27,033 nucleotides of DNA, from the IMG/VR virus record IMGVR_UViG_3300020717_000020, positions 1-27,033 of that record; one strand, written 5' to 3'. Made by a program: the position numbers and the translations under genes. A model generated the notes under the pieces. It did no database searches, was not told the origin of the DNA, and saw only the letters and a list, made by a program, of their open reading frames with translations. Source of the stretch: a virus. Positions 1 to 27,033 of this stretch are shown here, piece by piece. Position 1 is the stretch's first letter, and each line of letters begins with the position of its first letter.

Positions 1-112
1 GCTCGGTTCACAGCTCGGTTCACAGCTCTGGTCACAGCTCGGTTCACAGCTCGGTTCACAGCTCTGGTCACAGCTCGATTCACAGCTCGATTCACAGCTC
101 CAAAATACATAA
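1..112 (+). CDS. SQLx tandem-repeat protein, C-terminal part (cut by window edge)
   Basis: Only the end of this gene is visible. The frame from base 2 reads repeated Ser-Gln-Leu-x units, with x in the order G,G,W,G,G,W,D,D, and ends in SQLQNT and TAA at 110-112. The 12-nt unit is TCACAGCTC plus a variable triplet (GGT, GAT or TGG here). The last ~60 bases are identical to the end of the next gene, so the two are recent duplicates. The function is unknown and I recognise no family. The frame is chosen because the related loci all begin with an ATG in this frame. Confidence 0.6.
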   Translation, partial: LGSQLGSQLWSQLGSQLGSQLWSQLDSQLDSQLQNT

Positions 113-349
113 ATGAAAGTTATGAAGCAGATAAACTCACAGCTCAGGTTACAGCTCAGGTTACGGCTCTATTCACAGCTCTATTCACAGCTCGGTTCAC
201 AGCTCGATTCACAGCTCGATTCACAGCTCGGTTCACAGCTCGATTCACAGCTCGGTTCACAGCTCGGTTCACAGCTCGGTTCACAGCTCGGTTCACAGCT
301 CTGGTCACAGCTCGATTCACAGCTCGATTCACAGCTCCAAAATACATAA
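113..349 (+). CDS. SQLx tandem-repeat protein (78 aa)
   Basis: The protein starts MKVMKQINSQL and then consists almost wholly of S-Q-L-x units. The variable residues run R,R,Y,Y,G,D,D,G,D,G,G,G,G,W,D,D before the terminal SQLQNT. Early units are slightly divergent (LQL and LRL instead of SQL), and later ones are exact. The start codon follows directly on the TAA of the preceding repeat gene, which suggests translational coupling. There is no signal peptide, membrane segment or Cys. The four-residue Leu period does not fit a heptad coiled coil. The 12-nt repeat leaves other frames open on both strands, so coding rests on the shared start context (MKQI/MNEI then SQL) at several loci. Confidence 0.6.
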   Translation: MKVMKQINSQLRLQLRLRLYSQLYSQLGSQLDSQLDSQLGSQLDSQLGSQLGSQLGSQLGSQLWSQLDSQLDSQLQNT

Positions 350-362
350 ATGAAAGTTATGG
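113..362 (+). repeat. ~237-bp tandem duplication boundary between SQLx genes
   Basis: The bases from about 64 to 125 recur at about 301 to 362: the tail of the repeat gene, the stop, and the next ATGAAAGTTATG are the same. The offset is 237 bp, a multiple of three, so the duplication preserves frame. After the second copy the gene at 350 begins with the same MKVM but then diverges into unrelated sequence. Confidence 0.65.
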
Positions 363-550
363 ACACAATAAAACACATCATTTTCGGAACTCCAGCAACT
401 GGAGAAAACATCATCGATAGACAACCTGGATTCAGAACGTACTATCCAGATTCTCAAGTCGAATTCAATACCTGGTCGTATCTCTTGAAAGTGGGATCCA
501 GGGTCAAGAAGAATGATCAAGTGAATCCATGGTATAAAAACCGTAAGTAA
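350..550 (+). CDS. Small protein of unknown function (66 aa)
   Basis: The sequence is ordinary and non-repetitive (MKVMDTIKHIIFGTPATGE...WYKNRK), soluble, Lys-rich and without Cys. It begins in the twelve bases ATGAAAGTTATG shared with the upstream SQLx gene. That start is directly adjacent to the previous stop, so the two are probably one transcript. It is flanked on both sides by SQLx repeat genes. I do not recognise a family. The C-terminus has the pattern YLLKVGSRVKKNDQV, which could be part of a small beta-barrel, but this is only an impression. Confidence 0.6.
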   Translation: MKVMDTIKHIIFGTPATGENIIDRQPGFRTYYPDSQVEFNTWSYLLKVGSRVKKNDQVNPWYKNRK

Positions 551-551
551 T

Positions 552-761
552 ATGAATGAGATAAATTCACAGCTCGATTCACAGCTCAATTCACAGCTCT
601 ATTCACAGCTCTATTCACAGCTCGGTTCACAGCTCAGGTCACAGCTCAGGTCACAGCTCAATTCACAGCTCTGGTCACAGCTCGGTTCACAGCTCGGTTC
701 ACAGCTCAATTTACAGCTCTGGTCACAGCTCGATTCACAGCTCCAAAACATAAAAGCATGA
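552..761 (+). CDS. SQLx tandem-repeat protein (69 aa)
   Basis: The protein begins MNEINSQL and carries SQLx units with variable residues D,N,Y,Y,G,R,R,N,W,G,G,N(LQL),W,D, then SQLQNIKA. The variable codons are GAT, AAT, TAT, GGT, AGG and TGG only. It starts two bases after the previous stop and overlaps the next gene by ATGA. The SQLQN tail is shared with the two loci at the window start, while the order of variable residues differs. This argues for either shuffling or independent change at the variable codon. Confidence 0.6.
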   Translation: MNEINSQLDSQLNSQLYSQLYSQLGSQLRSQLRSQLNSQLWSQLGSQLGSQLNLQLWSQLDSQLQNIKA

Positions 762-907
762 AGAAGATCAATAAGTTAAACGTCATCAGGATAATATCAT
801 TCGTCCTATTTACTTTCTATCTGACTTTCAACGGAGTAGATATAAAGATAGGCAGCTTGAAAATTTACGCAAAAGGACTGATAGAAAGATACAAATCTGG
901 CAAATAG
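758..907 (+). CDS. Small membrane protein (49 aa)
   Basis: The ATG at 758 overlaps the stop of the repeat gene (ATGA). The product starts MKKINKLNVIRIISFVLFTF, with one hydrophobic segment at roughly residues 9-24, and a basic C-terminal tail (LIERYKSGK, stop TAG at 905). The charge pattern suggests a single-pass protein anchored by its N-terminal segment. No family is recognised. It precedes the holin-like gene, so a role at the membrane in lysis is possible but not shown. Confidence 0.55.
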   Translation: MKKINKLNVIRIISFVLFTFYLTFNGVDIKIGSLKIYAKGLIERYKSGK

Positions 908-910
908 TCT

Positions 911-920
911 GATATTTATT
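911..920 (+). promoter_or_regulatory. GATATTTAT promoter-like box
   Basis: GATATTTATT lies 18 nt before the ATG at 939. The same 9-10 nt core recurs before other genes in the window (1648, 16516, 21563, 25205). It can be read as a variant of the Bacteroidota -7 box TAnnTTTR with the first T replaced by G. Confidence 0.4.
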
Positions 921-938
921 GTTAGTAAATTTCATCAG

Positions 939-1247
939 ATGTTCAGATCCATGTTAGAGGTCCCAGCAAACCCGGTCAACGCAGAGGGGATACAGAATTA
1001 CGTCCTTCAGTACGGGATCCTGGGAGTGATAACGGTCGTTTTGGCCTACGTAGCGTTCCAACAGTATCAAAAGCTGGTAGAAAGGAACGAGATGCTGGAA
1101 GAGAAGATCGACCGAGTACAGCAGGAGATGAACGATCTGCTTGTAGAAGAGAGAGACAGGATGTCAAAACTGATACAGGACAACACCCAAGCTCTCAACG
1201 ATCTGCAAAAGACCATACTAAACTTCATGATCACCGAAAGAAAATAG
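939..1247 (+). CDS. Membrane-anchored coiled-coil protein, holin-like (102 aa)
   Basis: After about 25 residues comes one hydrophobic segment (YGILGVITVVLAYVAF, about residues 25-41). A long charged coiled coil follows (KLVERNEMLEEKIDRVQQEMNDLL onward) to the end (FMITERK). One N-terminal membrane segment followed by a charged helix is the layout of BhlA/UviB-type small phage proteins and of several Bacteroidota phage holin candidates. The gene has its own GATATTTAT box. A membrane tether or i-spanin-like protein is an alternative. The organisation is clear; the holin label is inference. Confidence 0.65.
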   Translation: MFRSMLEVPANPVNAEGIQNYVLQYGILGVITVVLAYVAFQQYQKLVERNEMLEEKIDRVQQEMNDLLVEERDRMSKLIQDNTQALNDLQKTILNFMITERK

Positions 1248-1251
1248 GTCC

Positions 1252-1365
1252 ATGCTTAACTACTACGTTTACATACTGTTCTTCTCTACGATCGTAATCC
1301 TGTCTTTAAAGAAGAAGAACAACAAGATGGCAAGATACTACAAAGAAGAAGAACAAGAAAAATAG
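1252..1365 (+). CDS. Tiny membrane peptide (37 aa)
   Basis: The start is five bases after the preceding stop. The product MLNYYVYILFFSTIVILSLK has one hydrophobic segment, followed by a strongly charged tail (KKKNNKMARYYKEEEQEK). Position and charge fit a small inner-membrane accessory protein co-transcribed with the holin-like gene. No family is recognised and the gene is too short for certainty. Confidence 0.5.
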   Translation: MLNYYVYILFFSTIVILSLKKKNNKMARYYKEEEQEK

Positions 1366-1422
1366 ACTTCTCCCTATCGCAGATAAAGTTTATATTTACC
1401 ACACACAAACAGTTATAGACCA

Positions 1423-1659
1423 ATGGAAGAACCAATATATTATTGCAAAGTATGCGACACTGCCATACACCCTAAGAGAGTAGAATTGGGATACAGGACC
1501 ACGTGTGTCAACCACTCTGAAGCCAAAAAGTTCGTAGGGCTCATAGTCACAGAGGGAAAAGAGAGCGAAGAGGTGTCATCGATACAAGTCATTCGAGACC
1601 CTAGTCTTGCCCAAGAGATAGAGAGACTCAAGTCTTCGAACCAGTCAGATATTTATTAG
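1423..1659 (+). CDS. Small zinc-ribbon-like protein (78 aa)
   Basis: The N-terminal half has a C-x2-C motif (YYCKVCD, residues 8-11) and a second C-x2-H (TCVNH, about residues 28-31), spaced as in short treble-clef or zinc-ribbon proteins. The C-terminal half is acidic and probably helical. The upstream leader has TTTATATTTACC about 30 nt before the ATG. Such proteins in phages can bind nucleic acid or other proteins; nothing here distinguishes these roles. Confidence 0.65.
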   Translation: MEEPIYYCKVCDTAIHPKRVELGYRTTCVNHSEAKKFVGLIVTEGKESEEVSSIQVIRDPSLAQEIERLKSSNQSDIY

Positions 1660-1671
1660 AAACACAACGAG

Positions 1672-1857
1672 ATGTCATACGTTAAAGAAGCCATGAAAGG
1701 ACTGAGTCCAGACGATCAAGACCAACTCAAACAGTACGGAACTTCGATAAAGGAGATCAAGAAGAAGATGTTAGAGTTGATACACAAAGGCAACGCTAAC
1801 CTCACAGAACAGGGAGGCAACATGTCTTCTGGACTCGTGCTGCATGATGAAGAGTAA
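1672..1857 (+). CDS. Small protein of unknown function (61 aa)
   Basis: The product (MSYVKEAMKGLSPDDQDQLK...VLHDEE) is highly charged, predicted helical and soluble. It starts 12 nt after the zinc-ribbon gene; the GATATTTAT box at 1648-1656 overlaps the end of that gene and may serve this one. It ends 11 nt before the next small gene. There are no motifs or Cys and no family is recognised. Confidence 0.6.
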   Translation: MSYVKEAMKGLSPDDQDQLKQYGTSIKEIKKKMLELIHKGNANLTEQGGNMSSGLVLHDEE

Positions 1858-1868
1858 AACCAGACAAG

Positions 1869-2057
1869 ATGGACCAGATAGTAGTCACATTAGAAAGCCT
1901 CATTGAAGAGGTAGAGAGTGCATTGGAATACGGTAAGTCATTAGGATATGCCGAATGTCTAAGTCATACAATGCAAGGTAAACCAGCATCTGACGATCCA
2001 GAAAAAGCTATCAAACATTACATAAAACAGTTGATAGAAGACTACACAGAAGATTAA
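1869..2057 (+). CDS. Small acidic helical protein (62 aa)
   Basis: MDQIVVTLESLIEEVESALEYG... is acidic and mostly helical, with a single Cys. It lies in the same tight run as its neighbours with a gap of 11 nt upstream. I do not recognise it. A helical adaptor or inhibitor would look like this, but so would many short phage proteins. Confidence 0.6.
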   Translation: MDQIVVTLESLIEEVESALEYGKSLGYAECLSHTMQGKPASDDPEKAIKHYIKQLIEDYTED

Positions 2058-2080
2058 TCACACCCAAAACAATAAAGTAT

Positions 2081-2257
2081 ATGAAGACGGTAAAGATCAC
2101 AAAAGACGGCCAGTACAAAAGGCTGAACGACCAAGAGGCACACTCTGTCGTATCTTCAAACAAGGCCAAGTACGTTCCAAAATCAGAATGGAAGAATAAT
2201 GTTCGAGACTACAAAGTAGACAGGATCTTGGAAAAGGAGGCCAAATCCAAGCCATGA
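2081..2257 (+). CDS. Small basic protein of unknown function (58 aa)
   Basis: The ATG at 2081 opens a frame for MKTVKITKDGQYKRLNDQEA...KEAKSKP, ending in TGA at 2255-2257. It is rich in Lys, with a beta-strand-like N-terminus of the kind found in small SH3-like phage proteins. The stop overlaps the ATG of the next gene (ATGA), which is the usual coupling pattern in this window. No family is recognised. Confidence 0.55.
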   Translation: MKTVKITKDGQYKRLNDQEAHSVVSSNKAKYVPKSEWKNNVRDYKVDRILEKEAKSKP

Positions 2258-2391
2258 CATCGCTGATCATCACACTGTTCTTCTGTCTTGAGTTCTTATC
2301 GTACTCTAGGAACATGCTTCTGAGAGTAAACAGAGACCTAAACCAAGAAGACCTAGCGCCGGAGACAGAGGTGCTCCCAGAAAATCACTAA
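2254..2391 (+). CDS. Tiny membrane protein (45 aa)
   Basis: MTSLIITLFFCLEFLSYSRN is hydrophobic for its first ~16 residues, and is followed by a charged tail ending LPENH. The gene overlaps the previous one by ATGA. It is a single-pass membrane peptide of unknown role. Confidence 0.5.
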   Translation: MTSLIITLFFCLEFLSYSRNMLLRVNRDLNQEDLAPETEVLPENH

Positions 2392-2488
2392 ACATCAAAT
2401 AGTTTCAATTCTAGGCATCCAGATCTTTCAGACTATACAACGCATAGGTTTGGATCTGGACTGTCCTGTTTTAATCCCGAATGAGCAT

Positions 2489-2671
2489 ATGGACCAGTTA
2501 ATAGTGTGCGCGCTGTCGCTGATAGATTGCGCGTTGATAATACTGCTACACAGATCTAAGAAGAAAATATCAAATGCAGATCCGGTGGCGTCTCCTATCT
2601 TGGTAGTAGAAAGCATATTCGTGATCTTTGCTCTTTGTCTTGGAGTTAAGTTGACGATGTTCTTACTTTAG
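2489..2671 (+). CDS. Small membrane protein with two hydrophobic segments (60 aa)
   Basis: From the ATG at 2489 the product reads MDQLIVCALSLIDCALIILL, then a basic loop RSKKK, then a second hydrophobic stretch (SPILVVESIFVIFALCLGVK). Two helices joined by a basic loop suggest an integral membrane hairpin. A TTG at 2450 in the same frame would add 13 residues, but ATG is preferred. No family is recognised. Confidence 0.55.
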   Translation: MDQLIVCALSLIDCALIILLHRSKKKISNADPVASPILVVESIFVIFALCLGVKLTMFLL

Positions 2672-2702
2672 AGATAGATTTCTTTCCTATTAGACCTTGT
2701 GT

Positions 2703-2710
2703 TACTTTTA
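2703..2710 (+). promoter_or_regulatory. Promoter -7 box TACTTTTA
   Basis: TACTTTTA ends only five bases before the ATG at 2716. A start site a few bases downstream of the box would give an mRNA with almost no leader. Confidence 0.55.
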
Positions 2711-2715
2711 TATCT

Positions 2716-2913
2716 ATGAAGCAGATCACATTCGGTTACAACGAAGGAGTTGTGTATGCCATCCATAAATTTTTTGACTCAAAAAATCTTATAGGATCGT
2801 ACATGAATGCGGCCGCAATGCCATATTTTGAGTGGACAGGAGTCTTTAGCAGATCGATATTATCAACAACATTTCCTATAAAAGAGCAAGTACAAACAGC
2901 ATGGCCGATATAA
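2716..2913 (+). CDS. Small protein of unknown function (65 aa)
   Basis: MKQITFGYNEGVVYAIHKFFDS... is mixed hydrophobic and polar, without a clear membrane segment. It is transcribed from the adjacent TACTTTTA box with almost no leader, and it overlaps the start of the nuclease-like gene at 2901. The MKQI start recurs in several unrelated small genes here. No family is recognised. Confidence 0.55.
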   Translation: MKQITFGYNEGVVYAIHKFFDSKNLIGSYMNAAAMPYFEWTGVFSRSILSTTFPIKEQVQTAWPI

Positions 2914-3338
2914 TAAAGTTCAGAAAAGAAGACATCAAAGATCAGCATGCGCTGGCCCAGATGGTACAAGAAGAGACCAAGAGGATATACGAATCTCCTA
3001 GGGCAAGAAAAGGCAGAGCTTGGTCTGTGATAGAGAAGATGGTCTGGCAAGGAAAGCCGGCAGAGATGTGGCTCATAGAGAATTTGGGATACACTCCAGC
3101 TCCTCCTACTGTAAACTCAAAAGGTGAGCATACATACTACCATGACTTGATAGATCCCAACGGGGTAGACATCACCGAGGTCAAAGCCTGGACAGAAGAT
3201 CACATCAACAGAGGAATAGAGACTACGGTCAGAAAGATACTTTCTGGAACTTGGAACATGAGTACTCAGGTGGTGGTGTTCGCATTTGAACCGCAAGACC
3301 ACACATACACATACATAGATAAGATACAGATCAGATGA
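2901..3338 (+). CDS. Putative PD-(D/E)xK-type nuclease (145 aa)
   Basis: The centre reads YYHDLIDPNGVDITEVKAW (about residues 78-97): an acidic residue, a turn, then E-V-K on a predicted strand. This is the classic D-xn-ExK catalytic arrangement of the restriction-endonuclease fold. An upstream helix (WQGKPAEMWLIE) and a downstream hydrophobic strand (TQVVVFAFEP) fit that core. The length of 145 aa suits a minimal single-domain enzyme. It overlaps the previous gene by 13 nt and the next by ATGA. The substrate is unknown; host DNA degradation, recombination or Holliday junction resolution are all possible. The call rests on motif and fold pattern only. Confidence 0.55.
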   Translation: MADIIKFRKEDIKDQHALAQMVQEETKRIYESPRARKGRAWSVIEKMVWQGKPAEMWLIENLGYTPAPPTVNSKGEHTYYHDLIDPNGVDITEVKAWTEDHINRGIETTVRKILSGTWNMSTQVVVFAFEPQDHTYTYIDKIQIR

Positions 3339-3520
3339 AATCAGTAATAGCGATAAGTCAAAGCGTCTTTTCTTGGAGAAGATTAGTAGAGGATCAACTT
3401 TATGGAGGCGTAAAAATCCAAAAGACCAAACTCAAAACCTTTGTAGAATCTTTTAATACTTTTAACAACGAGCTCCAACTAAGGACCATAAACCTAACAA
3501 TACAACCAATCTCAAGATGA
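3335..3520 (+). CDS. Small protein of unknown function (61 aa)
   Basis: MKSVIAISQSVFSWRRLVEDQLYGGVKIQKTK... overlaps the nuclease-like gene by ATGA and the next gene by ATGA. It is basic and predicted mixed alpha/beta. It contains a DQL tripeptide; short D/SQL tripeptides also occur in 3679 and 4016, and may be coincidence. No family is recognised. Confidence 0.5.
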   Translation: MKSVIAISQSVFSWRRLVEDQLYGGVKIQKTKLKTFVESFNTFNNELQLRTINLTIQPISR

Positions 3521-3672
3521 GACAGCTGCATCGTATAGAATTCTTAGGCAAAATACAACCTTGGGTACTATTCAGAGGGTTAGATAACGTAGTATTCAAT
3601 GATCTGATATTCGATAACCTCATAGATCCAAAGTATCCACAGATGCGTCAACTTAGAATTTATTATTTTTAG
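3517..3672 (+). CDS. Small protein of unknown function (51 aa)
   Basis: The ATG at 3517 overlaps the previous stop (ATGA) and the frame runs to TAG at 3670-3672. The product MRQLHRIEFLGKIQPWVLFR...LRIYYF has many aromatic and hydrophobic residues but no distinct membrane helix. It is supported mainly by the coupled arrangement. Confidence 0.5.
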   Translation: MRQLHRIEFLGKIQPWVLFRGLDNVVFNDLIFDNLIDPKYPQMRQLRIYYF

Positions 3673-3678
3673 TATAAC

Positions 3679-3861
3679 ATGAAAGACACAGAGATCATAT
3701 TCGCTAAGATAGTCGATTCTTGCGATCTGTCAGAAAGACATCCAAAGGAGTTTCCATCTATACGTGAATTAAATCGTCACATTTATAACATATACTCTTC
3801 GTTTGGCGATCAATTAAGAGGAGTCGGTAGACCATTAGAAGATCAACTCCACATTCAATGA
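3679..3861 (+). CDS. Small protein of unknown function (60 aa)
   Basis: The product MKDTEIIFAKIVDSCDLSER... begins six bases after the previous stop and overlaps the next gene by ATGA. The C-terminal third contains GDQLRGVGRPLEDQLHIQ, two DQL tripeptides 12 residues apart. It is soluble, with one Cys. No family is recognised. Confidence 0.5.
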   Translation: MKDTEIIFAKIVDSCDLSERHPKEFPSIRELNRHIYNIYSSFGDQLRGVGRPLEDQLHIQ

Positions 3862-4016
3862 AAAATATAACAGGTTACATAGAGAGGAGTGACGCTCTAA
3901 GGTCAGAACAGATAGATACACTAAGGATAAAACTGGAACCGAGCTCAATAGACATGGAACTAACGAGAGCTCACATGTACAGGATCATCTCAGCATTAAA
4001 AGATAGGATAGAATAA
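3858..4016 (+). CDS. Small helical protein of unknown function (52 aa)
   Basis: The frame from ATG 3858 reads MKNITGYIERSDALRSEQID...SALKDRIE and ends in TAA at 4014. It is highly charged and predicted all-helical. It overlaps both neighbours by one to four bases, so these tiny genes form one translationally coupled series. Confidence 0.5.
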   Translation: MKNITGYIERSDALRSEQIDTLRIKLEPSSIDMELTRAHMYRIISALKDRIE

Positions 4017-4135
4017 TGAAACAGATATCATACCAGATGATAATCAGAAATCCTGGAAAGATAGGATCACAACTGGACACTCCACATAGCGTAAAGTCCA
4101 AGTACTACTCCATGCCAAAAGGATATATGATATAG
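4016..4135 (+). CDS. Very small protein (39 aa)
   Basis: The gene begins in the TAATG overlap at 4014-4018. It encodes MKQISYQMIIRNPGKIGSQL...MPKGYMI, basic and without motifs. It carries one SQLD tetrapeptide, the same as a repeat unit of the SQLx proteins; whether that is chance cannot be told from one copy. The following 109 bases (4136-4244) have no convincing start codon in any frame. Confidence 0.4.
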   Translation: MKQISYQMIIRNPGKIGSQLDTPHSVKSKYYSMPKGYMI

Positions 4136-4244
4136 ACTATGGATCACTAAGAACCGATTGGACAACAAAGCTAATCCTATGGACACTCCCGCTAAAAGCA
4201 TCCCAACTATTGACTGAACTAGAAGAACGACTGAGGACGACACG

Positions 4245-4388
4245 ATGAAACAGAATATTATAGAGATGACATCGATCCAAGACACAGTGATCAAAAGACT
4301 ACCAAAGGATATCATGAACACAATTGATAATTTCCTAGAACTACAACAGGTACTATCACTCATACCTATAATACGACTAGAAGAATAG
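4245..4388 (+). CDS. Small helical protein (47 aa)
   Basis: ATG at 4245, product MKQNIIEMTSIQDTVIKRLP...PIIRLEE, stop TAG at 4386-4388. It is helical, with a hydrophobic face in the C-terminal half. It is the last of the coupled small genes before a lipoprotein gene. No family is recognised. Confidence 0.45.
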   Translation: MKQNIIEMTSIQDTVIKRLPKDIMNTIDNFLELQQVLSLIPIIRLEE

Positions 4389-4429
4389 AACCACATCATA
4401 AATAAAAAACCAGAATAATAATCAACTAT

Positions 4430-4579
4430 ATGAAGAAGACACAGATAATGATACTAGGACTGATAACAATGACTATATCAAGTACCATGTCATGCGACTA
4501 TCCACACTCAGGGAGAACAGTAGTAAAGATAGAGAACACCAAGAACGACTACGAATGCCTATACTACACGGAAGTATAG
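4430..4579 (+). CDS. Small lipoprotein, 5' part of a broken gene (49 aa)
   Basis: The N-terminus MKKTQIMILGLITMTISSTM followed by SCDYPHS is a lipoprotein signal with a lipobox-like TMSC, so Cys at about residue 22 would be lipidated. The frame stops at TAG (4577-4579) after TEV. The adjacent -1 frame continues with protein-like sequence (see 4555-4719), ending in a YRVGDTLRL pattern I associate with small Bacteroidota phage lipoproteins. The gene is therefore probably longer in relatives. Confidence 0.5.
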   Translation: MKKTQIMILGLITMTISSTMSCDYPHSGRTVVKIENTKNDYECLYYTEV

Positions 4580-4719
4580 GAGGAGTATACGGACGGTGTG
4601 ATCTGTACAGGGTAGGAGACACGCTGAGGCTGACACGATAGGATGAGAGAGAGATCGAGCTCTGCGACTATGAAGATATTTCTAAGTGTGGTACCAACAA
4701 GAGAAAGTGGTACTTATAA
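4555..4719 (+). pseudogene. Out-of-frame continuation of the lipoprotein gene
   Basis: In the -1 frame relative to 4430, the sequence reads GGVYGRCDLYRVGDTLRLTR, stops at TAG (4639-4641), then continues in the same frame as DEREIELCDYEDISKCG to TAA (4717-4719). It thus looks like one coding sequence with a frameshift near 4570 and an in-frame amber codon. Other genes here use TAG as a normal stop, so recoding is unlikely. Decay or an assembly error is the simplest reading. Confidence 0.35.
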
Positions 4720-4983
4720 TAAAAAAGGTATTTCAAAGCAGTAAAAGGTATTAAAAGCTACCAAAAGTAGGAAGAGATACCCAGTAAATAAAAAAGGTAT
4801 AATACGGAGCATTCTCTTGCGAAGAAAAATCCATCTCCGTAGTACACCATATATATTTTATGCTAATGCATACCACCATGGACTTATATTTCCTTAGATC
4901 AAAAAAGTATTTCTGACAACAAAAAACGATCTGCAATGTCAAGCAACAAAAAAGAATGGCTTCATATGCAAGCAGACTTGTAG

Positions 4984-4991
4984 TACATTTG
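4984..4991 (+). promoter_or_regulatory. Promoter -7 box TACATTTG
   Basis: TACATTTG matches the Bacteroidota consensus TAnnTTTG exactly and ends five bases before the ATG at 4997. Confidence 0.55.
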
Positions 4992-4996
4992 TCCAT

Positions 4997-5161
4997 ATGA
5001 ATATCTTGCACAGCATAACGTGGATGGGAGTTATGAACTCAAGCATAGGAGCACAGCTTGACCACCCAGACATCGCTAGAATAGTATACTGGATCTCTTT
5101 GGGCGCAGAGAGCTTGACAGCAGTAGATACAGCCATAGATAGGCAGAAGCTTTGGACTTGA
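4997..5161 (+). CDS. Small protein of unknown function (54 aa)
   Basis: From the ATG at 4997 the product is MNILHSITWMGVMNSSIGAQ...DRQKLWT, ending TGA at 5159. It contains short helices with Trp and Ile/Leu spacing, but no obvious membrane span. It is expressed from the TACATTTG box immediately upstream with almost no leader, and is isolated by the motif-rich gap before it. Confidence 0.55.
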   Translation: MNILHSITWMGVMNSSIGAQLDHPDIARIVYWISLGAESLTAVDTAIDRQKLWT

Positions 5162-5216
5162 AACGAAAAAAGTACTTAGATCAAAAAAGGTATTTATATT
5201 TACATCAAAATGAAAA

Positions 5217-5606
5217 ATGGACGACAACAAGCCTCTGAGTTACGTCGAAAACAGGATCTCTAAGACCTATCCCACAGAGGTGGGATCTCCCAACTTCAAG
5301 CCAGAAGACTTAACGGTGTTCAACCAAGAGAACACGAGTATGGTCAGATCTCACTACGCTTCCAAGTTCGACCACCTGTCCAGAGAGTGGCAGCAGCTTT
5401 TAGACGAGGTGAGAGACAACGAGCTTGTGTACTCTTCCAAGTATAACTTTCAACCAAAGGCAGGATCAGTGTATCACCTGTACGGATCTGAGAGCGGGAA
5501 TTTTTTGAGCTTGATCTCCCCACAGGAGTGGGGTAACAGATACAGCTACCTGGGAAGCTTCAAATTCAATTTTGACGGAAGATGGATAAACTGCACCCAA
5601 AAATAA
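5217..5606 (+). CDS. DUF2452 (C1orf50-like) family protein (129 aa)
   Basis: The C-terminal half carries the family signature: a YNFQPKAGSVYHLY stretch (about residues 76-89), then SLISPQEWG and a final SFKFNFDGRW. In known members this is a beta-rich module with conserved Tyr, His, Trp and Gly. The N-terminal part is a charged helix. The biochemical function of DUF2452 is not known. A ribosome-unrelated start at ATG 5217 is preceded by TTTATATTTACATC and by an AAAAAAGGTAT motif. Two more copies of that motif follow the stop. Confidence 0.7.
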   Translation: MDDNKPLSYVENRISKTYPTEVGSPNFKPEDLTVFNQENTSMVRSHYASKFDHLSREWQQLLDEVRDNELVYSSKYNFQPKAGSVYHLYGSESGNFLSLISPQEWGNRYSYLGSFKFNFDGRWINCTQK

Positions 5607-5697
5607 AAAAGGTATCCAGAAAACAAAAAAGGTATGTAAATTGAAAAAGATATTTTTGTGGCTCTTTCCTTTATCAGGATCTCATAAAGAACAATTA

Positions 5698-5805
5698 ATG
5701 TTAAAGGTATCTCCAAATGCAAGATCACTCTTCGATAGAGAGATGAAAGATATAGAGAACTTGATCGATAATGTCATGATCGTTTTGGAAGCCAAGATAA
5801 ATTAA
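5698..5805 (+). CDS. Very small helical protein (35 aa; longer form from TTG possible)
   Basis: ATG 5698 opens MLKVSPNARSLFDREMKDIE...VLEAKIN, stop TAA at 5803. The same frame is open back to TTG 5641, which would add MKKIFLWLFPLSGSHKEQL, a plausible N-terminus following the repeated AAAAAAGGTAT region. Which start is used cannot be decided from sequence. No family is recognised. Confidence 0.4.
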   Translation: MLKVSPNARSLFDREMKDIENLIDNVMIVLEAKIN

Positions 5806-5852
5806 GAAAACAAATATCTGACAAAAAGTTTCCTAGATTCAAAAAGATTTTG

Positions 5853-5860
5853 TACTTTTA
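5853..5860 (+). promoter_or_regulatory. Promoter -7 box TACTTTTA
   Basis: TACTTTTA ends four bases before the ATG at 5865, again predicting a nearly leaderless mRNA. Confidence 0.55.
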
Positions 5861-5864
5861 CTCT

Positions 5865-6107
5865 ATGGAAAACACAACAAAAAAACTGGTAGACCGGCTG
5901 AAGTCAGGAAAGGTGCGCTTCCAGTTCACTAAAAAGGACGGGACTGTTCGCGTGGCTGTAGGCACGACCAACCCAGACATGCTACCCGCGCAAGGAAAAA
6001 GAGACTACTACGGGATCCCGAAAAAAGGAGTCGTGACGTTCTACGATCTAGAGGCAGATGGGTGGAGGTGTGCCCAGGAGACTGCAGACATAGAGATCTT
6101 GGACTGA
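5865..6107 (+). CDS. WYL_2 / DUF2693 Sm-like SH3-fold protein (80 aa)
   Basis: The product MENTTKKLVDRLKSGKVRFQ has the family pattern: LKSGKVRFQFTKKDGT (residues 9-25), then a VGTTNPDMLP segment, and TFYDLEADGWR near the end. The WYL_2 family has a small beta-barrel and is common in Bacteroidota phages and mobile elements, where it is proposed to bind ligand or nucleic acid. The ATG at 5865 is chosen over an in-frame TTG at 5850 because the promoter box lies between them. A hairpin with TCTCTTTAA at about 6127-6153 could end this transcript. Confidence 0.75.
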   Translation: MENTTKKLVDRLKSGKVRFQFTKKDGTVRVAVGTTNPDMLPAQGKRDYYGIPKKGVVTFYDLEADGWRCAQETADIEILD

Positions 6108-6119
6108 TGTGAAAAAGAA

Positions 6120-6252
6120 TACATATGAGAATCCTTGTATGAGGATCTCTTTAATACGATAGAGAAAAAGTGTCGCGTAGGACGGAGTATACCCATCTTC
6201 GGCAAGTAACTCCGAACCTTTCAGTGGCCGCTGGCGTGCGATGCTTGATCTG
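6120..6252 (-). ncRNA. Candidate minus-strand structured RNA
   Basis: A minus-strand promoter box (TACTTTTA as complement of 6256-6263) points into this gene-free stretch. The transcript would contain a six-pair stem, CGGAGT with ACTCCG, and a GCC-AGC-GGC hairpin, then a T-rich run (ACTTTTTCTC) near 6165 and a second hairpin (GAGATCC/GGATTCTC) followed by CTTTTT near 6120. No convincing ORF is present on either strand. A leader fragment with no function cannot be excluded. Confidence 0.4.
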
Positions 6253-6255
6253 ATG

Positions 6256-6304
6256 TAAAAGTAGGAAAAATACCCGACACTTGAAACTTATTTGTCGGGT
6301 ATTT
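6256..6304 (-). promoter_or_regulatory. Minus-strand hairpin plus promoter module
   Basis: Read on the minus strand, AAATACCCGACA (6293-6304) pairs with TGTCGGGTATTT (6268-6279), followed by TTCC and the box TACTTTTA (6256-6263). This matches the modules at 6962 and 7284 but with different, still complementary arm bases. It could terminate the minus-strand gene ending at 6311 and start the RNA at 6120-6252. Confidence 0.55.
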
Positions 6305-6310
6305 GTTTTC

Positions 6311-6541
6311 TTAATATTCCATTGTGATCCTGATGGCTTCGATGGTCTGGAAATAATAATCTGGATGTATCATCGACCTCCTGCCGTCGGCCTCCATCAC
6401 CTTACGTATGTCCTGTTCGTTCTCGAGTATGTTCTCTGTCATCGCGAGTATCCTCTCTCGAAGTATTCCCAACTGGATAGGATCTAAGGAATTGATCATC
6501 TTCGTAAGCGCCTGTTTGTTTGTCAGTGTCTTTGTTGCCAT
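6311..6541 (-). CDS. Small helical protein, minus strand (76 aa)
   Basis: This is the only convincing minus-strand gene in the window. It encodes MATKTLTNKQALTKMINSLD...AIRITMEY, a charged, helical, Cys-free protein. The minus-strand sequence upstream has GTCGTACTTTTACATCACAC (box at 6564-6573) and an A-rich CAAACAAC leader, as for the plus-strand genes. The gene is divergent from the gene at 6711. No family is recognised; a small regulator would be consistent with a divergent arrangement. Confidence 0.7.
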   Translation of the reverse strand: MATKTLTNKQALTKMINSLDPIQLGILRERILAMTENILENEQDIRKVMEADGRRSMIHPDYYFQTIEAIRITMEY

Positions 6542-6563
6542 GTTGTTTGTTTTTTAGTGTGAT

Positions 6564-6573
6564 GTAAAAGTAC
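6564..6573 (-). promoter_or_regulatory. Minus-strand promoter for the gene ending at 6311
   Basis: The complement reads CGTACTTTTA here (TACTTTTA = 6564-6571 complement), with TTTGTC about 6 bases upstream. It faces away from the promoter at 6679, forming a divergent pair about 105 bp apart. Confidence 0.55.
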
Positions 6574-6678
6574 GACAAAGTTTTGATACTTGGAACTTAT
6601 TTTTCATATATTTGTTTTGCTGATGCGTGATGATGAAATAAATGTGATAAAAAGTTACCTGCTTTCAGATTTTTGTCG

Positions 6679-6686
6679 TACATTTG
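6679..6686 (+). promoter_or_regulatory. Promoter -7 box TACATTTG
   Basis: The stretch TTTTTGTCGTACATTTGCTC has the consensus -7 TACATTTG and a TTTTTGTC element close upstream. It drives the gene at 6711 through an A-rich 24-nt leader. Confidence 0.6.
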
Positions 6687-6710
6687 CTCTACACTAAACA
6701 ACTAAAAGAT

Positions 6711-6950
6711 ATGACAAAAACGATCGAGATGGATTGCATTCCATTCACAGGCAACGAAAAAGAAGATCAAAAGTTCTGGGGTCTTTTGGAGAAGAGAAAC
6801 ATATTACTGAACGTTTTAAATTGGTGTGGACCAGGTGGGGGAAATCCGGTGGTACAGTTTACAGGCACAGATGAAGATCTCCGTTATATGTTGGCCGAGA
6901 TATTCTATGCCGATGAGGACGATATGGCGATGTATATGGGAGAAGAATAA
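6711..6950 (+). CDS. Small acidic protein of unknown function (79 aa)
   Basis: Start at ATG 6711 (an upstream in-frame TTG at 6684 lies inside the promoter and is rejected). The product MTKTIEMDCIPFTGNEKEDQ... is acidic, with two Cys and an acidic C-terminus (ADEDDMAMYMGEE). The leader CACTAAACAACTAAAAGAT is nearly identical to those of the genes at 7035 and 7972. No family is recognised. Confidence 0.65.
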   Translation: MTKTIEMDCIPFTGNEKEDQKFWGLLEKRNILLNVLNWCGPGGGNPVVQFTGTDEDLRYMLAEIFYADEDDMAMYMGEE

Positions 6951-6961
6951 ATTATGAAAAC

Positions 6962-7010
6962 AAATACCTGATGCTTTTGTTTTAAGTGTCAGGTATTTTT
7001 CCTACTTTTA
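6962..7010 (+). promoter_or_regulatory. Hairpin plus promoter module
   Basis: AAATACCTGA (6962-6971) pairs perfectly with TCAGGTATTT (6989-6998), followed by TTCC and TACTTTTA (7003-7010). The hairpin with its T run could end the gene at 6711, and the same bases lead straight into the promoter for 7035. Confidence 0.65.
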
Positions 7011-7034
7011 CATCACACTAAACAACTAACGGTT

Positions 7035-7277
7035 ATGACAACAACAGAAGCAATGAAGAAAGTTCACGCTCTGGTAGGAGACAAGCTCAACCTCAGCGAG
7101 ATATTCGAGATCTACGACATCATATCTGCATGCAACATGGGCGGATGGCAAGAAGGGAAGAAGACCACTCTGAAGACCTTTGCTCCAAGCGTCTATGAGA
7201 TCTTGTATCCAGAGACCCCGCTTGATCTCATTGCTGGGTTCATGGGCACAGAAGAAGCTTCACCTGCCACACATTAG
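7035..7277 (+). CDS. Small protein of unknown function (80 aa)
   Basis: MTTTEAMKKVHALVGDKLNL... is mixed alpha/beta and soluble, with one Cys. It has its own promoter module upstream and ends seven bases before the next hairpin module. It belongs to a set of monocistronic small genes with near-identical leaders (CACTAAACAACTAA) and so is probably expressed together with 6711 and 7972. No family is recognised. Confidence 0.65.
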   Translation: MTTTEAMKKVHALVGDKLNLSEIFEIYDIISACNMGGWQEGKKTTLKTFAPSVYEILYPETPLDLIAGFMGTEEASPATH

Positions 7278-7283
7278 CAAAAC

Positions 7284-7332
7284 AAATACCTGGGAAATTA
7301 GTTTAAAGTACCAGGTATTTTGCTTATCTTTA
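7284..7332 (+). promoter_or_regulatory. Hairpin plus promoter module
   Basis: AAATACCTGG (7284-7293) pairs with CCAGGTATTT (7311-7320). Compared with the 6962 module the last pair is G-C instead of A-T, a compensatory change. The box TATCTTTA (7325-7332) follows and lies 19 nt before the sigma-factor ATG. Confidence 0.6.
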
Positions 7333-7351
7333 CACTCTACAAAACAATGAC

Positions 7352-7891
7352 ATGGACCACACACAGATACACGAGCTCATAGCCGGATGCAGAGAGAACG
7401 ACAGGAAATGCCAAGAAGAGGTGTATAAGCACTACTATCCAGGCATGCATCGCATGCTCTATAAGTACTTCAAAGACAGCAGAGACCTTGAAGAGGTGAT
7501 CAACGATGGGTTCTTGAAGGTGTTCCAGAAGATACAGTCATACCAAGGCATAGGATCGTTCGAGGGCTGGATGAGGACAGTGATCAAGAACAACGCGATA
7601 ACTACAGCCAAGGCCATCAAAAGAAGAGATGTGTCCAACGACAGGTCAGTGCTTGCAGAGATCAAGAGCATGTACAGGTCTGTGGCCTACAATGAAGCAG
7701 GAAGGTCAGAGGCAGCCAAGCAGTTTGAGACCGCAATGTCTCTGCTGCCAAGGTCTTCTGAGAAGGTCATGAGGCTTGCTGCTATCGGCTACAAGTACAG
7801 CGAGATCGGAGACATGCTAGACACGGTAGAGAACACAGTCAAATGGCACGTTGCTGAGTCTAGAAGAAAGCTGAGCTGGCTATTAGGATAA
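7352..7891 (+). CDS. Phage-encoded ECF-type sigma-70 factor (179 aa)
   Basis: The N-terminal part (about residues 5-95) fits sigma region 2: LIAGCRENDRKCQEEVYKHY, then YKYFKDSRDLEEVINDGFLK, and SFEGWMRTVIKNNAI. The C-terminal part (about 125-175) fits region 4: LPRSSEKVMRLAAIGYKYSE followed by EIGDMLDTVENTVKWHVAES, a helix-turn-helix. The order and 179-aa length are those of ECF sigma factors, which bind core RNA polymerase and recognise specific promoters. Here it may redirect host polymerase to phage promoters. Its own -7 box, TATCTTTA, differs slightly from the others. No anti-sigma gene is adjacent. Confidence 0.85.
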   Translation: MDHTQIHELIAGCRENDRKCQEEVYKHYYPGMHRMLYKYFKDSRDLEEVINDGFLKVFQKIQSYQGIGSFEGWMRTVIKNNAITTAKAIKRRDVSNDRSVLAEIKSMYRSVAYNEAGRSEAAKQFETAMSLLPRSSEKVMRLAAIGYKYSEIGDMLDTVENTVKWHVAESRRKLSWLLG

Positions 7892-7933
7892 CAAATATAT
7901 GATCGAACGTTGCCTACTTTCAACTTTATTTTG

Positions 7934-7941
7934 TACTTTTA
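7934..7941 (+). promoter_or_regulatory. Promoter -7 box TACTTTTA
   Basis: TTTTGTACTTTTACATCGCACTAAAC matches the common promoter and leader. It drives the DUF932 gene at 7972. The upstream ACAAATATATGATCG lacks the hairpin partner seen in other modules. Confidence 0.6.
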
Positions 7942-7971
7942 CATCGCACTAAACAACTAAAAACAAACGTT

Positions 7972-8802
7972 ATGCAGACAGAAGTAATGCTCGCAAGCAA
8001 CAACAAGAACAACATGATCGCTCCCATGTCTCTAGAGACAGCAAAGCAGAAAGCTCCAGGCATATTCGCGCCTGGACCAGCATCTCGCCTGAGCGGCAAC
8101 TACAAGTTCGTAAGCTCTATCGACCTGATCGAGCACCTGGACGGGCAGGGGTGGAAGCTCACCAACGCCAAGCAGTCAAAGAGCCGCAAAGGAAACGAGA
8201 TCTACACCACGTTTGGTACGCACATCATGGAGTTCCAGAACGAAGAGCTCTACATGAAAGACGGACGCGGAGGAATAGAAGGCCGTCCTACAATGGTCGT
8301 GATCAACAACAGCAACGGCTGCCGCCCACTTCAGATAGAAGCCGGCATCTTCAGGCTGGTGTGCTCTAACGGGTTGATCATCAAGACACAGGACTTCGGC
8401 AGCATGAAAGAGCGCCACATAAAATACAACCAAGAAGAGGTGAAGATGATCGTTGACCAGAAGGTCGTGGACATGGAGAAGGCAGTGACCAAGATCAACC
8501 GCTGGAACATGATAGAGATGACAGACCGCCAGCGCTACCAGTTCGCTACAGAAGCTCTTGCTCTGCGCATGAACACAGACCGACAGCCTGAGCAGTACGA
8601 GATCGTAGACCTTCTGCAGCCTCGCCGCACTGAAGACAGGGGCAAAAGCCTTTGGGTCACCTACAACGTGTGCCAAGAAGGGATCATCAAAGGAGGATTC
8701 AGCCTCAACGAGAGAGTCGCACGTCCTATAAAGAACCCGATCACTGACCTGGAGATCAACCAGAAGCTCTGGACTCTGGCAGAGAAGTATGAAACAGCAT
8801 AG
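7972..8802 (+). CDS. DUF932 (phage/plasmid-related) protein (276 aa)
   Basis: The product has the DUF932 layout: an N-terminal region with SIDLIEHLDGQGWKLTNAKQ, a MVVINNSNGCRPLQIEAGIF segment, then RLVCSNGLI, which is the family hallmark (residues about 130-145), and a helical region KVVDMEKAVTKINRWN. DUF932 proteins are common in phages and plasmids and their function is not settled. The GC-richer codon choice (GAC, CTG, ATC) suggests high expression. A strong intrinsic terminator follows. Confidence 0.8.
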   Translation: MQTEVMLASNNKNNMIAPMSLETAKQKAPGIFAPGPASRLSGNYKFVSSIDLIEHLDGQGWKLTNAKQSKSRKGNEIYTTFGTHIMEFQNEELYMKDGRGGIEGRPTMVVINNSNGCRPLQIEAGIFRLVCSNGLIIKTQDFGSMKERHIKYNQEEVKMIVDQKVVDMEKAVTKINRWNMIEMTDRQRYQFATEALALRMNTDRQPEQYEIVDLLQPRRTEDRGKSLWVTYNVCQEGIIKGGFSLNERVARPIKNPITDLEINQKLWTLAEKYETA

Positions 8803-8820
8803 TTGTTAGTTGGTATATGA

Positions 8821-8848
8821 GCCGGGGGTTTCCACCCCCGGCTTTTTT
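8821..8848 (+). terminator. Intrinsic terminator
   Basis: GCCGGGGGT pairs exactly with ACCCCCGGC around a TTCC loop and is followed by TTTTTT. It ends the DUF932 transcript and separates it from the repeat-gene island. Confidence 0.95.
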
Positions 8849-8878
8849 CTTATGTGAAGAGGATCATATGAAGAAAAC

Positions 8879-8927
8879 AAATACCTGAGTTATTTCTTTT
8901 TAGTGTCGATCTTTTTACTTACTTTTA
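8879..8927 (+). promoter_or_regulatory. Promoter module with TACTTTTA
   Basis: The block starts AAATACCTGAG and ends in TACTTTTA (8920-8927), as in other modules, but the right arm is degraded (GTGTCGATCTTTTT), so no strong hairpin forms. It precedes the repeat gene at 8953. Confidence 0.55.
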
Positions 8928-8952
8928 CATCATACCAAACAAACAAAGCAAT

Positions 8953-9546
8953 ATGAACACATTTCTAATTAAAAAAGAGCATTTAGACAAAGACAATTAC
9001 TACGTAGGTAAAGAAGACCTAAGTAACTACCAAGGACATATAGAAGCAGAAGAAGACCTCGGAACAGTAAAATTCAAAGGCCACTTAACTGCTTCCGGTA
9101 ATATATACTTTAAAGCTGGTAGTGGTATTGAAGCTGGCGATGGTATTGAAGCTAGTGGGGGTATTAAAGCTGGTGGGGGTATTAAAGCTGGTTGTGGTAT
9201 TAAAGCTGGTTGGGGTATTAAAGCTGGTTGGGGTATTAAAGCTGGTTTGGGTATTGAAGCTGGTTGGGGTATTAAAGCTGGTTGGGGTATTGAAGCTGGT
9301 TGGGGTATTGAAGCTGGTTGGGGTATAATTTGTAAAGGAGAGCTATCAAGTAAACTAAGAATATTTGCCGGATTAACTACTTGGAAAATACCTACTAAAG
9401 AAGAGATGCAAATAAAAGTAGGCAAATTAGTACTAGGTCAAGTGTGTTACGGTGAGTTAATTGAGACCGGATTACCAAAAGAAGATTGCTGCGAGGGTAA
9501 AGTAGTAGAGATAGATGGAAAGAAGTATCAACTAAAGGCTATATAA
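8953..9546 (+). CDS. GIxAGx tandem-repeat protein, likely beta-solenoid (197 aa)
   Basis: There are three parts. Residues 1-53 form a non-repetitive head (MNTFLIKKEHLDKDNYYVGK...). Residues ~54-128 are about 12 six-residue units G-I-(K/E)-A-G-x, encoded by an 18-nt repeat, with x = S, D, (S)G, G, C, W, W, L, W, W, W, W. The tail (ICKGELSSKLRIFAGLTTWK...) is non-repetitive. Short Gly/Ile-rich hexamers of this kind fit a left-handed beta-helix or bactofilin-like solenoid with the variable residues on one face. The first bases of the head and tail are ordinary AT-rich coding sequence. It precedes an LSm-like gene and a second repeat gene. Confidence 0.7.
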   Translation: MNTFLIKKEHLDKDNYYVGKEDLSNYQGHIEAEEDLGTVKFKGHLTASGNIYFKAGSGIEAGDGIEASGGIKAGGGIKAGCGIKAGWGIKAGWGIKAGLGIEAGWGIKAGWGIEAGWGIEAGWGIICKGELSSKLRIFAGLTTWKIPTKEEMQIKVGKLVLGQVCYGELIETGLPKEDCCEGKVVEIDGKKYQLKAI

Positions 9547-9570
9547 ATAAATAACTAAAAACAACAGAAT

Positions 9571-9843
9571 ATGAAAATGCAACCAATTAAAGTAGTAGAA
9601 GTAGAGAATGAAGGTCTTTTGTCATTACTCGGAGAAGAAGTATTAATAATGTGTTCTAACTACTTCTATGGGGGAAAGCTGGTAGGAGTTAACGACACTT
9701 GTATTAAACTGGAGAATGCCCATATAGTGTACGAAACAGGCCCACTTACAGATAAGAAATACAAAGATGCTCAAAAAGTAGGAGACGAATATTATGTCCA
9801 ACTTTCTGCTATAGAGTCTTTTGGTAAATCTTCTAAACTATAA
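9571..9843 (+). CDS. LSm/SH3-like small beta-barrel protein (90 aa)
   Basis: The core reads GEEVLIMCSNYFYGGKLVGV, then NDTCIKLENAHIVYETG (residues ~20-57). This gives alternating strands with a central G-x-L-x-G-V-N-D turn, as in Sm-like barrels. A TDKKYKDAQKVGDEYYVQLS stretch follows. From memory, similar proteins occur beside low-complexity repeat genes in other Bacteroidota and gut phages. Sm-like barrels usually bind RNA or form rings; neither is shown here. It lies between the GIxAGx gene and the Sx gene, only two bases before the latter, so the three are likely one operon. Confidence 0.6.
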   Translation: MKMQPIKVVEVENEGLLSLLGEEVLIMCSNYFYGGKLVGVNDTCIKLENAHIVYETGPLTDKKYKDAQKVGDEYYVQLSAIESFGKSSKL

Positions 9844-9845
9844 TT

Positions 9846-10007
9846 ATGAGCTGTATTAAATTTAAAAAGAAGTCTGGGTCTAGGTCTTGGTCTGGGTCTT
9901 GGTCTTGGTCTGGGTCTTGGTCTAGGTCTTGGTCTAGGTCTAGGTCTGGGTCTAGGTCTGGGTCTGGGTCTTGGTCTGAGTCTGGGTCTGGGTCTTGGTC
10001 TATATAA
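9846..10007 (+). CDS. Serine-x dipeptide repeat protein (53 aa)
   Basis: From ATG 9846 the product is MSCIKFKKK followed by 21 Ser-x dipeptides and a final SI. The 6-nt unit is TCT plus a variable triplet GGG, AGG, TGG or once GAG, giving x = G, R, W or E. The TAA is at 10005. It starts two bases after the LSm-like gene, so translation is probably coupled. The basic head with Ser/Arg/Trp/Gly repeats resembles RNA-binding low-complexity tails. The coding claim rests on the coupled start and on an intact frame throughout. Confidence 0.5.
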   Translation: MSCIKFKKKSGSRSWSGSWSWSGSWSRSWSRSRSGSRSGSGSWSESGSGSWSI

Positions 10008-10044
10008 TTATTGCAGAAAGACTTGGATAATATCTAAACTTTTA

Positions 10045-10265
10045 TACATCAAAGCTCTATCTTAGAGAAAGTGTGTATATTTATTACAGTAAGCAGAGAA
10101 CATAATTATACCGTCCTGGAAAGACCTAAGAATTACACACTCATTACGAAGACTTCATTCTTTCGCAATAATACATTACTTTAAAATATTCTGGGTCTTT
10201 CCACATTAGGGGTTATTAACCCGGACCAGATACTGAAGCATCTCCCAAAAGGAGGTGCTTTTTTT
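10045..10265 (+). ncRNA. Candidate structured RNA with pseudoknot and terminator
   Basis: A promoter-like CTAAACTTTTATACATC (about 10034-10050) precedes a gene-free stretch. AGTGTGTA (10070-10077) pairs with TACACACT (10134-10141). TGGAAAGACC (10117-10126) pairs with GGTCTTTCCA (10194-10203). The two helices interleave, so together they would form a pseudoknot. There is also a CTCTA/TAGAG hairpin (10056-10068) and GGGTT/AACCC (10210-10222). The end is an intrinsic terminator (10236-10265). No ORF is credible here. Confidence 0.6.
10236..10265 (+). terminator. Intrinsic terminator of the RNA
   Basis: AAGCATCTCC pairs with GGAGGTGCTT through ten pairs (one G-T) around CAAAA, followed by seven T residues. 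Confidence 0.9.
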
Positions 10266-10600
10266 ATGTCTCTACCTATAAGGTCTTAATCGGGTTCATT
10301 CCTTGTGTTATTACAGAGATATCACTAATGAAATATCCGCTCAGTTACAATAGAGCTTGGTGGTTGATTTTAACTTTACACCAAGAAAACATCAGACGTC
10401 TAAAAGTGGTAGCAATGTCCTAACCTGACAACTATCGACAGCGAAATAAATAGCAACAGACAGTCTGCCCTTAGGATATGGGTTTGTATTATGGGATAGT
10501 GAGCTTGATCTGTTATATGTAAAAAAGCTCACAACTTTGATTATCTGGTCCTCCAGCTATTCGCTGGATATAGTGGTTATGTCTCATAGTAGAAAAACAA
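10266..10600 (+). other. Gene-free structured region
   Basis: No ORF with a credible start is seen. Several perfect inverted repeats are: CTTGGTG (10356-10362) with CACCAAG, TCCTAA with TTAGGA around 10418-10476, the palindromic CAGACAGTCTG near 10460, GTGAGCTT with AAGCTCAC around 10499-10533, and CCAGC/GCTGG near 10552-10566. A box-like TTAACTTTACACC lies near 10370. It may be a second RNA, a replication or packaging site, or a long leader. Confidence 0.4.
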
Positions 10601-10647
10601 ATACTTGAGAAATAACTTTCAAGTGTCAATTTAATTCATTACTTTTA
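10596..10647 (+). promoter_or_regulatory. Hairpin plus promoter module
   Basis: ACAAATACTTGA has its right arm at TCAAGT, giving a shorter six-pair ACTTGA/TCAAGT hairpin, followed by the box TACTTTTA (10640-10647) before the gene at 10670. Confidence 0.55.
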
Positions 10648-10669
10648 TCTAGTACTAAAAACAACAACA

Positions 10670-10828
10670 ATGTCAACAGCAAACAACGAAGCTCAGAAAG
10701 CAAACATACAGGACCAGATAAAGAAAATCTTTAATGAGTATGCGACTGGTGGGTATTGGTTAGAAATATCAGCAGACGACTTGGATGAGTTTGCTAAAAG
10801 AATTGTGGACGAGATAATCACACAGTAA
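10670..10828 (+). CDS. Small acidic protein, paralogue of the gene at 13008 (52 aa)
   Basis: ATG 10670 encodes MSTANNEAQKANIQDQIKKI followed by FNEYATGGYWLEISADDLDE and an acidic helical tail. The central 30 residues are nearly identical to the 47-aa protein at 13008. The conserved IQDQIKKIFNEYATG-x-YWLE core suggests a small domain under purifying selection. It has its own promoter module. The function is unknown. Confidence 0.7.
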   Translation: MSTANNEAQKANIQDQIKKIFNEYATGGYWLEISADDLDEFAKRIVDEIITQ

Positions 10829-10875
10829 GAAAACAAATATACGTCCAGAAACTTTCTAGTGTCAATTATTTCACG

Positions 10876-10883
10876 TACTTTTA
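10876..10883 (+). promoter_or_regulatory. Promoter -7 box TACTTTTA
   Basis: TTTCACGTACTTTTATAACATACCAAAC, preceded by AAAACAAATATACGTC at 10830. TACGT there and ACGTA at the box can pair. It drives the gene at 10907. Confidence 0.6.
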
Positions 10884-10906
10884 TAACATACCAAACAACA
10901 AACAAC

Positions 10907-11407
10907 ATGCGTACAGTAACACAGAACATTTGCAAATTTGAAGAGCTATCAGAAAAGGCACAGGCCAAAGTCCTCGCCGACAACTCAGAACTACTGACAG
11001 GATACGGTTGGTGGTCAGATACAGTCAAAGAAGACGCCAAGGGGACAGCAGGCCTTGATATAGAAGAATTCGATCTATATCCTCCATACATTAAGGCAAA
11101 TTTCACTACGTCAGCCAAATCTAGCGCTCTCAAGGTCGTTTCTGAGCACGGTGAGCATTGCGCCACATATTCCATCGCCAAGAAGTTTCTGAGCGATCTG
11201 GATGAACTGGAGCGCCAAGAAGACACAGCCAAGACTGAAGCAGAACTGGAAGAATTGGAAGAAGCGTATCTCGAAGACCTCAGTAGAGAATACCTTAATA
11301 TGTTAGAGAATGAATACGAATATCTTTGCTCTGAAGAGGCGATATCCGATCATATTATAGATAACGGGTGGGAATTCTACGAAGACGGTCGGGGATATAT
11401 GTCATAG
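10907..11407 (+). CDS. Acidic helical protein with FEELSEKAQ-type N-terminus (166 aa)
   Basis: Start at ATG 10907; the open frame extends upstream only through the promoter. The N-terminus NICKFEELSEKAQAKVLADN resembles a motif (F-x-E-L-S-x-x-A-x-x-x-A) found at the start of many phage and plasmid hypothetical proteins. The middle has WWSDTVKEDAKGTAGLDIEE and a Tyr/Pro-rich strand. Residues ~100-145 form a long acidic coiled coil (LDELERQEDTAKTEAELEEL). Tyr and Glu dominate the end. DNA mimicry or an inhibitor role would fit the acidity but is not shown. Confidence 0.7.
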   Translation: MRTVTQNICKFEELSEKAQAKVLADNSELLTGYGWWSDTVKEDAKGTAGLDIEEFDLYPPYIKANFTTSAKSSALKVVSEHGEHCATYSIAKKFLSDLDELERQEDTAKTEAELEELEEAYLEDLSREYLNMLENEYEYLCSEEAISDHIIDNGWEFYEDGRGYMS

Positions 11408-11457
11408 TATGAAAACAAATACCTGACAAAAAGCTTTTTTAAGTCGATTATTTCACG

Positions 11458-11465
11458 TACATTTA
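11458..11465 (+). promoter_or_regulatory. Promoter -7 box TACATTTA
   Basis: TTTCACGTACATTTACTAAG, preceded by AAAACAAATACCTGAC at 11413, drives the gene at 11491. Confidence 0.55.
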
Positions 11466-11490
11466 CTAAGTAACAAACAATCAAAATATT

Positions 11491-12597
11491 ATGATAAAGC
11501 AAGGAACGATCTATTTTGCAGTTGTCAACTTCATCAACGCCTACAAACCAGGAGAAACATACACGAGCGAGGACTTTAAGAATGCACTCTATGATATGAC
11601 TCGAGAAAAAGGTCAACACAGAGTATGGTACGGACAGTGGTACCGCGTACGTGCCTACCAGTCGTATTTCAGACGTGCTGGGTTCATCACCAATGTCAAG
11701 AGAGGACTTTGGCGAGTAGAACATCGGGTACCAGACTTTATGTCCCTGTTTGCGCTAGAAACGCTAATGGGATATAAAGATGGATATTACAACGGAAGAG
11801 AGTACGTCAAGAAGGATCCTGCGTATAATAACGATCTGAAAAGGAGACTCGAAGAGTACAAAGCCGGGAATAATTCCTTAGAAGGGAATCTATACGTCAG
11901 GTGCACAAAGACCAATTCAAGATACTACATAGAAGGCCACGAGTACGAAGTCCTTGAGACAGACAGCGATGGATACGCGACCAGGATCATCAACGAATAT
12001 GGTCACCCTTGGACATTAGTAGATCCACGAGAAGACACTTTCATGAACCTACCATATAGGGGCAAAAGAGGAGATCGTAAGAAGATAGAACCAGAAGAGC
12101 CAAAGACAGACCACACTGCGGAGATCAAGAGGCTGGGATACAAACCTGGAATGAAAGTGAAGCTGGTCAAGACAGACTCAATGATCTATAAGAGTGCAGC
12201 ATATTATATCAAAGAAGCGAACCTGCAAGTAGGAGAGATCTACACGATAACAGGCTTCAGTAGTAATAGAATTGCCGAAGGAGGAGAATGGTTCTTTGAT
12301 CTGGAGAATACCGTCTACCATACACCATACGATTGCTTTGAACCATACGCAGAAGAGGCAGAGAAGCCACGCAAAAGGATGATGACATGCCAAGAGGCTG
12401 GATCTTACAGGCATTTGACTAACGGCAAAGAGTATCAGATCGTAGGAGAAGAGGACGGGTACTATCACGTGATCAATGAGAAAGGAGATGAGGTGCACAT
12501 GTTCAAATGGAGGTTCGCACAGACAGAGCAGATCCCTACAGACAGACTACCGCAGTTCCTAGAAGAGCTGGAGATCCTGATAGCAAAATACAAATAA
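11491..12597 (+). CDS. Large multi-module protein, winged-helix-like head and SH3-like repeats (368 aa)
   Basis: Residues 1-85 (IYFAVVNFINAYKPGETYTS...RGLWRVEHRVP) look like a winged helix: helices, then a basic recognition-like segment with RAYQSYFRRAGF. Three beta-rich modules follow. The first starts near 130 (LYVRCTKTNSRYYIEGHEYE), the second near 220 (GMKVKLVKTDSMIYKSAAYY), and the third near 315 (YRHLTNGKEYQIVGEEDGYY). Each has a G-x-x-Y-x-I/V pattern typical of SH3/KOW-like barrels. DNA or RNA binding is plausible. I do not recognise a named family, and no catalytic motif is visible. It is the longest protein in the window. Confidence 0.7.
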   Translation: MIKQGTIYFAVVNFINAYKPGETYTSEDFKNALYDMTREKGQHRVWYGQWYRVRAYQSYFRRAGFITNVKRGLWRVEHRVPDFMSLFALETLMGYKDGYYNGREYVKKDPAYNNDLKRRLEEYKAGNNSLEGNLYVRCTKTNSRYYIEGHEYEVLETDSDGYATRIINEYGHPWTLVDPREDTFMNLPYRGKRGDRKKIEPEEPKTDHTAEIKRLGYKPGMKVKLVKTDSMIYKSAAYYIKEANLQVGEIYTITGFSSNRIAEGGEWFFDLENTVYHTPYDCFEPYAEEAEKPRKRMMTCQEAGSYRHLTNGKEYQIVGEEDGYYHVINEKGDEVHMFKWRFAQTEQIPTDRLPQFLEELEILIAKYK

Positions 12598-12677
12598 GAG
12601 AGTTGTTGTTTGATACACAGAGAGGAGCTGGCTAATACGTCCGCTACTTTCTTATTTAACTACCAAAACATAATACC

Positions 12678-12923
12678 ATGAAACAGATAGACGTAAGGTC
12701 ACAGCTCAATTCACAGCTCAGGTCACAGATCGGTTCACAGCTCAGGTCACAGCTCAGGGAACAGCTCTATTCACAGCTCAATTTACAGCTCAGGTCACAG
12801 CTCGATTCACAGCTCTGGTCACAGCTCGATTCACAGCTCGATTCACAGCTCTGGTCACAGCTCAATTCACAGCTCAGGTCACAGCTCGATTCACAGCTCA
12901 GTAGTACGCTGAGCCATATGTAG
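12678..12923 (+). CDS. SQLx tandem-repeat protein (81 aa)
   Basis: MKQIDVRSQL is followed by units whose variable residues run N,R,G,R,R,Y,N,R,D,W,D,D,W,N,R,D, ending SQLSSTLSHM. Rare unit changes include SQI, EQL and LQL. It stands alone, about 12 kb from the loci at the window start, behind a weak box (CTACTTTCTTATT near 12643). A GC-rich hairpin follows directly. The array shares the six-residue alphabet D, G, N, R, W, Y with the other loci but not their order. Confidence 0.6.
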   Translation: MKQIDVRSQLNSQLRSQIGSQLRSQLREQLYSQLNLQLRSQLDSQLWSQLDSQLDSQLWSQLNSQLRSQLDSQLSSTLSHM

Positions 12924-12929
12924 ACATGG

Positions 12930-12989
12930 GAGCCCAGGCTACCTGGCCAAGAGCGCGGCAAGGAATTAGTCAGATGATGGCCTGGGCTC
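12930..12989 (+). promoter_or_regulatory. Stable GC-rich stem in the gap after the SQLx gene
   Basis: GAGCCCAGGC (12930-12939) pairs perfectly with GCCTGGGCTC (12980-12989), with a 40-nt apical region containing CTGGCC and GCGGC. There is no T run, so it is not a normal terminator. It lies between the repeat-gene stop and the ATG at 13008 and could be an RNA-stability or regulatory element. Confidence 0.5.
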
Positions 12990-13007
12990 TCACAAACACA
13001 GATCAGC

Positions 13008-13151
13008 ATGAACGCACAGAACAGCGAGTCCATACAGGACCAGATAAAGAAGATATTCAACGAGTACGCCACTGGCACATACTGGCTAGAGGTCTCAGCA
13101 GACGACCTAGACGAGATCGCCAAGAGGATAGAGTCAGAGGTGATGCGTTAA
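13008..13151 (+). CDS. Small acidic protein, paralogue of the gene at 10670 (47 aa)
   Basis: ATG 13008 opens MNAQNSESIQDQIKKIFNEY followed by ATGTYWLEVSADDLDEIAKR, ending in TAA at 13149. The core matches the 10670 gene almost residue for residue, but third codon positions differ widely, which supports coding and some age. A longer frame from 12926 crossing this gene is a shadow. No function is known. Confidence 0.65.
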   Translation: MNAQNSESIQDQIKKIFNEYATGTYWLEVSADDLDEIAKRIESEVMR

Positions 13152-13198
13152 AAAAACAAATATACGACCAAAAAATGAAAAATGTAAAAAGTATTGCG

Positions 13199-13206
13199 TA
13201 CTTTTA
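13199..13206 (+). promoter_or_regulatory. Promoter -7 box TACTTTTA
   Basis: GCGTACTTTTACATCATACCAAAC, preceded by AAAACAAATATACGACC at 13153. It drives the gene at 13229. Confidence 0.6.
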
Positions 13207-13228
13207 CATCATACCAAACAACAACAGC

Positions 13229-13492
13229 ATGACACGCATAATGGACAGAGACTCAGTTCTCTATTGGCTGAGCAAGAACGTAAGCTACCAGGCGGCGATA
13301 GCCACAGAAGACAAGATCACCTACTCGATAGGCATAAAGAAAGAGCACGGAGGCCAGCGGTTCGATGACTACGTGTTGGTAGACACCCTAGAGGAGATCT
13401 TGAGCTCTCAAGTGCTCAGAGAGCTGGAGTGCCACGTGACGACACACATGATAGAAAAAGAGCACCTGTACTACACGGGCGCGATGGTCTAG
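13229..13492 (+). CDS. Small protein of unknown function (87 aa)
   Basis: Start at ATG 13229, placed 23 nt after the promoter box with the usual ACCAAACAACAAC leader. The upstream extension of the frame is out of register with the real neighbour and is rejected. The product MTRIMDRDSVLYWLSKNVSY...EHLYYTGAMV is mixed alpha/beta and soluble. No family is recognised. A GC-rich structured element starts right after the stop. Confidence 0.65.
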   Translation: MTRIMDRDSVLYWLSKNVSYQAAIATEDKITYSIGIKKEHGGQRFDDYVLVDTLEEILSSQVLRELECHVTTHMIEKEHLYYTGAMV

Positions 13493-13495
13493 CTA

Positions 13496-13640
13496 GGAGG
13501 CGGGGCCGGTACCTTTTTTGTATCGGAGATCTTCTGAGCTGGCAGCTTGGAGGCGGCGCACTAGCATGATGCTGGCATTCTGCCAAAGGCTCACATTTAT
13601 GGTGCTAGGGGCCTGCTAGCAGGGGGGGCCCCGCCTAAGG
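13496..13640 (+). ncRNA. Candidate GC-rich structured RNA
   Basis: AGGCGGGGCC (13498-13507) pairs perfectly with GGCCCCGCCT (13627-13636), closing a ~120-nt multibranch region. Inside are GGTAC/GTATC around a T-rich loop, TGGCA-TTC-TGCCA (about 13572-13584), and CTAGCA with TGCTAG. GC content is much higher than in the surrounding sequence and no ORF is open. It follows the gene at 13229 directly and could be processed from that mRNA or be independent. I match it to no known RNA family. Confidence 0.55.
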
Positions 13641-13695
13641 TAAACTTACGCACACGGGAATTTTTCAACGTCTGACAAAAAAATATATACAACAT

Positions 13696-13954
13696 ATGAA
13701 AGTACTACACGTCACCCCCCTCTTCTAATGGATACGAAGAGGCATCGCTGCTCGCTAACAGGATGAATAAGAAGAATAGCTTCGCAGTTATAGAAAAAGA
13801 CGGCCAGATCCTTATGACCGGAGGGTTTATATTGCACGACAATGAGCAGACCAGAGCGCTGCTTGGCTGTGTTCCAAGAGAAGATCAACATGAGTATGTA
13901 AGGATGCTTAGAGAGACGCCGTGGGTAAAGCCCTACTTTGAAGAAGAAGAGTGA
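13696..13954 (+). CDS. Small protein requiring a +1 frameshift (about 86 aa)
   Basis: ATG 13696 reads MKVLHVTPLF and meets TAA at 13726-13728. If one base is skipped after TTC, the frame continues NGYEEASLLANRMNKKNSFA...ETPWVKPYFEEEE to TGA at 13952. The join gives VTPLFNGYEE; from memory, related phage proteins have a continuous VTP-x-SNGYE at this point, so the two parts belong together. The site, CTC TTC TAA TGG after a run of six C, is either a programmed +1 site at a stop codon, an indel mutation or a sequencing error. The alternative is a shorter 63-aa protein from ATG 13763. Function unknown. Confidence 0.6.
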
Positions 13955-13956
13955 TG

Positions 13957-14106
13957 ATGACCAAAAAAAGAGGTACATTTAGATATGAACAACAGGGCAT
14001 ACTTACTCGAAGGGCAGATCCGGCCGCCGGGTTTTGGGCAAAAAAGCAAAAAAGCCGACTCCAAACCCCAGGAAAATTTGAGTATCCCAGAAAAATGTAT
14101 ATATGA
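13957..14106 (+). CDS. Small basic protein of unknown function (49 aa)
   Basis: ATG 13957 starts two bases after the previous stop and the frame ends in TGA at 14104-14106. The product MTKKRGTFRYEQQGILTRRA followed by DPAAGFWAKKQKSRLQTPGK is basic, with Trp/Phe. It fits between its neighbours with an ATGA-type overlap at 14103. An alternative frame from ATG 13985 is rejected because it runs across two coupled genes. The TTTAGATATG stretch resembling a promoter is inside this gene. Confidence 0.6.
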   Translation: MTKKRGTFRYEQQGILTRRADPAAGFWAKKQKSRLQTPGKFEYPRKMYI

Positions 14107-14282
14107 AACAGACAAAATATTTCATAGACCCAGTTCCGCCAAGGATCAACGCGGCGTTCGAAGACATGTATGGGCAAGACGAAGTAGAGGCAGCGTGGTA
14201 TACCGAGGATAACATCTTCAACTCGACTGGGGATTGCCTTTGGGAGATAGTCAACGCATTAAACATAGACTCAAGAAAATGA
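14103..14282 (+). CDS. Small acidic protein of unknown function (59 aa)
   Basis: ATG 14103 overlaps the previous stop and ends in TGA at 14280, which overlaps the next start. The product MKQTKYFIDPVPPRINAAFE followed by DMYGQDEVEAAWYTEDNIFN is acidic with several Trp/Tyr. No family is recognised. The double overlap is good evidence for this frame. Confidence 0.6.
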   Translation: MKQTKYFIDPVPPRINAAFEDMYGQDEVEAAWYTEDNIFNSTGDCLWEIVNALNIDSRK

Positions 14283-14419
14283 AAAAGACAGACTTATTTT
14301 GGGACTTATCTGATCTTTTTCCCAAAGCGTCTTTAATATTCGAAGGAAGATCTCCAATTATAATAGCCCTAGATCCTTACTACGATATGTCCCAAATGAT
14401 CACTTCACAATTAATTTAA
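14279..14419 (+). CDS. Small protein of unknown function (46 aa)
   Basis: The start at ATG 14279 overlaps the previous stop (ATGA); an upstream in-frame ATG at 14234 lies inside the previous gene and is less likely. The product MKKTDLFWDLSDLFPKASLI... has Phe/Trp/Asp-rich segments and one SQL near the end. No family is recognised. Confidence 0.55.
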   Translation: MKKTDLFWDLSDLFPKASLIFEGRSPIIIALDPYYDMSQMITSQLI

Positions 14420-14424
14420 AACAT

Positions 14425-14631
14425 ATGATAACATTGATGATTTTATTGACCGGCTCTGTGCTGGCCTACCGCAGGATGAGAAGAACGTGGATAAGAAAAT
14501 TCGGAGATTCTCCTGATTGGGGCAGGGTAGCGGTATGCATAGGGAGCTTTTTACTATCTTGGCTAGGCGTCTTGATCGCAGTGATGCTGGACGATAGCAC
14601 CGAGTTTCCAAAACCACCAAAATGGATGTAA
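14425..14631 (+). CDS. Small membrane protein (68 aa)
   Basis: Two hydrophobic segments are visible: MITLMILLTGSVLAY at the start and VAVCIGSFLLSWLGVLIAVM near residues 36-55. They are separated by a basic stretch (RRMRRTWIRKF). The tail (DDSTEFPKPPKWM) is polar. The positive-inside rule would put the basic loop in the cytoplasm. The layout resembles small two-helix holin-type proteins, but the identity is open. Confidence 0.6.
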   Translation: MITLMILLTGSVLAYRRMRRTWIRKFGDSPDWGRVAVCIGSFLLSWLGVLIAVMLDDSTEFPKPPKWM

Positions 14632-14632
14632 C

Positions 14633-14806
14633 ATGAAAACATACACGAGCATACAGAAACTCTTTGGCGATAAGTCAATATCACACGTATTCCCTCCCAC
14701 GCACGATACTTTTTTAGACGACGAGCTAGAGAAGTTTGGTTTCTATGGGATCATCGACTCTCTGTATGAGATTACTTATACACATCCGGATATGAGACTT
14801 ATATAG
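14633..14806 (+). CDS. Small protein of unknown function (57 aa)
   Basis: ATG 14633 follows the previous stop by one base. The product MKTYTSIQKLFGDKSISHVF...DMRLI ends at TAG 14804. It has conserved-looking acidic and aromatic residues (DTFLDDELEKFGFYG). No family is recognised. Confidence 0.5.
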   Translation: MKTYTSIQKLFGDKSISHVFPPTHDTFLDDELEKFGFYGIIDSLYEITYTHPDMRLI

Positions 14807-14857
14807 GCTGTTTGGGCCGGACTTTAGAGAATGGCTTAAAATTTTCACAAAAAAGAC

Positions 14858-14865
14858 GTACATTT
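14858..14865 (+). promoter_or_regulatory. Promoter -7 box TACATTTA
   Basis: AAAAAAGACGTACATTTAGATATG puts TACATTTA four bases before the ATG of the SQLx gene at 14870. The same AAAAAGACGTA prefix occurs before 16261 and before the tmRNA. Confidence 0.55.
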
Positions 14866-14869
14866 AGAT

Positions 14870-15115
14870 ATGAAGCAGATCGATTCACAGCTCAATTCAC
14901 AGCTCTATTCACAGCTCAATTCACAGCTCTATTCACAGCTCTATTCACAGCTCGGTTCACAGCTCTGGTCACAGCTCAGGTTACAGCTCTATTCACAGCT
15001 CTGGTCACAGCTCGGTTCACAGCTCGGTTCACAGCTCAGGTCACAGCTCGGTTCACAGCTCATCAGGTCACAGCTCAGGTCACAGCTCAGGTCACAGCTC
15101 AGGTCACAGCTCTAA
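14870..15115 (+). CDS. SQLx tandem-repeat protein (81 aa)
   Basis: MKQIDSQL is followed by variable residues N,Y,N,Y,Y,G,W,R,Y,W,G,G,R,G,(IR),R,R,R, and the array ends directly at a stop after SQL. One unit carries a three-base insertion (IR instead of one residue), which keeps the frame, and the last units are exact RSQL copies. The frame is held across ~19 units despite many substitutions, which argues that protein, not only DNA, is selected. The promoter lies only a few bases upstream. Confidence 0.65.
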   Translation: MKQIDSQLNSQLYSQLNSQLYSQLYSQLGSQLWSQLRLQLYSQLWSQLGSQLGSQLRSQLGSQLIRSQLRSQLRSQLRSQL

Positions 15116-15126
15116 AATTAAAAAAT

Positions 15127-15339
15127 ATGATACGTAAAAAGACACAAAAGGAGAGGATCATTGACCTTACTGGTCCTGATGGCAACGCATATGTTCTGAT
15201 GGCGTACGCTACTGATTTCGCCAAACAGCTGGACGTGGATCCTAAACCGATAATCGAAGAGATGAAAAGTGGAGACTATGAGAATCTTGTCTCGGTGTTC
15301 GATAGGCATTTTGGTTCATTCGTAACACTAGAGAGCTAG
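15127..15339 (+). CDS. Small protein of unknown function (70 aa)
   Basis: Starts at ATG 15127, 11 nt after the SQLx stop. The product MIRKKTQKERIIDLTGPDGN followed by AYVLMAYATDFAKQLDVDPK and a C-terminal DRHFGSFVTLES is a mixed alpha/beta protein. An open frame from 14812 continues upstream through the repeat array (reading FTAxFTAx) but is rejected as an array shadow. From memory similar short proteins (IDLTGPDGNAF..) occur in other phages; function unknown. Confidence 0.65.
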   Translation: MIRKKTQKERIIDLTGPDGNAYVLMAYATDFAKQLDVDPKPIIEEMKSGDYENLVSVFDRHFGSFVTLES

Positions 15340-15340
15340 T

Positions 15341-15553
15341 ATGAGACAGTTACTGAGAATTTTGATTGTGCTGCTTTTGCTCTTTTGGTTTCCTCTGATG
15401 TGTGCGTTCTTGGGTTCTGACTTCGGTACGACTGCCCTCCGCGCTTTCAAGTTCGGCCTGCTGATAGAGTGCCTGGTAATGGTTTGCTTGTCTTGGTGGG
15501 GAATACCTCTGATAATGCTTTGTATATACCTCATAATCGACGATGGGAAATGA
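15341..15553 (+). CDS. Small membrane protein (70 aa)
   Basis: It has two or three hydrophobic stretches: LLRILIVLLLLFWFPLMCAF at the start and LLIECLVMVCLSWWGIPLIM later. Short polar loops separate them and the tail is acidic (IIDDGK). It starts one base after the previous stop and overlaps the next gene by ATGA. Integral membrane protein of unknown role. Confidence 0.6.
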   Translation: MRQLLRILIVLLLLFWFPLMCAFLGSDFGTTALRAFKFGLLIECLVMVCLSWWGIPLIMLCIYLIIDDGK

Positions 15554-15714
15554 AAACGATAGGGATGACTAATTTGGCAATTAAAGCCATAGGAAGATCG
15601 ATAACCGTAGAGCTAGATCTTAATATCGAAAGTGAAGTTGATGAGATGTTTAGAGAGGATTTTCATTACATTTTATTCAATGAACTTAGATTTCAAATCG
15701 TAAAAATCATATGA
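15550..15714 (+). CDS. Small protein of unknown function (54 aa)
   Basis: ATG 15550 overlaps the previous stop; an upstream in-frame ATG at 15469 lies inside the membrane-protein gene. The product MKTIGMTNLAIKAIGRSITV...FQIVKII has alternating hydrophobic residues suggesting beta strands and one acidic helix. It overlaps the next start at 15711. Confidence 0.55.
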   Translation: MKTIGMTNLAIKAIGRSITVELDLNIESEVDEMFREDFHYILFNELRFQIVKII

Positions 15715-16202
15715 TAAAGATACAACGTATAACAACAGAAGAGGCAGATTCCTACATCTCAAAGGAGGATGACTTGCTTGGCTACCCTGTGGAGTATTAT
15801 ACTTTGACCCCTCTTCCAGTAGGAGAAGACGGCAGGCAGTGGGACGAGGTCAAGTACTACACAGCCAGGAAGAAGGCGTTCCAAGGTCCAGGTCGAGAAG
15901 GCAGGTATTGGATATACGTGCTCTCAAACCCAACTATGCCAGGGCTCTTGAAGATAGGGTACACGAAGAACACGCCTGAGGAGAGAGCCTACCAGATATC
16001 GAACGCGACAGGTGTAGCGTCTCCTTTCAAAGTCGAGTACAGCTTCAAATGTCATGAGGCCCAGTTCTTAGAAGAAGAGATCCACCAGTACTTGGACTCG
16101 TACAGGGTGGCCAACAACAGGGAGTTCTTCAGGATCGAGCTGCACGAGGCAGTAGAGGCCATAACAAAGCTAGGAAAAAAATATACGGTCACTCAGGACT
16201 AA
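15711..16202 (+). CDS. T5orf172 / GIY-YIG-like nuclease (163 aa)
   Basis: The domain occupies about residues 64-145. YWIYVLSNPTMPGLLKIGYT is the GIY-YIG-type N-terminal hairpin (Y-V-L-S...LKIGYT). PEERAYQISNATGVASPFKV is the following helix with Arg. HEAQFLEEEIHQYLDSYRVA and NNREFF hold the conserved Glu/His and the N-x-E-F-F end of T5orf172 (MUG113-like) domains. Such proteins are DNA nucleases or nuclease-like factors frequent in phages. Residues 1-60 form an extra N-terminal region. It closes the operon started near 15127. Confidence 0.8.
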   Translation: MIKIQRITTEEADSYISKEDDLLGYPVEYYTLTPLPVGEDGRQWDEVKYYTARKKAFQGPGREGRYWIYVLSNPTMPGLLKIGYTKNTPEERAYQISNATGVASPFKVEYSFKCHEAQFLEEEIHQYLDSYRVANNREFFRIELHEAVEAITKLGKKYTVTQD

Positions 16203-16218
16203 AAGTTCTCAAGATCGG

Positions 16219-16235
16219 CAAAAAGACGTACATTC
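16219..16235 (+). promoter_or_regulatory. Promoter AAAAAGACGTACATTCATAG
   Basis: The sequence is close to the promoters at 14858 and 22668 (AAAAAGACGTA then ATTTA/ATTCA). The gene at 16261 follows after 25 nt. Confidence 0.5.
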
Positions 16236-16260
16236 ATAGTATAATCAAAACCAAAAGCAT

Positions 16261-16476
16261 ATGTTTTTTGAAGTAAAAGTAGAATTTAGGACCATAGATC
16301 CTAACAAAGACAAGCCAAAGAAAGAGACGGTGAAATACCTGGTCGATGCCGAATCGGTAACGGAGAGTGAAGCTAGGGTGTATGAACACTTTGAGTCTCT
16401 CAAGATCGGGGACTTCGAGGTCAAATCAAGTTCAGAGAGCAAGATCGCAGAGGTGATATACCCACTCAAAAAATAA
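16261..16476 (+). CDS. DUF4494-like protein, short form (71 aa)
   Basis: The pattern FFEVKVEFRTIDPNKDKPKK followed by ETVKYLVDAESVTESEARVY and EVIYPLKK matches DUF4494 of Bacteroidota and their phages: F-E-V-K-V, a Lys-rich turn, E-x-Y-L-V-D-A-x-S-x-T-E-A-E-A. Known members are often about twice this length, so this is a minimal version. Function unknown. Beta-rich and charged. Confidence 0.75.
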   Translation: MFFEVKVEFRTIDPNKDKPKKETVKYLVDAESVTESEARVYEHFESLKIGDFEVKSSSESKIAEVIYPLKK

Positions 16477-16515
16477 ACTTTTTTATCCCAAGAATTCGAT
16501 TTACATTAATAATAA

Positions 16516-16525
16516 GATATTTATA
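16516..16525 (+). promoter_or_regulatory. GATATTTATA promoter-like box
   Basis: GATATTTATA lies ten bases before ATG 16536 and 49 before ATG 16575. It is the same core as at 21563 and 25205. Confidence 0.4.
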
Positions 16526-16574
16526 GATATACATCATGTATTTTTTAAAAAAATTCCTAAAAAGAAAAAAAATT

Positions 16575-16784
16575 ATGGCAACATTTACAGATCTTCAGAA
16601 CGCAACAGCAGCGCTTACTACAGCAGCAGAAACAGTTGAAAGTGCAATCAAAACATTCCAAACAGCTCAAGCAGGTGCAATTACATCAGCAGAGGCAGAT
16701 ACTTTGGTTCAATCGATCACAGCAGCAACGACTTCACTTGAGGCACTTGCAACAAGCCTTGCTCCAGCAGCTACAACTAACTAA
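16575..16784 (+). CDS. Ala/Thr-rich helical protein (69 aa)
   Basis: MATFTDLQNATAALTTAAET followed by Ala/Thr/Ser-rich repeats is a low-complexity amphipathic helix, as in some phage structural or scaffold-like small proteins. ATG 16575 is preferred because the in-frame ATG at 16536 adds a basic stretch (MYFLKKFLKRKKI) encoded by an A-rich leader. Either start is possible. The codons are more AT-rich and uniform (ACA, GCA), suggesting strong expression. Confidence 0.6.
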   Translation: MATFTDLQNATAALTTAAETVESAIKTFQTAQAGAITSAEADTLVQSITAATTSLEALATSLAPAATTN

Positions 16785-16802
16785 TCCAGATTTTATATAA
16801 AA

Positions 16803-16946
16803 ATGCAACTCAGTAACATACATACAAACCTTTGGCAAGCGGGCCGCACACAAGCGACTTCGATAGGCTATTGTTTTAGTACGATCAATAACGTGCAGGA
16901 CAAACCTAGATCCAAACCAGGGCAACATGATGCTGACAGCAGATAA
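16803..16946 (+). CDS. Very small protein (47 aa)
   Basis: ATG 16803 opens MQLSNIHTNLWQAGRTQATS followed by IGYCFSTINNVQDKPRSKPG and ends at TAA 16944. It sits between the Ala-rich gene and a terminator. It is basic and polar. Supported only by an intact frame and position. Confidence 0.4.
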   Translation: MQLSNIHTNLWQAGRTQATSIGYCFSTINNVQDKPRSKPGQHDADSR

Positions 16947-16966
16947 AACATAAAACATCATACTTC

Positions 16967-17003
16967 AAAAGCCCTGGGAACTACAAACTCTCAGGGCTTT
17001 TTT
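16967..17003 (+). terminator. Intrinsic terminator before the tRNA cluster
   Basis: AAAAGCCCTG (16967-16976) pairs with CAGGGCTTTT (16992-17001), followed by further T residues. It separates the mRNA unit from the tRNA genes. Confidence 0.9.
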
Positions 17004-17010
17004 AATTTAC

Positions 17011-17082
17011 GGTAATGTAGCTCAGATGGCAGAGCGGCGGTTTGAAGCACCGTAGGCAGGATCTCGGAATTCCTCATTACCA
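17011..17082 (+). tRNA. tRNA-Phe (GAA)
   Basis: The acceptor GGTAATG pairs with CATTACC. Anticodon arm GCGGT-TTGAAGC-ACCGT gives GAA. The T-arm AGGAT-CTCGGAA-TTCCT has one mismatched pair. No CCA is encoded. Confidence 0.9.
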
Positions 17083-17152
17083 CACAAAAACACGAAAATG
17101 AAACGAAAACGATAGCGCTGCTCTGAAACACGGGTGGCAAACTTCAAAGAAT

Positions 17153-17226
17153 GCGCTCGTAGCTCAGTTGGTAGATGCACCTGGCTTTTAACCAGGGGGT
17201 CGTAGGTTCGAACCCTACCGGGCGCA
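17153..17226 (+). tRNA. tRNA-Lys (TTT)
   Basis: Acceptor GCGCTCG with CGGGCGC, anticodon arm CCTGG-CTTTTAA-CCAGG, T-loop TTCGAAC. Discriminator A; no encoded CCA. Confidence 0.95.
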
Positions 17227-17279
17227 CAGTAAAAAAACAAATGTACGTCAAAAAGCTTTAAAATGTCGATTATTTTGTT

Positions 17280-17287
17280 TACTTTTA
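17280..17287 (+). promoter_or_regulatory. Promoter -7 box TACTTTTA
   Basis: The block AAAACAAATGTACGTC (17234-17249) and TACTTTTATAACATACC form the usual module before the gene at 17312. Confidence 0.6.
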
Positions 17288-17311
17288 TAACATACCAAAC
17301 AGCAATAGGAA

Positions 17312-17557
17312 ATGAAGCAGAGAGACATATTGACGGTATTCATAGACAGGATGAAACGACTCGGGATAGAAGTAAAACTCGCAGGCAATTTTCCTTGGAT
17401 ATATGTTGATAGCGTGAACGGTAACAGGATAAAGAAGGAAGACTACTTTTGCGGCAACCACGGATTTACGATAGCGTTCATTCCTATAAAGCCAGGACAA
17501 ACATTGAAATTCACAGACATACGAGAGCTTTTTAAACTCATAAGAAAATACAGATAA
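17312..17557 (+). CDS. Conserved phage protein of unknown function (81 aa)
   Basis: The middle and end, LAGNFPWIYVDSVNGNRIKK then GNHGFTIAFIPIKPGQTLKF and FTDIRELFKLIRKYR, match from memory a small protein often found in Bacteroidota phages (W-I/V-Y-L-D-x-V-N-G...G-N-H-G-F-T). The product is a mixed alpha/beta domain without catalytic motif. It has its own promoter module and is one base from the next gene. The function is not known to me. Confidence 0.7.
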   Translation: MKQRDILTVFIDRMKRLGIEVKLAGNFPWIYVDSVNGNRIKKEDYFCGNHGFTIAFIPIKPGQTLKFTDIRELFKLIRKYR

Positions 17558-17558
17558 T

Positions 17559-17942
17559 ATGACAAGCGTACTAACTTTAGGAGATCTTCAAGGCAAGACA
17601 GAATTCGAGATCATAGAGCGTCTCACACAGGAATACGGAGAAGGTGACGGATCGGATCTTGAAAATAAAGAAGTCCTCATAGCTTATGAGTCTATAGGTT
17701 CTTGGGGATGCGATTCGAGATCGTTCTTCCTTCTGAGAGACAAGACGTCAGGGGGGCTATTTGAAATACACGGATCACACTGTTCTTGCTACGGATTCGA
17801 AGGTCAGTTGCAGTTAGAGTCCTCATCAGTATCTTCTCTCAAATACAGAGATCGTGAAGGGTCAGTATTCAGCACAGGAGGATACGACGGAGACGAGTCA
17901 GAGAACAAAAGGCTTGTGAGTGAGTTCATAAAGGATCTATAA
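17559..17942 (+). CDS. Conserved phage protein with SHCSCYGFEGQ motif (127 aa)
   Basis: The product contains SIGSWGCDSRSFFLLRDKTS followed by EIHGSHCSCYGFEGQLQLES (residues ~48-90). The H-C-S-C-Y-G-F-E motif with two close Cys is a signature I recall from phage hypothetical proteins across many groups. The Cys/His cluster could bind a metal. It is co-transcribed with the gene at 17312 and is followed at once by the main tRNA run, so the transcript may continue into the tRNAs. Confidence 0.75.
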   Translation: MTSVLTLGDLQGKTEFEIIERLTQEYGEGDGSDLENKEVLIAYESIGSWGCDSRSFFLLRDKTSGGLFEIHGSHCSCYGFEGQLQLESSSVSSLKYRDREGSVFSTGGYDGDESENKRLVSEFIKDL

Positions 17943-17950
17943 TATAAAAT

Positions 17951-18023
17951 GCGTGCGTAGCTCAATTGGCTAGAGTATTGGTCTCCAAAACCAAAGATGA
18001 GGGTTCGAGTCCCTACGTGCGCG
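17951..18023 (+). tRNA. tRNA-Trp (CCA)
   Basis: Anticodon arm TTGGT-CTCCAAA-ACCAA. Acceptor GCGTGCG with CGTGCGC (two wobbles). Discriminator G, as expected for Trp. Confidence 0.92.
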
Positions 18024-18029
18024 CAGAAT

Positions 18030-18102
18030 GCCCTTGTAGTTCAAAGGATCAGAACGTCTGGCTACGGACCAGGAGATAGGAGTTCGAATCTCTTTGAGGG
18101 TA
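18030..18102 (+). tRNA. tRNA-Arg (ACG)
   Basis: Anticodon arm TCTGG-CTACGGA-CCAGG, T-loop TTCGAAT. Acceptor GCCCTTG with TGAGGGT has three G-T wobble pairs. Confidence 0.88.
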
Positions 18103-18108
18103 CAGTAA

Positions 18109-18180
18109 GGTCGATTGGCCGAGTGATTTAGGCGCAGGTCTGCAAAACCTGCCACATGGGTTTGAGTCCTATATCGACCT
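18109..18180 (+). tRNA. tRNA-Cys (GCA)
   Basis: Acceptor GGTCGAT with ATCGACC, anticodon arm CAGGT-CTGCAAA-ACCTG, discriminator T as expected for Cys. Confidence 0.93.
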
Positions 18181-18214
18181 CAGTGTGATCTTTGACATAT
18201 TGGAAAGTAAATAT

Positions 18215-18287
18215 CTAGATGTGGCCGAGTTGGTGAGGCACTTGCTTTGGGAGCAAGACTAGGAAGGATCGTCACCTTTCATCTAGA
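18215..18287 (+). tRNA. tRNA-Pro (TGG)
   Basis: Acceptor CTAGATG with CATCTAG (C1-G72, usual for Pro), anticodon arm CTTGC-TTTGGGA-GCAAG. Confidence 0.92.
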
Positions 18288-18293
18288 CACAAT

Positions 18294-18366
18294 GGGCTGT
18301 TGGTATAGTTGGCTAACACACTTGCCTTGCACGCAGGAGTCTCCGGTTCGAATCTGGAACGGTCCA
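18294..18366 (+). tRNA. tRNA-Ala (TGC)
   Basis: Acceptor GGGCTGT with ACGGTCC, including the G3-T70 wobble that is the alanine identity element. Anticodon arm CTTGC-CTTGCAC-GCAGG. Confidence 0.93.
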
Positions 18367-18403
18367 CAATATTATTAGTCTCACAGCTAAGAACAGAATA
18401 AAT

Positions 18404-18440
18404 TGACAAATACCTAATTCAGTTGCAAATGTTTTAGGTT
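18404..18440 (+). promoter_or_regulatory. Hairpin-promoter-like module inside the tRNA cluster
   Basis: ACAAATACCTAA is followed by TTTTAGGTTTATAAG; CCTAA pairs with TTAGG. This is another covarying copy of the module seen at 6962 and 7284, placed before tRNA-Val. Confidence 0.4.
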
Positions 18441-18473
18441 TATAAGTGAGTAAAGTCGAATAATAATATACTT

Positions 18474-18545
18474 AGTCCCTTAGCTCAACGGGAGAGCACT
18501 TGGCTTACATCCAAGAGGTTGTGATATCGTAATTCACAGGGACTA
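18474..18545 (+). tRNA. tRNA-Val (TAC)
   Basis: Acceptor AGTCCCT with AGGGACT, anticodon arm CTTGG-CTTACAT-CCAAG. The T-arm GTGAT-ATCGTAA-TTCAC has one mismatch, as in the Phe tRNA. Confidence 0.88.
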
Positions 18546-18551
18546 CTTTAA

Positions 18552-18622
18552 GCAGATATCGTATAGTGGTAGTACTCCTTCCTTCCAAGTAGGAGGCCTC
18601 GGTTCGATTCCGGGTATCTGCT
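18552..18622 (+). tRNA. tRNA-Gly (TCC)
   Basis: Acceptor GCAGATA with TATCTGC, anticodon loop CTTCCAA in a stem with one T-T mismatch, discriminator T, T-loop TTCGATT. Confidence 0.9.
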
Positions 18623-18628
18623 CCTCAT

Positions 18629-18700
18629 AGTCGCTTAGTATAAAGGCTAACACGTCGGGTTTTGGTCCCGAAGATGGTGGTTCGATCCCATCAGCGACTA
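18629..18700 (+). tRNA. tRNA-Gln (TTG)
   Basis: Acceptor AGTCGCT with AGCGACT, anticodon arm TCGGG-TTTTGGT-CCCGA, T-loop TTCGATC. Confidence 0.9.
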
Positions 18701-18701
18701 C

Positions 18702-18779
18702 AATAACCACAAGCCTTTAGAGACCGAGAGGTTAGGATCCCAAAAGGTTAAAGATGACGTCCGATAGGTAGTGGTTATT
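18702..18779 (+). ncRNA. tRNA-sized structured element that is not a tRNA
   Basis: AATAACCAC (18702-18710) pairs perfectly with GTGGTTATT (18771-18779). Inside, AGCCTTT (18712-18718) pairs with AAAGGTT (18743-18749), and GACC-GAGA-GGTT forms a small GNRA-capped hairpin (18722-18733). TCCGATA at 18760 resembles a T-loop, but no anticodon arm can be drawn. It sits exactly in the spacing of the tRNA genes, two bases from tRNA-Ser. Confidence 0.45.
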
Positions 18780-18781
18780 TT

Positions 18782-18868
18782 GGAAGGGTAAAGCGTAATT
18801 GGTATCGCCCCGGTCTTGAAAACCGGTATCGTTTGCTCGGTGTGTAGGTTCGAGTCCTGCCTCTTCCG
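18782..18868 (+). tRNA. tRNA-Ser (TGA)
   Basis: Type II tRNA with a long variable arm. Acceptor GGAAGGG with CTCTTCC, anticodon arm CCGGT-CTTGAAA-ACCGG, discriminator G. The 3' CCA is encoded (18869-18871), unlike in most of its neighbours. Confidence 0.93.
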
Positions 18869-18874
18869 CCATAT

Positions 18875-18947
18875 GGGTCTTGAAGCTTTAAGGTGAAGCG
18901 CATGTTTGTGGAGCATGATAACTCGGTTCGATACCGGGCTAGACCCC
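18875..18947 (+). tRNA. tRNA-His (GTG)
   Basis: Anticodon arm CATGT-TTGTGGA-GCATG; acceptor GGGTCTT with TAGACCC; discriminator C as expected for His. The base at -1 is T, so G-1 is not encoded. Confidence 0.9.
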
Positions 18948-18951
18948 AAAA

Positions 18952-19036
18952 GGAAGATTGCGAGAAAGGTAATCGGCTGGCTTGCTAAGCTATGGCTGGG
19001 ATAAAACCCAAGGGGGATCGTTACCTCCATCTTCCG
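18952..19036 (+). tRNA. tRNA-Ser (GCT)
   Basis: Type II tRNA. Acceptor GGAAGAT with ATCTTCC, anticodon loop TTGCTAA, discriminator G, T-arm GGGGG-ATCGTTA-CCTCC. The anticodon stem is imperfect. Confidence 0.85.
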
Positions 19037-19041
19037 CACAT

Positions 19042-19114
19042 GGAACTATAGTAGAATGGTTTAGCACGCCTGCCTGATACGTAGGTAATTCAAGTTCGAG
19101 TCTTGATAGTTCCA
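19042..19114 (+). tRNA. tRNA-Ile (GAT)
   Basis: Acceptor GGAACTA with TAGTTCC, anticodon arm CCTGC-CTGATAC-GTAGG, T-loop TTCGAGT. Confidence 0.92.
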
Positions 19115-19123
19115 CATAAATTT

Positions 19124-19196
19124 GGGTATATAGCGCAGTTGGTAGCGCAGCAGGCTGTTAATCTGTTGGTCGTAGGTTCGATCCCTACTATACCCG
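19124..19196 (+). tRNA. tRNA-Asn (GTT)
   Basis: Acceptor GGGTATA with TATACCC, anticodon arm GCAGG-CTGTTAA-TCTGT, discriminator G. CCA is encoded at 19197-19199. Confidence 0.93.
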
Positions 19197-19236
19197 CCAC
19201 TAAAAAGATAGTTTGATAATTGTCAAGATCTTTTAG

Positions 19237-19244
19237 TACTTTTA
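19237..19244 (+). promoter_or_regulatory. Promoter -7 box TACTTTTA within the tRNA cluster
   Basis: TTGTCAAGATCTTTTAGTAC leads into TACTTTTATAATAC, 16 nt before the unusual tRNA at 19261. It would give the second half of the cluster its own start. Confidence 0.55.
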
Positions 19245-19260
19245 TAATACAGTAAAAAAT

Positions 19261-19346
19261 ACGGGTTTGGTGTATAGAGAAGCACACTTGGTAGCGCAGC
19301 CAAGAAGTATGATGACTGTAAGGTGGTGCAAATCCCTTAACCCGTG
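19261..19346 (+). tRNA. Degenerate type II tRNA, anticodon unresolved
   Basis: Acceptor ACGGGTT pairs with AACCCGT. A D-arm (GTGT...GCAC), a stem CTTGG/CCAAG (19287-19291, 19300-19304) and a T-arm-like GGTGCAAATCC are present. The anticodon-position loop is eight bases (TAGCGCAG, 19292-19299) without U33. A variable region of 17-18 nt makes it type II (Leu, Ser or Tyr class). Tyr is the only amino acid without a clear tRNA here, but no GTA lies in the loop. It may be decayed or unusually processed. Confidence 0.5.
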
Positions 19347-19351
19347 CAATT

Positions 19352-19423
19352 GGTCTTTTGGTGAAGTGGCTATCATACTGCACTGTCGATGCAGAGTAGA
19401 CGGATCGAAACCGTCATGGACCG
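19352..19423 (+). tRNA. tRNA-Asp (GTC)
   Basis: Anticodon arm CTGCA-CTGTCGA-TGCAG, T-arm GACGG-ATCGAAA-CCGTC, acceptor GGTCTTT with ATGGACC (one mismatch), discriminator G. Confidence 0.9.
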
Positions 19424-19430
19424 CATTTTT

Positions 19431-19505
19431 GTACCATTAGCTCAGTTGGTTAGAGCGCCGGCCTCCTATAGCCGTAGGTCACAGGTTCAAACCCTGTATG
19501 GTACA
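19431..19505 (+). tRNA. tRNA-Arg (CCT) with an 8-nt anticodon loop
   Basis: Acceptor GTACCAT with ATGGTAC, D-arm GCTC/GAGC and T-arm ACAGG-TTCAAAC-CCTGT are all standard. The anticodon stem CGGC/GCCG (19459-19462, 19471-19474) encloses eight bases, CTCCTATA, instead of seven; the next pair outward is C-T. With T33 in place the triplet anticodon is CCT (Arg). As a four-base anticodon it would be CCTA. The gene is otherwise intact, so the extra base looks maintained, not decayed. Confidence 0.8.
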
Positions 19506-19669
19506 CGAAAGCCCGAAGGCCAAGGGATCGAAGATAGGAAAGTCTGGTTAAGGTGTATAGCTACACTACCCGCCACTAAACCTCTGGAGGAAGAGAGCTC
19601 ATTCAGAGCAGCCAAAACGTATGCCAGCACAGTTGAGAAGCTCTGGGGATAATCTAAAAGCTTCATTTT

Positions 19670-19741
19670 GGACGCGTAGTTTAACTGGAAAAACACTTGC
19701 CTTGTAAGCATGAGTCCCTGGGTCGGTTCCGGGTGTGTCCT
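19670..19741 (+). tRNA. tRNA-Thr (TGT)
   Basis: Anticodon arm CTTGC-CTTGTAA-GCATG (one T-T mismatch), acceptor GGACGCG with TGTGTCC, discriminator T. The 164 bases before it (19506-19669) hold no gene that I can support. Confidence 0.88.
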
Positions 19742-19756
19742 CTAAAAATCAAAGTA

Positions 19757-19987
19757 ATGAAACAACCAAAGACAATAAAGATCAAACCAGGATCAGAGAA
19801 GACATTATACAAACTTCCAGATACCCCGATCCCTTGCAAAATACAGGAAAGGGAGCAAGGAGATGATTCGAAGATAGTATACATCACGAATCCAAAGTAC
19901 ATAAAAGACTCAAAAGATCCAGTCACCTCGGCACCATATCTCTCGTTCACAAAGACAGAGTACGAGGTCGTAGAGTGGACAGACTAA
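19757..19987 (+). CDS. Small basic protein of unknown function (76 aa)
   Basis: ATG 19757 lies just after tRNA-Thr; the longer frame from 19697 would run through that tRNA and is rejected. The product MKQPKTIKIKPGSEKTLYKL...YEVVEWTD is Lys/Pro-rich and predicted to be beta strands. It ends seven bases before tRNA-Arg(TCT), so it is inserted between tRNA genes. No family is recognised. Confidence 0.65.
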   Translation: MKQPKTIKIKPGSEKTLYKLPDTPIPCKIQEREQGDDSKIVYITNPKYIKDSKDPVTSAPYLSFTKTEYEVVEWTD

Positions 19988-19993
19988 TATTTT

Positions 19994-20067
19994 GGCTCGG
20001 TAGCTCAGCTGGATAGAGCACCAGCCTTCTAAGCTGGGGGTCATTGGTTCGAATCCAATCCGAGTCA
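19994..20067 (+). tRNA. tRNA-Arg (TCT)
   Basis: Acceptor GGCTCGG with CCGAGTC, anticodon arm CCAGC-CTTCTAA-GCTGG, T-loop TTCGAAT. Its seven-base loop contrasts with the eight-base loop of tRNA-Arg(CCT). Confidence 0.95.
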
Positions 20068-20089
20068 CAGCATAAAAATACACAATGCA

Positions 20090-20260
20090 ATGAAGATCAC
20101 ACTAAAAGAAGGTCAAGACATGTTCTTCACCTCTGACACACACATAAACCACAAGAACATCTGTCGAGGAGTCACTTCATGGAATGGTAACTTGGACAGG
20201 ACTCGGGACTTTGATAGTCTGGAGAAGATGAAAGATAGGTTTCAAATAAAACTGATATGA
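20090..20260 (+). pseudogene. Truncated metallophosphoesterase N-terminus (56 aa)
   Basis: The product MKITLKEGQDMFFTSDTHIN followed by HKNICRGVTSWN has the first calcineurin-phosphoesterase motif D-x-H with the usual H-x-N-I extension (FTSDTHINHKNI). The later motifs (GDxx, GNHD, GHxH) are absent and the frame stops at 20258-20260 after KLI. Intact members of this group are several times longer, so this is probably a deletion remnant. It overlaps the next small gene by ATGA. The full-length enzyme at 24507 is a different type. Confidence 0.6.
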
Positions 20261-20376
20261 TAAGTAGACTGATAAAGATTTTCAACCACGAGATCTGGAT
20301 GATATGTAAAAAATGCGGACTGGAATATGATGCTCGAAGATCTGAATATTGCGAATCATGCGAACATAAAAACTAA
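20257..20376 (+). CDS. Mini zinc-ribbon protein (39 aa)
   Basis: The product MISRLIKIFNHEIWMICKKC continues GLEYDARRSEYCESCEHKN. It has two C-x2-C pairs (CKKC and CESC) about 18 residues apart, the layout of a rubredoxin-like zinc ribbon. It overlaps the truncated phosphoesterase gene. A stand-alone zinc knuckle in a phage often binds nucleic acid or a protein partner; the target is unknown. Confidence 0.6.
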   Translation: MISRLIKIFNHEIWMICKKCGLEYDARRSEYCESCEHKN

Positions 20377-20385
20377 AAATGAACT

Positions 20386-20589
20386 ATGCCACACAAACAC
20401 TACCATGATAATAAGGTATTTGCATGGATCATCGTTGCCGCTTGCGTGGTATCGACAAGCGCGATGATACTGTTACTAACGATTGCAAAATGGGATAATT
20501 ATAAAAGAAGACTAAATCATATTCCGTATCAGTCTAGATACCTCAGAAGTAACTACGATGATATGAAACGTGGTAAAATGCTCCGATGA
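20386..20589 (+). CDS. Small membrane protein ending inside tRNA-Leu (67 aa)
   Basis: The product has a His-rich start (MPHKHYHDNK), one hydrophobic segment (FAWIIVAACVVSTSAMILLL, residues 12-31) and a basic tail (YDDMKRGKMLR). Its last ten bases lie within the tRNA-Leu gene at 20580, so the mRNA end and the tRNA 5' end compete for the same bases. No family is recognised. Confidence 0.6.
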   Translation: MPHKHYHDNKVFAWIIVAACVVSTSAMILLLTIAKWDNYKRRLNHIPYQSRYLRSNYDDMKRGKMLR

Positions 20590-20661
20590 TGAAATTGGTA
20601 GACAGCACAGACTTAGGATCTGTGGTCGTAAGACGTGTGGGTTCGAATCCCACTTGGAGCA
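20580..20661 (+). tRNA. tRNA-Leu (TAG)
   Basis: Type II. Acceptor GCTCCGA with TTGGAGC, anticodon arm ACAGA-CTTAGGA-TCTGT, T-loop TTCGAAT, discriminator A. The 5' end overlaps the upstream CDS. Confidence 0.94.
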
Positions 20662-20680
20662 CAGGATAAAACAAAAAAAC

Positions 20681-21109
20681 ATGGAAAAGGTTTGGATCTA
20701 TTTAGACGACGTAAGAACTCCAATAGCAAATGGAATGGACAAGGTGTGGACAGTCGTAAGAAATTATGATGAGTTCGTTTCAAAGGTTATAGAGATAGGA
20801 CTTAAGAACATCGAGGTCATATCTTTGGACCACGATCTTGGAGACTCGGCGATGGCAGAGTTCTATACCAACGTGTCTCCGAACTACACCCTGGACTATG
20901 ATAATATAAAAGAGAAAACTGGAATGGATTGTGCAAAGTGGTTGGTAGATCATAGCATAGAAACACAGATCGCTCTTCCGCAGATATATACGCACAGCGC
21001 AAACCCTATAGGCAGCGCTAACATCATGGGGTACATAAACAACTATCTGATGAGGAGCAGACGGCCACAGAGTTGCGTTAGAGTACAGATAAACCACACA
21101 GTGTCATGA
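20681..21109 (+). CDS. cREC-type (cyclic-phosphate processing receiver) domain protein (142 aa)
   Basis: Start at ATG 20681, 19 nt after tRNA-Leu; the longer frame runs through that tRNA and is rejected. The motifs are VWIYLDDVRTP (residues 3-13), VVRNYDEFVSKV, VISLDHDLGD (~44-53), the helix GMDCAKWLVD, and YTHSANPIGSANIMGY (~106-121). These acidic pairs and the H-S-A-N-P motif define the cREC family, which others have predicted to process cyclic phosphates at RNA ends. A predicted RNA-end enzyme next to tRNA genes suggests RNA repair. It overlaps the DUF458 gene by ATGA. Confidence 0.75.
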   Translation: MEKVWIYLDDVRTPIANGMDKVWTVVRNYDEFVSKVIEIGLKNIEVISLDHDLGDSAMAEFYTNVSPNYTLDYDNIKEKTGMDCAKWLVDHSIETQIALPQIYTHSANPIGSANIMGYINNYLMRSRRPQSCVRVQINHTVS

Positions 21110-21564
21110 GAAAGTTCAAAACGTTAAACGAAAACACTCCAGTAGAAGTTCTGGATTACATGAAGCAGTACATGAGTTCTCACAAAGACATAGAGATACT
21201 CATCGGATGTGACTCTCAGGTAAAAGGCCGGGTGACAGTTTACGCTTTGGTTTTGGCAATGTACACTCCAGGCAAGGGCGCCCATGTCATATACGATAAG
21301 TTCACCACTCCAAAGGACAGAGAGATCTCGACCAGGCTCATCAACGAGGTGTGGTATTCGATAGACCTTGCAAATTATATAATGGAAGCCGGGCTGCCAA
21401 GAGCGAAGTACATCGACATCGATCTGAATCCTGATCCGAGATACAAATCCAACGAAGTCTTGAGAGAGGCTGTGGGTTGGGCAGAGGGCCTTGGGTACAC
21501 CGTGAGGCACAAAGGAGACAGCCCTATGATGACCTACGCGGCTGACTCACTTGTTAAGGGTTGA
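21106..21564 (+). CDS. DUF458 RNase H-like protein, YkuK type (152 aa)
   Basis: The core has IEILIGCDSQVKGRVTVYAL (~28-48), which supplies the first acidic residue of an RNase H fold, then AHVIYDKFTTPKDREISTRL, EVWYSIDLANYI, and KYIDIDLNPDPRYKSNEVLR with a D-x-D-x-N motif. It ends KGDSPMMTYAADSLVKG. This matches the DUF458/YkuK family, thought to be an RNase H-like nuclease. It is coupled to the cREC gene by ATGA overlap. Confidence 0.8.
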   Translation: MRKFKTLNENTPVEVLDYMKQYMSSHKDIEILIGCDSQVKGRVTVYALVLAMYTPGKGAHVIYDKFTTPKDREISTRLINEVWYSIDLANYIMEAGLPRAKYIDIDLNPDPRYKSNEVLREAVGWAEGLGYTVRHKGDSPMMTYAADSLVKG

Positions 21565-21572
21565 TATTTATA
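21563..21572 (+). promoter_or_regulatory. GATATTTATA promoter-like box
   Basis: GATATTTATA spans the DUF458 stop codon and ends four bases before ATG 21577. Confidence 0.4.
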
Positions 21573-21576
21573 CTCG

Positions 21577-22314
21577 ATGAAGTTACTCACATTACTTTTA
21601 GAATTCTATAAAGAAGAATATGATCTCAATCTTAGAGAAGGTGAGATAAAGACCACTCCTATTGGACAATCTATAGATATTCTGCATAGACGCTTTCCTA
21701 ATTATGAAATATATAGTGAGAAAGATGAAAATACTTTTGAGATTGATATATTAAAAAGCAAAGATGCTTTTTCTCTTAAAGATGCAGAAGATCTACTAGT
21801 TCTCTTAAATAATCTAGGCTGGTTTATATCATATATGAAGCTTCATAGTAATACCAATAGGTTTGAAGATAGATACAATAAAACTACATTTTTAAGTTCT
21901 CTAAAAAGTGAAAAAATACATTCTATATTTTTAAGATGTGAAGCTAAATTTGATTTTAAAGTAAATAAGATCCCAAAAACCCTCTATCACATTGCCCCAT
22001 TAGATAATTGGAAAAAGATTGAAGACATAGGATTAGTTCCCAAATCGAGATCAAAAGCATCATATCATCCAGAAAGAGTTTATCTTGCAAAAACGGAAAA
22101 TGTAGCCAAACAATTAGCTTATCAAATGTATAGTAAGACTGGGATTAAGAAGTATGCTATTTTAAAGATAGATACAGATATGATACCTGGTGAGTATTTT
22201 AAACTTTATCAAGATCCAAATTATCTAAAAGCTGGATATTATACATTGAATAACATTCCGCCGATCGCTTTGGAAAAAATTAAAGATATTGAAGTAAAAT
22301 CCACATATGACTAA
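21577..22314 (+). CDS. ADP-ribosyltransferase-fold protein, KptA/Tpt1-like (245 aa)
   Basis: The C-terminal half has TLYHIAPLDNWKKIEDIGLV, then PKSRSKASYHPERVYLAKT (residues ~135-173), then AILKIDTDMIPGEYFKLYQD. An H at the first strand, 'GLVP', and a later strand 'RVYLA' is the layout of ART-fold proteins such as RNA 2'-phosphotransferase. Similar YH-x-T/A-P...HPERIYL proteins occur in phages from memory. The N-terminal ~125 residues are unassigned. The gene is clearly more AT-rich than its neighbours, which points to recent acquisition. The substrate is unknown. Confidence 0.6.
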   Translation: MKLLTLLLEFYKEEYDLNLREGEIKTTPIGQSIDILHRRFPNYEIYSEKDENTFEIDILKSKDAFSLKDAEDLLVLLNNLGWFISYMKLHSNTNRFEDRYNKTTFLSSLKSEKIHSIFLRCEAKFDFKVNKIPKTLYHIAPLDNWKKIEDIGLVPKSRSKASYHPERVYLAKTENVAKQLAYQMYSKTGIKKYAILKIDTDMIPGEYFKLYQDPNYLKAGYYTLNNIPPIALEKIKDIEVKSTYD

Positions 22315-22661
22315 TGGCATCACACGTATTGTCTTTTAAAAATAAGGAGGAGTTCTTCCAAAAGATAAAAGAAAAAGACCGCGACCTTTTGGTTAAGATG
22401 GTCAAGACAATATTGTATGCGATCAAGCATAAGAAACAAACAGTCAGTATTTTTGAAGTGATCTTTACTGATGTGAAATATTCCGCAGACTTAAAAGAGT
22501 TAATATTTACAAAAGATAAGGCGGACTATATCCCAACTCTTAAGGCTGTGATGGATGATATGATCAGATTCGAGGAGTATGAGTTATGTGCGGAGATCAA
22601 AGAAGCGCTAGAAAAGAAGAAAAGGATAAACTCAAAAGAAAAACTTCCAATATCAAACTAA
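22314..22661 (+). CDS. Helical protein of unknown function (115 aa)
   Basis: The start overlaps the previous stop (TAATG). The product MASHVLSFKNKEEFFQKIKE... is helical and Lys-rich. Its end, RFEEYELCAEIKEALEKKKR (~85-104), resembles a UvrB/UvrC-type helical hairpin (E-x-Y-E-x-A-A-x-L/I-R-x). A protein-protein contact role is plausible. It may partner the ART-like protein. A promoter for the tmRNA follows the stop. Confidence 0.6.
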   Translation: MASHVLSFKNKEEFFQKIKEKDRDLLVKMVKTILYAIKHKKQTVSIFEVIFTDVKYSADLKELIFTKDKADYIPTLKAVMDDMIRFEEYELCAEIKEALEKKKRINSKEKLPISN

Positions 22662-22667
22662 AAGACG

Positions 22668-22675
22668 TATATTTA
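22668..22675 (+). promoter_or_regulatory. tmRNA promoter -7 box TATATTTA
   Basis: AAAAGACGTATATTTATAGT ends about 16 nt before the first base of the tmRNA and shares the AAAAGACGTA prefix with promoters at 14858 and 16219. Confidence 0.6.
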
Positions 22676-22696
22676 TAGTATATAAAGCACGAGACT

Positions 22697-23088
22697 GGGG
22701 CATACTGGTTTTGACAGCGATAGAGCTCTTTGAGATGATGCAAGCAGTGCTAGATCGGACGCACTTAAATCTGACTATCAAAACACAAATGCAAACGTAG
22801 AGCTTTCTACATGGACATTCGAAGACGCTATGGCGTTCGCCGAAGGTGAGCTAGAGATGGCCGCCTAAGTCCTTGGGCCGGTGCACACGTGCCTAGAAAC
22901 AGAAGTGCAAATGAGAGGGTCGCAGGTTGGAGCCCTTATAAAATAATTCCAAGACCAGGTTGTTTAGAAGTTGGTTTCCCACATACATCAAACTTCATAT
23001 TTTGTGTTTTTAGAAAAATCCACTAAGCTTGTGAAAGAATTACTTAGATAACATTGTTTGGACGAGGGTTCGAATCCCTCATGTTCCA
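22697..23088 (+). ncRNA. ssrA: tmRNA with unusually long tag (25 codons)
   Basis: 5' GGGGCAT (22697-22703) pairs with 3' ATGTTCC (23081-23087); discriminator A at 23088. ACTGGTTTTGACAG is the usual tmRNA 5' segment, and GAGGG-TTCGAAT-CCCTC is the T-arm. A resume-like GCA AAC (22791) opens a frame that begins ANVEL, includes STWTFEDAM, ends EGELEMAA and stops with TAA (22866-22868), followed by paired regions. Tags are commonly ~8-20 residues, so this is at the long end. The C-terminal M-A-A is similar to the L-A-A degron. It rescues stalled ribosomes with SmpB, here presumably host SmpB. Confidence 0.9.
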
Positions 23089-23155
23089 CACCAGATCAGA
23101 GAATAAAATATCTGATCACTCAAAACAAAGATTGCAAAAGTTAAAGAAGTTTCAA

Positions 23156-23163
23156 TACTTTTA
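23156..23163 (+). promoter_or_regulatory. Promoter -7 box TACTTTTA before initiator tRNA
   Basis: GTTTCAATACTTTTATAATA drives the stretch containing tRNA-Met. A 30-codon frame from ATG 23185 that runs into the tRNA (to 23277) is open but weak. Confidence 0.55.
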
Positions 23164-23256
23164 TAATATAGCAATCAAATAAAAATGATCGGCGAAAAAG
23201 GGGCTGATGACAACAAGAAAGATGTTGACAACCCACGATCGTTTTTAAAATTATAT

Positions 23257-23328
23257 TGCGCTGTAGAGCAGCGGTAGCTTATCGGGCTCATAACCCGGGG
23301 GTCGTGGGTTCGAATCCCACTGGCGCAA
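23257..23328 (+). tRNA. tRNA-Met (CAT), initiator type
   Basis: The anticodon stem has GGG/CCC pairs (TCGGG-CTCATAA-CCCGG) and the D-stem has A11-T24, both initiator marks. Acceptor TGCGCTG with TGGCGCA starts with a T-A pair. CCA is encoded at 23329-23331. Initiator type is inferred; no elongator Met tRNA is seen. Confidence 0.85.
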
Positions 23329-23357
23329 CCAAATTAACAGGTTTCAATCAAAAAATA

Positions 23358-23537
23358 ATGAGAAAGATAGTAATTTTCAGAAAAGAAGAAGGTAATCCAA
23401 ACAAGATCGTTCTGAGGTCTATAACACCATCACCTCTTTGGCAAGGATACACGAAGGCAGGAGCAGTGATCGAGTCAGAGGCTAAAAACCTTGCGAGGGC
23501 GTTGGAACCAAGCTTCACAGGATATTACCTAGCATAA
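23358..23537 (+). CDS. Small protein of unknown function (59 aa)
   Basis: Starts at ATG 23358; the longer frame from 23256 crosses tRNA-Met and is rejected. The product MRKIVIFRKEEGNPNKIVLR continues with SITPSPLWQGYTKAGAVIES, beta strands followed by a short helix. It lies between tRNA-Met and tRNA-Glu. No family is recognised. Confidence 0.6.
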   Translation: MRKIVIFRKEEGNPNKIVLRSITPSPLWQGYTKAGAVIESEAKNLARALEPSFTGYYLA

Positions 23538-23543
23538 GACATT

Positions 23544-23617
23544 GCTCCTATAGATCACGTTGGCTAGATCGCCACCCTTTCACGGTGGAGAAGGCGGGTC
23601 GGCACCGCTTGGGAGTA
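23544..23617 (+). tRNA. tRNA-Glu (TTC)
   Basis: Acceptor GCTCCTA with TGGGAGT, anticodon arm CCACC-CTTTCAC-GGTGG, T-arm GGCGG-GTCGGCA-CCGCT. It starts six bases after the upstream stop. Confidence 0.92.
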
Positions 23618-23642
23618 CTAACCAAACAAAAAGAAAAACGAA

Positions 23643-23816
23643 ATGAGAAATTTCACAATGCTTTGCGCGATCGTGTCACTTGTATTATCGTCATGCGGCG
23701 ACGCTTCAAACGCTCCAAAGAGCACAGTAGACTCAACAAAAACGGCAGTTCACGTAGACAGCGCTGCGACAATGACACCGACTGTCACAGCAACTGACAC
23801 CACAAAACACAAGTAG
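23643..23816 (+). CDS. Small lipoprotein, o-spanin candidate (57 aa)
   Basis: The N-terminus MRNFTMLCAIVSLVLSSCGD is a lipoprotein signal with lipobox L-S-S-C (Cys 18). The mature part is short, Thr/Ser/Ala-rich and lacks other Cys. Directly downstream lies a membrane coiled-coil gene, so this pair may be an outer- and inner-membrane spanin. O-spanins are often small lipoproteins, but other phage lipoproteins look the same. Stop TAG and next ATG are adjacent. Confidence 0.65.
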   Translation: MRNFTMLCAIVSLVLSSCGDASNAPKSTVDSTKTAVHVDSAATMTPTVTATDTTKHK

Positions 23817-24185
23817 ATGAAAATATCAGCAAAGTTAATCACTGTCGCTGTATTGATAGGATTATTGTACCTGGGGTATACTCTGCTCCAGGGCAATACT
23901 ATTAAGCTGACCAAAGAACAGCACGCTATAGACAGCCTTACAACAGAGATCGCAAAGCTAGACTCTCAGCACGTAAAAAAAGACAGCGTCATCACGGTAT
24001 ACAAAGACAGCATAGTCTACGTCGATAAGGCGATAGAGACCGAGAAGACAAAATACGTTCACATTAAACACAAATACGATGAAATACGCACTCACGTTGC
24101 TCACTACACTCCTACTCAACTTGACAGCTTTTTCGCAAAGCGTTACGGACACACCGAAGCTGACACTGTCTCACAAAGTAGGTAA
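23817..24185 (+). CDS. i-spanin-like membrane coiled-coil protein (122 aa)
   Basis: One N-terminal hydrophobic segment (LITVAVLIGLLYLGYTLLQG, about residues 7-26) precedes a long charged helix with heptad-like Leu/Ile (KEQHAIDSLTTEIAKLDSQH and VYVDKAIETEKTKYVHIKHK). This is the layout of Rz-type inner-membrane spanins and of similar Bacteroidota phage proteins. The last 107 bases overlap the next gene in another frame, as spanin genes sometimes do. The C-terminal YTPTQLDSFFAKRYGHTEAD has a conserved look. Confidence 0.65.
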   Translation: MKISAKLITVAVLIGLLYLGYTLLQGNTIKLTKEQHAIDSLTTEIAKLDSQHVKKDSVITVYKDSIVYVDKAIETEKTKYVHIKHKYDEIRTHVAHYTPTQLDSFFAKRYGHTEADTVSQSR

Positions 24186-24492
24186 GCATGTAGCGCTAGA
24201 TCTTGTATCGTACGACAGCACCAAAAGCGTATTAAACGTTACCCAGAATGTTCTAAAGATGACCGAGAACAGATCTAGGATGCAAGACACTGTGATCAAG
24301 GCAGACGAAGACAAGATCGTTATATATAAAAGGCAGGTCCTTCTGATGGAAGCCAAAGAAGAAGAGTACGAGAAGATGATCTCGACGCTACAGACTTCTC
24401 TCAAGCTTGAAAAGATCAAAAGCAAGACATTTTTATACATGGGCATAGGGGTATTCGTAGCAGGATCTGTATATGCAATGACCAGACATTAA
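24079..24492 (+). CDS. Exported coiled-coil protein with C-terminal membrane anchor (137 aa)
   Basis: A signal peptide (MKYALTLLTTLLLNLTAFSQ, likely cut after AFS) is followed by a long charged coiled coil (LNVTQNVLKMTENRSRMQDT and VIKADEDKIVIYKRQVLLME). A C-terminal hydrophobic segment (FLYMGIGVFVAGSVYAM) ends in RH. It overlaps the i-spanin-like gene by 107 bases in the +1 frame. Signal peptide plus tail anchor suggests a periplasmic helical rod joined to the inner membrane, probably in lysis or envelope remodelling. Confidence 0.7.
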   Translation: MKYALTLLTTLLLNLTAFSQSVTDTPKLTLSHKVGKHVALDLVSYDSTKSVLNVTQNVLKMTENRSRMQDTVIKADEDKIVIYKRQVLLMEAKEEEYEKMISTLQTSLKLEKIKSKTFLYMGIGVFVAGSVYAMTRH

Positions 24493-24506
24493 AAATTATA
24501 AAGGTT

Positions 24507-25202
24507 ATGAAATACAAGATTACGCTCATATCTGATACTCACACTAAGCATAAGCAGATCACTGAAGATCTTCCTGGTGGGGATATATTAATCCATGCTG
24601 GCGATATATCTTCGATGGGATATGAGCATGAGATTCGTGAATTCTGTGGATGGTACAATAAGCTAGCCACGTATGATCATAAGGTATTCATCGCAGGCAA
24701 CCATGATTGGGGATTCCAAGACAACGTTGAGAAGACAAAAGAGATCTTAGACTTTTACAAGAATATTGTCTATTTACAAGATGATCTTCTTTGCGTAGGA
24801 GAAGGTTATCAGCAGATGCTTAAAATATGGGGCTCACCTTGGCAGCCTGAGTTCTACAACTGGGCATTTAATCTTCCAAGAAACTCACCCGAAATGTGGG
24901 AGAAGTGGCTGATGATCCCAGAGAACACAGACATATTGATCACCCATGGTCCTGCACACGGAGTTTTGGATAAGGTCATCGGCCTTTACGATAATTTAGG
25001 ATGCGAGATGCTTGCACAGAGGATCAAGAGCGTTAAGCCCAAGATACACGTCTGCGGCCACATACATTCCGGACACGGTTACCGCTTTGATGGGGACACT
25101 CACTACTTCAACGCGTCTGTCTTGGGAGAGGACTACAAATACAGTAACAAACCTATAAGCTTCATCTGGGACAGTCAGACGAACGAGATCGAATTTACAT
25201 AG
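24507..25202 (+). CDS. Calcineurin-like metallophosphoesterase, MPPED type (231 aa)
   Basis: All metal motifs are present: LISDTHTKHKQ (D-x-H), ILIHAGDISSMG (GD), FIAGNHDWG (GNHD), ILITHGPAHG (H) and HVCGHIHSGHGYRF (GHxH). The order and the GxxHGxG end match the MPPED1/UPF0046 branch of phosphoesterases, which hydrolyse phosphodiester or phosphomonoester bonds using two metal ions. The substrate in phages is unknown; RNA-end or nucleotide processing is possible. The size of 231 aa is normal. Confidence 0.85.
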   Translation: MKYKITLISDTHTKHKQITEDLPGGDILIHAGDISSMGYEHEIREFCGWYNKLATYDHKVFIAGNHDWGFQDNVEKTKEILDFYKNIVYLQDDLLCVGEGYQQMLKIWGSPWQPEFYNWAFNLPRNSPEMWEKWLMIPENTDILITHGPAHGVLDKVIGLYDNLGCEMLAQRIKSVKPKIHVCGHIHSGHGYRFDGDTHYFNASVLGEDYKYSNKPISFIWDSQTNEIEFT

Positions 25203-25204
25203 TC

Positions 25205-25214
25205 GATATTTATA
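25205..25214 (+). promoter_or_regulatory. GATATTTATA promoter-like box
   Basis: GATATTTATA follows the phosphoesterase stop by three bases and precedes the holin-like ATG by 15. Confidence 0.4.
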
Positions 25215-25229
25215 GAAAACCTTATCACT

Positions 25230-25502
25230 ATGAATTTCAAACAATGGGTCATCGACCTTTTCAAAGACGAAAGAGGATCTACCTCTATCAAACCGGTCAT
25301 CGCGCTTATCGGATCTCTGTTCCTTTGCATTACTATGCTTTTGAACAGCTACACGCATGAGCAATTCAAGCCAGCACCTGAACTCGTAAACGCTGTGATG
25401 ATAGTCACCGCTATCGGAATGGGAGCAGACTCTCTAGACAAGTTCTCTTTCAAAGGCAAAAAAGAAGAGACACCTACAGAATCAGAAGCTCCACAAGAAT
25501 AA
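25230..25502 (+). CDS. Phage holin-like protein (90 aa)
   Basis: The product MNFKQWVIDLFKDERGSTSI continues with KPVIALIGSLFLCITMLLNS (first membrane helix), a short polar loop THEQFKPAPE, and LVNAVMIVTAIGMGADSLDK (second helix). The tail is charged (KGKKEETPTESEAPQE). From memory, Bacteroidota phage holins of this kind share the DERGS-x-S-x-K-P start and the G-M-G-x-D-x-x-D-K-F end. A small two-helix protein with a charged tail fits a class II/III holin. Confidence 0.75.
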   Translation: MNFKQWVIDLFKDERGSTSIKPVIALIGSLFLCITMLLNSYTHEQFKPAPELVNAVMIVTAIGMGADSLDKFSFKGKKEETPTESEAPQE

Positions 25503-25505
25503 GAT

Positions 25506-25625
25506 ATGAAAAAGCTAGTTACAATATTATTGATCTTGACATTAGTAACATCATGCTCCAGATACGGAGTGTACCATAAGCCTAAGGGATTCCACAAGAA
25601 GACCTTCAGTTGTCAAAGATTCTAA
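25506..25625 (+). CDS. Very small lipoprotein (39 aa)
   Basis: MKKLVTILLILTLVTSCSRY has a lipobox V-T-S-C with Cys 17. The mature part is 23 residues and basic (YGVYHKPKGFHKKTFSCQRF). It starts three bases after the holin stop, so it is co-expressed. It is the kind of tiny lipoprotein that pairs with holins in phage lysis cassettes. Its role is inferred. Confidence 0.6.
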   Translation: MKKLVTILLILTLVTSCSRYGVYHKPKGFHKKTFSCQRF

Positions 25626-25647
25626 ATTCATCATTGAATACCCACAG

Positions 25648-25687
25648 AAAGCGTAATTTCCGAAAGGACTTTGCGCTTTTTCTTTTT
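25648..25687 (+). terminator. Terminator after the lysis-like group
   Basis: AAAGCG (25648-25653) pairs with CGCTTT, enclosing an inner TCC-GAAA-GGA hairpin, followed by TTTTCTTTTTG. Confidence 0.75.
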
Positions 25688-25705
25688 GTTTTCGTTGTTT
25701 TTACG

Positions 25706-25713
25706 TACTTTTA
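25706..25713 (+). promoter_or_regulatory. Promoter -7 box TACTTTTA
   Basis: TTTTTACGTACTTTTATATCATG has the box four bases before the ATG at 25718. Confidence 0.6.
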
Positions 25714-25717
25714 TATC

Positions 25718-25918
25718 ATGGAAAACACATTAAAAAGGGTACAGACAGAGACCATGTACGAGGTCGAATTCAATGGTGAGACATACTCTGTCACACACTC
25801 GGAAGACGCAGATCCGAACAGCGGTTGCACGTCTTGGGAAGTCTATGACGATAATGGAGACTTCGTAGATACTAAAACCGAGATGGAGATCATTGAGTTT
25901 GTGATAGGAAATATATGA
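25718..25918 (+). CDS. Small acidic protein of unknown function (66 aa)
   Basis: Start at ATG 25718. The frame is open upstream to 25610 but that part encodes the terminator and promoter. The product MENTLKRVQTETMYEVEFNG continues with ETYSVTHSEDADPNSGCTSW, a beta-strand-rich, acidic fold. The mRNA would be nearly leaderless. No family is recognised. Confidence 0.65.
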   Translation: MENTLKRVQTETMYEVEFNGETYSVTHSEDADPNSGCTSWEVYDDNGDFVDTKTEMEIIEFVIGNI

Positions 25919-25958
25919 TCACTTTGAAGATCATCTACTCTTTTATCTTAAATTTCGT

Positions 25959-25966
25959 TACTTTTA
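25959..25966 (+). promoter_or_regulatory. Promoter -7 box TACTTTTA
   Basis: TTTCGTTACTTTTATAAAAAC precedes the gene at 26002 by 35 bases and has the standard A-rich leader. Confidence 0.55.
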
Positions 25967-26001
25967 TAAAAACAAATGAATGTCAAACTAAAACAAAAAA
26001 T

Positions 26002-26187
26002 ATGCTATCTATTAACGAATTATCCTCAATTCAAGCCGAAATTGAAAAAAAGTACAATGTAAAGATGCATCCAAGTAGATCTACTTTCCAGATGAATCTA
26101 ATAGACTTTTATGCTGAAAAAAGGAGACTTTCTGATAAACAGATCGAGTGCATTAAAAACCCAAAATATCCTATAAAGGGGATCTAA
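26002..26187 (+). CDS. Small protein of unknown function (61 aa)
   Basis: Start at ATG 26002; an upstream ATG at 25915 would lie before the promoter. The product MLSINELSSIQAEIEKKYNV continues with KMHPSRSTFQMNLIDFYAEK and a basic end (NPKYPIKGI). It is helical and soluble. No family is recognised. Confidence 0.6.
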   Translation: MLSINELSSIQAEIEKKYNVKMHPSRSTFQMNLIDFYAEKRRLSDKQIECIKNPKYPIKGI

Positions 26188-26207
26188 AACCAAAAACGAT
26201 CAAGGTC

Positions 26208-26447
26208 ATGAGTTTACTACAAGAGAACATCAACTGGACTGGTTCTGAGATCTCAAAGGTCCATGCAACACAATCTGCCAGCATCCCAAAAGAAGAAGCA
26301 AGAAAGCGTGCCGGAGCGCTCCAAAAGAAGATATCCGCATTCCTGACTGACGCGAACGATCTGTACGTAGGAGCACCAACTAACGAGCTTGGCAGCATCA
26401 TACTCATGGCAGAGAACATCGAACGCGAAATAGAAAAACTGAAATAG
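26208..26447 (+). CDS. Small helical protein of unknown function (79 aa)
   Basis: The product MSLLQENINWTGSEISKVHA continues with ARKRAGALQKKISAFLTDAN and ends MAENIEREIEKLK. It is all-helical with a heptad-like end, and may form a coiled coil. It lies 20 nt after the previous stop and 4 nt before the next start. No family is recognised. Confidence 0.6.
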   Translation: MSLLQENINWTGSEISKVHATQSASIPKEEARKRAGALQKKISAFLTDANDLYVGAPTNELGSIILMAENIEREIEKLK

Positions 26448-26451
26448 ATAT

Positions 26452-26655
26452 ATGAAGATCACAATGATGCCGTATGTTCACACGTGTTGGACTTGGGCTG
26501 GATTCAAGCAAATTTGTTTAACTCCAGCGATATACTTTACCCATTCCAGAAAAGGATACTTCATAGAGACAGGAGTGTTCACAGACCTTTGGGTTATATC
26601 GATGAACTTCCTAGTGTGGGATTTTGGGGTACAGATTTACAGAGACTTAAAATAG
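26452..26655 (+). CDS. Small aromatic-rich protein of unknown function (67 aa)
   Basis: The product MKITMMPYVHTCWTWAGFKQ and the rest are rich in Trp, Phe and Tyr, with two Cys and moderate hydrophobicity but no distinct transmembrane segment. It starts four bases after the previous stop. No family is recognised. Confidence 0.55.
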   Translation: MKITMMPYVHTCWTWAGFKQICLTPAIYFTHSRKGYFIETGVFTDLWVISMNFLVWDFGVQIYRDLK

Positions 26656-26659
26656 AAAC

Positions 26660-26767
26660 ATGAACACGACAAGACGGGGCATAGTAGACAAGCTCAACAC
26701 GAAAACAAAATTCAACATAACTCACAACGAGCTTGAGTTCATCGTAGAGAACTGGATCACGACGTAG
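26660..26767 (+). CDS. Small protein, 5' part of a probably frameshifted gene (35 aa)
   Basis: ATG 26660 encodes MNTTRRGIVDKLNTKTKFNI...ENWITT and stops at TAG 26765-26767. The adjacent -1 frame, open across this stop, continues RRELDHDVEKGSDSQGFYDS up to TAA 26941 with normal protein character but no ATG start. The two parts likely belonged to one gene. Confidence 0.4.
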   Translation: MNTTRRGIVDKLNTKTKFNITHNELEFIVENWITT

Positions 26768-26943
26768 AAAAGGGATCGGATTCTCAGGGATTCTATGACT
26801 CGAATGTGTGGTATACGATCGCTGACAAGTACAAGATCAAGGAGAGGCTGTGGGAATACGCAAAAAGGTTCTCAACTCCTGCTGATTTTGGTTCTGACTT
26901 TGTGATATACGGAGAGAAGCACGACGTAGGAGATTCACACTAA
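26768..26943 (+). pseudogene. Out-of-frame continuation of the gene at 26660
   Basis: The frame ends at TAA 26941-26943 and reads SDSQGFYDSNVWYTIADKYK followed by IKERLWEYAKRFSTPADFGS, then DFVIYGEKHDVGDSH. No ATG opens it, so it is either a remnant, a product of -1 frameshifting near 26740-26765, or starts at a rare codon such as GTG 26806. Confidence 0.4.
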
Positions 26944-26952
26944 AACAATGAC

Positions 26953-27033
26953 ATGAAGAACAAAGACACGATAGAACTACTGAACTCAGAGGGCATGATA
27001 CTGATGGCAATCAAGACAACTATGACTGAGCAC
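26953..27033 (+). CDS. Small protein, start only (cut by window edge)
   Basis: ATG 26953 opens MKNKDTIELLNSEGMILMAI and continues to the window end without a stop. Too short to classify. Confidence 0.45.
   Translation, partial: MKNKDTIELLNSEGMILMAIKTTMTEH

What the first reader, a model, noticed from the sequence alone, without database searches (positions are those of the whole stretch)
1..15115. Five loci of (Ser-Gln-Leu-x)n tandem-repeat genes with a restricted variable codon
At 1-112, 113-349, 552-761, 12678-12923 and 14870-15115 the sequence is almost only a 12-nt unit, TCACAGCTC plus a variable triplet. The triplet is nearly always GGT, GAT, AAT, TAT, TGG or AGG (G, D, N, Y, W, R). The order differs at each locus, rare changes elsewhere in the unit (S to L, E; L to I) do not break the frame, and one three-base insertion keeps it. 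Fixed positions are conserved and one residue varies in a narrow set, which looks like selected or generated diversity on a scaffold (surface ligand, decoy, or RNA/DNA-binding array). I know of no such protein family. Seen directly: repeats, codons and frame. Inferred: function.
Basis: partly seen in the sequence, partly recalled or inferred. Interest (0 to 1): 0.8.

Follow-up and report, generated by a model that had tools for sequence, protein, structure and literature searches.

The report
Split-off tetrapeptide-repeat genes of a phage
A freshwater bacteria-infecting virus carries several tiny genes made almost only of a four-amino-acid repeat with one changeable position; they are free-standing copies of a repeat that in many other phages sits inside one conserved protein (DUF6745), and the only tested protein of similar design, in an unrelated phage, helps the phage escape bacterial defences when its repeat number changes.

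Summary
The arrays are real and at the stated coordinates: four complete SQLx genes plus one cut off at base 1. They are not an isolated curiosity. The same 12-nt, x-S-Q-L type repeat occurs in frame inside viral DUF6745 (PF20530) proteins: 64 distinct examples with many scaffolds (SQV, DQV, DSV, ASV, AAT, SAV), variable codon 88% NRN. A small 'QGDV...GH.H' gene (phrog_27831) sits beside DUF6745 in at least 46 of 47 viral loci. Relatives of the window's phage carry this pair, with a repeat-less DUF6745-like protein, just upstream of the first SQLx gene. Three other phages have repeat-less DUF6745 beside free-standing repeat genes. So the SQLx genes are most likely the detached, multiplied repeat module of the DUF6745 system.

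Arrays change by whole-unit gain and loss and by gene-conversion-like patches. Order is not conserved between lineages, but arrays are identical in contigs over 99.9% alike. The closest studied protein of similar design, mycobacteriophage Tweety gp54 (not a shown homologue), is a counter-defence protein tuned by repeat number; that function is inferred here, not shown. Scaffold codons are unusually uniform at synonymous sites, which protein selection alone does not explain.

The parts
1..112 (+). 3' end of SQLx gene A1, truncated by the contig end
   Evidence: complete homologue L087:2148-2351, downstream of the DUF6745-like gene
113..349 (+). SQLx gene A2 (78 aa), tandem to A1; ATG directly after the TAA of A1
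   Evidence: near-identical contig L036 has only one gene at this place
350..550 (+). 66-aa ORF of unknown function between SQLx genes, conserved in relatives (67-74% aa identity in L035, L037, L057); no Pfam or PADLOC hit
552..761 (+). SQLx gene B (69 aa); likely source type of the patch seen in the L054 copy of gene D
12678..12923 (+). SQLx gene C (81 aa); 24-nt (two-unit) deletion in L054
14858..14866 (+). promoter-like GTACATTTA box just upstream of gene D; one of 10 GTACWTTTA copies in the window (0.55 expected)
14870..15115 (+). SQLx gene D (81 aa); predicted as one long helix, low pTM
15062..15064 (+). in-frame ATC insertion (Ile) in gene D

Best explanation
The SQLx ORFs are real small proteins: free-standing, duplicated copies of the tetrapeptide-repeat module that in other phages is embedded in DUF6745 proteins. 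DUF6745 is in turn paired with a small QGDV/GH.H protein. In this phage family the DUF6745-like protein has no internal repeat and the repeat is supplied as separate, variable polypeptides made from several loci. Array length and x-residue order change by unit gain and loss and by recombination or gene conversion between arrays. Most likely they tune an interaction with a host or rival-phage factor, counter-defence being the best analogy (Tweety gp54). Shown: repeat kinship by frame and sequence, synteny, unit-wise turnover. Inferred: expression, joint action with DUF6745, counter-defence role.
For: In-frame xSQL/xSQV/xDQV/xDSV repeats inside DUF6745 proteins: L060 E=1.9e-51, 64 distinct viral ORFs, Mycobacterium phage prophiGD102-1 gp38. 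DUF6745-like ORF in 9 related records, directly upstream of the first SQLx gene where read, hhalign probability 98.7%, E=1.8e-16 to DUF6745. GH.H gene beside DUF6745 in at least 46 of 47 viral loci and upstream of the SQLx locus. Free-standing repeat genes beside repeat-less DUF6745 in L074, L075, L077. Tandem SQLx genes each with ATG and stop in L037. Changes in whole units and a multi-SNP patch matching another locus. Counter-defence analogy: PMC2884959, PMC9262239, PMC8549241.
Against: No expression data. Tweety gp54 shows no Pfam match and no shown homology outside the repeat style. x order is not conserved between lineages, as expected for fast evolution but also for neutrality. Scaffold synonymous sites are far too uniform, pointing to a DNA-level process. 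The window itself does not contain the DUF6745-like or GH.H gene; they lie just outside it, in relatives.
Confidence: 0.6

Rival explanations
1. Selfish or neutral repeat DNA: 12-nt units expand and homogenise by slippage and recombination; the frame is inherited from DUF6745 but the free-standing ORFs have no specific function.
For: Scaffold third positions are almost invariant (16 changes in 849) while neighbouring genes keep only about 45-60% third-base identity at conserved residues between the same phages; modest synonymous excess only; no x-order conservation.
Against: ORFs keep ATG, frame and stop in many lineages, indels seen keep the frame almost throughout, x avoids stops and most hydrophobic residues, conserved neighbourhood with DUF6745 across unrelated phages.
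Confidence: 0.25
2. Programmed diversification (DGR-like or another templated mutator) of a display scaffold.
For: Variation concentrated in one codon with a narrow set.
Against: Arrays identical in at least ten contigs of 99.96-100% identity; changes not adenine-specific and scaffold units change too; x third base varies by lineage; no reverse transcriptase among the window ORFs that were checked.
Confidence: 0.05
3. A DNA- or RNA-level function of the 12-nt repeats (protein binding, recombination or packaging signal) with incidental coding.
For: Synonymous-site uniformity of TCACAGCTC across diverged relatives.
Against: Repeats in DUF6745 of other phages use other DNA scaffolds (TCGCAGCTC, AGCCAGCTC; xDSV, xAAT) and keep only the protein pattern; Rfam finds only tRNAs and tmRNA in the window.
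Confidence: 0.1

Closest known systems
DUF6745 (Pfam PF20530) proteins with internal tetrapeptide repeats, paired with the phrog_27831 'GH.H' protein
   Same: In-frame 4-residue repeat x-[SDAG]-[QSA]-[LVT], x mostly R, G, W, D, Y, E, S, H; same gene neighbourhood
   Different: Here the repeats are separate small ORFs at several loci; the adjacent DUF6745-like protein lacks repeats and scores below Pfam's cut-off
Mycobacteriophage Tweety gp54 (and Che8 gp57, PMC gp51)
   Same: 12-bp, 4-residue repeats with restricted variable residues (G, W, Q; S, Y); copy number differs between relatives
   Different: Repeats flanked by unique N- and C-terminal domains; scaffold AA; no homology outside repeats shown; function tested there, not here
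Bordetella phage BMP-1 VR2 (bbp36), as cited in the Tweety paper
   Same: Copy-number-variable repeats in a phage gene
   Different: 24-bp unit, different sequence; not compared here
(S-x)n and GYGNG-type low-complexity phage ORFs
   Same: Fixed scaffold with one variable codon (window 9846-10007, L154)
   Different: 2-residue period, no DUF6745 link seen

Membership tests
DUF6745 (PF20530) | DUF6745 domain in the protein | tested here: not met
   SQLx ORFs have no DUF6745 match; they resemble only the repeat insert
DUF6745 (PF20530) | Neighbouring protein is a DUF6745 homologue | tested here: met
   Pfam E=4.9e-4, below the cut-off; hhalign 98.7%, E=1.8e-16
DUF6745/GH.H gene module | GH.H gene next to DUF6745, with tetrapeptide repeats | tested here: met
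   in relatives; both genes lie just outside the window
Tweety gp54-type repeat protein | 4-residue repeats with restricted variable residues and varying copy number | tested here: met
Tweety gp54-type repeat protein | Unique N- and C-terminal domains flanking the repeats | tested here: not met
   SQLx ORFs are MKQI plus repeats plus a short tail
Tweety gp54-type repeat protein | Counter-defence activity tuned by repeat number | not testable with these tools
   literature only
Diversity-generating retroelement target | Adenine-directed variation and within-population diversity | tested here: not met
Diversity-generating retroelement target | Reverse transcriptase and template repeat in the genome | not tested
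   window is a fragment; no dedicated RT search was run

The most novel reading that the evidence does not exclude
A modular phage counter-defence or host-takeover system in which a conserved core pair (DUF6745 and GH.H protein) works with a set of separate, recombining tetrapeptide-repeat polypeptides whose length and side-chain order set target specificity.
Probability: 0.3. Interest if true: 0.85.

Novelty: new variant of a known kind. Interest (0 to 1): 0.62.

Why it matters
It connects several scattered observations (orphan SQLx ORFs, DUF6745 proteins with internal repeats, the conserved GH.H gene) into one widespread phage module, and by analogy with Tweety gp54 gives it a testable role. 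The split form makes the question direct: are repeat length and x order a specificity code? It also poses a clean puzzle: repeat scaffolds frozen at synonymous sites.

Tried and rejected
Genome-collection scan for the DNA pattern: four hits; the flanking DNA and frames read show short runs in unrelated contexts, taken as chance. PDB fold search of the DUF6745 model: nothing at E<=0.001; the viral library gave only other DUF6745 or unnamed phage proteins at that level. The SQLx model is one long helix with pLDDT 89 but pTM 0.44 from 10 sequences, and the repeats inside the DUF6745 model are mostly below pLDDT 60; Gly, Asp and Trp at x and Val/Thr in many scaffolds do not suit a helix well, so the repeat fold is left open. 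Weak Pfam, PADLOC and NCBIfam hits of SQLx ORFs (DUF826, Specificity_I and others) lie below curated cut-offs or are weak, and were taken as low-complexity chance; likewise one weak PDB sequence hit. tblastn of an SQLx ORF against named phages: no match, with the low-complexity filter on. No held paper names DUF6745. The primary Tweety counter-defence paper was not held under the DOI tried.

Full report
Observation. The window is a 27,033-base viral contig. Four complete ORFs (113-349, 552-761, 12678-12923, 14870-15115) and the 3' end of a fifth (1-112) consist of 12-nt units TCA CAG CTC x. The two-unit pattern occurs 57 times forward and never in the reversed control. In 66 window units, 61 x codons are GGT, AGG, GAT, TGG, AAT or TAT. 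The in-frame ATC insertion is real.

Relatives. A DNA pattern scan found 30 stretches in viral contigs. Most hold short ORFs beginning MKQI/MKEI followed by SQLx units. L037 has four in tandem, each with its own ATG and stop. In the 62.5-kb relative G018 a DNA polymerase is 52% identical to that of Flavobacterium phage immuto, so a Bacteroidota host is likely for the family (inference).

What the repeat is. Two hits, L060 and L032, carry SQLx units inside a longer protein; L060 is DUF6745 (PF20530, E=1.9e-51). Further scans gave 14 and then 80 viral DUF6745 loci. 64 distinct ORFs carry an internal 4-residue repeat, with scaffolds DSV, ASV, SQV, AAT, SQL, DQV, DQL, SAV and others; over 2118 variable codons the second base is a purine in 88%, and R, G, W, D, Y, E and S are the commonest polar or aromatic residues. 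Mycobacterium phage prophiGD102-1 gp38 has the same (x-[GD]-Q-L)n.

Gene neighbourhood. In 9 of the SQLx-bearing records a DUF6745-like ORF of about 340 aa scores E 7e-7 to 1e-5, below Pfam's cut-off; it lies directly upstream of the first SQLx gene where I read the region. Profile comparison supports homology (probability 98.7%, E=1.8e-16). A small 'QGDV...GH.H' gene (phrog_27831) lies next to DUF6745 in 46 of 47 viral loci with enough upstream sequence; the 47th has it overlapping the open frame. The same gene lies upstream of the DUF6745-like ORF in the window's relatives. In L074, L075 and L077 a repeat-less DUF6745 is followed, after the GH.H gene, by free-standing (x-.-Q-V)n genes. Thus splitting the repeat from DUF6745 is seen with a different scaffold in other phages. 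On Deinococcus and Streptomyces plasmids the GH.H/DUF6745 pair also occurs, beside STM4011-4015-type genes; the Deinococcus protein has a leucine-rich N-terminus instead of the repeat.

How arrays change. In contigs 99.96-100% identical to the window the arrays have no differences (assemblies may hide minorities). In L054 two arrays differ by 7 SNPs in about 490 nt plus a 24-nt deletion, against 7 SNPs in about 6.2 kb elsewhere. Three of these SNPs turn a stretch of gene D into the exact unit series of gene B (TAT TAT GGT AGG AGG AAT TGG GGT GGT), as gene conversion would; repeat misassembly cannot be excluded. L036 has one gene where the window has two. Between lineages whose DUF6745-like proteins are 91-93% identical, x order at the same locus is mostly no more alike than shuffled (16 of 18 cross-lineage pairs p>0.05; exceptions p=0.006 and 0.044).

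An unexplained point. Over 283 units of ten sources only 16 of 849 scaffold third positions differ from TCA CAG CTC, while conserved residues of neighbouring genes share only about 45-60% of third bases between the same lineages. Synonymous to non-synonymous scaffold changes are 16 to 22, against 7:20 possible. So DNA-level homogenisation or constraint, more than purifying selection on the protein, keeps the scaffold uniform. Phage DUF6745 with SQL in other lineages uses TCG CAG CTC or AGC CAG CTC, also uniformly within each.

Structure. AlphaFold2 gives a single long helix for gene D (pLDDT 89, pTM 0.44, 10 sequences). In the L060 model the N- and C-terminal body is confident and the repeats are not. 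No solved fold matches. I do not commit to a repeat fold.

Mechanism. Mycobacteriophage Tweety gp54 has 48 tetrapeptide repeats AA[GWQ][SY] with varying copy number in relatives (PMC2884959). Escape mutants that overcome the Phrann gp29/gp30 prophage defence change the number of repeats (PMC9262239, PMC8549241). Tweety gp54 has no Pfam match, so this is likeness, not membership. By analogy I propose that SQLx proteins are separate, adjustable arms of the DUF6745/GH.H module that tune contact with a host or prophage factor. That step is inferred; neutral repeat turnover remains the main rival.

Noticed in passing
window 19431-19506: tRNA-like gene with an 8-nt anticodon loop (ctCCTAta); relatives L031 and L048 have a one-base-shorter loop with CAT. 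Decayed or four-base-decoding tRNA.
   Followed up: partly
window 8953-9546: ORF with an 18-nt (6-residue) repeat, GWGIKA type, no family match.
   Followed up: partly
window 9846-10007; L031 reverse strand: (S-x)n ORF with x = G, R, W, E; the counterpart in L031 has a different x order.
   Followed up: partly
window 22697-23089: tmRNA with tag ANVELSTWTFEDAMAFAEGELEMAA next to a large tRNA cluster.
   Followed up: no
window, 10 sites: GTACWTTTA promoter-like box, 10 copies against 0.55 expected, several just upstream of ORFs.
   Followed up: partly
L174, L175: Bacterial GH.H/DUF6745 pair beside STM4011-4015-type genes; leucine-rich N-terminus in the Deinococcus DUF6745.
   Followed up: partly
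SQLx scaffolds in ten sources: Third codon positions nearly invariant despite diverged neighbouring genes.
   Followed up: partly
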